From Dysidea avara (lineage: Eukaryota > Porifera > Demospongiae > Dictyoceratida > Dysideidae), in NCBI RefSeq assembly GCF_963678975.1, contig NC_089279.1, positions 27,142,004 to 27,206,003 on the forward strand: a stretch of DNA of 64,000 nt, given 5' to 3'. The notes below the pieces were generated by a model. The model was not told the DNA's origin. It worked only from the letters and a program-made list of their open reading frames with translations, and did no database searches. Made by a program: the position numbers and the translations under genes. Positions 1 to 64,000 of the stretch are shown piece by piece (the first letter of the stretch is position 1; each line of letters starts with the position of its first letter).

Positions 1-596
1 ATCGTTGCACAGATGGAGTAATCATCTTAGAAAGGCTCTTCAATGGTGTAGAAGAATCAGACTTAAAGCCACGGAGTTATAACACGAAATCCAACTTGGT
101 GCAGCAAGAGCGAGATCGAGATACTCTAATAGAGCAGTCACCCTGAAGAGAATAGAGTCTAAAAACTCGAACGGAAATTTTTTCAAAAAAAGTTGATGGT
201 GATCGACTATCGAGTTGTAGTTTTGCGAGGCATACAGTGTGACACTGAAAACTCATGTCTAGACGACAGTGTTGTATATGGGCTTGCCATAATAAAAAGG
301 GACGATATGCGGAAGATATTGATGGAAATCGGCTGTGCGGATGCCCAGTGCTTCAAGTAGATGGCTGTCCCCCAACCGGAAATATTGACTCTCCACGCCA
401 TCGACAGAATGCCAAAATCGGTCAGAGAGGAGGTCATTCATAAGATAACGGTACCAGACAAAATCCCCGTGGTGGCAAGTGGCGTCCTCCTCAAGGCGCC
501 TTTATTTGCAATATGCATTATTACGATTTTAAAGGGCTAGGTAAAGCAAACAGAGATGTTATTCCAGTCTATTTTAAAAGCCTAATAGCCGTGGTT
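1..596. other. Unassigned sequence with a possible Cys-rich reading frame
   Basis: No gene can be named. A short plus-strand frame from about 255 reads a Cys-rich stretch (CCIWACHNKKG, then CGCP), and a neighbouring frame reads LTLHAIDRMPKSVREEV before a stop near 540. The pattern is loosely zinc-finger-like, but no start, splice sites or second exon can be fixed. Positions 112-139 carry a motif (GATACTCTAATAGAGCAGTC) that recurs elsewhere in the window, so part of the stretch is repeat-derived. Confidence 0.3.
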
Positions 597-824
597 CTAC
601 TCCTCCTCCAAAGAGAAGAAGAGTGTTACAGAGAGGATGCTCAACTCGGTATTCTGGAATGGTATAGCTTCGATATCTTCCTCGAGCCTGTCTGTGTGCA
701 CAATATCCGTCACTTTTTGAACCAGTTCTTTCTTGTTCCCTGACAGTGGAATCCGCCTTTCTCGTAAGAAGGCTTTCAGCTGTTCAACAGTCCAGGAACG
801 ATACGATTCATCACTTTCAGCCAT
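597..824 (-). CDS. SAP-domain protein, N-terminal exon (partial)
   Basis: The minus-strand frame is open from above 866. The start chosen is the Met that opens MAESDES, at 824. Residues about 9-37 match a SAP helix-turn-helix: WTVEQLKAFLRERRIPLSG followed by NKKELVQKV. These carry the usual hydrophobic spacing, the Gly of the turn and the Lys-rich second helix. SAP domains bind AT-rich DNA and are common at the N-terminus of nuclear and transposon-derived proteins in sponges and cnidarians. An acidic tail (RLEEDIEA) follows. No downstream exon was recognised toward position 1, so this is either the first exon of a gene leaving the window or a fragment. A weak donor (GTAACA) lies near 610. The domain call is fairly firm; the gene's function is unknown. 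Confidence 0.55.
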   Translation of the reverse strand: MAESDESYRSWTVEQLKAFLRERRIPLSGNKKELVQKVTDIVHTDRLEEDIEAIPFQNTELSILSVTLFFSLEEE

Positions 825-939
825 TATCCGTTCACCGTCAACTATTATTACGTCACTAAAAATCACGAGATATTTAGAAACTTATGGCATGCATATGGTC
901 TATTCAAGAGATCAGCTAGAAACAAGAAACCTGTAAAGA

Positions 940-2455
940 GATCAGCTACATATATACAAGTCACACTGTAGAAAGATCAGCTAGAAGAAGTTACCTTGTA
1001 GGGAGTTCATGCAACTATGGAAAGAGATAGTTCAGCTAGAAGAAATCACCTTGTAGAGTTCAGCTACAAAGAAACCACCATGTAGAGAGTTCAGCTACAA
1101 AAAAATCGCCATGTAGAGAGATCAATAGAAGAAGTTACCTTGCAGAGAGTTCAGCTACAAAGAAACCATCATGTAGAGAGTTCAGCTGCAAACAAATCTC
1201 CCTGTAGAGAGATTAGCTAGAAGAAGTTACCTTGTAGAGAGTTCAGCTTCAAATAAATTACCCTGTAGAAAGATCAGCCAGAAGAAGTCACCTTGTAGAG
1301 AGTTCAGTTACAAAGAAACCACCATGTAGAGAGCTCAGCTACAAACTAGTGACCTTGTAGAGACATCAGCTAGAAGAATTTACCTTGTAGAGAGTTCAGC
1401 TACAAAGAAACCATTCTTTAAAGAGCTCAGCTGCAAACAAATCCAGAATTCAGCTACAAACAAATCACCCTGTAGAAAGATCAGCTAGAAGAAGTTACCT
1501 TGTAGAGAGTTCAGTTACAAAGAAACCACCATGTAGAGAATTCAGCTACAAACTAGTGACCCTGTAGAGACATCAGGTAGAAGAAGTTACCTTGTAGAGA
1601 GTTCAGCTACAAAGAAACCATTCTGTAAAGAGCTCAGCTGCAAACAATTCACCTATACAGAATTCAGCTACAAACAAATCACCCTGTAGAGAGATCAGCT
1701 AGAAGAAGTTAACTTGTAGAGAGTTCAGCTACAAAGAAACCATCATTTAGAGAGTTCAGCTTCAAACAAATCACCTGTAGAGAGTTCAGCTACAAACAAA
1801 TCTCCCTGTAGAGAGATCAGCTAGAAGAAGTTACCTTGTAGAAAGTTCAGTTACAAAGAAACCACCATGTAGAGAGTTCAGCTACAGACTAGTGACCTTG
1901 TAGAGACATCAGCTAGAAAAGTTACCTTGTAGAGAGTTCAGCTACAAAGAAACCATTCTGTAAAGAGCTCAGCTGCAAACAAATCACCAGTACAGAATTC
2001 AGCTACAAACAAACCACCCTGTAGAGAGATCCACTAGAAGAAGTTACCTTGTAGATTGTTCAGCTACAAACAAATCACCCTGTAGAAAGATCAGTTAGAA
2101 GAAGTTACCTTGTAGAGAGTTCAGCTACAAAGAAACCATTTTGTAAAGAGCTCAGCTGCAAACAAATCTCCTGTACAGATACAGAATTCAGCTATGAACA
2201 AATCATCCTGTAGAGAGATCAGCTAGAAGAAGTTACCTTGTAGAGAGTTCAGCTACAAAGAAACCATTCTGTAAAGAGCTCAGTTGCAAACAAATCACCT
2301 GTAGAGAATTCAGCTACAAACAAATCACCCTGTAGAGAGATCAGCTAGAAGAAGTTACCTTGTAGATCGTTCAGCTACATACAATTCACCCTGTAGAGAG
2401 AGCATCTAGAAGAAGTCACCTTGTAGAGTGTTCAGTTACAAAGAAACCACCATGG
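940..2455. repeat. Satellite array of about 40 bp GTAGAGAG-TTCAGCTA units
   Basis: About 1.5 kb is built from alternating variants of one unit, each containing TGTAGAGAG and TTCAGCTACAAA or ATCAGCTAGAAGAAG. Variants (ending in AAACCACC, AAATCACC or AAGTTACC) follow one another in a recurring order, giving a higher-order period of roughly 130-170 bp. Units are diverged by point changes and small deletions, so the array is not freshly expanded. It is non-coding. Confidence 0.85.
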
Positions 2456-2471
2456 AGATTTCTGTAATCAA

Positions 2472-2474
<3 letters not shown>

Positions 2475-2519
<45 letters not shown>
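2475..2519. repeat. (AT)n microsatellite
   Basis: An uninterrupted AT dinucleotide run lies directly after the satellite. Confidence 0.9.
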
Positions 2520-2523
<4 letters not shown>

Positions 2524-2662
2524 GTACATTTACTGATAAAATATTTAAAGTACATCTACTTCATCTTTTCTTCTTCCTGTGGTAAAGAAAAAAAGATAGG
2601 TTAAAAAAGTCCCAAAGCTGGCCATAGGCCGGCTTTGGGGTATACAAATACAAAAAGAAATG

Positions 2663-2995
2663 AAATCTAATCCAACACAGCCAAGCTGTAAAAAAAGTGT
2701 GCGGCCCTCAAAAAGGCTATGGTGAAAAAAGATGTGAAATCCAAGGTGGCGGCCAAGAAATGGCTGTGATGGTAGGTTAATGGTAAAAATTTTAATAACG
2801 ATAATTCAGGTGAATTTTGTGCCAATTGACCAAGCGGAACCAAAATTCACCTGAATTGTTGTTGTTAAAATTTTTACCATTAACCTACCATCACAGCCAT
2901 TTCTTGGCCACCACCTTGGATTTCACATCTTTTTCACCATAGCCTTTTTGAGGGCCGCACACTTTTTTTACAGCTTGGCTGTTTTGGATTAGATT
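2663..2995. mobile_element. Foldback MITE, about 333 bp
   Basis: The two halves are near-perfect reverse complements. The left end reads AAATCTAATCCAACACAGCC and the right end is its complement with one mismatch. Arms of about 145 bp meet around 2820-2850. There is no coding capacity. It is a non-autonomous inverted-repeat element or hairpin. A clear target duplication was not found. Confidence 0.7.
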
Positions 2996-2999
2996 TGAT

Positions 3000-3353
3000 T
3001 TACCATACGAAACTCGTCTAGAGAGACTTGGTTTATATTCACTGTATTGTAGACATCAAAGGGGAGATCTAATTGAGACCTACAAGATATTGAATGGTTA
3101 CTATGACATCAACCCTATCTCATTTTTCACTTTGAGTAATACGGATACCACTAGAGGTCACCACCATAAACTCTTTAAATTTCGATCTCGGCTGCTAGTG
3201 AGGCATAATTTTTTCACCAACAGAGTAGTTAATTTGTGGAATTCTCTTCCAGCAGATGTTATTTCTGCACCAACCGTGGCATTGTTTAAGAAGAATCTTG
3301 ATGATTTATGGAGAACAACAAGATATGGGCACTCTCAAAGGCCTGCGGCCTAG
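3000..3353 (+). pseudogene. 5'-truncated non-LTR retrotransposon, C-terminal reverse transcriptase fragment
   Basis: The frame is open from 3000 and reads LPYETRLERLGLYSL, then RHQRGDLIETYKILNG, the signature found after the polymerase domain in CR1/L2-like LINE proteins. It continues with FKFRSRLLVRHNFF and VVNLWNSLPADV and ends at a stop at 3351. It lacks the polymerase core, so it is a 5'-truncated insert or is cut by the next element. It is of a different subfamily from the LINE that follows. Confidence 0.7.
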
Positions 3354-3397
3354 CTTGACAGTCTTGTACTGCCAAGCAATTTTTGTCCGTTAATTAG

Positions 3398-4918
3398 CTC
3401 TTTGATATAGATATACCCTCTCTGGAGTTTGTACCTGTTGATGTTGAATCAGTGTCATTTATTGTATCTTCTTTACATGTTCGGAAAGCTACTGGAGCTG
3501 ATGGTCTTTCAACTAAGTTTATTAAGGCATCTCCTTTTATGTTAAGACTTATCACCGTTTTGATTAACAAGTGTGTTGAGTCATCCTCAGTTCCTTTTCA
3601 ATGGAAGCAGGCTATTGTCACACCGGTTCCCAAACGAAAGCAATGCACAAGTCTAACTCATTTTCGTCCAATTTCTGTACTGCCTGTTTTGTCTAAGGTT
3701 TTGGAGCGTGTGTTGCACAATCAGATTCAATCACACCTTATGAAATATCATTTACTTTCTTCCCATCAATCTGGTTTTCGTACTGGTTATTCGACTCAGG
3801 ATTTGCTACTGCATATCACAGATAAATGGCTGAGAGCTATTGACGAAGGTAAATATACTGGTGCGGTATTCTTAGATTTGGCCAAAGTCTTTGACACTGT
3901 GGATCACTCAATTTTGTGTACTAAATTAATGTACTATGGCTTTCGAGGGTCATCATATGACTTGTTAATTAATTACTTAGCTCAACGGCAGCAAAGAACT
4001 TTATTTCAATCTAAGATGTCTAAATGGGCTGCTGTTTCTATTGGTGTCCCTCAAGGATCCATCTTGGGTCCCTTGCTTTTTGCTTTATACATAAATTATT
4101 TGCCCTCGGTTGTAAGAAACTGCTTACTGGATCTTTATGCTGATGATGCTGAATTACATTTTTGTGGCTCGGATTTAAGGGTAGTGGAAAATGGTTTACA
4201 ATCAGGTCTGAATTCTGTGGCTACATGGTTAGGGAGCTCACGTTTGTGTTTAAATGTTGATAAGTCTAGTTGTATGCTCATTGGTAGCCGTCAGAGGGTG
4301 GCAGGTCAGACCCTTTCTGTCTCAATTGGTGGTAGTGTGTTGTCTCGGGTGCATTCTGTTCAGTATCTTGGAGTATTAATTGACTCTGCATTGTCTTGGA
4401 ACTTGCATATTTGTAATATGTTGTCTAGAGTTAGATCAAGGCTTGCTTCAATTATTCGGTTTGGGTCTCTGCCACCTGCAGTGTTGTGTGTATTATATTC
4501 AGCATTTGTGATGCCACTTTTTGATTACTGTGATGTTATCTGGACTCCATCTACGGCAAAACAGACTTGTATGATTGAAAGGATTCATTCCAAATTTATG
4601 CATAAGCTTCCGTCATCTTTCAGTTCCAAGTTTCAATTTACATTGACTGAACGTCGCCGTTTTCATACAGCTATTCAGATTTTTAAATCTTTACATCGAA
4701 TTTCTCCTCCTTATTTACATGATATATTTCAGTTTTCGAAGGATGTTACTGGTCATCTTAGTCGTAATGTTAATCGTTTATTTGTTCCTAGAGTGTTTAT
4801 CAACTATGGCAAGCGAACTTTTTTCTACCGAGGAACTGTTTTATGGAACAACCTTAAGTCCACTGTTACTGGGGCTGCCACTTTGTCGTCATTTCGTAAT
4901 TATTATCTTAATTCTTAA
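3398..4918 (+). CDS. LINE reverse transcriptase (truncated at the N-terminus)
   Basis: This is the polymerase part of a non-LTR retrotransposon protein, about 507 codons with no internal stop. The frame is open from 3398, where a stop precedes it; no Met start belongs to it because the element is 5'-truncated. Motifs in order: KATGADGLSTKFIK, FRPISVLPVLSKVLERV, HQSGFRTGYST, FLDLAKVFDTVDHS (first catalytic Asp), GVPQGSILGPLLF, LYADDAEL (catalytic YADD near 4137), then the thumb and C-terminal region ending in FFYRGTVLWNNL. The protein copies its own RNA into DNA at a nicked target. Family level (CR1/L2/Jockey group) is judged from motif wording only. Confidence 0.85.
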   Translation, partial: LFDIDIPSLEFVPVDVESVSFIVSSLHVRKATGADGLSTKFIKASPFMLRLITVLINKCVESSSVPFQWKQAIVTPVPKRKQCTSLTHFRPISVLPVLSKVLERVLHNQIQSHLMKYHLLSSHQSGFRTGYSTQDLLLHITDKWLRAIDEGKYTGAVFLDLAKVFDTVDHSILCTKLMYYGFRGSSYDLLINYLAQRQQRTLFQSKMSKWAAVSIGVPQGSILGPLLFALYINYLPSVVRNCLLDLYADDAELHFCGSDLRVVENGLQSGLNSVATWLGSSRLCLNVDKSSCMLIGSRQRVAGQTLSVSIGGSVLSRVHSVQYLGVLIDSALSWNLHICNMLSRVRSRLASIIRFGSLPPAVLCVLYSAFVMPLFDYCDVIWTPSTAKQTCMIERIHSKFMHKLPSSFSSKFQFTLTERRRFHTAIQIFKSLHRISPPYLHDIFQFSKDVTGHLSRNVNRLFVPRVFINYGKRTFFYRGTVLWNNLKSTVTGAATLSSFRNYYLNS

Positions 4919-5094
4919 TTCCTGTGTAATTTTGTCTATGTATCCTTAGTTGTGTATGTATGTTTGTTTGTTTTTTTTTGTATATTATTAGTTATTGTAT
5001 GTGTCTATTGCATGTTTGTTCAGGGCTCCACTGAAAATCAGTTTTACTGAGTGGACTCCCTGCTTAAAAATTACAATTACAATTACAATTACAA
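3398..5094 (+). mobile_element. 5'-truncated CR1/L2-like LINE with a repeat tail
   Basis: The element holds one long reverse transcriptase reading frame (3398-4918), a 150 bp 3' region and a short tandem tail of ACAATT units at 5076-5094, the sort of 3' end used by CR1/L2/RTE-type LINEs for target-primed reverse transcription. The endonuclease and the first part of the protein are missing. The reading frame is otherwise uninterrupted, so the insertion is young. Confidence 0.75.
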
Positions 5095-5791
5095 CCAAGT
5101 ACTAAGAATAATACGAAATGCGGTAAAATTACGTCATTAATAATGAATGAATAAATAATAATAAATAAATAATAAATAATGTTTGAGAAAACTACGAGGC
5201 CTAGAGACATGAACTAAGCGGGGATAGATTCACCTGTGAATGAAGGCACAACCGTATAATAAGTACGCCTGTTCGAGCTGATGACTTTACCGTACTTGTA
5301 ATTTTATATAACGCCCCGCAACACGCCCTTGTTAATTACAGATTGCTCGAACGAGAATTTCTGATAGTAGTTGGACACAAACCACCTTGCCATTTAGGTT
5401 AGGAGGCTTGGGCCTACGTGAATCTGAGCGTTCTGCTGCGCCTGCATTTGTTGAGCTAAGTGAGCTCAACAAGCAGGATAAATTGTATCGGATTAAGAAT
5501 GGTAAAATAGTTCTAAGAGAAGCTTCCTAATTTAGACCAACTCCATCATATCAAGCCATATAATATCAAGATCAAAATACATCTGTAGCAACAGAACAGA
5601 TTTTAGCGATGCAGTGTCTCAAGCAAGTACTGCAATGAACTTGATCAGAAACTCTTGAATAATTTTGTAAGATATAAGATATATGCGTCATACTCCTTAA
5701 TGGAGGTTTTGCATATTAAACTTAATAGTAATAGTAATGGTGGGGTCCTGTAATTCTTCCCGTATTTTCGCGTATTTTAGTGTCACGTTTA

Positions 5792-6417
5792 TTTTATTTT
5801 ATTTTATTTTTTTACCCGGGCTTGATGGACTGCCCTTGCCTACCACCCCCAGCACATAAATGGCCTGTGCTGGACAAACCGGGACTTTCTTAGTCCACGG
5901 CAAACTGAGACTCTGCCCGAATCAGCTCCACGATTGGGGGAGTCTTAACATAGTGACCGATGGATGAGCGGGCTCCGCGGATGCATTGTATGGAGGACCG
6001 CAAGAGAGAAAAAGATAGACAGCACCTTAACCACCCCATGACAACAGAGTAGTCATCGCCCCACTTGTTTGAAAGTTGATGAGCCAAGCGTTGATAAAAA
6101 ACAGAAGCCTCATGAGCCAGACCACCAGAGGCAGACATTACCAGGGGGGTAAAAGAGGCATGCTCCTCCTCACGAATTCTCTGAGCATACGCACGTTTCT
6201 TAATGTTCTCGTGCCTCCGATAACAGGAGGCCAGTGATGAGGACGCATTAGAAGCAGCCAGAGGGTTGAACACCCGCACATCCACAAAACATCTTTCACT
6301 TCTTCCACCCCAAAAACCATTCATGGCGATGTCAATACGGGCACCATCTTGGATATTGGCAGAAGCAGGGTAGTCCTGCTGTGAAACCGGCTGGAGCTCT
6401 GGTTCAACAGCTACCTG
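5792..6417 (-). mobile_element. 5'-truncated LINE insert with 13 bp target duplication
   Basis: This minus-strand insert starts at 6417 and ends in an A-rich tail (AAAAT repeats, seen as T-rich sequence at 5792-5813). It is flanked by the same 13 bases, AGTGTCACGTTTA, at 5779-5791 and 6418-6430. Its coding part (to 5890) reads GARIDIAMNGFWGG, then FVDVRVFNPLAASN, HASFTPLVMSASGG and MGWLRCCLSFSLLRSS. This is the C-terminal domain of a large family of sponge and cnidarian reverse transcriptase proteins, probably a second version of a PD-(D/E)XK nuclease (Asp in RIDIA, Asp in FVDVRV). Truncation, tail and duplication are the three hallmarks of target-primed insertion. Confidence 0.85.
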
Positions 6418-6418
6418 A

Positions 6419-7108
6419 GTGTCACGTTTAGTGAAAACTTTTGATGTTTTTATGCCATTTCCCGGGGAGGATTGTTCCCTCGCTTTCTTCGAAGGTATGT
6501 CTGTTTCTGTGTTGCAAAACTCCTCTCAAACTGACCTTCAAGCCATTTTAGATGATTCACTTTTTAAACAGCTTGTAAGCAGTTCCACCATTCGTGATCA
6601 AGCACGTCTGCGTGCTTTATCACATTCTTCTGGCACCAGCAGTGATTGGCTTAAAGCACTTCCACAGCCTGCTTTGGGTCTAGCTATTCCTCCTCACAAT
6701 TTTACTATAGCTTTACGTTTGTGGCTTGGCATTCCTTTGTTCCCTTCTTTACCACTCTGTACTTGTCTATCTGTCATTGACCAGTTTGGTGATCATCTGC
6801 TGGGGTGCTCTCATGGTCCCTTGAGGATCCAGCGTCATAATGCTTTAGTGTCTGTTGTACACCATGCCTTGCTCCAAAATCACCCTGGTGTTCTTAGGGA
6901 GCAAGGCATTCCATCTGACCGATCTCGTCCTGGCGACATATACCACCCTGACTTTCATCTTGGTCATCCTGCCTATTTTGATCTCTCCGTCAGGAGTACC
7001 ACTCAGTCTGCTGTCATATCTTCTGCTTCTTCTCAGGCTGGGGTGGCCGCTGCTGTTGGTGAGATAGCTAAGGACAACCAATACCAGGACATTGTGAATG
7101 ATAATAGA
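6419..7108 (+). pseudogene. Nuclease region of the fossil LINE (zinc cluster plus PD-(D/E)XK)
   Basis: The frame reads DWLKALPQPALGLAIPP, then LRLWLGIPLFP. The metal-binding part is CTCLSVIDQFGDHLLGCSHG, followed by RHNALVSVVHHALL. The nuclease core is RPGDIYHPDF and AYFDLSVRS, where the Asp pair fits a PD-(D/E)XK fold. The family's next segment (GVAAAVGEIAKD) is present, and the homology then breaks at about 7108 where another LINE begins. The same open frame runs on into that insert by chance. The first four codons lie in the duplicated target of the neighbouring reversed insert. Confidence 0.65.
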
Positions 7109-7848
7109 GTAGACAGTAAACTTACTTTCAACAAGCATATTGAGTGTATCTGTAAAAGAGCTAACTCTGCCCTAGCATTTATAAGAAGAAACACTCATTT
7201 CTGTCAGAGGAATATTAGAGTTGATGCTTATTGTACATATGTCAGACCAATTTTGGAGTACGCAGCTTTTGTTTGGTCCCCCTATACCAACATTAACATT
7301 AACAAATTAGAATCTGTTCAAAGGAGAGCTGCTAGATATGTGATGTCTGATTTTAACAGATACAGCAGTGTTGGTGAAATGTTATCAACTTTACAGTGGG
7401 ACAGCTTGAAGAAAAGACGAGATATTCAGTCTCTATGTGTCCTTTATAAAATCTTAAATGGTTTAATAGATGTTTCACTCCCAGAATGTATGATTAAAAA
7501 CTCTCTTATCACTAGAGGTCACAACAAAAGATTTGTTACAATATCTTCAACAGTTAATAGCTATAAGTACAGTTTTTTTCCACGAGTAGTCCCTCAGTGG
7601 AATGCTTTACCAAGTGTCACTGTCAATGCACCAACTCTACAACAATTCTCTACACTTGTACACTAGTGATCTCTTCAATTACTTAATTACTTATCCTTAA
7701 TTAATTTACTTACTTAATTACTTATACTTAATTAATTTACTTACTTATTTACTTACATTCTAATTTAATTTGTAACTAATCATTGTACTACGCTCATGCA
7801 TATGAGTCTTACAATTATAAAATATAATAATAATATAATATATAATAA
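7109..7848 (+). mobile_element. 5'-truncated CR1/L2-like LINE inside the fossil nuclease LINE
   Basis: The protein part (7109-7666) reads VDSKLTFNKHIECICKRANS, ALAFIRRN, YVRPILEYAAFVWSPY, KLESVQRRAARYV and LCVLYKILNGL, the conserved post-polymerase region of CR1/L2 LINEs, and stops at 7664. The 3' part has TTAC/TTAATT repeats (7678-7756) and an AT-rich tail to about 7848, after which the host nuclease frame resumes at NKGDFIPLV. The left boundary is set by the loss of host homology. Any target duplication is short and AT-rich (ATAATA on both sides), so it is not decisive. Confidence 0.7.
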
Positions 7849-8089
7849 AGGAGATTTTATCCCTCTTGTATGTGAGACCTTTGGTGTTTGGTCACCATAT
7901 GCCCTATCAATTTTAGGATCCATAGCTGACAGAACAACTGTTAGAAACGGTTTACCTCGAAAGTTTGCTAGGCGCCAACTTCTCCAGCAACTGTCTGTGA
8001 CTTTGTGGAGCGGGTACAATGCAAAAATGATACTCCGCCAGTATTCGCTTACTGCTGAGGACGAATTTCCTGACTTTGACATTGGTTAA

Positions 8090-9774
8090 GTTAAGTACGT
8101 ATAGGTAGTAATAAGTATATAGTTAGGTAATAAGTAGTAGTATGTTGTAGTTTTCAGTATGTACGTGTGTTATGATCATCATAGTTTTCATCAGATTAAA
8201 AAAAATTCAGAAGATTAGTAAACGTCCGCGGAGAGGCCAGGCGCCACTTCACTGGTAAGCAACAACATTACAAGTATGTTTAAATATTTGTAACTGCGTA
8301 TTTTGTGTGTAGGATATGCGCTCCAGGCGTCATGCAGTGAACGACCAGCTGATGACCAGTTGGGATACCAGCTGATGCGCTCATAAACAACCAGCTGGAA
8401 CAGCAAGGTAATGAGTAATGTAATACTTGTACCGGTAGTTGTATTATAGTCTACATCTTCATCCTTCATCTGGCTTGCTAGCGGCTGGAATTATTTTCAT
8501 TATACCGGCACCTTCATCTGGCTTGCTGGCGGCTGGAATTATTTTCCACTCGGCTTAACTACTAGTCTACTGTGAGTCTGTAATAGCTAAACAAGAAGCC
8601 GATGCAGTGCTGCATATACAACAATGTGTAACTATCTCCTGATGTTGTGCATGGCTGTATGCATAATATTATAGACTTTGATCACTGTGCCAATACCACA
8701 CCGCTGATATACAGGTACATCACCAGTGGCCTCTAGTTACAACAGAGTCTGTTGTGCCATATTGGCTTGATTGGGATCAATTGCTAATTGTGCCTTCACC
8801 ATATCCCTTATTCTGCATAGCCTCACTTCACTGCTGAGTCATCTTCAGAGACACGTCACACCTACAATATATGGTTACTTTCAATATAGCTTGGTTTTTT
8901 TGTGTAGGTTGTGTTTTAGTATTGTGGTTTTCTGATGCCAGTTAAACTCCCTTGCCTGTGTACGTATGCATATGTATCATTTCCACAGGTACACGCACAC
9001 TGCTCTGAGTGTTTTCTATGGCACTGTTTATACTTTCCCAATGGGTAGGTTGCAACGTTAGTGTATGTACTTGGTTGTATGTGACACGGTCCTAGTAATA
9101 ATAATAATAATAACATGCGGCTAATTCCGGACACTTCGAATAACAAGCAAGTAGCGCCTTCCACAGGTTATACCAATCCTCTTTGAAGTATGGAGACTAA
9201 AGTACCACTCATCTGCAGCTTATAAATCAAGTAGAAAGTTCTTACCCTTTGGGAGAAAGCAGCAGTGCGCATTTTTAAAAGTTTATGTAATTCGCGAATA
9301 TTTTCTTTGTATTTCAACCGAGCAGCTGCTCAGAAAAATCGACTGCCACTCCTCCTGTGCTGCATGGATTCTTGTGAGTTGTAGTAGTCTATGCAATTAG
9401 CCGTGAGTATGGCCTTCATATAAATCTTTGAAAATAGAAAATATGAGCTTGGGCTGCCTGATTATAGATAAACATTTTCAAAGTTTTTGAACAAAACTAC
9501 CCGTGATTGCGCTACAAATATGTGTCAAACTTCAAGGTGGAATAACGGATTCGCTTCAATTTTAGTTTGTAGATAGGCCATAGGACACTGCATTAGCACA
9601 CCAAATTATAGGTCCAGGGATTCTACCATTGTTGATAACGATCTAAGTGTCCGGAATTGGCTGCTGTCCGGAATTACCTGCACTTACCTTACGTATGCGT
9701 GCATAATGGCTGCATAAATGACGTATAGGCCTTGATCTAGAGGGACTGACTGTCAGTGAATTGACATATGATAG
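8090..9774. other. No gene recognised; short local duplications
   Basis: No conserved coding sequence was found on either strand. The bases CTTCATCTGGCTTGCT occur at about 8463 and again at 8511 within a 48 bp tandem duplication, and CCAGCTG recurs around 8340-8400. The rest is AT-rich single-copy-looking sequence. Confidence 0.5.
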
Positions 9775-10089
9775 AATAAAGAAAACCCTCGTCAGCCATT
9801 ACCCGAATGTGGACGGTGCAATGTGGACTTGGTTTTTACCAAAGAACTTGTGTACTGTTTACCGGAGTCGTTTTACCCAGATATAATCAGTGAAGGATTC
9901 ACAGAATTCACTCACACATTTCTGATTCGAGATCCAGAGAGAGCTATACCTTCAAACTATAAAGTTACTGTGAATGAACAATTTGATTCCGGTTATTTAG
10001 TGCCAACAAGTGGTGGATTTGAGGAAGCGTATAATCTGTTTAACTTCATAAAGGAGAAGAAAGGTCTCGCTCCTATTGTAGTGGATGTG
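9775..10089 (+). CDS. Sulfotransferase-like P-loop protein, internal exon (partial)
   Basis: An open frame starts after a stop at 9772 and runs to a palindromic insert at about 10090. Key stretches are VDLVFTKELVYCLPESFYP, THTFLIRDPERAIPSNYKV and LFNFIKEKKGLAPIVVDV. The FLIRDP with a following Ser is the 3'-phosphosulfate-binding part of sulfotransferase-like proteins, and the ending IVVD normally leads into the next core strand. The N-terminal P-loop exon and the C-terminal exons were not found nearby. The piece is therefore an isolated exon, either of a gene with long introns or of a broken copy. A MITE abuts its 3' end and may have removed the donor. The family assignment rests on motif wording. 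Confidence 0.5.
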
Positions 10090-10187
10090 TTCTATACCAT
10101 ATGCGTATTTTGTACCATACGCGTATGGTACATACCATATATGCGTGTACGCGTATGGTACGGAAAATCGTACCATCTGAGTATAGA
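10090..10187. mobile_element. Small palindromic MITE built from ACCATACGCGTATGGT
   Basis: The element begins CTATACCATATGCG, contains nested palindromes such as ACCATACGCGTATGGT, and ends near TATAG. A related copy lies at 12908-13030, where the end sequence CATATGGTATAG is the reverse complement of this start. Confidence 0.6.
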
Positions 10188-12163
10188 CTATAGCTAACCT
10201 GCTTTGTATATAATATCAAGCAGAAGGTTTTTATACTGTCGTACCTATTGACTATGCCGGATGGCACTCTGCTTTCATTTCTTTTTGGGGAAGAGGGAGT
10301 GGGAAGGGGCCCGGCTAGTCTCTTAGCAGTTTCTGTAATTCAGTCAAGATCGAGCTAGCTAGGTATATACCTCTATAGAGCAATCATATTTTGGTCTGAT
10401 TAGCTATTCTATTCTCTAGAGCTGAGATGTATTTTGTAATTAAGATATAATTTGCTTTACTGCATGATGCAAACCTACACTGTTAAAACTGAGGTGGTCA
10501 TAGCACACTTAACCAGCAGCACACCTTTTGGGTGCAGGCACACTTTCAGGATATAGTGTGTGAAGCACACAAGACAAGCAGTGTGACTGTATATTGGTGT
10601 ACATGGCATCCTTTATCATTTAGAGGTAGTAGGATGTATAGAAAAGCAATTTTTATGTGCTATAAATAAACTTATTTTGTGCTAAGCCATTAAACAGACA
10701 CACTACAATAAAATGTGTATTCGTGTATAATTATGTGGTATGCCCTAAATGTGCTGTACATAGCATGTACTCTTGTGGTGTATGTGATATGTAGGAGATG
10801 ATTGTCCACATTTGTCCATTAGTTAGCAAATATGAACCCATTTGTCCATTAGTTAGCGAATGTGAACCATCATCTCCTACACATCACATACTTCGCTGAA
10901 GTATGTGATGTGTGTGTGTGTGCGTGATTTGCACAAAAACACATTTATTGTAGTGACAGTTCAAGTCGATGAACAAAGCCAGTATGTTTGTATCAATAAA
11001 GTAACCAATTTGCATCAACCAAGAGTAAAACTCTTGATTAACATTAACTCATAGAATTTCCATTAGATTAATCCAGTGAACAGTAGAGAGATGAAAAAGA
11101 TAATCAGTGGGGGCCCATACATATCTTAAGGTAGCTTCAGCTGAGTGAAATTAAACCCACAATCAAACTCCAGGCTTGGTGATATAGGTTTATTATACAT
11201 TTTGAAGCAATGTTTCGGATTGGAAAGCAGTAAGTTGCTGACTGACTAATAGTGTTGTGTACTGTTTGTAGATTGTTGACATTCCAGGAATGTTACACCA
11301 ATTGTGAAACTGCAGATGATGTAATATTTCACAATTAATAATACTATGATGAGTGGTTGACTTTGATAATAAAGCTGTCACATTCTACCCTTCCACTCCT
11401 GAATGCACAAGTGCTTTTTTTCTCCACAGTGGAAATGCTATATATTACTTTGAAAGTACACAAGCTGGTATACTATAGTAATGTATGTTCTTTAGAATAG
11501 TCAAGTTAATTATCTAGCTGTTGCATAGCAACCATATACACTGAAAACGCATTGTAAATTTTAATTTTTATTTCTTCTTCCACGCAGTACATTGTGGCTG
11601 CAATTGCTACACATATATTACTTCCTATTGGATTCATGATCCATTGTTTAATTGATATAATGAAAATTCAAAAATCAGGCCATTATTACATAATGCTACT
11701 CCTCCTTCATACCTGTAATAGAGTTTATGATGTAATGTAATGATGTGACATGATGTAATAATTCATTATGCATATACTTGTAATATTAATATTGTGTGCT
11801 GTAGTTGTAAGAGTTATAGTTGTTATTGTGTGCTTTCAATTATTGATGAATAATATTATATACAGTGGTCTGTTCTGCTTATAAAAGATTTGCCCAAGAG
11901 CCTACACTTCCCTACAATTATAGAACAATACCCACAATATGTGATAGCAGCCATATTAATTAATTTGCATCCATTGGAAATTATAGCCAATTTTTTACAG
12001 TCACATATATGTATATTATTTCATTAAATATTTTATTCTATTGTTGTTACATAATCTATTGTTTAGCTTTAATTTGTTAGTACACTATAGCTTCCACTTA
12101 AAAATGGGTATTTATGCCTGATGGCATGCACTAAAGGAGTGTTGAGTAGACAATTTTAATCAG
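10188..12163. other. No gene recognised
   Basis: AT-rich sequence without recognisable coding blocks. It contains a short inverted repeat at 10781-10890 (TATGTGATATGTAGGAGATG against its complement) and the hairpin at 10881-10911. A duplicated 24-base block around CATTTGTCCATTAGTTAGC occurs at about 10810 and 10839. Confidence 0.5.
10881..10911. repeat. Perfect 14 bp hairpin with a 3 base loop
   Basis: ACATCACATACTTC is followed by GCT and then by the exact reverse complement. It overlaps the right end of a 110 bp inverted-repeat element. Confidence 0.7.
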
Positions 12164-12300
12164 ATGAGCTCGAGAAGTACAATGTAATGATTGCTCAAAC
12201 AGAGGAAGATCTGGAGAATTCTGATACAATAACATCGAGGGAGGTAGCAAAGAGATTTTACTGTAGAGAAAGCAATATTCCAGTTTGCAAATTAATGTAA
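12164..12300 (+). CDS. Possible terminal exon, function unknown
   Basis: After an acceptor-like TTTTAATCAG the frame (phase 1) reads DELEKYNVMIAQTEEDLEN, then SREVAKRFYCRESNIP, and stops at 12298. The composition is protein-like and charged, but no family was recognised and no partner exon could be joined. It may belong to the same broken gene as the Cys-containing exon at 12635. Confidence 0.25.
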
Positions 12301-12525
12301 ATCTAGCTGTAGCGTAGCATTATTAGCATAATTAATTGCATGTGCAACAAATTCTTTTTAAACTGAATCTTTGCTATTGAATGAGGCATGCACATTGCCT
12401 ACTGAGGAAAACATAACATGGCAGAGATTTTATGGTGAGTTTATGAGTTCTAATGAATATTTCAGTAACGAATGTATGTATATATATATATATTATCTGG
12501 CATTGTTTAATTGTTAAGTGTGTTG

Positions 12526-12798
12526 TAACCACTCACTACTTACTGTGGATGGGACAATGTGTTTAGCTACTCTTATCTGAATGTATAGCTATACTCTTTA
12601 AAGTTAACAACATCCACGTTAATTTGTGCTGTAGGTCCAGTGTGATGAATGTGAGTGGTGGTACTACTTACAGTATGTACAAACAAGAAAAGTACGCAAA
12701 CATAAATTGGATCCTCAAAAGAAGAAGAGTGTATATAATAGATAAAGATGCAAAGACAGTGAGGGGCCATGTTGCACAACTGATAACACTTACAAAGT
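12526..12798. repeat. 273 bp repeat, uninterrupted copy (empty site of the 47 kb element)
   Basis: Positions 12526-12756 match 14534-14764 with a single difference over 231 bases. Positions 12751-12798 match 61803-61850 at all 48 bases. The second copy is thus split by the 47 kb block, and this copy shows the undisturbed target, with CAAAGA at 12751-12756 present once. Confidence 0.9.
12635..12745 (+). pseudogene. PHD-like or zinc-binding terminal exon, copy 1
   Basis: An acceptor-like GTGCTGTAG precedes a phase-0 frame reading VQCDECEWWYYLQYV, then basic residues, with a stop at 12743. CDEC followed by WWYYLQ resembles the middle of a PHD finger (C-x2-C, then W-Y-H-x2-C), but the His and later Cys residues are absent, so it is probably an exon fragment. 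It lies inside the 273 bp repeat. Confidence 0.4.
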
Positions 12799-12907
12799 TC
12801 ATTTGTCAAGTTGTTAGCTTTGCACAAGCAGTGCAAAGCTAGAAATGCTTGTAAAGATAGCCCATTGTAGCTAGGTGATGGCAAGGCTAGAAGACACTGA
12901 GAAAAGG

Positions 12908-13030
12908 CATAATACGCATATGGTACGTACCATACGCGTATGCCTATACCGTACGCGTATGGTACGGAAAATCGTACCGTACGCGTATGGTATGTACCAT
13001 ACGCGTACGCGGTACAAAATACGCATATGG
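12908..13030. mobile_element. Palindromic CGCGTATGG MITE, split by a foldback element
   Basis: Repeated palindromes of the ACCATACGCGTATGGT type fill the stretch. The element's end, CATATGGTATAG, is found at 14518-14529 on the far side of the 1.49 kb foldback element, so the foldback landed close to its right end. Confidence 0.6.
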
Positions 13031-14517
13031 TAGGGTCCGCAATCCGAAAATTCAAGTTTTACAAATCTATCCCCCTACCATTGTGGGATGTTCATTGTGG
13101 TATCCCATTGCTAGATACACCATGAAACCGGAGGCACGATTGTTGTCTTCACAGAAATATCGATTTTAATATTTTGTGAGAAGCAAAAACTATTTTTATA
13201 ATTTCGTGCTCCACACAAAGAACAGGATAGAACTTGCTGCTTAGCTAGATATTATCTAGAGTTGATGTAGTTAAAAAGTACGCACAGTAATAAGCAAATA
13301 ATTCACTGGGTTCTAGGCACAGGGTTGCTTTCTCTCAAAAAGCAGAAAACGAAACACAAATTTTCGAATTCAAACTGCCCTACCAGCCAAGACAAGAAAA
13401 GCCAACTCTTCCTCATAGTGATGTGATAAGGTTGGATGCATAGTCTGTCTATGCTGTTAGTCTGGAAAGGATCTGAGACTTCTCACCATCTGGGTGAAGA
13501 ACGTCAAAATATTTGTGCGTCATTTCAAGGGATTCTCTCAATGGTACCAAAGTGCTTTCCAGTACTTCTGATGCCACACTGGTCACTTAATTTTGTTTAG
13601 AATGATGATAAATGATGGATCAAAACGTTTGGTAGTAGTAGTAGTTGGTGTTTCTGTAATTTCATATGATGCAGTATACCAGCAGCTCAACAGGAGCTCC
13701 ACCCAGCTCGAATCAAAAATGAAAGATTTTGTGCTTTTTTCGGTTTGGTTTTGGATGTTTTGCAGCATAATGGTGATGTAGAATGATCTAGTAAAGATTT
13801 GAAGCTGCTGTGGAGTGTGAGAGGTGAAGTCAAATTTGGACGATTTTGCTGCCTCCTTGATGCATACCTTAGAGCGAAGCGTGGAAGCCGTGGATAAAAT
13901 AATAATTGACAACTGCTGCTACCAAACGTTCAGGGACATCTTTTACCATAGTTTTAGTTTATAATTGATGGTTGCTGTGGCTGCAGAAGCGCTGGAAATG
14001 GCTAGAAAGCGCGGCATAATTCTTTGATGCTGCAGAAAATTTTGACGCTCGTCACCCAGATGGTGAGAAGTCTCAGATCTTTTCCAAACTAACAGCATAG
14101 ACAGACTATGCACCCAACCGTATCAAAACACTATGAGGAAGAGTTGGCTTCTCTCGCCCTGGGTGGTAGGGCAGTTTGAATTCGAAACTTCGTATCTCTT
14201 TGTCTGTTTTTCAAAGAAAGCAACCCTGTGCTGGGCACCCAGCAAATCATTTACTTATTTCTGTGCGTACTTTTCAACTACATCATCTCTGGATACGATT
14301 TGGCTAAGTAGCAAGTTTCATCCGATCCTTTGTGTGGAGCACGAAATTTTAAAAATAAATTTTGCATCTTGTGAGATACTGAAAACAATATTTCTGTAAA
14401 GACAACAATCGTGCCTCCGGTTTCATGGTGGATCAAGCAATGGGATACTACAATGAACATCCCACAATGGTAGGGGGATTGATTTGTAGAAGTTGATTTT
14501 TCGGATTGCGGACCCTA
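13031..14517. mobile_element. Foldback DNA element with about 480 bp terminal inverted repeats, copy 1
   Basis: The ends are TAGGGTCCGCAATCCGAAAA and its reverse complement. The inverted repeats run about 13031-13515 and 14035-14517, leaving about 500 bp of unique middle. The flanks carry CATATGG on both sides (13024-13030 and 14518-14524), a 7 bp target duplication. The middle has a minus-strand open frame (13583-13912) whose reading is largely kept in the second copy at 63376-63696. No transposase motif is visible, so the element is probably non-autonomous. Confidence 0.8.
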
Positions 14518-14642
14518 CATATGGTATAGAACATAACCACTCACTACTTACTGTGGATGGGACAATGTGTTTAGCTACTCTTATCTGAATGTATAGCTAT
14601 ACTCTTTAAAGTTAACAACATCCACGTTAATTTGTGTTGTAG

Positions 14643-14753
14643 GTCCAGTGTGATGAATGTGAGTGGTGGTACTACTTACAGTATGTACAAACAAGAAAAG
14701 TACGCAAACATAAATTGGATCCTCAAAAGAAGAAGAGTGTATATAATAGATAA
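14643..14753 (+). pseudogene. PHD-like or zinc-binding terminal exon, copy 2
   Basis: Identical in reading to the exon at 12635-12745, since the surrounding 231 bp is duplicated with one difference, which lies in the acceptor tract. It ends 11 bp before the left end of the 47 kb element. Confidence 0.4.
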
Positions 14754-14764
14754 AGATGCAAAGA

Positions 14765-15640
14765 GATAGACCTGGCTCAAAATGAGGTATAGCAATGTGG
14801 AAAATGGAGCAAGTGATACCAGTTATGGAGATAACAAGGCAACAGAGGATTAATCGCATGCAGGAATATAAGGGCAGAGATCAACAAAGTGCTTCCAACA
14901 GGCAACAGTGGGTAACAGCAGGCAACAGTTGGTAACAGCAGGCAACAGTGGGTAACAGCAGGCAACAGTGGGTAACAGCAGGCAACAGTGGGTAACAGCA
15001 GGCAACAGTGGGTAACACCAGGCAACAGTGGGTAACAGCAGGCAACAGTGGGTAACAGCAGGCAACAGTGGGTAACAGCAGGCAACAGAGGGTAACACCA
15101 GGCAACAGTGGGTAACAGCAGGCAACAGAGGGTAACAGCAGGCAACAGTGGGTAACAGCAGGCAACAGTGGGTAACAGCAGGCAACAGTGGGTAACAGCA
15201 GGCAACAGAGGGTAACAGCAGGCAACAGAGGGTAACACCAGGCAACAGAGGGTAACACCAGGCAACAGTGGGTAACAGCAGGCAACAGAGGGTAACAGCA
15301 GGCAACAGTGGGTAACACCAGGCAACAGAGGGTAACAGCAGGCAACAGAGGGTAACAGCAGGCAACAGAGGGCAACAGTGGGTAACAGCAGGCAACAGTG
15401 GGTAACAGCAGGCAACAGAGGGTAACAGCAGGCAACAGTGGGTAACAGCAGGCAACAGTGGGTAACAGCAGGCAACAGTGGGTAACAGCAGGCAACAGTG
15501 GGTAACAGCAGGCAACAGAGGGTAACAGCAGGCAACAGAGGGTAACAGCAGGCAACAGTGGGTAACAGCAGGCAACAGAGGGTAACAGCAGGCAACAGAG
15601 GGTAACAGCAGGCAACATGAAATGCTTTTATAATATTCAC
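14765..15640 (+). repeat. Left terminal inverted repeat region of the giant element
   Basis: The outer 130 bp aligns loosely, with indels, to the complement of 61676-61802. Shared pieces include AAATGAGGTAT and CAACAGTGGGTAACA. The minisatellite and then a shared TTCAYACCTGGG (near 15640) follow. Apart from the minisatellite, similarity is moderate. Confidence 0.6.
14901..15617 (+). repeat. 20 bp minisatellite, about 36 units
   Basis: The unit is GGTAACAGCAGGCAACAGTG, with recurring variants at two positions (GTG/GAG and AGC/ACC). One unit is shortened near 15370. Because 20 is not divisible by three, the array stays open in all three minus-strand frames, but this is a low-complexity effect and not a gene. 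Confidence 0.95.
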
Positions 15641-18600
15641 ACCTGGGCATCTGCACCTTATTGCTTATTAATTTTAAAGTAGACTACATTAGAGCACAAT
15701 CACAAAGATAATTAAACAGCTGTGCCATTGTATCTGATTGTAGCTAGGTGTTTAATGTAACTTTGGATATGTCTTTGTTTCCTGACTGGCAATCCTTTTT
15801 CAATTATGTTTGTAGCCAGGGTTTTTCAGAAGGAGCTCTGTCTATCAAAAATAACTTACAATACACAACCCTCAGGTGGTGACAAATCTTGAGCATTTTA
15901 ATGCATCTTTTATGAGGGGCGTGAGGCATCAACACCTTATTGCTTATTAATTTTAAAGTAGACTAGATTATTGCACAATCACAAAAGCTAATTATATTAA
16001 TTAAACAGCTGTATCATGGTATCTGATGAGAACTAGGTGTCAAATGTAATTAACCACTAATCTATAACCATACCTGTTTGTTAGAGCTCGATATCTTCTT
16101 TCCCGGTTAAGATATGATCGATCAAAGTGTTTGTTCCCATAGGCGTCTGTAATCGAAAATATTGAAGTCCCCCAATACAGATGCTATTTTAATGCTCGTG
16201 ATGTATTTGTGGATAAAGCTAATAGGTCATATTAATAGGTTCCCATAGCAGCAGGAAACCACTAAAGTTTGGGTAGTGGGGAATACATGCCTATCTAACA
16301 TTACACTTGAACCATTACTAGTAAAACATGAAAATGAACTCTTTTCTATTATTTAATTAAATGCGTGGGCGAACCAATTAGCAGGACTGATATAGTGCTT
16401 AACCATGCTATTGACTCCAAACAAAGACCAAACTGTTTCTTTAAGTAAGATCTGTAAGTTTAATTCCATGCAGTGATTTCCTAAGGGAGATAAACACAAA
16501 AACAACCAATTTTAGGCAAAAAATGGCTGTAAAGGTCACCAAAGGTAAAATCTGGGGTGGCACCCTTCTGGCATCACTTCATGTATGGTTAGGAGTAATT
16601 GTACCAAGTTTGGTGCTTTGGACCAGCGTATCACGATTTTTGTCAAATTTTGATGTAACAGACCAGACTAGTAACCCTTGTGATTTATATTCCATATGTA
16701 GTTTATAATATATTCCAGTATATAGGTTTTGGTTACACTGTGTGGGGTTTTGCTAGAGAATATAGTGCATTGACCACAGTGTTCCACCCCAATCACTATT
16801 GTACACTTGATATTTTCAGTACTGCCTGGTAAAAAGGTTTTATGCATGTCACTTTAGAAATCCATAACAAAAATTTGCAATGGTATCAGGCAGGCACTAA
16901 ACAGGCTTACACAAGTTCTCAGATTGGTGGCGAGTAAACCAAATTAAAGTGATCGAGGAAGAAGACAATGGCCATTTAATTATTTTATGGCAAGTAACAT
17001 CATGTGCTTAAGGAAAGAAACTATTCAAGCTTTATGAAATTTTAAGAAACTGTTGTTGTACAGCAAAGCCATGCTAAACATGCTTATTGCTGCCCACTGG
17101 GATGTCTGAGCACCACTCATGTACTCTGTGTTGATGCAGGAAAATCCTGAGATAACAACCTGCAGAAGGATTGTGCAGGAGTAATGGGAAGGGACTGTAG
17201 AGCTCAAAAGTTTCACAACAGTCTGAACACCACTAAGAGAGACAAGAATAAATATTTGCTTCCCTTACTAGCAACAAGGATTCTTTCATTATACAGCTAG
17301 ATAGACTGTTTTCCCATTTGACCCCAGGCCACCAGGTACTCATGATACAACTGACTATATAATTCTTATTTTTAATTGATGGCAATACTAGAGCAAGTTA
17401 GGAAATAACAACAACGGTAAACTGGCCATAACCAGGCATCGCAGTCTTTCTGTATGTTTATGAACTGATAAAGGTATCTTAACAGATTTACTTAAGAGCA
17501 CAAATGTTGTTGCTTCAGTTTGAAATACGTTGTACTTCTGGATTGAATTAAAGCATCATATTATTCAATGCAAGACAAAAGAAGAGAATGATATCAGCCA
17601 AGCTGTGGTTGTTACAAGATTTTAGAAGAATTTAATTCTGCTCTTCATGATAATCATATCAAAGCATGTGTTACGTTTGAAGAAGCTATATCAATGCTTA
17701 ACAAGTATGCAGGGGTGAATCTAGAAGCATTGTTAGGGAGCTTAATTAGGGGGGGGGGAGGGAGGACAGGATAGTACAGTGCTTATTCTACTGGCAGAAA
17801 AGAATGGCTTGTGAACAAGTAACATTTGTTTCTCATACTGTACAAGCTGTTATAGCTTGGTAAAGGATGGAGACCTTTATAATTTGAGAGTATAAGTAGT
17901 TAAGATGTTTTGATGTTGGTGTGATTTTTAACTGCATGCATAATTGATTGTACGATTATAACATTCTTAGTAGCTGAATGGATTTGGTTCTGAGAAAAAA
18001 AAATCACCCATGCAATGCACTTTCATGTATTGTTCATAGCACTGTTTAATCTAGGACAGTTCTCTGTTGGGGGGGGGGTTAGGAACTTTGGGGGTGTCCA
18101 AGTTAATGTCTGTGTGATAGCTATCACACACTGCCCATCATTTTTGGAGTTCAATGGCCACCACAAACTAACATGTCTGAAAAATAGACCAAAACTAACA
18201 ACATTTTTACATTTGTCCAATGCGTGCCAAGGATAATTTAGTTATTTAAACTCGGTATCTAAAAATCAACCTGGGAGCACTTCTGACATCATTTTGTATA
18301 TAAACAGTGCCCCTGGGTAGTTGTCACTCCAATTTTAGAGGGGGAAACTTCCCCTCCTAACAACCCTAGATTAAACACTGGTTCATAGTACCAGCATAAA
18401 TTCTCATTTCCTCCAAATAAAGCACACTGAGCATATGATTAATCCATTGTATATTTACAATACAACATGGACTATGCTACTTGCAAGTATTGCATGGGGA
18501 TACCTAAACTATTTTAAGAATGTCTGGTAAATGATATCAACATGGTTAAAACCTACATTTCAATTGGCTTATCATGCACTATGCAGATAGATATCAACTG

Positions 18601-18874
18601 TTTTATAAATACAAATCCTGATATACAGATGTTTTATCAATACTGTTTAATAATTTGTAAGGCTTTCCATTTACATACCCTTATTTTGTTAAGTATTTGA
18701 AACCCTTTGAGATCTGGAAAGTGAGTTTAAAACAGTATGAATCTTGTTGACCGCTAAGTGCTATTCTCCCCAGGCCAGGTAAGAACAAACTATCCGGTAC
18801 AGTTATTCTATGTTTAATGCAGACCATACTTGATTAGCAAAATACAAACAAATAACTATTAACTGTTATAACTA
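15641..18874. other. No gene recognised; 3' flank of the ATPase/PHD gene
   Basis: A 110 bp block (CACCTTATTGCTTATTAA onward) is present twice, at 15654-15760 and 15931-16050. A repeat beginning CCATACCTGT and GTTAGAGCT at 16069 recurs in the same orientation at 60069. The short frame at 16523-16708 starts with a Met but shows no family motif. Nothing else supports a gene. Confidence 0.5.
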
Positions 18875-19080
18875 TTATTGTTTGCACATAGGGCAGTACC
18901 ATGATGGAAGCTTTTGTGCTTCTCGTATTGTTGTAGACAGGCAGACACAGTGAAACCACTGGTCGCAACCATTGCAGCACATCATTGCAAGCTTCTTTCC
19001 TTTACGTTTGCAATAATCCGAAGGACAAATATCCTTTGATGGCTCAACTTTGTCTCTCTTCTTTTTCCTTTTTGAAGAGC
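18875..19080 (-). CDS. Last exon: basic stretch plus PHD finger
   Basis: After the acceptor CTAATGTAG the exon opens in phase 1, fitting the last mini-exon: GSSKRKKKRDK, a nuclear-localisation-like basic run. It continues with a C4HC3 PHD finger: CPSDYC, CNGCDQWFHCVC, WYCPMC, then KQ and a stop at 18875. All eight metal ligands are present, and the Trp in DQWFH is at the place used for methyl-lysine binding in H3K4me readers. PHD fingers read histone tails, so the protein probably acts in the nucleus on chromatin. Whether this finger binds modified histone is inference. The 3.6 kb intron before it could hide further exons. Confidence 0.85.
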
Positions 19081-22000
19081 CTACATTAGAATATTAGACG
19101 ATCCAGTTTCACATTAGCACACAAAATCAGTGAATTTCATGTAGCACATAACATAGAGTACAGTTAAACCATAAACATAGATTAATCATAATTATATTCA
19201 AAGTGGAGATTAGACACAGCGTCCAAGTAATAGTGTTTTAGACAATTTAAAAACCTGAGATGATGTCAATAATTACCAAGGCATAGCTGAGATAATTATT
19301 TATGTCACCAGTGGATTTTTTTTAATTCGTGAAGAGACCACTATGAGTGTATAAGTGGACAATGGCAAGCAGACAGTGACCTAGTACAGAGTGTTCATAT
19401 TGTGATTACCAAAGTGTTTTAGTCACGGTTCTAGTGCTAGGGTATTCGCAACATTGTAAGGCAAAACCATAAAGTGCTATTGGAAAGTTTTACTTGATAA
19501 AGTTTGTACTGATTTAGGCTTGAAATGTCTGGGATGTGGGGAGAATGGTAGTGAATGGGAATGCCAGACAAGCTAGCTAGTATTACAGATTGATGAATGG
19601 CTACCATATGGCTGTGTATGCTATAAACACTGAATTATATGGCTTAGTTATTAGCCTGCTACCACGATGATTGATTCAGCCAACAGAAAGCAAGTGTACC
19701 TTAGTGTGATCTCTTCTTTACAATTGTGTTCACAATCGCTTGGTGTGTGCAAATGTGCAAAATATAAAGTGTCCACAACAGCTAATTGTATTATTATGGG
19801 TCTCACTGTGGTTGTAAACAAGGCCACGTCTCTTACCAATAAGAGACCTGCTACCAAATGTCTTTGTGAATAATACACTAACACACATCAAAGGAAACAC
19901 TGCATACCATTGTCTAATGAGAGATAGTCATGCTTTGAATGTGTGTGAAGTTTCTGTGATTCGTCCAAGGCAGTGATTTTATTGTAGTATAACAAAAATG
20001 AATTTTAATTTATGCATGAGCTATCATTACCATTTTTTTTTCAGTAAAGAGAATAGAAACTGCAGTATTGTAGCAGTGTTCAAGAATTGAAACATGACTC
20101 TAAAAACAAGAGTGAAAAAAGGCATAATTCAAGCTTTTAATATGAATGACCAAAGGATTTTTAATAGTCACATGTTAATCTAGAAGATATGTGTAGATTC
20201 TTTAACAGATTCTTCAGTTATAGTTAAACCTATAACCACAAGTAGAATATCATTATTAACCAAAGCCGAGTGCAATGAGGCTGAGGTGTTATAACTAAGA
20301 AAATATCCTATGAGTGCTGGTGGGATTCAGTGGCAGATCTAGGATTTTTTAAAGGGGATTTCTGAACGTAAAATAATTGTTTAAAAATAATGAAGTATCG
20401 AAGGACATGGCTCAAGAAAATTTTAGAGTTTCTGAGATTTCTGAGATTGAAATTTAGAACAGTTTTGAGTTACTTAAATTGTGAGTAAACAAGCTAGCTA
20501 GGTAACTGAATTTGTGGCTAAGTTGCTGTTCTGATTGCTCTATTATAGTAGTTAGCTGACTGCACTATTAAAGTATATCGATCTGTACTTAATGCAATGG
20601 GTGGTGCCACCTAAGTAGGCTTTTGAAAGGGGGTTTCGGTCGAAACTACCGAAACCCATTTAGATCCGCTGCTGGGATTTAACTGGCTTTTATCCTATAC
20701 CTGGCAGCTATTAGGGGCCTTAGGCACAAAGTTTGAAGTATATTGTGGCTTGACAATGGTAAACAATACAAACTAAAGCCACACATGTCTTGCCACATGT
20801 TTACTCTTCCAGATGTTGGATAGGTAGGTAAACAGGTATTTTGTGAAATATAATGGGAGGGGGGGTGAGCTGAACAGTGACCTGATAGAAGCGTTGATCA
20901 TAGACCCTACATACAGGCTAGGGGATGCAACCTGAATGTTGCTGTGTAACTAATAGTACAGGTATACCGTATGTATATATAGAGTGTGTCATTTTCACAG
21001 ATTGGTAATTCAGCATTTTCATGATTTTATTTTTGAGAATTGGTGATACCAGGAGCACATAATCGCCCCGAATGTGTTCTTGCTGATACTATGGGTGATT
21101 TTTCTATTGTACAGCATAGTCTAAATCCTGTTTTTTTTTTGTTATTTTCTAGGAATAAAAATTCAAGCAATCTCAAAATTTTGTATGTATACGGGACATA
21201 ATATCAAGAGTTTATAAGCACTGAAGGGTGTGACACTAGTGATTTAAGCCATCCACAAACACTTTTAACCTCTAAACCATATAGGGAAGTTATTAATATT
21301 CATTGCTATTCAGTGGTTTATTGCATCATCACCTTAATCTGTTAATCATATATCATATTTGTTTTAAAGGAAGCTGTGATGAGTTAGGAGGGAGTCTGAA
21401 CAGCTTAGAAAATCATTATGAGCAAGCTCTCTCTGATGTAGTGGAGAACAATAGAACTTTATTGAAACCACACTTTCTAAGCTTGATCTACTGCGTAACT
21501 TCAACACATGCTATTTATGGCTACCTGTAATGTAAACCCAAGACCACAGCTGACATAACAGTGACTGCCCTGGTCTGCCCAGGTGGTTAACACACTCTAT
21601 ATTAAGATACATTGCATTCAACAAAAGATATAGCACAAATATATCTTGAGTGTCATGTTTCATTGCACTGTGTGGTGCTCAAAGGAGGATATCGATGTTG
21701 TCAAAGTTGGGTTGTCCAAAATTTATGTCGGTAGTAAACCCCCAGTTGAAAATATAGTGTCAGGAGATTGGGTATTTCAGAAGCATTTGTGCCTGACTGT
21801 TCTATTAGGGTGACAGAAATTAGGAAAGGGCTTAGCCCTCCCCCCCCCCCCTTAATCCACCCATAATATTTGCTAATGTACAAAGGAAATAATTAATATG
21901 TCCTTTTTTTACTAAACAGTACGCATTATTCCCTGGTATTCACTAATGTAACATTTTCAATTTGATTTGTTGGACGGATAAATAATACTTGAGTTTTGCA

Positions 22001-25000
22001 TAGACTATACAATAACATTATTATTACATGGTCAATGTTATTTGCTGCACATTGCTTTTTTGGAATTTAGCATATGATTGTATCAATGCTATAGGCAGGT
22101 CTATTTACACAGACCACCCACATCAATACCACAAAATCGATGAAAGTATAATTGCTGAAAATCAGAAGGTATGTACTGTGACAATTATGTGCCTGACTGA
22201 TGGGCATTGAAGGACAAAAGGAAAGACAATCCTAAAATGCACAGATCTATCTTTAACAAAGTTTGGAAAGTTTCTGTAAATATTTTAAGAGATATAATTT
22301 TAGCCAATTTATCAATGCATCAGAAAGGTAGTGAGATACAATGTAATCTTTAATATTCAAAACATATTGGAAAGATTGAGAAGCATTTTGATAGCCTTTA
22401 TTTCGGCTATGACACCTACCCAGTAGTACGGCAAAGAAAATCAAGATTGGTTTATTTTTTGTTGTTAATATTTTTAATAGACCACATACATACCCTGTAT
22501 ATTTCTAGTCCCTAATATAGAGAACTACCAAACTGTAAGATAAGACAGGTCAGTATTTTTGTGTTGATTATATTAATGATACAGCTTATATTAATGATAC
22601 AGCTGTGCACCACGATACCATGCTATATACTTATAAACTATAAGCTTACCACTGGCTGATTGAATTGTGGGTGCTACTGAAACTGATGCAGCCAGTACAG
22701 TTGTTGACACTGTATAAAATATAAACAGGAGACTGTCTACAAAAGCATAAGATCATCTTACCACTTGTAGATGGAGGCATCAATGTTACTGGGACATTTG
22801 GCAGAGTTGTCGACACTGAGTAAAACACAAGCAGTAACAGCTAGAAAGCAATATTAAATCATCTTACCACTAGTAGATGGAACTGTTGGTGGCATCAAAG
22901 TTACTTGGACATTGGGCAGAGTTGTCGACACTGAGTAAAATATGAGCAGCAGCAGTTAGAAAGCTGTGTATACAAACATGACCCAGGCTGTGAAAAGGAC
23001 TCTTATAGCCTTTTCAACTATGTAAACACCATAACCCATAACTTGGCTGGCGAATAAGATACGAGTCTACAATTTGGTCAGTGTTCACTCCTAACATAGC
23101 ACTAGTTGTGAATGTAATTCCAAGGTGAAAGGTTAAGTCGAGCACAAGTAATGATTTGTTAAACTTGGATATTTGGAAAGGCTGTAGGAGCCCTTTTTGC
23201 AGACTGGGTCACAAATATTAAATCATCTTACCACTAGTAGATGGAAGTATTGGTGGCATCAAAGTTACTGGGACAGCTGGCAGAATTGTCGACCCTAAAT
23301 AAAGCACAAGCAGTAGCAGTTAGAAAGCTGTATCCAATTGTCTTACCACTAGTAGATAGAACTGTTGGTGGCACTAAAGTTACTGGGACAGCTGGCAGAG
23401 TTGTCGACCCTGAATAAAATAAAAGCAGTTACAGATAGAAAGCTGTGTAGACAAATATTAAATCATCTTACCACTAGTAGATAGAACTGTAGGTTGCACC
23501 AAAGTTACTGGTAGAATTGTCGACCCTGAATAAAACACAAGCAGTAACAGTTAGAGAGCTGTTCATATAAATATTACCACTAGTAGATGGAGATATTGGT
23601 GGTGTCAGAGTTACTGGGACATATGGCAGAATTGTCGACCCTGAATAAAGCACAAGCAGTAGCAGTTAGAAAGCTGTGTATGCAAATATAAAATCATCTT
23701 ACCACTAGTAGATGGAACTATTGGCGGAACCAAGACAGTAGGCATAGTTGTTGACACTGAGTAAAATACAGCAGCAGAAGTTAGGAAGCTGTGTAGACAA
23801 ATACTAAATCATCTTACCACTGCTAGATAGAACTGTTGATGGCACCAAAGTTACTGAGACAGCTGGCAGAGTTGTTGACACTAAATAAAACACGAGCAAT
23901 AGCAGTTAGAAAACTTTACATACAAATATTAAATCATAGTACCACTTGTAGATGGAGATATTGGTGGCATCAAAGTTACTGGGACATCTGACAGAGTTGT
24001 CACTGGATAAAACATGGACAACAGCAGTTAGAAAACTGTGTATGCAAATACAAAGTCATCTTACCACTAGTAGATGAAACTAATGGTGGCGCCGAAGTTA
24101 CTGGGGCAGCTGACAGAGTTGTTGACCCTGAGTAAAACACGAGCAGCAGATAGAAAGTATACAAATACATGTATGAAATCATCTTACCACTAGTGGATGG
24201 AACTATTGGTGGCACCAAAGTTACTGGGACAGCTGGCAGAATTGTTGACACTGCATAAAATATGAGCAGTAGCAGTTAGAAAGCTGTGTATGCAAATACA
24301 AAGTCATCTTACCACTAGTAGATGGAACTATTGGTGGCACCAGGACAGTTGACATAGTTGTCGACACTGAGTATAACACTAGCAGCAGAAGTTAGGAAGC
24401 TGTATAGACAAATATTAAATTATCTTACCACTGCTAGATAGAACTGTTGGTGGCACTAAAGTTACTGGGACAGCTGGCAGAGTTGTTGACACTGAATAAA
24501 ACATGATCAGTAGCAGTTAGAAAGCTGTGTATGCAAATAAAAAGTCATCTTACCACTAGTAGATGGAACTACTGGTGGCACCAAAGTTACTGGGGCAGCT
24601 GGCAGAATTGTTGACACTGAGTAAAACATGACCAGCAGATAGAAAGTATACAAATATGAAGTCATCTTACCACTAGTGGATGGAAATATTGGTGGCACCA
24701 AAGTTACTGGGGCAGCTGGCAGAATTGTTGACACTGAATAAAACACGAGCAGTAGCAGTTAGAAAGCTGTGTATGCAAATACAAAGTCATCTTACCACTA
24801 GTAGATGGAACTAATGGTGGCACCAAAGTTACTGGGGCAGCTGATAGAGTTGTTGACCCTGAGCAAAACACGAGCAGCAAATAGAAAGTATACAAATATG
24901 AAGTCATCTTACCACTAGTAGGTGGCACCAAAGTTACTGGGACAGCTGGCAGAATTGTTGACACTGAATAAAACACAAGCATTAGCAGTTAGAAAGTTGT

Positions 25001-28000
25001 GCATTTGCAAATACAGAGTCATATTACCACTAGCAGATGGAACTAACGATGGCACCAAAGTTACTGGAGCAGCTGACAGAGTTGTCGACCCTGAGTAAAA
25101 CACGAGCGGTAACAGTTAGAAAGCTGTGTATGCAAATATAAAGTCATCTTACCATTAGTGGATGGAACTATTGGTGGCACCAAAGTTACTGGGGCAGCTA
25201 GCAGAGTTGTTGACACTGAATAAAACATGAGCAGCAATTAGACAGCTGTTTAAATTGAAATAGTTATATTCCCTACTGATAGACAACCAAAGAGTTTAAC
25301 ACTTCCATACAGATTCTTAGATTGTTATGCACAACTTATTGTCACTCCAGGTTGTCCAAGTATATATTATCTAGCCATAAAGCATATGGTTAATTGAGCT
25401 TACCAAGTGAGTCACCATCATTCTCTACAAAAGAATTATATGCAAGACTTATAATACTTGCACTAACATTACCTAGATCATCCCAATCCATATTATCCAA
25501 AAATTGTTCTGGATCTAGCAACAATCAGAATTAAAACTATGTGTTAAATTGTTAGTTCTACATAAGTACAGGTGTGTCATGTTACTGTTATAGAGTTACA
25601 GGGTTCATTACTACTATTCATACATTGTATAGTATGACGTGAGTGTGCATCAACCTTACCTTCTGTGTCAGACCTAGGATCACCTAGCAACTCAGCTATG
25701 GTGACTTGCCGGGTCGACATACTACCAGTGATTTGTGGTGTATCAGTTTCTTCTTCAACCCCAGGATGTTCTTTGTGTGGGTAGCATACTGTATATTGTT
25801 ACATTACACATACTACATGTATTACCAATTCATGAAAAATTTATCACGTACCTGAGTCTAACAGCCTTAGTAATCGTTCAGATATGTTTGTTCGGGGTAT
25901 TTGCAACACGCCTTTGCAAGTGGAAGTGTTGTTGCTGGTACAACGGGTGTCCTTGCATCCAGATTTCAGAAACCGGCATCCACCGTTGCTTTCCCCACCC
26001 ATTTGTTTGACAGCATCTTTGATTTCCTCAAGTCGTTTCTTTGCTTCGGTATTTAGGTGCTCTCTAAGTACTGGACAATATATTGATACACATAATGTTT
26101 TAGTCTTCCTCTTGAAGGTATTTGAAAGAACCATCTGTATTACCTATAAATATATACACGTAATGATAATATAATACATATCTGCAGCTTTCTCACTTCA
26201 TTTGTTGGAAGTTCCCTAATAACTTCAAGCACCTCCCATAGCACTTCTTCAACATCATTTGCTGATATTGCACTGTGTAGTTCATTGACAATGGGGGCCC
26301 ATTTCTTCACAAAAAAGTCTAGAATTTCTTCAAATGTTATAACACCTTCTATTTCATCGCAAAGCTAGAATTGCAAAGCTGAATGTTTGTAATACCTGTT
26401 AGAACACGCTTACCAGTTTCGTTGCTAAAAGGACAAGGGCATAGCCTTTCTTTGTCCGATGGTGGACATTGCTTAAATGCACTGAAATAAAAGGGAGCAA
26501 CAATTCACCGATGTATCTCCTGTTCCTTGATGACAATAGGCGATCTCTTATACTTATAATATAGCCTATTGCACTGGAAGCTGCTTTCCGGTAGTCATTG
26601 TAGCTGTCTTCAATTTCAATTTGCCTCGCTTCGTCATGGATTGACAAAGGTTCGAAAAAAGGAACATGGACAATTCTTTGAGCTTTTCTACAAAAAAAAA
26701 ATATGGGTATGCCATACATATAATATACTCTGGTGGTAGATCATGGACATGCATACATACATGGTGGTATCTCTTTACTGGTCGTGCATATATACATGTT
26801 TTTATACACATTGTGAAACTAGAGCTAACCTTTGTGTTTCAGCAAATGCAGTATTCGCAGTGACTATAATCCCTGCTTTGTGCTTTGTCTCCCCCCCTTG
26901 CATAGTAGTTGTTGAAAAATCATTGAATAGTTCTACCGTCAATTCTTCAAACTTCTTTGTACTGTTGATGTCGTCTGCCACTATTTATATATACGTACTC
27001 AGAATACCGAATGTTACCGTACACAAAGTTAACTAAACTTACCCACTGGTATCGTTGAAATTGATGCATGGTTAACTATGCTGGCAGTACTCGACCTTGC
27101 CGAGAATGCATGTTGAGCAGCTCCAAAGGTACCCAAAATATTCTTAGCTGTTGTAGATTTCCCTTAAAACATACAAAAATATAGGTTAGTAATTTTGATA
27201 TATTTTAAGCACGATAAACATGCTTGCTTATATGCATAGCTATCTGCATACAATTCATTGTAGTGAAATTATTTTATATACCTGTTCCAGAATGTTTGCT
27301 GTAGCAAAGAATAATCGGACAATCATCTTGTACCTCTTTCAGAGCTTCTGAATGAAAAACTACTAGACTTCCTGCATGTGCAATGAATGAGCTGATAAAA
27401 TTGTTGGATAGGCCTTCTTTTTCAGCAGTTATTAGTTGAACGAGAGAGTTGGTACCAAGGGGTAATTCAATTTTTAGTTCTTGAAGTTGTGTCCCATGAT
27501 GACAGTACCCAGAATACCTGCAAAAAGAGCACTTGGTTTTTACTGTCAGAACATGTATAAGCTGTATTCTAAATAAAACATTTATTCATGTTATATCATC
27601 ATGATCAGTATACAAATAAGCTTTAACCTATAACATGATAGTTAAAATGCAGTGTTGACATTTGTTACCAAATTTTTGAAAATCCCTTATATTGGTGTGC
27701 TTGAATTAATAGGAATTTTTGTGTTTAGTGAAGTACTGAGGAAAGCATATAGTGCAATTTTAAAAGATACTTCAAACATTTAAAACAATGAAAATTGTTC
27801 ACAATCATTTACAGGCAGATATGCATTAAAAACAAGCTGTTTTATAAGTAATATTTCTGGTGTCAAAACACAGCCATGTGATTGATATACAGTCACATTC
27901 ACAGTCATATTTTATTATGATTTCATGAGTTCTATATGTGAATGGCTATTTGAAAACCTCTTCTAAAATTATATTTTTTGACTATTCATACAGAGCTAGT

Positions 28001-31000
28001 CATACAGCATTGGTAACTAAATACAAACCAATAGTATTTCTGGTCTTCCAATGGAATCAAGTCTCCTGAGCTATTGACTTGGATATCTGGTCCCAATACC
28101 CATGTAGAGGAAGCTGGTTGCCTACCAAGACAAGTAACTAGGGTCTTAATAGACCAACTAGATGTTTGCCTTCCAGCCTGTACAAGCTCGAAGATATACA
28201 GACTCCAAAGGTCATCATTTATCTTTGCGTAACAGAGACCATGGTGATTCCTCTCAGCACTACCAATGAAAGTTCTAAGACTCTGAATGTGGTGATTGCT
28301 GACAAAACTGTGGCTGTAATTAAAATATAAAATGATACAAAATAATTTTTTACTGTTTGCTGTAGAATCTGTTGTATATACGTACAATAGGTTTAATAAA
28401 CTCGGAGTATGGGACTTATCACCTTATGGGAAAGGGGATCTAATCACCTCTACGGGGAGATCTTTATAATAGAATGGCAAAACCCAAATATTACACACGT
28501 TTTCATAAAACCATGCAATGCAATTCTCTACATACATAGTACTCTGAAATTTATTATAGTGTCATCACAGAGTTGAGCTTTGGTGAACTTTATGGCCATT
28601 TCATTATAGAAAATTGTGTAACAGAGTGTATAGGAAGATTCAAGAGAATAATCATGTTAAGGGTGCTCTGTACAGTTTGTACAAGGCTTCCCAAGACATA
28701 GTCTGTTTTGCACTAAAAGAAATATTATGGTCACTTAATTAGTCTGTGACATGTTGACACATTTTAGTACCCATAAATTAGGTATCCCATAGCAACAAGA
28801 GCACGCATCTTGCTATTCTACACCCTCTCACTTAAATTAGAACTACGTACTCCATCATTTCTAATCCAATGGACATGAACTTTTCACACAAGCTACTTTA
28901 GTAATGTTGCCAAAGAAGAGCGTTTGCCATTTTTAAATAGCAAGTCCAGATTATGAATAACATGGAAGTAAAGAAAAGGATTTCTGGGAGTGTCAACCCA
29001 AAAGATAAATATGTGATGAATGAGAAGCTAAAAGACAAAAATAAAAATGCACAATGGTTTGTGCTGTTTAGCATAGTGTATCATAAAAGTATCAAGGCTC
29101 TTGTGCATAAACTGTAGGACTAGTTCTAGTATAAAGGGAAAAACTGTAACTCATGTTCTAAAGCAAATTTAGCAGTTGGGTTTGGACTAAACTGTGTACT
29201 AGTGTTAGCTTATATCCAGTAAAAAAGTACGGAAAGTTATAGAACAAATTAAATTTCATGGGAAGCCATATAAGTGGACTGTACAGAGCACCCTTAAACT
29301 GTTATCTAAAGCAATTAGATTTTGGATACCTTTTGAAGTTTGACAATGCTGCCCAAAGACAGTGTCTGAGGCACTCCCAGCCAATCCAGCCATGCTAGAG
29401 CTTGAGTCATTTTTATTTGGTACTCAAAATCACTGTGGAGTGTATCAACACCACCTTCACCTTATTCAACACCTATCAACAGTTCTTTATAATCTTAAAA
29501 GGTTATCAAAGATAAACTCTGATGGAACTGTACATAGTGATTTTGTACAGACTACATTGGCAGTTATACGTAACTCTTCCTCATTATTTTGTATTATTAA
29601 CTCTTGATACAAAAGCATGGGATATTATTGTCCTCTTCAATTCGTTCAATGCATAATTATAGACATGCACACCAAGAAAACTTGTACACGTTAATTTGTA
29701 TGTCTGTGAAATGTTAGCAAGTCACCCTTTCCCATGCATTGTTGAACTTTATGTATTTTATTCATCCTTATATACGTATGTAGCTAGCTACTATATTTCA
29801 AATTTCAAGGATATACAGCTTAGCTATTATGCTACACAACTATATACTCATTCATACAGTCAATTATTTTGGAGGTAGAACATTTTAGAAAACTACTGCA
29901 TATACATTTGCATACCATGATGATGCAAAATTAGTTCTGTACCACTTGCTAAATCACAGTGAAATTTCCACTTGATATATAGTCTCTATAGCTGCTATAC
30001 GTAGCTATAATGTGTAAAAGAAAAACTTTTGTGGAAATCATATATTTATCTTCAAACACAGCATATAGTCTCAGGGCATAGCTGAAAAACAGCCTTCTTT
30101 GGCTGACGCTATTTTCCCTGATTAAATATCATTTAAATAAATAAATAAATAAATAAATAGCCTTGAAGTCAATTTTCAATTGTATGTGTTAACATTGAAC
30201 ATATATTTATTTTATTTTAATAGAAAATGTATGCCTTTAAAGTGCATGCACCTGTTTGTATGCAAGAAGTGAATATTGTATACACAAACAGCTTTACTGC
30301 ATGCATGCCGTGGCACAGCTATATATATAGCTAGCTGTACATGCAGAGTAATCATCATTGCAAATACACCTTAGCTAGCTAACTATAGCTAATTGACTTT
30401 TACTGTCACCTTTCTGTTCCATCATTTGAGCGAATCAAAAAACAAATCCGGAAAGTGTCGGGGAGATGTCCTTGGGTGTTATGGCAGCAAACAGAACTTC
30501 AACATCAAAGTTGGTGTACCGAACGAACTGCCCACTACCACGCATTAGACCTATACAGGGATAAAGAATGTATAGCCAACTAGCTATGGCTATGGGCTTG
30601 GGTATAGTTTATAACTAGATAAATATAGGTGCAGAAAAGCTCCTCGAAGTTGCTGACATGTATGCTCACACACAGCGGCGGAGGAAGTAGTTGATATGAG
30701 GGGGGGCTCCGCTGGGCTGACCCAGACTTATTTCTATAGTTTGGTAAGTTGAGACCAAAAAAAAAAAAAAAAAAAAAAAAAAGGTCACAACCAACTGACA
30801 AGAGTTTTCCACCTCACCAGCTACCATTTCTAGCTGATAAACTACATAAAAATCCTTACATAGCTCGCTACACACTGACTACTTTATTAGAGTGACTGCT
30901 CTATTAGAGTATCTCGATCTTTATCACGGTCTTCAAGAAAGATAATTTCGGTGTGACATCATTCTGAGGGGGGGCTAAGCCCCCCCTCAGCAGACCGAAG

Positions 31001-31174
31001 GGGGGCTTTAGCCCCCTAGCCCCCCCCTTTCCGCCGCCTATGCTCACACAGCATGAAACATGTAAGCATGCATTTTCAGTAAAAATGCTACTTACCGATT
31101 TCTCCATCCCTGACTATTAGTTTTCGTGGTTCTTTACTTGAACTCGATCCAGCTGCACTTCCTCCCGAAGCCAT
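18875..31174 (-). CDS. P-loop ATPase with mini-exon repeat and C-terminal PHD finger
   Basis: Thirty-three exons (minus strand) can be joined. Opening exons: 31174-31096, 30550-30410, 28313-28029, 27517-27282, 27162-27043, 26980-26830, 26687-26414, 26364-26197, 26134-25852, 25788-25660, 25514-25473, 25424-25404. Twenty mini-exons follow (25215-22650), then the last exon 19080-18875. Nearly all borders are GT-AG and phases fit, giving about 1,110 residues. The Walker A motif GTGKST is split by an intron at 27282/27162. Walker B is IPVVADD, a sensor-like strand is GIIVTAN, and an Arg-containing IVHVPFFEP follows. The region before Walker A (TWVLGPDIQVNSSGDLIP) recalls DUF927-type helicase proteins. 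A Cys-rich segment, an acidic linker (DNMDWDDL) and the Pro/Thr/Val repeat precede the PHD finger. One frame slip is apparent near the end of exon 2, at a run of A (30436-30441). The ATPase reaction is inferred; the substrate is unknown. Confidence 0.75.
19081..22649 (-). other. Last intron of the ATPase/PHD gene (3.6 kb)
   Basis: It holds a CAGTGGCAGATCTAGG element at 20328-20674 and C/G-rich runs near 17752, 18070, 20860 and 21838. No extra mini-exon or other exon with matching phase was recognised. Confidence 0.55.
20328..20674. mobile_element. CAGTGGCGGATC-family MITE, copy 1
   Basis: It begins CAGTGGCAGATCTAGG and ends GATCCGCTGCTG, with GGATT duplicated at 20323-20327 and 20675-20679 (5 bp). 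It shares ends with three further copies in this window. Confidence 0.75.
22650..25215 (-). repeat. Array of 20 tandem mini-exons coding a Pro/Thr/Val-rich repeat
   Basis: Each unit is one exon plus one short intron, about 110-130 bp in all. Exon spans: 25153-25215, 25028-25090, 24913-24963, 24796-24858, 24671-24733, 24554-24616, 24429-24491, 24313-24366, 24188-24250, 24065-24127, 23943-24002, 23818-23880, 23703-23756, 23578-23640, 23472-23525, 23347-23409, 23232-23294, 22868-22930, 22762-22815, 22650-22709. Lengths are 63, 60, 54 or 51 bases, all multiples of three, and all are phase 1-1. A typical unit reads VSTILPAVPVTLVPPIVPST. Every exon keeps an AG acceptor and a GT donor. The product would be a flexible, possibly glycosylated or disordered linker of about 400 residues. 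Confidence 0.9.
22979..23210. mobile_element. MITE in an intron of the mini-exon array
   Basis: The ends TGACCCAGGCTG and CAGACTGGGTCA form imperfect inverted repeats of about 35 bp. The insert turns a usual 50-110 base intron into one of 301 bases, and the flanking text (ACAAA before, ACAAATATTAAATC after) matches other introns of the array once it is taken out. Confidence 0.7.
26414..27517 (-). CDS. ATPase core exons of the ATPase/PHD gene
   Basis: Four exons (27517-27282, 27162-27043, 26980-26830, 26687-26414) carry the nucleotide-binding fold. They read IILCYSKHSGTGKSTTAKN across a splice, then IPVVADDINSTKKFEEL, ELFNDFSTTTMQGG, KAGIIVTANTAF and QRIVHVPFFEP, then a helical region RDRLLSSRNRRYIGELLLP. 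The order Walker A, Asp-Asp Walker B, Asn-ending sensor strand and Arg is that of AAA+/SF3-like ATPases. Exon phases are 1, 1, 2, 0 and join without loss. An exact family name cannot be given from memory. Confidence 0.75.
28661..29293. mobile_element. TTAA-flanked MITE, about 633 bp
   Basis: Ends GGGTGCTCTGTACAGT and its reverse complement lie directly next to TTAA on each side (28657-28660 and 29294-29297). A second shared inner block is GGCTTCCCA. TTAA duplication is used by piggyBac and Kolobok transposases. It sits in intron 2 of the ATPase/PHD gene. Confidence 0.75.
30673..31038. mobile_element. GGCGG-end element related to the CAGTGGCGGATC family, copy 2
   Basis: It begins CAGCGGCGGAGG and ends CCGCCGCC, with internal GC-rich inverted segments and an A-run at 30757-30782. 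The direct repeat TATGCTCACACA flanks it (30661-30672 and 31039-31050). It lies in intron 1 of the ATPase/PHD gene. The flanking repeat is longer than in the other copies, so it may be a different insertion type. Confidence 0.6.
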
Positions 31175-31342
31175 TAAGTCCGACGAACAGAAAGCACAGG
31201 AACTACAAATAACTTTGCTGAATGCCCTAGCCGACTTATATGGAAAGCTGCATGGTTGCCGCCTAAAAAAATTACTTCCGGAAAGTTGATTGGCCGTATT
31301 GCGTCACTAGCGCATATCTACACTAGCGGTGAGCTCTCAGCT
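31175..31342. promoter_or_regulatory. Shared bidirectional promoter of the two genes
   Basis: Only 168 bp separate the start codons of the minus-strand ATPase/PHD gene and the plus-strand KDZ gene. The interval holds a palindromic ETS-type site ACTTCCGGAA (31274-31283), an ATTGG box (31289-31293, an inverted CCAAT) and a CRE-like TGCGTCA (31300-31306). No TATA box is evident. The sites are read by eye; joint expression is inferred. Confidence 0.55.
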
Positions 31343-34300
31343 ATGTCTTCCAGGAAAGGACGGAAACGAAAGTTGGTGAAGGAATTGGATGAAATCGTTT
31401 TACAAGATAGTGGACAGATTGATAACCCGTATGATCTCGACAAATCCTTCGGCACGCAAATCGATGATACAGACGAATCAGCATTGGACTCGAGTAACGC
31501 CAAAGTTGGAGCTATGGTTGTTTCGGATGGGAGATATCTTAGCACGAAAGTAGATAACTCAATTGAATTTAGTAATCATGCCGATGTTGCCTCACCTGGT
31601 TCCCAGTCCCAAAGAAATCCCAGAAAACATCAGGAATGTGAACCACAGACAAAATCTAAAGGTATATATAATATGAATTAATTATATAGCTATATAATTA
31701 TACAGACGACTTTTCTCTCTCATAAATATATAGCTAGGCTAACTTTATATATATAAGAGAGACAGAGAAAAGCCATCTGTCTGTTTGCATACAATATTTA
31801 ATATGAGTTCAAGCATTCTGTACATGCCAGTTAGTACAGTTCATGAGGTTTATAGCTAGTAGGCCTGGAAAACTTGGCTCATCCACAATTTGGGATTTGT
31901 ATGTGGGAGGGAGGTCGTTTTCATTATTCACAATAAAAGAAAATACTCCAAACCAGCAGTATAGCAGGCTACCTATCACTATAAAGCTTAGCTAAAGCCT
32001 TCCGAGGAATACACTCACATTTTGCTCCTTTATGGCTCAGTGAACTGCATATAGGGAGATTTCCAATACTGTTAAGTAACCATGCAGCCTTCTTAACAGC
32101 AAATTACTTGTGTATGTGACGGATAACAGCAAAAAATGAAATTTGAGGTGATGTAATCCAGATAAAGGGTGACGTGGTCGGGACAAGAAACAAGTCACAG
32201 TAATCAAGCTGCCTGCTGAGGCTTCACTCAGCCTGTAAAGCAGGGAGTCAGAAACATGTACTGAAAACTGTGATGAGCACATGCAGACTTCCAGGTGGTG
32301 ATCATGCTTGACATCCCGCTACTTGCCGGAGCCACATAGCCTGGGATTCAGGATTTTCTCTGCATTCAACCATGCAGTTTGTAAATAGCTTGACTCCTCA
32401 AGTGCAACAGCCTAGCACAGGAACAACTTGATGTTTAAATGAAGCTTCTAACTGCTGTTGTTCATCATTCACACCCAACGGTGTGCAGCATAAATTTATC
32501 CGATAAGCCACAATTATATTTCGTTCAACCTACTCATGCGTTCGAATTCATAAACAATTTTTACAGTGAAGTTAACCACATTTCACATATTAGCATGATG
32601 GTAGTACACAGATCTGACAAGTAAAATTATATGTCGGTCAAATCCCAGGTAATAAATGTTTTTTTTTGTTGTTTTGGCTAGCCTTTTAGTTGCATCTTTT
32701 CTTTTCAATATGTTTTGTTACACCGTTTTTGTCCATTCTAGCACTGAGTTACAACTTTGCCTATTCTATTGAATGGATTAAACAGTAGCTAGCTAGCTAG
32801 TTTACTTTAGCAGACGTAGGCTATAAGCTATAATTCAATAAGCCCTGGTAAGTGCATAGAACATGGTTTAGGAAAAGATTTATGGAAAAATAGAGCTAAG
32901 TTCTTGTCAATAGTTTGGTGCTTGATCTGGACACTCATGAATATTTCATAATGTTCACCCATGAATATTTCATAATGTTCACCACTTAACTGTAGAGAGA
33001 ATACCTTTTACTTATATGACCCATGCCCATATCAAGAAGTTCCTCATTCTCTTGATAGCACCTTTATACTACAGTTTTACCTACCAACGTTTTGGCCTAC
33101 AGTTTTCAGCCCTGGCATGGAGCCCTCAAAACATATTGGTGAGCTACATTCCTGAAAAAACAAACCACAATAACTTTAGTGTGTTTACGTACCAGTGTGT
33201 TAACCTCAAACGATATATCAATCCCACCCATATCAACCAGCATTTGTATCCACAATTTATCAGCACAGGCAATGCTGAGTTGGACTAAAAGACATATTGA
33301 TCTACTTTGTGTTTGTCCCATGTGCTGTTCTGGGATAGATTAGCTTATGTTCTTGTGCATACACTGGTATATAAATCACAACATACACCATTAGGTTTTG
33401 TGTTTAACTCATTACTATGCACTGCAATTAAACAGTGAAGATATGCAGCCTACATGATAGAGTAGTGTTAATCTATGTACATTATAGCATGGGTCTGTAA
33501 CTAGCAAGGTAATTATACAGTTTTAGCTCATGGAATACCTGCATGCTAATGCATGCTGATGGTTTAGCTCAGATATTACTGCAAAAGCCAACTGCTTACT
33601 AGCAATAATCATAAAGCCTTTAATTTTCATCATTTAGGCTTAAATATAATTAAATTGTTTGTTGCTAATTTTATCTTTTATTGAAAAAGTTCAGTGTAAA
33701 GCTATAAGCTAAAAGAAAAACAATAAGAACTGTGTAAACCATCACTACTGTCCGTGGTTTGCTCATAGGAAATTGCTACTCATGATCACTTTGTCATTAT
33801 GTAAGGGCTATGATGTGTGTCTAGTCTCCTCTGCCTGGCCCGTTGACATGATCCGTGTATTTTGGGGCCAATTATAAGTCTAATATTACAAACGGTAAAG
33901 TAAATAGGCGCTTCGCGCGCTGCGCGCGCGAAGCGCCTATTTACTTTACCGTTTGGTCACTAGGACATTAGGCAAATGGAATTCGCAAATTCCAATTGCA
34001 TAAGTTTCAATGCTCAAAATTTAAGAATTTATAAACACTGCTGACCTGGTTTGTTAACACGTCGAGGCGTTAATTTCCTCTGTTCCTGACATGGCAAATA
34101 ATTAAAAATTTAGCGTTCATTCAGTACGCACGTGATGTAGTGGTACCAGGCTCTGTCCAGAACTCAAGTCTACCCCCAAGGAGTGGTCAGCACACAGAGA
34201 AAACTGCTCAAACGGACTAAAGGTAAGTAGGATAAGTAGATACACACGTTGAGATTATATTGTTTTGAAAGGCTAGTGTGGTACCAGACTACTTTCTCTA

Positions 34301-37300
34301 AATAAAATGCACCAGTTGGCGTGGCTATGGTAGTCTTGCGTAGACCAGACAGAATTTTTTCTTAGTGTGTGAGTGCGGAATAAGTGGCCAATCAGCACCC
34401 ACCATAGAGCTGGTGAAACGTTACACAGAAATTCTATGGGAAGTGTACTAGATCACTTATTCCCCATCCACACACAAAAGAAGAAAGTCGGTCTGATCTT
34501 AGCTATATTATAGTGAGTGATGTGGAAATGGGCTCCTTCACCCCATTGGTATTCCCTACTTTTCGGGGGAATGGGAGGTGCGGCTAGTATTGCTTACAAG
34601 AGGTTAGCATTTCTGCCTGCTGCTTAGAAAGACCAGTAGTGTAGTGTCCTGGATTAGATGCTCCACCAGTTTTTCTTTACTGTAACCCTGCCAGTCCAGT
34701 TACTATCGCAGCACTTGACCTTGCAATGTGTGAGGGTCAGGTGCATGCTTCCATCACATGTACTTCAATTGCTGTTTCTTGTTTATTTACTTGTTATATT
34801 TCAAAAAAAAAAAAAAAATCACGCTAAAAAATAAATCCAGTAGTATTGGCTACCAGCTTTTTTAAAAATGTGGATTGTGGAGTAGAAAGAGCAATAAATG
34901 CATTGTATACAAACTGATTAAACCTCTACCTTACCCCATCACCATTGTATGGCATGCATATGGGTTTAAGTCTCCACAAAGGACTCGACTGTATCGTTAT
35001 TAGAAGTAGACAGCATGCCTATACTACCTACTGTCAAGGAGGTGTCACTCTAATGTATCCTGTATTGTACGATCTTCATCCTTTAAACAAGGGATTTTTG
35101 GCATAGGACAGTACAAGCATCATTTCAAGTAGCAATTTTACATTCAATAATTGTAACGTGATCTTGGAAACCTACCTCTTTGGTTTATTTTCTGTTTAAT
35201 AGCTTAAATGAGGTATTGGGTGCTTATCTATCTTGTGTTAAAATTTTAGTTTGATATCCTGAGACGTGGCTGGTTTACTGTCTGGTACATTACAAACTAG
35301 TGCATTAAGGTTTGTGAGTGATTAAGGGTGACAAGTGGTGTTTACTAATAATTCCATACATGGTCTGATATAATCACCGAAGCTCCTAGGAAAAAGAAGC
35401 TTTGGGTGGGAAACTTTACAGCACGAAAGTTTAATAGTTCCTTTTATCCAAACAAATTGTTGAAATTTTCATTTAAGTTTTTGTTTTTGCTGTATGTAGA
35501 AGTCAAGGGTCAAGGTACACTCTTGGTAGGAAATCCAACTTTTGTGGATCGTCAACCACCCTGAGATCATAAGGCAGGCAATGTACTAAATAGCCTAAAT
35601 ATTTCTTTTCAAGGTTAACCCTTAAATCTGATTTTCGAAAATGCATGTTTACACAATATGGACTCGCATGGTGACACTAGGTGAGATAACTTAAATCTTA
35701 CAGCCTACAAACACACATAGATTTAAAAAGTGTGTCCACTGGGCTACTTGGAGTAGCACTGTAACTACAGTGGCTTACTTATTATGAAGTGATGAACATC
35801 GACAAGTCAAGTCTCCGTGTTTCATAATTCTTGCCACATGCTTACTTTTGATTGTGGGATTACTCACGTAAATCATATATTGCCTGATACAAAAGTTCAC
35901 GACAAGTCCAATGGAAGTCACTGTAAGGTGATAGGAGCAACTATCATCGAGTCATCGACCATTTAATAGAGGTATGTAATAAAAAGTTTGCATGTTCCCT
36001 ACCAAAAAGTTATTTTCATGGCCTCACGTTGTAACATTAGGGTAAAACTCTAGGTATCATTTTAATCCTTGTTCCATCACAAGTAGAATAATGTAAATCG
36101 CATAGCCATAGAATGGATGCTTTGAAAGTTACAGCGCTCTATGCAAGGCATGCGTATTTATTAAGTTTAAATCCAGTTTTCTTGATTATGCAGGTTTAAG
36201 GGTTAAGTGTTGCTAAAGGTAAAAATTTCACAAATACAGTGGAACCTGTCTATAATGGTCACCTTGGGACCAGATATACCTGGCCTTTATATACAGGTGG
36301 CTGTTATAGAGAAAACCTGCATAAGGTGGTCAGCAGTTTTTAGTGGCTATGACCGTTATAAATGAGTAATTATTATAAAGAGGCTCGCGCCAACCGCAAT
36401 GTAGTAATATTTTGGTACAGAAACGGCAAGGTGAGCCTGTTATGGATGTTGGTTATAGCTATTGAATACGATTAAGCAATGAAGACTGATAGATTATATA
36501 GTATTCATTGAAAGGCAGGAAGTGTGATAATTGCGCATTAATTGAAATGATGCCGTGGTGCCAGGCAATTTGCTTAACAAGCCACCATAAAAGGTAGCGA
36601 CTGCTATACGAAGAAGAAAGTTATGTATACAGTGATTCATGGGCAAATTCTTGGTTGGCCGTTATACGCGTTAGACAGGTGACCGCTTAATGCAGACCAC
36701 AATGCATACATTTGTATTGGAAAATATTTGGGACCTCGTGACCATGGCCGTTATACAAAGGTGACCGCTTAATCCAGGTGACCGCTTAATCCAGGTGACC
36801 GTAACACAGGTTCCACTGTACTACCCAAATGTATTACTCTCTATGGGAGGTCTAAATATTTCAAGGATAAAATTTTGATGATAACCCTCCCCCCCCCAAC
36901 ACTGCACAATCACCAAAAAAAAGTTTCCCCTCAAAATATTTAGGCTATACGGTATATGCAGTGTAATGCACTTGATTTATTTTTTGTAGCCAGATGATAG
37001 AGCGCTGGTATCACATACCCGAGAAAAATTCTAAGTGTAAGTTTAACTGTTAAATGAAAGTATGAATATACTCATTTGATAGTTGTTCTCCACACTACAT
37101 AATGCCCTTGACTTCTCTACTACTCTAGATCTTTTGTGTCACAAATTCTATTTGTATATTGTATCATTGTCAAGTTTCATGGTAGTGAATTATTCTTCCC
37201 TAAGATTGGCCATGCATTGTGACATGTTTAGTGCATGCTTGTAAGTTTAAAGTTCACTCTCAGTGTGCTCCAGTACAAGTCCGTCCCGTCCAGTTATTTA

Positions 37301-38261
37301 ATGAGCTTTATCCACAATTACATCATAGCACAAAAATGGCAATAAGAGTGGGGATTGTTTGTACAGATAGCCATTAGAAGGGATAACTTTTGAGATTTTC
37401 CTCGTTAAGAAAGTGAGAGAAATCTCTGGTAAGACTTGTTTGTTAACTATCTTTCTATGTAGAAGCATGCACAGTTGCTCTTCTCGAACACTCCAGATCT
37501 GGTTTTGAAAATAAAACCAGAGCTAGGTAAGTATCTAAAAGTGTGAAAATGCATTCCCCAACAGAGTTTTCTCCTGCTGTCTTCATGGGAAACATCTCAA
37601 AAGCCTATCCCTTCCAATGGCTCTGTACAAAGTACCCCCACTTGTAATTGTGAATGAAACTCTTTTGGGACCTTTGAAATGTAGCCCACCTAACTGTGCT
37701 AGTGATGACGTGATATAACAGGAAGAGTAAATTTAATGCTAGATGGTACGTTATGCACAGAAGTATCTTCTAAACTGTTTTATAGTTTAACTATCATGTT
37801 TTTTCTCGCCAATCCTCTCAACAAAGCCTCAAAGCTGCTCTTCATTTTCATTCACGTTAGTAAAGGACATACCCACTTTCATCTCAAAGGGATAAGCTAT
37901 TCCTGGAAGTCTACAAGGCCTGCACCAATGTTTTTCAGTTATTAAATGCCTGTAAAACTTGAAGAGAAAGTAAATCAAAAAGTCTAAGGAGAGTCGTGTC
38001 ACCCATGTTTCAGCCTGCCAGAAAGAAATCACCTCAAAGCAAAGTTTACTCGTAACTGTTTATTACAAACTTCATTTCGCTTTTCTTACGTACAAGCTGC
38101 TTTTATCATTTAACGATTTTGCTCACGTAGGTGTGTATGGACCAACATAAATAAGTAGATAGGCATGCACACACACACGCACACACAGTGACCCACACAC
38201 ACTGCACACACACACACACTGCACTACACACACACGCACACACACACACACACACACTGCA

Positions 38262-38325
<64 letters not shown>

Positions 38326-38597
38326 ACACACTACACATACACATGCACACTACACACACACCACCACACACACATACACATGCTACACACTACACAGAGA
38401 CACACACGCGAACACACACACACTAATACACACATACTGCACTACACAAAGAAACACACACACACACTGCATACACAAATACACACATACACACGTACTA
38501 CACAAATACACACTACACCACACACGCTCTACACACTACACACACATGCTACGCTCTACAAAGAGACACACAGACACACACTGCACTACATACAGGT

Positions 38598-38636
<39 letters not shown>

Positions 38637-41600
38637 ACACACACACACACACTGCACTCACCACACACATACTACACACACACGTACACTGCACACACAC
38701 ACACACACTCTACACACATACCTTACACACAGACTTTCTACATACTACACAGAGACACACACGCGCACACTACACTAAGGCATGCACACGAACACTACAC
38801 ACATACCACACACTACACACACACACTACACACATACCCTACACATACATGCTACACACACACACTACACACGCACACACCACACACGCTATAGTAGTGT
38901 CATGTAGTTTAGCAACAGTAGACACATGTACACAGAGACACATGTAGTCATAATGTAATGCTGCTACATGTGTCTCTGTGTTTGTGATACATGGATACAC
39001 ATGTCTCTCACTACATGTTTCTCTGTGTAGTGTCATGTACTATAGTAGTGTCTATAGTTTGCATACTGCAGTTTCACACCCATCCCAGAGTCTAATTTTC
39101 ATTACATCTCTTTTTTACAGACATGCTACTGGACACCCAAGAATTACATGTTACTGCTGGTGAGTGTACTTATATGCTATACACATTTATTGGGTTTGAC
39201 AAATCCGACATGAAGCAAGGCCATTTGGTCTTTAGCAGCTTTTTGGTCTCATTCGAAACTCTGTGGAAGTGAAACAATATACAGTCACTGTAACGAATTG
39301 CATTTTAAAATGTATATCCTACAGTATGATAATACTGTATAGTTCTGCAACCTCTCTCCATGAGACTCGGACAGTTCTCCTGTGGTTTATTGAAGCTCAA
39401 GCTCCTGAGTAGTGCACAGGCATCCCAGCTCTGGTTTACTGGATGGCAAGCATTGTAGCTGTGCTTCACATGGCTCTGCTTTTTTTTTGCTTTGTTAGTG
39501 TGTGCATGTGCGTGTGTGCGTGTTGGATAATGTAGTCCAAAAGTATGTGTGTGCATGTGCTTTCTCCATTTTCCGTTTTGTTATATCATGTTCAACTCTA
39601 ACTTTGTAGGTGTACTATAAGAATCTGGAGATGTATGTGTTATAGAGAAGACAGCAAGGAACAAGATGGTCGATTCGAACCATGCTAGACACAGTGTAGT
39701 GTTTCTCAATGTAAGCTACATTCTGTTCTGTGTTGCTGCTTATTATCATGTGTACTGCAGGTCATCAATACTCTTGAGAACTGTTTCCTAATACTGCTAA
39801 AGTATATTGTGACAAACTTGACTTTTCACGTGTAATGTGTGCTATGAAATAGTGTTGTATGGTTCATTCAGAGCTTTGTTAAGAATTCCAATTTATACTT
39901 ATGGTTTGTTACTGGGGTTTTGCATAATACGGAGCTACACCGTTCAAACCCTTGATAATGTACCCAATGATGACACTACTACCTAAGATGACACTACTAG
40001 CTACTGTACACCATGTAGGGTGATATAAGGGTGTTGGAGTAGGTGGGGCACCACTTTTGGCTGAATTATGCAAAAAAAAATTGCAAACTTAATCTTGATG
40101 AAACAAAAGGTAGAAACATGCGACACTTGATGTTTATTTATAATGGCAATTCAGGTTAACTTTTTCCGTATTGAGTGCCTCTAAATAGTCATTGTTGTAT
40201 TTAGCTTTGTTTATGTGTCTCTGTAGCTACCTTGGAAACAGTCTTAAACTGTATTATGAAGGTGCTTATTGATCAGTGTATTAGGTCCCTATTACCTCTG
40301 AGATAGGATAACCTCCTTGTAACAGTAAAATATCAACAAACTTGCAATTGGTTGGTCCCAAAGTGTCTGTTAAATTAATATAATATTAATTATATAGAGG
40401 TTATACTGTAATGTCACTATTGCTGCCAAACATGACACCACTAGTTACACACTGTAGAATGATAATGTCACTATATAGTTAGCCAACATGACACTATTAT
40501 AGTTGCACACTGTAGTGTGATAATGTCACTATAACAATAGTTACCTAACATGACACTACTAGCTATGCACTGCTTGGTAATAATGTCACTACATGACACT
40601 ACTACTTACACACTGTAGGGTGATAATGTCACTACATGACACTACTACTTACACACTGTAGGGAGATAATGTCACTACGAGACACTATTAGTTACACACT
40701 GTAGCATAACACTACTAGTTACACACTGTAGGGTGATAATTTCACTACATGACACTACTACCTACACACTGAAGGGTGATGATGTCACTACAAGACACTA
40801 CTAGCTACACACTGTAGCATGACACTATTAGTTACACACTGTAAGGGTGATAATGTCACTACAAGACACTACTAGCTACACACTGTAGCATATATGACAC
40901 TACTAGTTACACACTGTATGGTGATAATGTCACTACAAGACACTACTAGCTACACACTGTAGCATGACACTACTAGTTACACACTGTAGGATGATGATGT
41001 CACTACATGACACTACTAGTTACAAACTGTAAGGTGATTGATGTCACTACAAGACACTACTAGCTACACACTGTAGCATAACACTACTAGTTACACACTG
41101 TATAGGGTGATGATGTCACTACATGACACTACTAGTTACACACTGTAGGGTGATGATGTCACTACAAGACACTACTAGCTACACACTGTAGCATAACACT
41201 ACTAGTTACACACTGTAGGGTGATGATGTCACTACATGACACTACTAGTTACACACTGTAGGTTGATGATGTCACTACAAGACACTCCTAGTTACACACT
41301 GTAGCATGACACTACTAGTTACACACTGTAGGGTGATGATGCCACTACATGACATTACTAGTTACACATTGTAGGGTGATGATGCCACTACATGACACTA
41401 CTAGTTACACACTGTAGGGTGATAGTGTCACTACATGACACTACTACTTACACACTATATTGTAGGGTGATGATGTCACTACAAGACACTACTAGCTACA
41501 CACTGTAGCATGACACTACTAGTTACACACTGTAGGGTGACGATGTCACTACATGACACTAATAGTTACACACTGTAGGGTGATGATGTCACTACAACAC

Positions 41601-44600
41601 ACTACTTGCCACACACTGTAGGGTGATGATGTCACTATATAGTTACGTACCCAACATATATGACACTAGTTATTGTGGCATGTTGGGACATTACATCACC
41701 ATACAGTGTGTAACTAGTATTAGCTGTATTGCCATGCTGTGAGATTATCACCATACATTGTGTAGCTAGTAGTGTCATGTTGGGTAACTATAGTATAGTG
41801 ACATCGTCACTCTACAGTGTGTAACTAGTAGTGTCATGTAGTGACATCATATGCATCGCAATACAGTGTGTAACTACTGAGTAGCATCATGTAGTGACAT
41901 TATCACCCTACAGTGTGTAGCTAGTAGTGTCAAATGGTGACATCATCACCCTACAGTGTGTAACTAGTAGCTTCATGTAGTAACATCATCACCCTACAGT
42001 GTGTACAATAACTAGTAGTGTCATGTTGGGTAACTATTGTTATAGTGACATCATCACCCTACAGTGTGTAACTAGTAGCTTCATGTAGTAACATCATCAC
42101 CCTACAGTGTGTACAATAACTAGTAGTGTCATGTTGGGTAACTATTGTTATAGTGACATCATCACCCTACAGTGTGTAGCTAGTAGTGCCATGTATTGAC
42201 ATCATCACTCTACAGCGTGTAGCTAGTAGTGCCATGTATTGACATCATCACTCTACAGCGTGTAGCTAGTAGTGTCATGTTGGGTAACTATAGTATAGTG
42301 AAATGATCACCCTACAGTGTGTAATTATTAGTGTCATGTAGTGACATCATCACCCTACAGTTTGTAACTAGTAGTGTCATGTAGTGACATCATCACCCTA
42401 CAGTGTGTAACTAGTAGTGTTATGCTACAGTGTGTAGCTAGTAGTGTCTTGTAGTGACATCATCACCCTACAGTTTGTAACTAGTAGTGTCATGTAGTGA
42501 CATCATCACCCTACAGTGTGTAACTAGTAGTGTTATGCTACAGTGTGTAGCTAGTAGTGTCTTGTAGTGACATTATCATCCTACAATGTGTAACTAGTAG
42601 TGTCATGCTACAGTGTGTAACTAGTAGTGTCATATATGCTACAGTGTGTAGCTAGTAGTGTCTTGTAGTGACATTATCACCCTACAGTGTGTAACTAGTA
42701 GTGTCATGCTACAGTGTGTAGCTAGTAGTGTCTTGTAGTGACATCATCACCCTTCAGTGTGTAGGTAGTAGTGTCATGTAGTGACATTATCACCCTACAG
42801 TGTGTAACTAGTAGTGTCTTGTAGTGACATCATCACCCTGCAGTGTGTAACTAGTAGTGTTATGCTACAGTGTGTAACTAGTAGTGTCTTGTAGTGACAT
42901 TATCACCCTACAGTGTGTAACTAGTAGTGTCATGTAGTGACATTATCACCCTACAGTGTGTAAGTAGTAGTGTCATGTAGTGACATTATTACCAAACAGT
43001 GCATAGCTAGTAGTGTCATGTTAGGTAACTATTGTTATAGTGACATCATCACACTACAGTGTGCAACTATAATAGTGTCATGTTGGCTAACTATATATAT
43101 AGTGACATTATCATTCTACAGTGTGTAACTAGTGGTGTCATGTTTGGCAGCAATAGTGACATTACAGTATAACCTCTATATAATTAATATTATATTAATT
43201 TAACAGACACTTTGGGACCAACCAATTGCAAGTTTGTTGATATTTTACTGTTACAAGGAGGTTATCCTATCTCAGAGGTAATAGGGACCTAATACACTGA
43301 TCAATAAGCACCTTCATAATACAGTTTAAGACTGTTTCCAAGGTAGCTACAGAGACACATAAACAAAGCTAAACACAACAATGATTATTTAGAGGCACTC
43401 AATACGGAAAAAGTTAACCTGAATTGCCATTATAAATAAACACCAAGTGTCGCATGTTTCTACCTTTTGTTTCATCAAGATTGAGTTTGCAATTTTTTTT
43501 GCATAATTCAGCCAAAAGTGGTGCCCCACCTACTCCAACACCCTTATATCACCCTACATGGTGTACAGTAGCTAGTAGTGTCATCTTAGGTAGTAGTGTC
43601 ATCATCGGGTACATTATCAAGAGTTTGAACGGTGTAGCTCCGTATTATGCAAAACCCCAGTAACAAACCGTAAGTATAAATTGGAATTCTTAACAAAGCT
43701 CTGAATGAACTATACAACACTATTTCATAGCACACATTACACGTGAAAAGTCAAGTTTGTCACAATATACTTTAGCAGTATTAGGAAACAGTTCTCAAGA
43801 GTATTGATGACCTGCAGTACACATGATAATAAGCAGCAACACAGAACAGAATGTAGCTTACATTGAGAAACACTACACTGTGTCTAGCATGGTTCGAATC
43901 GACCATCTTGTTCCTTGGTGTCTTCTCTATAACACATACATCTCCAGATTCTTACAGCACACCTACAAAGTTAGAGTTGAACATGATATAACAAAACGGA
44001 AAATGGAGAAAGCACATGCATGTGTACGTGTGTGTGTAGTATGTGTGTGGTGAGTGCAGTGTGTGTGTGTGTGTGTAGTGTGTGCACCTGTATGTAGTGC
44101 AGTGTGTGTCTGTGTGTCTCTTTGTAGTGCGTAGCATGTGTGTGTAGTGTGTAGAGTATGTGTGGTGTAGTGTGTATTTGTGTAGTACGTGTGTATGTGT
44201 GTATTTGTGTATGCAGTGTGTGTGTGTTTCTGTGTGTAGTGCAGTATGTGTGTATTAGTGTGTGTGTGTGTGTGTGTGCGTGTCTCTGTGTAGTGTGTAG
44301 CATGTGTATATGTGTGGGTGGTGGTGTGTGTAGTGTGCATGTGTGTGTGTGAGTAGTGCAGTGTGTGTGTGTGTGCAGTGTGTGTGGGTCACTGTGTGTG
44401 TGTGTGCATGCCTATCTACTTATCTATGTTGGTCCATACACACCTACGTGAGCAAAATCGTTAAATGATAAAAGCAGCTTGTACGTAAGAAAAGCGAAAT
44501 GAAGTTTGTAATAAACAGTTACGAGTAAACTTTGCTTTGAGGTGATTTCTTTCTGGCAGGCTGAAACATGGGTGACACGACTCTCCTTAGACTTTTTGAT

Positions 44601-47600
44601 TTACTTTCTCTTCAAGTTTTACAGGCATTTAATAACTGAAAAACATTGGTGCAGGCCTTGTAGACTTCCAGGAATAGCTTATCCCTTTGAGTTGAAAGTG
44701 GGTATGTCCCTTACGAACGTGAATGAAAATGAAGAGCAGCTTTGAGGCTTTGTTGAGAGGATTGGCGAGAAAAAACATGATAGTTAAACTATAAAACAGT
44801 TTAGAAGATACTTCTGTGCATAACATGCCATCTAGCATTAATTTTACTCTTCCTGTTATACCACGTCATCACTAGCACAGTTAGGTGGGCTACATTTCAA
44901 AGGTCCCAAAAGAGTTTCATTCACAATTATAAGTGGGGGTACTTTGTACAGAGCCATTGGAAGGGATAAGCTTTTGAGATGTTTCCCATGAAGACAGCAG
45001 GAGAAAACTCTGTTGGGGAATGCATTTTCACACTTTTAGATACTTACCTAGCTCTGGTTTTATTTTCAAAACCAGATCTGGAGTGTTCGAGAAGAGCAAC
45101 TGTGCATGCTTCTACATAGAAAGATAGTTAACAAACAAGTCTTACCAGAGATTTCTCTCACTTTCTTAACGAGGAAAATCTCAAAAGTTATCCCTTCTAA
45201 TGGCTATCTGTACAAACAATCCCCACTCTTATTGCCATTTTTGTGCTATGATGTAATTGTGGATAAAGCTCATTAAATAACTGGACGGGACGGACTTGTA
45301 CTGGAGCACACTGAGAGTGAACTTTAAACTTACAAGCATGCACTAAACATGTCACAATGCATGGCCAATCTTAGGGAAGAATAATTCACTACCATGAAAC
45401 TTGACAATGATACAATATACAAATAGAATTTGTGACACAAAAGATCTAGAGTAGTAGAGAAGTCAAGGGCATTATGTAGTGTGGAGAACAACTATCAAAT
45501 GAGTATATTCATACTTTCATTTAACAGTTAAACTTACACTTAGAATTTTTCTTGGGTATGTGATACCAGCGCTCTATCATCTGGCTACAAAAAAATAAAT
45601 CAAGTGCATTACACTGCATATACCGTATAGCCTAAATATTTCGAGGGGAAACTTTTTTTTGGTGATTGTGCAGTGTTGGGGGGGTTATTAGCAAAATTTT
45701 ATCCTTGAAATATTTAGACCTCCCATAGAGAGTAATACATTTGGGTAGTACAGTGGAACCTGTGTTATGGTCACCTGGATTAAGCGGTCACCTTTGTATA
45801 ACGGCCATGGTCATGAGGTCCCAAATATTTTCCAATACAAATGTATGCATTGTGGTCTGCATTAAGCGGTCACCTGTCTAACGCGTATAACGGCCAACCA
45901 AGAATTTGCCCATGAATCACTGTATACATAACTTTCTTCTTCGTATAGCGGTCGCTACCTTTTATGGTGGCTTGTTAAGCAAATTGCCTGGCACCACGGC
46001 ATCATTTCAATTAATGCGCAATTATCACACTTCCTGCCTTTCAATGAATACTATATAATCTATCAGTCTTCATTGCTTAATCGTATTCAATAGCTATAAC
46101 CAACATCCATAACAGACTCACCTTGCCGTTTCTGTACTAAAATATTACTACATTGCGGTTGGCGCGAGCCTCTTTATAATAATTACTCATTTATAACGGT
46201 CATAGCCACTAAAAGCTGCTGACCACCTTATGCAGGTTTTCTCTATAACAGCCACCTGTATATAAAGGCCAGGTATATCTGGTCCCAAGGTGACCATTAT
46301 AGACAGGTTCCACTGTATTTGTGAAACTTTTACCTTTAGCAACACTTAACCCTTAAACCTGCATAATCAAGAAAACTGGATTTAAACTTAATAAATACGC
46401 ATGCCTTGCATAGAGCGCTGTAACTTTCGAAGCATCCATTCTATGGCTATGCGATTTACATTATTCTACTTGTGATGGAACAAGGATTAAAATGATACCT
46501 AGAGTTTTACCCTAATGTTACATGGTGAGGCCATGAAAATAACTTTTTGGTAGGGAACATGCAAACTTTTTATTACATACCTCTATAAAATGGTCGATGA
46601 CTCGATGGTAGTTGCTCCTATCACCTTGCAGTGACTTCCATTGGACTTGTCGTGAATTTTTGTATCAGGCAATATATGATTTACGTGAGTAATCCCACAA
46701 TCAAAAGTAAGCATGTGGCAAGAATTATGAAACACGGAGACTTGACTTGTCACTTCATAATAAGTAAGCCACTGTAGTCACAGTGCTCCTCCAAGTAGCC
46801 CAGTGCAGGGGCGGATCTAGGATTTATAAAAGGGGAGGGCTACCTCAAGGTCTAATCTCTTTGGGTAGAGGTGTGCAAAGCACACTTCCCAGCATGCGAA
46901 GCATGTTGGAACTAGGGGGGTCTGGGGGGCACATGCCCCCCAGGAAAATTTTTGAAAAATAGTTGCTAAAATACTGCAATTTGGAGACGTTTTCACATAA
47001 AATTCATAATATTTTCTGCCTGTAGATATTTTATATACTGCCTGTAGATTATAGGTATGGCTCTCTGAAGCATTTTGCTCATGGAAAAGCTTGGGTAGGT
47101 ACAGACAACCAAGTACATGATGCACCCCTCTCACAATTGCACAACACTGAATAGGTGCATGTTAAAATAATAATGTTGAAAGTGGAAAATTTCGAAATTT
47201 GAACAATACAAGATTGAATCTGAGAGCATTTTCAATGGAAATTGTGTACCTGAATTAAGTATTGCCATACATATTAACTACACAAGTAGATGAATGAAGC
47301 CCTTTAAACAAACCAATGCACTTCATTGTATGTATAGGTGCAGGCAGATTTGGAAAAATTCCATAACAGAACCAACTACATGTTTCCAGTGAATGTTCTA
47401 TTAGAGTAGTCAGCTGACTGCTCTATTAGAGTATCTCGATCTTGTACACCTCCAATGCTGATCCGGGTCCTTGTTGCATAAACTTTAGCATAAATCCACT
47501 GATAATACCTTGGAAAGATGTTTATAAGGTGGTTTTATGAGTATTTGTTTATTGGTGATCATATAATTATGCTAAGACAAAATTTCATTATAATACTCAG

Positions 47601-50600
47601 CATATTGATCAAGTAAAGCCTAAATATGAAGGGAGGGGGGGGGCTTCAGCCCCCAAAGCCCCCACCCCCTGGATCCGCCCCTGCAGTGGACACACTTTTT
47701 AAATCTATGTGTGTTTGTAGGCTGTAAGAATTAAGTTATCTCACCTAGTGTCACCATGCGAGTCCATATTGTGTAAACATGCATTTTCGAAAAGGAGATT
47801 TAAGGGTTAACTTTGAAAAGAAATATTTAGGCTATACCTAGTAGCAATACCCCCACCTTTGATGTTGGCCATGAAATACAAATTTATAAGGTGTCTGTAT
47901 AAGGAATAAGGCGTCTGCTCTAGTACATTGCCTGCCTTATGATCTCAGGGTGGTTGACGATCCACAAAAGTTGGATTTCTTACCAAGAGTGTACCTTGAC
48001 CCTTGACTTCTACATACAGCAAAAACTTAAATGAAAATTTCAACAATTTGTTTGGATAAAAGCAACTATTAAACTTTCGTGCTGTAAAGTTTCCCACCCA
48101 AAGCTTCTTTTTCCTAGGAACTTCGGTGATTATATCAGACCATGTATGGAATTATTGGTAAACACCACTTGTCACCCTTAATCACTCACAAACCTTATTG
48201 CACTAGTTTGTAATGTACCGGACAGTAAACCAGCCACGTCTCAGGATATTAAACTAAAATTTTAACACAAGATAGATAAGCACCCAATACCTCATTTAAG
48301 CTATTAAACAGAAAATAAACCAAAAAGGTAGGTTTCCAAGATCACATTACAATTATTGAATGTAAAAGTGCTACTTAAAATGATGCTTGTACTGTCCTAT
48401 GCCAAAAATCCCTTGTTTAAGGTTACGGTATAGTCATGGGCAATCATTCAAAATTTTGAATGCCTAACGATATTTTTTGAGAAGCTTATGAAACCAGTCT
48501 AGCAGTGTGAAAAGTTTTAAATGAAGGTGAAGCCCTTCATATTTAATGTTTTTATGTAGCTACAGTGTAGTTTGAGGCAGGTGGAACACTACAATTTGTT
48601 GTAGTAACACAAGTAAGCCAGCCCTTACATCGCTCAGCTCCAGCTGTCACTACCATGTTTTTCTGCCGCCAAATACAGCAAAAGCTGTAGGCTCTATTGG
48701 CTTTTCTGGGGCATAGTGATGCTGTATATTAAATTTGTTAGGTCCTGTGGAAGTGTTTTTGGCATGTTTCTCTCCAGTGACTCGGATACAAGCCTTCAAA
48801 GAGCTTGTTTCACCCGAAAAAACTACTAAAAGTTCAATAAAACGTCTATACTACCAGTAACTTTAAAAATCGCTTCCACAGGACCTAGATATTTTAGTTG
48901 TTTAGCCACTTGTGTTGAAATTATAAGGATTCAGTAATCTGTTAGTCTGGTTTTTGGCAGTGCGTTTTTATAAAACATCGCTCTATTGTAGACCACACAC
49001 CCAAGAACAGTCGTTGTTCTGTAGTAAAAACAAACAAGCACAATTAGTTGTATTGCTAACACAACACAGTTGTTGAAATTATTTATCCCTGTTTGGTTTA
49101 AAGCAGGTTTTGTAATTTGTTCCGCCCACGCATTTAAAACTATTCCGTAACCTTAAAGGATGAAGATCGTACAATACAGGATACATTAGAGTGACACCTC
49201 CTTGACAGTAGGTAGTATAGGCATGCTGTCTACTTCTAATAACGATACAGTCGAGTCCTTTGTGGAGACTTAAACCCATATGCATGCCATACAATGGTGA
49301 TGGGATAAGGTAGAGGTTTAACCAGTTTGTATACAATGCATTTATTGCTCTTTCTACTCCACAACCCACATTTTAAAAAAAGCTGGTAGCCAATACTACT
49401 GGATTTGTTTTTTTGTGCGATTTTTTTTTTTGAAATATAACAAGTAAATAAACAAGAAACAGCAATTGAAGTACATGTGATGGAAGCATGCACCTGACCC
49501 TCACACATTGCAAGGTCAAGTGCTGCGATAGTAACTGGACTGGCAGGGTTACAGTAAAGAAAAACTGGTGGAGCATCTAATCCAGGACACTACACTACTG
49601 GTCTTTCTAAGCAGCAGGCAGAAATGCTAACCTCTTGTAAGCAATACTAGCCGCACCTCCCATTCCCCCGAAAAGTAGGGAATACCAATGGGGTGAAGGA
49701 GCCCATTTCAACACCACTCACTACAATATAGCTAAGATCAGACCGACTTTCTTCTTTTGTGTGTGGGTGGGGAATAAGTGATCTAGTACACTTCCCATAG
49801 AATTTCTGTGTAACGTTTCACCAGCTCTATGGTGGGTGCTGATTGGCCACTTATTCCGCACTCACACACTAAGAAAAAATTCTGTCTGGTCTACGCAAGA
49901 CTACCATAGCCACGCCAACTGGTGCATTTTATTTAGAGAAAGTAGTCTGGTACCACACTAGCCTTTCAAAACAATATAATCTCAACGTGTGTATCTACTT
50001 ATCCTACTTACCTTTAGTCCGTTTGAGCAGTTTTCTCTGTGTGCTGACCACTCCTTGGGGGTAGACTTGAGTTCTGGACAGAGCCTGGTACCACTACATC
50101 ACGTGCGTACTGAATGAACGCTAAATTTTTAATTATTTGCCATGTCAGGAACAGAGGAAATTAACGCCTCGACGTGTTAACAAACCAGGTCAGCAGTGTT
50201 TATAAATTCTTAAACTTTGAGCATTGAAACTTATGCAATTGGAATTTGCGAATTCCATTTGCCTAATGTCCTAGTGACCAAACGGTAAAGTAAATAGGCG
50301 CTTCGCGCGCGCAGCGCGCGAAGCGCCTATTTACTTTACTGTTTGTAATTTAGACTTATAATTGGCCCCAAAATACACGGATCTGACATCACAGATATGA
50401 TTAATTATAAGTTATATAAATACCAGTAAGGCCAGGAGACATCATTACATTTTTATTTCCATTTCTCAGAAAAGCTTCTACTGGGTTCAATGGAAAATGG
50501 ACAATTTGATCAAGTAACTTTGCTCATTCAGCTTTCACAACATGTGCCAACAACCTACAAGCATCACAGAGCTGCTCTCATTTGCACCATAATGAATTCA

Positions 50601-53600
50601 ATTTTTTCAACTAGTTATGAAGTCTCTACTATCAACCAGTTGTTAGCAGAAGCTGATGCATTGCCATCTGTCACCAAAGAACTTTGTGGAAAGCCATCAG
50701 AAAGAATCCTGTGGGAGGTAAGTATCAGTTTGTGCTTTTAAATAAATGTCAGATATGAATCTTTTATAGGCAACAATGAAACTTGGTAAACCAGTTAACA
50801 AGTTTCTTGGCCCTAAGTGTACTGAATGTCTGCAATGCTCATCAACACTGCATATCAACCACAATCCAATTACTGTCATCTGTTATATGATTAGTGGCCC
50901 TGTCCCAGCCCAGAAGATTATTTTAAGATGTAAGTCATGTGGTATCAACTACAGGTACGACTCATTTGGTGGAGATACTTTTGGTGGATACAGGTTAGAG
51001 TGTGAGCTATCATGATGCTAGATACTTGATTGTGCATGTTTCATACAGATTTTATGACAATGAAAATGACCTGGTAAAAGCATCTAATGTTTGCTATATC
51101 GAAAGAGCTCTGTGTGAAAAATGGGCTTCAGCTGGGTAAGTTATCAAGCTGTACATTACAAATTCTACCTTTCACTGGTTATGTAGCTAGTTTATGGGTC
51201 CACATGCTATGTTAATCCTGCATGTAAATTTGCTGACCATGGCAATACAGTGTTATTCAAAAATCATATGTGAATTGTCTTAGCTTGTGTGCTGTGTTCT
51301 CTAGCTCAAATGTGCAAATGTGCGTTTGTATATTTTAAACAAGTATGATTATGTGCGGTATATTTAAGCAAACAGAGCCTTAAACTTACCAATGAATTTA
51401 CTAGTATTCCACAAAATGAACTTTAATATGTGTCACATTATTTCACAGTACGTAGCTATTTCATGACTATACTTTAAAACCAACCGAAGTTTAATCTTTT
51501 GTATATGTACAGTATAAAAATGTGATTGGAAAATTTGAATTGTATGTGAAGTATTGTAGCTTCTGCAGTTCATTATTGCTAGCACAATTTAATGCACACC
51601 GTATTATTATGCAGGCATCATTGCTGGACAAGCTTTGAAGGATCTACAGAAGTATACAATGAGTGGATGAGGGAAACCAATAACTACAATTATATTAATT
51701 TAAAGTATTTTCTGAAGAAATACAACAGTGTAAACTTGAGAGCAAATGCAGTAGGTATGTTAACACAGTATAGTAACATGATTTGTTTGTACATTGGCGC
51801 TGTGCAGCTACGGAATGTATCTCCAATTAATTGGTCATAAATAATTGTTCGTAATCAGTTAATCGGTACAATTAAATACTTACTATCAAGGTGCAATTCT
51901 TAAACAGTAAATCTGTGCCAGAGTATGCTAAACTATTCTTTATTGATAAAAACATGAAATAGCTGAGACCTGATTTGCTAAGTTTATCGTGATAAGCTTG
52001 TTCAGCATGCTCTTACAGCTACTCAAAATTTCAAATATAGGTGTGCATTTCAGTAAAACTTTTGGAAGCCAATTATCAATTAGTATTATCGATTATTAGA
52101 GTTTCAATGATCTCCAATCATTTAATCAGTTGTTCAGTGAAAATTAACAGCACCAGTATGCATCTGTGTTGTTTAACTACAGTACGTATAAGGTGACTTA
52201 CAGTGGTGGTCCATTTTGTACCATTTTGATCAGCATGAAACATTTTGCCTGATTTGAGCTACCTCACATAGCAAATACAGTGTATGTTTCAGCAAAACCC
52301 AATCAATGCAGACTGGTGTACTTAACAGGTCCTCGCTTCAAACTCTCAAGTTCCTGGGGTATATAGATTTTCACTGGAACTCATTGTGAAAACCAGAACC
52401 ATTACTAGAAATTTGGGTCTATAATGTGAAGATATAGGCTTCAATGGCTTCTTGATGTAAGCAAATGCTAATACCTGGTAGCTGGTTGCCACAGTACTCC
52501 CCACCACTGAGTGAGTAGTGAACGATGCAGATGCGAAGAAGCTGCTGTGACAATGACAAAGTTAAGCCTAGGAGATTGGTTCTTACTTCACAACTACAGT
52601 TGAAAACTATAATCATACAGTAGGTTGAGTCAGTCAAGTAACCAGTTGGTGATGTGAGTTGGCTGTAAACCGTGGCCAACTGCAGCCTGGTTGGCTGGGG
52701 CCAGTTGCATGGTCAGTTAAGCTGCAGCAGTTGTCCGGAATAGTATAGCAGTTGGGGTAGCAACGTGGACAAAAATCGGTTGATTGGTGCTGCTGTGTTG
52801 TTGACAGATGTGAGCAGCTCGGTCAACTGGCTCAGTCTTGGAGACAGTAGTGTGAGCTCTGCGACATTGACAATGAGCCGGTAGGAACAGGCATTCTAAA
52901 GGTCTGAAAGCATTCCCTAGAAATTTTGGACATCCTCTGTTAATAAAATATTATAATGGAACCCTGTGAAATAAAATTGTAAGGACAATTATACTGGTCT
53001 ATATATCTCCAAAACAGTTGGAGCTTAATGTATGTGTAGAATTTACCGTCATGCTTTACAAAATGAATACATGAAATAAAATATCTGACCGGACCTGCGA
53101 AAATTGGGCATGTCGGCATGCACTAATCTCATCACAGAACAAAACATATCTCAGTGCTGGAAGAGAATATTTTCATTCTGTAACTTGCATTACATGACCA
53201 GTTAAATTCACAATAAGTGATGAACATTGCTTAGCCATAGCCAAATGACAGAAGAAATTATGAGTCAGCAAAGTTATAAAAAGTGGACAAAGTTTATGTG
53301 GCCACACGCCCTGTGTTTTGCAGGCCCGGTCACATTTTAATAATAATATATATAAAGTAATAAGTTCAGTGTGTGAGGTCTCCCTTTGCCTGGGACTTAT
53401 ATGTCAACTAAGAGATGGCTGTGTGGCTGTACAGTTTCACGGTGTTAAATATTGAGTTGCTGGTTTTGAGTACTAATTGGCTCATAACTTGGCTTATCCA
53501 TACCGATTCCCAAAATGGTGCTTTAATTTTTATGCTTTGTAAAATGTCATACCACCCTTCCACCCACTCTTGCCACTATAAAATTGAGCTTTCCTGATAC

Positions 53601-56600
53601 ATGCAGTGAGCATCGATTAAAAAAACTGTGTGAAATGGTTGTAAACGTATCAAATTTAGATATGTATGGTGGATACTCTAGCATACGTATGTAAGAAGAT
53701 ATAGTGAAATATGCGTGGCATACAGTATATGTATATAGATTATATAGTTCCAACCACACACTAGGCAATAGACCCTCTAGGTTTTGTCACCACTACATCA
53801 CATATGTACTTACATTAATGAATATATCCTACGATTTTCATAGGACTCTATAACTTCCATCTTATTGTTATATTGCACTTACTTTCAGTCATTCTTCAAT
53901 TTGTAACCTTTTAACATATGTTCAGATGACTCCCAAGAGCAACAGACTAGTCAGCTTCTGCACCGCAAGAGTGTAGCAAGTGCTTGGTGGACACATCAAA
54001 TTGAAAAAGAATTGTCTGAAGAGAATCACCGTAGTTATATTTTCAGTGGACCCCAAGCCCAAGAAAATTACATGGAAGAAGTAGACATAAAAAGGGCCAA
54101 TTCAGTTTATAAACATGAAAATTGCTCTGATGAATGCAAAAACGAGGTCAGAAATATATCAGTATGCATTTGGTTTAATGTATATAGCACATATTTTTCA
54201 ACTGTAGGATGTGGAGAATTGTGGGCCATTGATGGAAATTGGAAATTGCACTACCCTGTATGCATGTTTGATGTTGATAAAAGCGAAGATGCATTTTCCA
54301 ACAATCTAAATTATGTTAAAACATGCTCCAATGGACCTCTACCTGGAAATGCCTTTTGCTCTGAGCACTCTGAGGTGATGAAGAAGAAAGGTGTTCCTGT
54401 GACGTTAAAAGAATATCTCAACTTCAAAAAACATGTTCAATGTTTTTCAGAGAATGTTGATGTATCAGTTCAATCAGCTGCAATATGTCAGGGTATGTCA
54501 TTGTAATGTTGTCTTTAGTTTTTGTTATTAAACTCTTCATGATACATTGGTAGTTTCTTGCATACATGCTTGAACATTATTACTTTTCACTAGACTTACT
54601 ACTCCTTTCCTTATTTACATATAGTTCATCACCTTCATATACTAGCCACATGTGAGTACCGCAAAAAAGGGGTCTATTTGTGGCCAAAAAGCTAGTTATA
54701 ACTGACCTTTGGCTAGTTGTAAATGATGAATAGGCTAGTTGTAAAATGTACATGTGAGGCAAAATTAGCACAGATCATTAAAGTTTACTGTAAATAACAT
54801 TTCACTTTAAAAATACCCAATCTCAAAATAACTATTTTCAACTAAATCATTCAAGTTTATTGTATTAACAGTTTATATAAACCGTGTAGCAAACCTGACC
54901 TGCACCTATCATATAGGGGTGAGTTTACACATACTACATACTGTAGTCTGCAGTATTAGAATGAAATCAATAGACTCACATATAATGATCATGCACTAGG
55001 GTGCATGTGTTTGACACATCCTCAATAAAATAAAAAGTCGAAACAAGTTGACTTTTGTACTATAAAAATGCTCAAAGTCTTTCAACAGCTGGGCCCCCAG
55101 ACCCCTGCTACCAGTACTTTTTGTTGTAGTTGTAAAACACACACACCTTCTGGTTATGCCTCTGTGTAATATAGCGCCTCTCTCTCCCTCTGGTTTTGAG
55201 TTGGGCTAGTTGTAAAAAGTAGCTATTTTAGCCCCTGACCCAAATGACATCATCCACACAAGCATCACAATCTCACATGCATCCTAGGCAGGCCAGTAAA
55301 ACTATTGCATGGTTATGGCTTATGTAATTAAGCTAACTTGGTGATAAATTGGACAAGCCCAGGACTTCACTGGGGCATGTGAAATCTCTTAGGCAAAGGA
55401 GGTGGGATGATGTTGCTGCAGCAATATCTTTATTAAAATTGCTCCCCTTGAGAGATTGTCATCTCCTTGAGAATTACTGTTAATTTAAGCAATAAACACT
55501 GTGCCCCTCCAAACTGGGATCCCATGTCAGTTGTCAATCACTGAAAGGTTGGGTTTTTTCTTTTGACTGAAGTAGTAGGGTTGGTGGGTAGGTGACAAAG
55601 CATTAAGTAATGTAACTTGCCGATAAACAAGATAACTTGCTATTGACAAAGTACTACATGTAAATGATGTTCTGGAATGCTTTAGACTGAGCTGTAATGT
55701 GTGAAACAGGCATCCCACCATATGCAAAGGTGCTGCAAGCATATTTGTTGTGGGCTGGACAGGTCTATCCTATGCATGTCAATAACATAATCATTCTGTT
55801 CTGTTGACTTAAATGTACTGTGTAAATTAGCATTGTTTATACAACTCATGATGTCAAACACTGGCAATTCTAGACCAGACATACAGGTGGGACAGCATGA
55901 ACATTGTTATATATATATATATATATATATATAGCTGTAAATAAATAAATTTCAAACGAGTCTGGGAGTTGCACCTATGTTGCACCCCTAGAAGCTGTAG
56001 AAGTTTTAGAATTCAAATTGATACTAAAATTATTAAAAATCTCTATGCCACAACTTTTCCCATGGATTTTTAAAATTTTTCAGCATGGGATCTGCAACCC
56101 CATATAGTTGCTTTTGCACCAACATTAAAAGATGGTAGGATTTTTAAAGCATTAATAGCAGTCAAAACAAATATAGTCAAATCCTTAATAACAAAACCAT
56201 TTCAAATAAAAAACTGAATACAACCATCTATCACTTATCACAACCATCAACACTTGAGGCATTCTTGAATTTGAAATATTAAAATTATACAAAACTACAT
56301 AAGTTGATTTTGGAATCTAGGTAAGTATAGCAGTTGAAAGACTAGAAGCTAAATGACACGTGACATAATTTCCATATTTACATCGAGTCCCAGTAATTTA
56401 CTCTTAGTTGAAAGCAAAGTAAATTTTAGGTCTGATACTATTTTTGTTCCTGGCTTTCTCCGTCTTCCTGTATGGGTTAAGCCATACAACAAATTAACCA
56501 GTTTCCATCAACCAGGTACACATGATAATAGTGTAGATAATTATTGAGATACCTAGATTAAAATTATACATATGCAGAAGGTACAACTCTAGCTATATAA

Positions 56601-59208
56601 ATTGCTTGGCTTCAGTGAATTTAAAATTTATGACGAAAGTTGTCAAATACTAATCATACTTCAATAGAGAGTTTAATCCAGATTATTACATAAGAACGAT
56701 ACACCCTAGTGAAGCAGTTGCCATAACACGACTTTAGCAGTCATTCTATTAGAACAATCATTAAAAAGGAATGAAAAACTAAAATAAGGATGTAGCCAGA
56801 ATTTTTTAAATTGATGAGACAGACTGCTCTATTAGGGTATATTGATCTTGTATGACAACTTAAAACCTCTGAGCCTATCTGGAATTACTTCTGAGGTCTT
56901 CCCTCAGCATTATCTTGGGTAAACTAGATAGCATAGCTCATTAAAAGTTTATGAAAATTTTGAATAAATATAAAATGACAGATTATTTAGTTTGTCAATT
57001 CACTGAACCACCCAAAATTTCGTGAGGCAGCTGCCTTAGATGCCCATACAAGTAGCTACACATCTGACCCTGAAAGGCAACAAAAAAGAAGCAATTATTG
57101 AAGTGGAAAAATAAACCCTAAATTCCAATTTACAGACTTCACTTTCTTGCTTGTTAAAACATTTTTCAAATAAAGGTCAAAATACAATGTAGGAAATTGT
57201 GGTTTACCTTGCTGCTCTGCCAATCACTTTTAGGATAAATATTTATAAGATATCATTAATGTTAGTGTGTGCCTCAATTCCCTATACATGATAATGAGTA
57301 TAGTGTGTGAATACACCTGTGAATGCACTATGATATACCATGTGTAGCCTTAAATGGCCAAATGTATTATAAAATTAATTTAATATCCAGGAACTGATTC
57401 TGGTATTAAAAGCTATGCTGAATTTGCCAAAGCAGTGGACCAGACTGAAGAAGTGACAGCAACAAAAACTACATGTAACAAGGACACAGGAGAAAAACCT
57501 GGCACACTACAGAAGTGGACAAGAGGAACATGGTTTTGTGTTGGTGCTGGAGGCCATATAGAAAGATGGCAACCATTGTACAAGTAAGATTAAAAAAATT
57601 CAAACACATACAGTAAGCATGCACATCACAGAACTTCAATAACTGGAATGTTGTGATTCACTATAATTCTGTGCTACTGCAGTGGCGGATCCAGGATGGG
57701 GCATTTGGGGCAAATGCCCCCCCCCCCCCCCCCCCTTCAAGAAATTGCATACAAGATCGAGATACTCTAATAGAGCAGTCAATTACTCTAATAAAGCAGT
57801 CACAATGTTCATGAGGCAGTGTAGCTTACCTATGAAGCTATAAATAGGATTTTATTTTACATAACAGACGTGATATAGTTGGTAAGGATAACTAGCTATT
57901 ATTGTCGAGACCTTTTTTTTTTTTTTTTTTTTTTTTGGTCTTCAGTTTTTTTTGGTCTTCAACTGTTTTTCAGAAAGGTGCCCCCCCCTCTTTCCAAACT
58001 CTGGATCCGCCCCTGTACTGTACATAATTATTTAGTAGAAGGACATTATTTTAGAATGTGCTAGATGGTCCTGCTGGTAGGGCAGGTATCTATGCAAGAA
58101 GAAAGGTAAAACACAGAAGACAGACACTCTTTGTAACTAGAATGGGTACATGCCACTCATTGTGGCCTGAAATGGTGGCCGTTTGTTGCATCTATGAGCC
58201 TCTAACTTAGGATCATTGATCAAACAGGCAGAGGAAAATCCGGGTTGTCATCTTTTCTTGTTGTAGAGCTGCATATGATTTAGATATACTAAGTTGGTGA
58301 CCTTTCTTGCTTATTTTAATTCCAAGGGGTATTTAGACAAAACATTTTAGTGGTGCATATCACTTTTGCGGGGAATCCTATTAAAACATTACTACAGCAC
58401 CAGAGGCATAACATGGGGGTTATCATCCCTTGATACTTTGTACACACATGGTAGCTGTCAAAATGCTGTTATTGTATAAAATGTGACTGTATTTGCAAAA
58501 AGGTACTACTTTCCCACATACAATTTGACCCATTTGTGAACTTTAAAACTTTGTAACTTTTGTATCAATGCTGAAATTTGTTTTCTATTTTCCATGATTA
58601 AACCTACTTTATTTTCATACCGCCAGTGCAGAGAAGTAGCAGTTGTTTAATGACATGTCAATGTGTGGAAAAGGTGTTCTTTTTACAAATCTGGTCACGT
58701 ATTACATAGTTACTGTTATTTTGTTTGTAGGTCGGAGGGTCCAGCTCAAGTTTTCATGTTAGTGGTGATGTGGCTAGTGTGCCAGTTTGGAACTAAAGGT
58801 CGAGATGCTTGGAAAACACTGACCATATCTTATGATAATATGTGTCACCTCAATAATTTGCGAGTTTCTCGCTTACCACTACCATTACCAAATGACTTGA
58901 AATATATTTGGTTAGATGTGAACAAAGTTATTGATGATTTCCATATGAAAAATCATCGTGGTGCTTCCTGTAAACAGAAGTATAGCTCAGAAAACCTACG
59001 TAAAGCTAAACCAGATTTGAATACGATGGCATGTGAGCAAACATTTGCATGGTTGAGCCGCTTTAAGAAGATACTTTGTGCCATGCCAAAGACACATTTT
59101 CATTTCTTTTTACACCGAATGATAAAGCGTCGCAACAAATATATTTCTTATTGCTATGCTAATGGATTAAGAGTTGTGGCTCCAAAGCCAAAGACAACTG
59201 ACAGTTGA
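31343..59208 (+). CDS. KDZ-family (Kyakuja-Dileera-Zisupton) transposase with CxC cysteine clusters
   Basis: Exons: 31343-31661, 50470-50717, 50770-50993, 51049-51135, 51615-51754, 53926-54492, 57391-57583, 58731-59208 (stop TGA), about 750 residues. Phases join at every border. Exon 1 is basic (RKGRKRK), then acidic and Ser-rich, and splices directly to exon 2 across the palindrome. Exons 3-5 carry Cys clusters as in KDZ-associated CxC domains: CTECLQC, LRCKSCGINYRY, ALCEKWASAGHHCW. Exon 6 reads CGELWAIDGNWKLHYPVC, then CSNGPLPGNAFCSEH. The last exons read TRGTWFCVGAGGHIERW, YDNMCHL, DDFHMKNHRGASC and CEQTFAWLSRFKKIL. The likely catalytic residues are Asp (54231), Asp of YDN (58834) and Glu of CEQ (about 59037). 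KDZ proteins cut and move DNA by a DDE mechanism. No nonsense change is seen. In exon 6 a 61 base stretch (54147-54207) looks like an intron, but only reading through keeps the frame. Confidence 0.8.
31662..33849 (+). other. Left part of KDZ intron 1
   Basis: Starts with a GTATAT donor. It holds a tandem duplicated piece (CATGAATATTTCATAATGTT at 32935-32985) and AT-rich sequence. A 90-codon frame at 33016-33288 has no recognisable domain. Nothing else was found. Confidence 0.5.
33890..33955. repeat. 66 bp GC hairpin near the left end of the palindrome
   Basis: AAACGGTAAAGTAAATAGGC and onward is followed, after a TGC loop, by its exact complement. The stem core is GCGCTTCGCGCGC. The 31 bp stem is perfect. 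Confidence 0.9.
36237..36818. mobile_element. Pogo/Tigger-like MITE in the left arm
   Basis: It starts CAGTGGAACCTGTCTATAAT and ends with CAGGTTCCACTG, with TA on both sides. Inner repeats of GGTGACCGCTTAAT lie near the right end. The ends resemble non-autonomous pogo/Tc1-mariner elements. Confidence 0.7.
38168..38890. repeat. CA-rich microsatellite, left arm
   Basis: ACAC runs with interspersed ACTACAC and ACTGCAC. Long open frames of alternating Thr-His or Val-Cys across it are low-complexity artefacts. It is longer than its partner in the right arm. Confidence 0.9.
40420..43170. repeat. Central satellite of the palindrome
   Basis: Units of about 44 bp contain ACACTACTAGTTACACACTG and TAGGGTGATGATGTCACTAC. 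They run in one orientation to about 41660 and in the opposite orientation after it, so the array itself is an inverted repeat with the symmetry point of the whole element inside it. No protein is encoded. Confidence 0.9.
44020..44412. repeat. GT-rich microsatellite, right arm
   Basis: Reverse-complement partner of the CA-rich stretch at 38168-38890, shorter by about 300 bases, with the adjoining 38900-39540 segment of the left arm also missing here. Confidence 0.9.
45751..46315. mobile_element. Pogo/Tigger-like MITE in the right arm
   Basis: The mirror copy of the element at 36237-36818 at the same relative place in the other arm, also flanked by TA. Its presence in both arms means it was inserted before the arms were duplicated or was copied between them. 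Confidence 0.7.
46806..47683. mobile_element. CAGGGGCGGATC-family element, copy 3
   Basis: It begins CAGGGGCGGATCTAGG, ends GGATCCGCCCCTG, and is flanked by CAGTG on both sides (46801-46805 and 47684-47688). It is present only in the right arm of the palindrome. The left arm at about 35745 shows the empty site. Confidence 0.85.
50280..50345. repeat. 66 bp GC hairpin near the right end of the palindrome
   Basis: The counterpart of the hairpin at 33890-33955, with loop GCA and one mismatch in the stem (TACTG for TACCG). Confidence 0.9.
50470..54492 (+). CDS. KDZ gene exons 2-6: cysteine-cluster region and first catalytic Asp
   Basis: Exon 2 is mostly helical (LLIQLSQHVP, LLAEADALPSV). Exon 3 has C-x2-C-x2-C and C-x2-C pairs followed by NYRY; this pattern (Cys pairs, then aromatic residues, then a Cys-Trp segment with VYNEWMRETNN) is the one found before KDZ catalytic domains. 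Exon 6 carries AIDGNWKLH, the motif with the first acidic residue, and a further Cys/His set (VCMFD, TCSNGP, FCSEH). The donors and acceptors are GTAAGT/TATAG, GTTAGA/TACAG, GTAAGT/TGCAG and GTATGT/TTCAG. The intron at 51755-53925 has no recognisable content. Confidence 0.8.
54493..57390 (+). other. KDZ intron (2.9 kb)
   Basis: From a GTATGT donor to a TATCCAG acceptor. It holds a (TA)n run at 55908-55933, three GGCTAGTTGTAAA pieces around 54670-54745 and 55205, and a diverged copy of the ACTGCTCTATTAG motif at 56821. No exon was recognised. Confidence 0.55.
57391..59208 (+). CDS. KDZ gene last two exons: catalytic core
   Basis: Exon 57391-57583 ends in GAGGHIERWQPLYK and the following exon continues SEGPAQVFMLVVMWL, which corresponds to the C-G-x-I...EL...SES...QVY stretch of metazoan KDZ proteins. 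YDNMCHLNNLRVSR holds the second Asp, IDDFHMKNHRGASC the conserved His/Cys, and NTMACEQTFAWLSRFKK the Glu. FFLHRMIKRRN closes the domain, and the protein ends PKPKTTDS. The intron between the two exons holds a MITE (57680-58015). Confidence 0.85.
57680..58015. mobile_element. CAGTGGCGGATC-family MITE, copy 4
   Basis: It begins CAGTGGCGGATCCAGG, ends CTGGATCCGCCCCTG, and is flanked by TACTG at 57675-57679 and 58016-58020. It contains C-runs and a T-run. It lies in the last intron of the KDZ gene. Confidence 0.85.
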
Positions 59209-61189
59209 TGTGATCAGTAGTGTAATTATTTGGTAGTGTTTGTATGACAGTGTATTTATTTATGAAATTGTATACATGTGCAATATGACACCAATTCATA
59301 AATTATGGTTGTAGAGAACTAGAGTTCAATATGGTAGACATACATGCAAAGCTTGGTGAACAAGGATCATAATAAATCAACTATAAGTACTCAGTATTAT
59401 ATAGCTTGTTTATCGAGTGTCCATACAGATTTACTGTGCTTATGCATATTATCAGCTGTGCACTTAACTTTTTTTTCAGAAACTGTTGTGTAGAAATTGT
59501 ATATACATCATGTTGGAGTCATGTAATCAGAGCCCAAATTTATGAAGTATACATTCAAGGGCAGACCCTAGGAGGAGTGCTAACTGGAGCAAAATTTAAT
59601 GGGGTATCTAACTGGTTGATACTAATACAGTGGATGCATGTGCAAAGCATACTAAGCATGCTAGTAGAGCAAGCTCCATGGCTATCCAGGGTCTGGAGGT
59701 ATGCCTTCAAGTAATTTTTAAAAATACTCTTTCTAGCATTGAATTTAGTAACAATTTGGAAGCAAAGATTTAAAGTATAGCATCACAAGTTAACTCTTGA
59801 TAATATCCTAGAGGACTGAATACAGTTAAAGCATTAACGATTGCTTTGGAATCTTGTTTGGCCTGAAAGGTATTAAACTACAGTAGTCATGTGTAACTCA
59901 GATCACTAATATAACTACTGGTACAGAAGAAAGGTTTGATCCATACATGTTTGATGTGTAAATCGATTTAGCATAAAATATTAACGATAGTAGCAGGAAC
60001 TAGGGATCTTGGGAATACATTTAAGTATCTTTCGAAAATTGTTTGGATTACAGTGTCTCTACATATAGCCATACCTGTCGGTTAGAGCTTGATATCTTCT
60101 GAGACATATATAATTGTCCAATTCCCATAGTTGCCCATACAAATTGTTAAGCACATCCACAACTATGGCAGCCAATTTTACACTTGTGATGTAATTGCAG
60201 GTAAAGTCCATAGTTAGACAGCAAATACATAAATTAATACTGAGTATGACGTGTTATAATGATGCAACATAAAAACTAATGCAAGGTACTGGTACATCTG
60301 ACATTTCTATTGTGCACTTATTGCAAGCATACATGTACATAAGTTTGGTTTGGAATCTTGCTTGGTCTGAAAGGTAATAAAATGCATAATATAGTTGACC
60401 ATGTTGGCAGAGTCACATGTAACTCAGCTCACGTATGTAATAGGATTATACGTGGATTGGAACTCCATGTACTGTAACTACAACTATAACTCCACATAAT
60501 AGGATTATAAGATCATGTAGAATAACATATTATACATTCTGTAAACTGACTTAAAAAGCTATCTACATTCTTATTAGAGGGTAAAATGTCTGGTGGCTGT
60601 GCCACAAAGGTAAGCCATGCATCTGATATATGTGTACCCACATGCCCGGTTTTTATAGACTAGGTCTTTATGAAAAGTTTAGATTTGACGTGACAGGATG
60701 GTGGGAACAAAAAGATAATAGAAGCAAGAAATTGTTTCCACTGCAATTATATAGTTGATGAAATTGCTATTAGATGTTCATTATGCATGACTGTTTTGTT
60801 AGAATTTTTGATTTTATACTTAATTTGATCCCTATATACTACTAAAAAATGAATCATTTTAAGGATGTCTCCTCCATAAGTATAGAAAAATTAACCGTTC
60901 TTCTGCATTGTATGTTTTTAACACGTAATTGCACCATGCTTTGTACCATCTTCCCTGCTATGTCATAGTAGTAATCTTGAAGGAATGGTCCAGCATCCCA
61001 AGCATACCCCACCATAAATCAACCCCTGATGTTAATTTTTTTTCAACACCTTATTAGCTGCTTCAAAATTGATAAAGCATTATTCAAGTATATATGTGCT
61101 ATTTGTTATTGGCTACAAATTTTACTAATATATAACAGTGGTAAATCGATTGGAAACTAGGAGAGCTTAACCACTAATTTTCTAATCAG
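59209..61189 (+). other. 3' flank of the KDZ gene
   Basis: Follows the TGA stop at 59206. AATAAA-like signals are not clear-cut (AATAAATCA near 59371). A repeat starting CCATACCTGT and GTTAGAGCT lies at 60069, in the same orientation as the copy at 16069. The 102-codon frame at 59406-59714 has no recognisable domain. No further gene was found. Confidence 0.5.
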
Positions 61190-61802
61190 GAAATATTGTA
61201 TTGCTCCCAGGTATGAACTTAGACCATTGTTGCCTGCTGTTACCCTCTGTTACATGCTGTTGCCCACTGTTGCCTACTGTTACACACTGTTAACTTCTGT
61301 TGCCTGCTGTTACCCACTGTTGCCTGCTGTTACCCACTGTTGCCTGCTGTTACCCACTGTTGCCTGCTGTTACCCACTGTTGCCTGGTGTTACCCTCTGT
61401 TGCCTGCTGTTACCCTCTGTTGCCTGCTGTTACCCACTGTTGCCTGCTGTTACCCACTGTTGCCTGCTGTTACCCGCTGTTGCCTGCTGTTACCCCCTGT
61501 TGCCTGCTGTTACCCACTGTTGCCTACTGTTGCCTGCTGTTACCCACTGTTGCCAGCTGTTACCCGCTGTTGCCTGCTGTTACCCACTGTTGCCTGCTGT
61601 TACCCTCTGTTGCCTGCTGTTACCCACTGTTGCCTGCTGTTACCCACTGTTGCCTGGTGTTACCCACTGTTGTTTGATGTTATGCAGTTGGTAGTATTCA
61701 TAGGTGCACACAAGGATATTAACATGGTTGTTACTATTGTAACCAGTAACAAGCAGTCTAATTTCCAAACTTACATACCTCATTTCAAGCCACATATGTA
61801 GA
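61190..61802 (-). repeat. Right terminal inverted repeat region of the giant element
   Basis: Read on the minus strand, it opens TCTACATATGTGGCTTGAAA and passes into the 20 bp minisatellite, ending with a shared CATACCTGGG near 61210. It mirrors the left end, with a shorter minisatellite (about 22 against 36 units). Confidence 0.6.
61227..61674 (-). repeat. 20 bp minisatellite, about 22 units, inverted relative to the left array
   Basis: The unit on the plus strand is CACTGTTGCCTGCTGTTACC, the reverse complement of the array at 14901-15617, including the same variant positions. Outer units near 61250-61300 are more diverged. Confidence 0.95.
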
Positions 61803-62035
61803 CAAAGACAGTGAGGGGCCATGTTGCACAACTGATAACACTTACAAAGTCTAGTATTTTACATTGTGACTTAGAGCCAATCATGGTTCTCTTCCACTCG
61901 CTTCCACTACTATTAAATCACCTCGTACTGATCACGAGATCAGTCGATGGTCTACCGGAAATAGGATCATCGAGACTATAGTGATTCCACTTTGAAAAAT
62001 ATGTACTGTTATACAAAGGCGTGAATACCAATGCA

Positions 62036-62384
62036 AAGACGTGAATACCAACAAACGGGTTCATGAAAAGACGTGAATACCCATATGCAAAGACGTGAAT
62101 ACCAACAACGGGTTCATGAAGTAGAGAATGCTTCATTTACTCCCTTAAATTTTACTACTACTGGTGGAATGGGTGATGCTGCTACTCAGTTTTATAAGAG
62201 ATTGGCCAATCTTTTGAGTGCAAAGCACAGTCTTTCCTATGGAATAGTGATGGGATGGCTGAGATGTAAATTGAGCTTCTCTTTGTTGAGGTCTGCAATT
62301 ATGTACATTCGCTGTGCCAGGTCCAGTTTGCGCTGTCCCATTGCTGAGGCACCGATTGCTGTGCAGGTCGCTGAGGCCCATATG
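62036..62384 (+). pseudogene. LINE nuclease C-terminal fragment (same family as 5792-6417)
   Basis: The frame reads REYQQRVHEVENASFTPLNF, TTTGGMGDAATQFYKRL, YGIVMGWLRCKLSFSLLRSA and YIRCARSSLR, matching the C-terminal domain of the insert at 5792-6417 and ending in a stop. The 5' part is disturbed by local duplication of a block of roughly 35 bp (CAAAGACGTGAATACC) at 62011-62110. Nothing upstream of it was recognised, so it is a short fossil. Confidence 0.65.
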
Positions 62385-62387
62385 TAA

Positions 62388-62823
62388 GATAATTTGTGAC
62401 TGAATTTGACAAAACCCGGCTTCGACGCACAAAACTTCGTTAGGAGATATGGCGATTTTAAGTAATCATTGTGTAATAACTTCCCAGTGCCTACAGCTGT
62501 GCAAACAACATTTGCACCAAGTATGCATCTATTTACTAGCTATCACTGAGTGGGTGTATACATTTCTGATACCCAAAATTAGCCCTGTTTTGGGCAGCTT
62601 TTCTCGAGTGAGTAATAATATCACAGGTCATAGTAATAGGGTGGGAGGGTGGGGGTGGATGGTGGTCTTAATATACGGGTATAAAATGGAGTAAGAAGAC
62701 GATTGGAATCCAGAGGCCAAGTTTGGGCTCTCCATGGCCCTCAAATCACTCCAAATTGACCGAGAACACTATTGGTGAGCTCTCTGTGAAGTCCCAGCTC
62801 ACTACACACCATTATCACAAAGC
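62388..62823. other. No gene recognised
   Basis: Unassigned sequence between the LINE fragment and the foldback element. No coding or repeat structure could be supported. Confidence 0.5.
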
Positions 62824-64000
62824 TAGGGTCCGCAATCCGAAAAATCAACTTCCACAAACCAATCCCCCTACCATTGTGGGATGTTCATTGTAGTATCCCA
62901 TTGCTAGATCCACCATGAAACCGGAGGCACGATTGTTGTCTTCACAGAACTATCGATTTTAGTATTTCGTGAGATGCAAAAATTATTTTTAAAATTTCGT
63001 GCTCCACACAAACAACAGGATAGAACCTGCTGCTTAGCTAGGTATTATCTAGAGTTAATGTAGTTAAAAAGTACGCACAGTAATACGCAAATGATTCACT
63101 GGGTTACCGGCACAGGGTTGCTTTCTCTAAAAAAGCAGAAAACAAAATACGAATTTTCAAATTCAAACTGCCCTACCAGCCAAGATAAGAAAAGCCAACT
63201 CTTCCTCATAGTGATGTGATAAGGTTGGATGCATAGTCTGTCTATGCTGTTAGTCTGGAAAGGATCTGAGACTTCTCACCATCTGGGTGAAGAACGTCAA
63301 AATTTTCGTGCATCATTTCAAGGGATTCTCTCAATGGTACCAAAGTGCTTTCCAGTACTTCTGATGCCACACTGATCACTTAATTTTGATTAGAATGATG
63401 ATAAAAGATGGTTCAAAACGTTTGGTAGTAGTAGTAGTTGGTGTTTCTGTGATTTCATATGATGCAGTATACCAGCAACTCACCAGGAGCTCCACCCAGC
63501 TCGAATCAAAAATGAAAGATTTTGTGCATTTTTCGGTTTGTTTTGGGATGTTTTGCAGCATAATGGTGATGTAGGGTGATCTAGTGAAGATTTGAAGCTG
63601 CTGTGGAGCGTGAGAGGTGAAGTCAATTTTGGATGATTTTGCTGCCTCCCTTGATGCATAGCTTAGAGCGAGTCGTGGAAGCTGTGGATGAAGCAATAAT
63701 AGACAACCGCTATTATCAGACGTTCAGGGACATCTTTTGCCATAGTTTTAGTCTATAATTGATGATTGTTGAGGCTGCAGAAGCGCTGGAAATGGCTAGA
63801 AAGCGCGACACAATTCTTTGATGCTGCAGAAAATTTTGACGCTCGTCACCCAGATGGTGAGAAGTCTCAGATCTTTTCCAAACTAACAGCATAGACGGAC
63901 TATACACCCAACCGTATCGAAATACTATGAGGAATAGTTGGCTTCTCTTGCCCTGGGTGGTAGGGCAGTTTGAATTCGAAACTTCGTATTTCTTTGTCTG
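62824..64000. mobile_element. Foldback DNA element, copy 2 (cut by the window end)
   Basis: It starts with the same TAGGGTCCGCAATCCG and follows copy 1 through the left inverted repeat, the middle and most of the right repeat, with roughly 5-8 percent scattered differences by eye. The right terminus lies beyond 64000. The flanking bases differ from copy 1, so this is an independent insertion. Confidence 0.8.

Follow-up and report, generated by a model that had tools for sequence, protein, structure and literature searches.

Organisation of the locus

The analysed window, a 64,000-nucleotide stretch of Dysidea avara DNA, contains a large insertion that interrupts one copy of a 273-bp local repeat. 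The insertion carries two predicted divergent genes together with further nested elements. A second, uninterrupted copy of the repeat lies in the same window. The features that define the insertion site are:

12526–12798, + strand: intact 273-bp repeat, the empty site (window self-comparison)
14534–14764, + strand: left piece of the split repeat, whose 3' end is CAAAGA (14759–14764)
14765–61802, + strand: inserted DNA, 47,038 bp, composed of an outer element of ~30.5 kb and a nested element of 16.5 kb
61803–61850, + strand: right piece of the split repeat, whose 5' end is CAAAGA (61803–61808)

Comparison of the window with itself (blastn) aligned the left piece to the intact repeat over 231 bp with one difference (E = 3e-118) and the right piece over 48 bp with none (E = 1.6e-20). 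The hexamer CAAAGA is the exact overlap of both pieces on the intact copy and is present at both break points; since 231 + 48 − 6 = 273, the split copy is complete. The split repeat, the exact borders and the 6-bp target duplication proposed in the initial annotation were thus reproduced base for base when the junctions at 14764/61803 were compared side by side, and the locus shows both general hallmarks of a DNA transposon, an empty site and a target duplication. An 8-bp duplication followed by one mutation was also considered; it needs one mismatch, which is possible but less simple than 6 bp.

Beyond both outer edges of the 273-bp unit the repeat copies become sharply dissimilar, and because the similarity is limited to this unit an extended haplotype duplication is ruled out. 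Tandem-allele artefacts do occur in assemblies of outbred animals, and the structure could in principle reflect heterozygous empty and filled alleles placed in tandem, or a false palindrome. We consider either artefact very unlikely, since alleles would match further than the unit edges and the arms of the palindrome described below are ~2% different and carry insertions in one arm only. According to PMC12909245, the published D. avara assembly was built from HiFi reads.

Of the 279 positions compared in the flank repeat, a single one differs (95% interval 0.01–2.0%), and judged from this likeness the outer insertion is probably recent, as first proposed. Two points weaken this dating: the repeats lie 2 kb from each other, so that gene conversion could preserve their similarity, and the transposase frame of the insertion is one base short relative to its homologues.

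A palindrome and smaller elements nested in the insertion

While the inserted length of 47,038 bp stands, the insertion is not the plain 47-kb transposon first described: besides the outer element it comprises a 16.5-kb palindrome and, so far, three smaller nested elements, two found by scan and one by eye.

33844–33849, + strand: left copy of TGACAT, the target duplication of the nested palindrome
33850–50383, no strand assigned: palindromic (foldback) nested element, 16,534 bp, ends GATCCGTG...CACGGATC, arms ~2% apart
50384–50389, + strand: right copy of TGACAT, the target duplication of the nested palindrome
18040–18380, no strand assigned: nested 341-bp element with an 8-bp duplication GTTCATAG (scan)
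28661–29293, no strand assigned: nested 633-bp element that occupies a TTAA site towards the 5' end of the ATPase gene (scan)
57680–58015, no strand assigned: nested element of ~336 bp in the last intron of the transposase gene, flanked by a 5-bp duplication, TACTG (by eye)

The palindrome and its flanking 6-bp repeat had been overlooked in the initial annotation. Because it has its own 6-bp duplication, TGACAT, which flanks it as a direct repeat and not as a continuation of the arms, the palindrome is a nested insertion, placed perhaps within intron 1 of the transposase gene. The arms diverge by 2.2% (148 of 6,595 aligned positions) and the right arm has insertions of 736 and 883 bp, both of which speak against a fold-back assembly artefact. 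Kinship with the outer element was likewise rejected, the ends of the two sharing only GAT when compared by eye.

The palindrome may already have been nested in the parent copy, so that the entire 47 kb moved as one unit, a scenario to which we give slightly less than an even chance. Nested insertions are generally fixed among copies in the Ectocarpus giant families (PMC12477816), and the drift of ~2% between the arms, set against 1 of 279 in the flank, agrees with a palindrome that predates the outer insertion, provided it formed in situ. Arm divergence, however, measures the age of palindrome formation and not of its insertion here, and the single flank difference leaves the interval wide (0.01–2.0%).

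Ends of the outer element

The outer ends are defined by the following features:

14773–14790, + strand: left terminal inverted-repeat core, TGGCTCAAAATGAGGTAT
14899–15617, + strand: left subterminal 20-bp minisatellite, 36.5 copies
61224–61672, − strand: right subterminal 20-bp minisatellite, 22.5 copies, inverted
61775–61792, − strand: right terminal inverted-repeat core, TGGCTTGAAATGAGGTAT

As previously noted, the ends are inverted and related, with the common core TGGCTyrAAATGAGGTAT, and the same 20-bp minisatellite lies near both in opposite orientations. Their local alignment score of 17 exceeds the maximum of 14 in 20,000 shuffles; random 40-bp pairs drawn from the window reached 17 in 18 of 20,000 cases, so the terminal inverted repeats (TIRs) alone are modest evidence. 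The terminal 8–10 bp of the left and right ends mismatch each other; the termini are GA..GA and the TIRs imperfect. An exact 28-base minisatellite pattern had no match in viral_contigs and genome_contigs. Clusters of Dysidea proteins (16 and 6 member sequences) give no more than a hint of further copies of the element.

A spliced transposase gene with a CxC5 and a probable KDZ domain

The transposase gene was modelled from the following segments:

31343–31661, + strand: possible first coding exon, weakly supported by a pairwise match to a KDZ protein of Amphimedon (E 0.008) and lacking Pfam matches
50490–59208, + strand: KDZ transposase gene body, spliced, with CxC5 and KDZ domains
50490–50717, 50770–50993, 51049–51135, 51615–51754, 53926–54146, 54208–54492, 57391–57583 and 58731–59208, + strand: transposase exons

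The CxC5 domain (PF18718) reaches 58.3 bits (cutoff 26.9), and the KDZ domain (PF18758) 25.3–25.4 bits (E ~1e-5), just under its cutoff of 26.6, with the spliced model covering positions 40–217 of the 217-position profile. All four transposase relatives found carry CxC5 in precomputed annotation. A clam protein aligned over 98% of the query and matched four stretches of the gene in tblastn, and a Dysidea homologue matched six. In an alignment of five sequences, every one has the D of DGNWKL, although the motif reads DSCWKL in the clam and DGLWKL in P0004. All four sequences that extend far enough have the D of SYDNMC, and both that reach the E of ACEQ/AAEQ have it; these three are the presumed acidic catalytic residues. 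The AlphaFold model of the clam transposase (mean pLDDT 34.4) was unusable.

The transposase model treated 53926–54492 as a single exon. When the 61-nt intron 54147–54207 is spliced out, the preceding exon has one base fewer than its homologues, and because of this short frame the copy may be non-autonomous. That it was moved, or can now be moved, by transposase made elsewhere seems to us an evenly balanced proposition. Transposase genes of the Ectocarpus giants are frequently predicted to be broken (PMC12477816). Yet the absent base falls in a run of A and may therefore be a sequencing error, the unspliced frame is open across the intron, and the remaining modelled exons of both genes are open.

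An ATPase gene ending in a PHD finger

In the opposite orientation lies a second predicted gene:

18875–31174, − strand: ATPase/PHD gene, with exons modelled at 31174–31096 and from 28313 onwards
31174–31096, − strand: probable first exon
28313–28029, 27517–27282, 27162–27043 (Walker A motif SGTGKST), 26980–26830, 26687–26414 and 26364–26197, − strand: exons
26143–25852, 25788–25660, ~25514–25473 and 25424–25404, − strand: further exons, followed by micro-exons
22650–25215, − strand: micro-exon array of ~121-bp tandem units, each with one in-frame micro-exon of 51–63 nt
18875–19080, − strand: last exon, PHD finger (Pfam PF00628, 32.7 bits)
31175–31342, no strand assigned: 168-bp gap between the predicted divergent start codons, both first exons being tentative

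All 18 micro-exons that could be delimited have a length divisible by three. An annotated Dysidea avara protein of 809 aa (P0005) is 99% identical over 57% of the ATPase/PHD query, has about 20 micro-exons in the same order and closes with a PHD finger of the same kind. With near-identical transposase and ATPase/PHD proteins annotated in Dysidea avara, the pair is, by sequence comparison, real and its predicted models are backed, in keeping with the KDZ-type transposase and ATPase/PHD partner of the initial annotation. The gap between the two genes is presumed to be their common promoter.

Two homology searches with the ATPase scored the best 7,999 and 7,996 candidates by common words. The ATPase itself matched no Pfam family above cutoff, a PDB sequence search returned no match, and the AlphaFold model of a relative (mean pLDDT 34.0) was unusable. 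Scanning viral_contigs with the transposase and ATPase alignments yielded no confirmed hit among 36 and 330 pattern matches.

By sequence the PHD finger is nearest to those of KMT2D and KMT2C/MLL3, followed by CXXC1 and SPP1, and its 29 matches include TAF3 and KDM5A as well as the AIRE and UHRF1 fingers. Several fingers of the KMT2D, KMT2C, CXXC1, SPP1, TAF3 and KDM5A group bind H3K4me3, and those of AIRE and UHRF1 read unmodified H3; because the latter match too, the matches do not fix the histone mark.

Class of the element and closest relatives

Considering anatomy and class, and leaving aside any role of the ATPase as target selector, the outer element is very probably a cut-and-paste transposon of ~30.5 kb belonging to the KDZ superfamily (CxC5). 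A whole-frame Pfam scan inside the element found the PHD finger as its sole match above cutoff and missed the weak KDZ domain; in the scanned parts no family other than CxC5 and PHD exceeded its cutoff. Matches to zf-FPG_IleRS, COMM_HN and Sa_NUDIX fell below cutoff and were taken as chance.

Polintons (Mavericks) also make 6-bp target duplications, which the duplication found here resembles. Their size, 15–25 kb and up to 40 kb (PMC6431247), would be compatible as well. We nevertheless regard a Polinton as extremely improbable, given the KDZ and CxC5 domains and the absence of Pfam matches to polymerase B, integrase, protease or capsid in the scanned parts, by scans that did miss the weak KDZ domain.

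KDZ target duplications measure 4–8 bp (PMC12810828 and PMC12730594), a range that includes the 6 bp of the outer element. Zisupton and Dileera make 8-bp duplications and Kyakuja 7-bp ones without TIRs (PMC12730594 and PMC9297572). These elements have a KDZ domain, as the sponge element probably does, and Zisupton genes are multi-exonic, but assignment to Zisupton or Dileera would require 8 bp, and Kyakuja differs in its 7-bp duplication, its CA..TG ends and its lack of TIRs, against 6 bp, GA..GA and imperfect TIRs here. Cryptococcus KDZ1–KDZ3 likewise combine KDZ with a CxC cysteine cluster, and the 4–8-bp duplications of KDZ2 and KDZ3 span that of the sponge element; they are, however, fungal elements of 9–11 kb with TIRs of 139–241 bp and CxC1 in place of CxC5 (PMC12810828).

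Giant KDZ elements of Ectocarpus measure up to 30.3 kb, and an active one in Chlamydomonas 31.7 kb (PMC12477816), so that a size of ~30 kb within the superfamily is shared with the sponge element. The Ectocarpus giants resemble it further in their nested unrelated elements, extra genes and often broken transposase (PMC12477816). The sponge element differs from these giants in its animal host, its CxC5-type transposase and its ATPase/PHD partner gene, and in the palindrome that raises the inserted length to 47 kb. The initial view that such a KDZ element is undescribed fails for size, giants of ~30 kb being in print (PMC12477816). As to gene content, searches of the open-licence literature yielded no KDZ element with an ATPase/PHD partner, nor any sponge KDZ element.

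Proposed mechanism

The junctions show that the outer element of ~30.5 kb, very probably a KDZ transposon, inserted at CAAAGA within one copy of the local repeat and duplicated 6 bp, and that the palindrome nested in it has a 6-bp duplication of its own. The two predicted divergent, spliced genes of the outer element code for a transposase of the CxC5-KDZ type and for a P-loop ATPase that carries a PHD finger at its C terminus. In the mechanism we propose, the transposase would bind the terminal repeats and the subterminal minisatellites at either end and then cut and join; this copy, with its own frame one base short, may now rely on transposase from other copies.

Tn7-like elements encode the AAA+ regulator TnsC. 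By analogy, the ATPase/PHD protein may assist the transposase in choosing its target in chromatin, acting like an ATP-dependent target selector that would bridge transposase and chromatin; that its PHD finger reads a histone tail is conceivable, if rather unlikely. The likeness to Tn7-like elements lies in a transposase gene next to one for an ATPase with a proposed role in target choice; the sponge ATPase differs in ending in a PHD finger, and the analogy would be one of function. The full proposal, an animal KDZ transposon with two proteins in which a P-loop ATPase/PHD protein with a repeat linker of ~20 micro-exons would select targets in an ATP-dependent manner under the guidance of chromatin, as the eukaryotic equivalent of TnsC/MuB, and in which 47 kb including the palindrome could move at once, is speculative and on balance improbable.

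In another account, to which we assign roughly a one-in-three likelihood, the ATPase/PHD gene travels as a passenger and contributes nothing to transposition. Giant elements often have additional genes (PMC12477816). Against mere cargo stand the divergent arrangement of the two genes, whose predicted start codons lie 168 bp apart (both first exons tentative), the intact frame of all 18 micro-exons that were delimited and the near-identical gene in the Dysidea annotation.

The locus presents a giant animal KDZ transposon whose two borders are defined with single-base precision by the intact repeat, an internal control, and whose micro-exon array is a clear example of a coding tandem repeat resembling a minisatellite. 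The pairing of its transposase with an ATPase/PHD gene suggests chromatin-guided targeting, and should further copies prove to have kept the pair, site choice by a eukaryotic cut-and-paste element would become directly testable.

Borders and age of the insertion

Sequence comparison within the window showed that the second copy of the 273-bp unit at 12526-12798 is split into two pieces, 14534-14764 and 61803-61850, which overlap by exactly CAAAGA and jointly restore the complete unit, bearing out the proposed insertion with a 6-bp target duplication. Two alleles wrongly placed side by side are an unlikely source of the repeated unit, because such matching would extend past it, whereas the likeness between intact and split copies stops at its borders. 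With 1 difference in 279 compared positions, the insertion is likely recent, as first suggested, but not firmly so: the 95% interval is 0.01-2.0%, and since the copies are 2 kb apart, their divergence might have been reduced by gene conversion.

The inverted cores start 8 bp (TGGCTCAAAATGAGGTAT, left) and 10 bp (TGGCTTGAAATGAGGTAT, right) inward of the borders. Aligned locally, the two score 17, above the maximum of 14 over 20,000 shuffles, but that value is also attained by 18 of 20,000 random pairs drawn from the window, which tempers the claim that the ends are related. The shared minisatellite, a 20-bp repeat, lies next inward of both cores, in opposite orientations.

Around the element, the stretch that separates the intact 273-bp unit from the split one holds a foldback element of about 1.5 kb (13019-14527; ends inverted, 0.5 kb, 86%), and 13031-14206 recurs at 93.5% past the right border, at 62824-64000. 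The window also contains an open LINE-like reverse-transcriptase frame of 506 aa (3398-4915; PF00078, 106.7 bits) and a minus-strand SAP-domain frame (600-881; PF02037, 40.7 bits).

Nested elements

Several elements lie inside the insertion:
33850-50383, nested palindrome (inverted repeat), 16,534 bp, starting GATCCGTG and ending CACGGATC
18040-18380, smaller nested element with duplication, found by scan
28661-29293, smaller nested element with duplication, found by scan
57680-58015, smaller nested element with duplication, found by eye

TGACAT flanks the palindrome as a direct repeat, and is thus not a plain extension of the arms, which would not yield one. Aligned with MAFFT after a split at 41650, the arms show 148 differences in 6,595 aligned positions (2.2%); two insertions, one of 736 bp (in TTAA) and one of 883 bp, occur only in the right arm, and an 861-bp CA-rich stretch only in the left. 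Given the duplication and these differences, the palindrome is a second, nested element rather than a simple fold-back artefact. The borders of the 47-kb insertion stand, but it is not a single element: without the palindrome and its duplication, 30,498 bp remain.

GC-rich, near-perfect 67-bp hairpins lie near both palindrome ends (33889-33955, 50279-50345), dense 43-bp minisatellites occupy its centre, and both arms carry long CA/GT repeats (38168-38887, 44028-44406) with length differences of 861 bp and smaller.

The gene pair

Whole-frame Pfam scans covered both strands of 15620-28601, 33850-38162 and 50400-60301, the minus strand of 28420-31202 and the plus strand of 31300-33842. Across the initial 4.3 kb of the left palindrome arm, scanning in all six frames matched no Pfam family. 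The genes and one transposase intron are:
50490-59208, KDZ transposase gene, 8 exons, encoding a CxC5 cluster and KDZ domain
54147-54207, 61-nt intron between two of these exons
31174-18875, minus strand, ATPase/PHD gene, with Walker A, ADDI motif, long repeat region and PHD finger

In the transposase, the CxC5 cluster scores 58.3 bits against a Pfam cutoff of 26.9, and the KDZ domain 25.3 bits, below its cutoff of 26.6. The homology search found four proteins among 4,528 candidates, including ones from Dysidea avara (a cluster of 16 members; 94% across 66% of the query), Amphimedon and the clam Ruditapes, whose match spans 98% of the query. The transposase model retained intron 54147-54207, through which the frame stays open. 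There, the homologues P0001 and P0004 read RGCG, P0003 RGCK and P0002 KGCG, and the frame of this copy is one base short within a run of A. An exon starting at 31343, with a basic start, may be the first exon of the transposase (pairwise E 0.008; no Pfam match to this exon); if so, the palindrome lies within intron 1.

The ATPase/PHD model places exons outside the 31096-28313 stretch. Its Walker A motif, SGTGKST, is interrupted by an intron, with ADDI further on. The region 22650-25215, called minisatellite by repeat finders, is an array of in-frame micro-exons of 51-63 nt coding for the repeat linker. All 18 delimited micro-exons have lengths divisible by 3, and a looser splice pattern gives 19 acceptors and 19 donors. 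P0005, an annotated protein of Dysidea avara, carries about 20 of these units in identical order and shares the PHD finger, with two nearby residues differing; other relatives are short proteins. Pfam matches of the ATPase model (DUF5906, nSTAND3, RNA helicase; E 0.04-0.18) and of a relative (DUF927, E 0.003) all fall below cutoff.

Of 29 sequence matches to the PHD finger (32.7 bits), the KMT2D and KMT2C fingers are the closest; CXXC1, SPP1, TAF3, KDM5A, AIRE and UHRF1 are also among them. Several fingers of the KMT2D/KMT2C/CXXC1/SPP1/TAF3/KDM5A group read H3K4me3, and those of AIRE and UHRF1 read unmodified H3.

The annotated Dysidea avara transposase and ATPase/PHD proteins are both near-identical to the window genes, which indicates a Dysidea sponge as host. 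Since neither is identical, they come from another copy, allele or individual.

Comparison with known KDZ elements and proposed mechanism

The initial annotation considered a KDZ-type element of this size with an ATPase/PHD partner gene to be, as far as it knew, undescribed. The size part of that claim is weakened by PMC12477816, which reports Ectocarpus KDZ elements of up to 30.3 kb and a mobile 31.7-kb KDZ element in Chlamydomonas; the giant Ectocarpus elements contain nested insertions and additional genes, and their transposases are often broken. As far as the literature searched goes, the new part is the ATPase/PHD pairing.

In PMC12730594, duplications are 8 bp for Zisupton and Dileera and 7 bp for Kyakuja, unlike the 6 bp found here, whereas the 4-8 bp of Cryptococcus KDZ2/KDZ3 in PMC12810828 take it in. 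By these reported lengths, the outer element fits the KDZ superfamily, but not the three named subgroups.

The insertion, its target duplication, the nesting and the gene pair are shown by the sequence. Mechanistically, the KDZ protein would perform cutting and joining, and the ATPase/PHD protein would help transposition, most simply by bringing the complex to chromatin.
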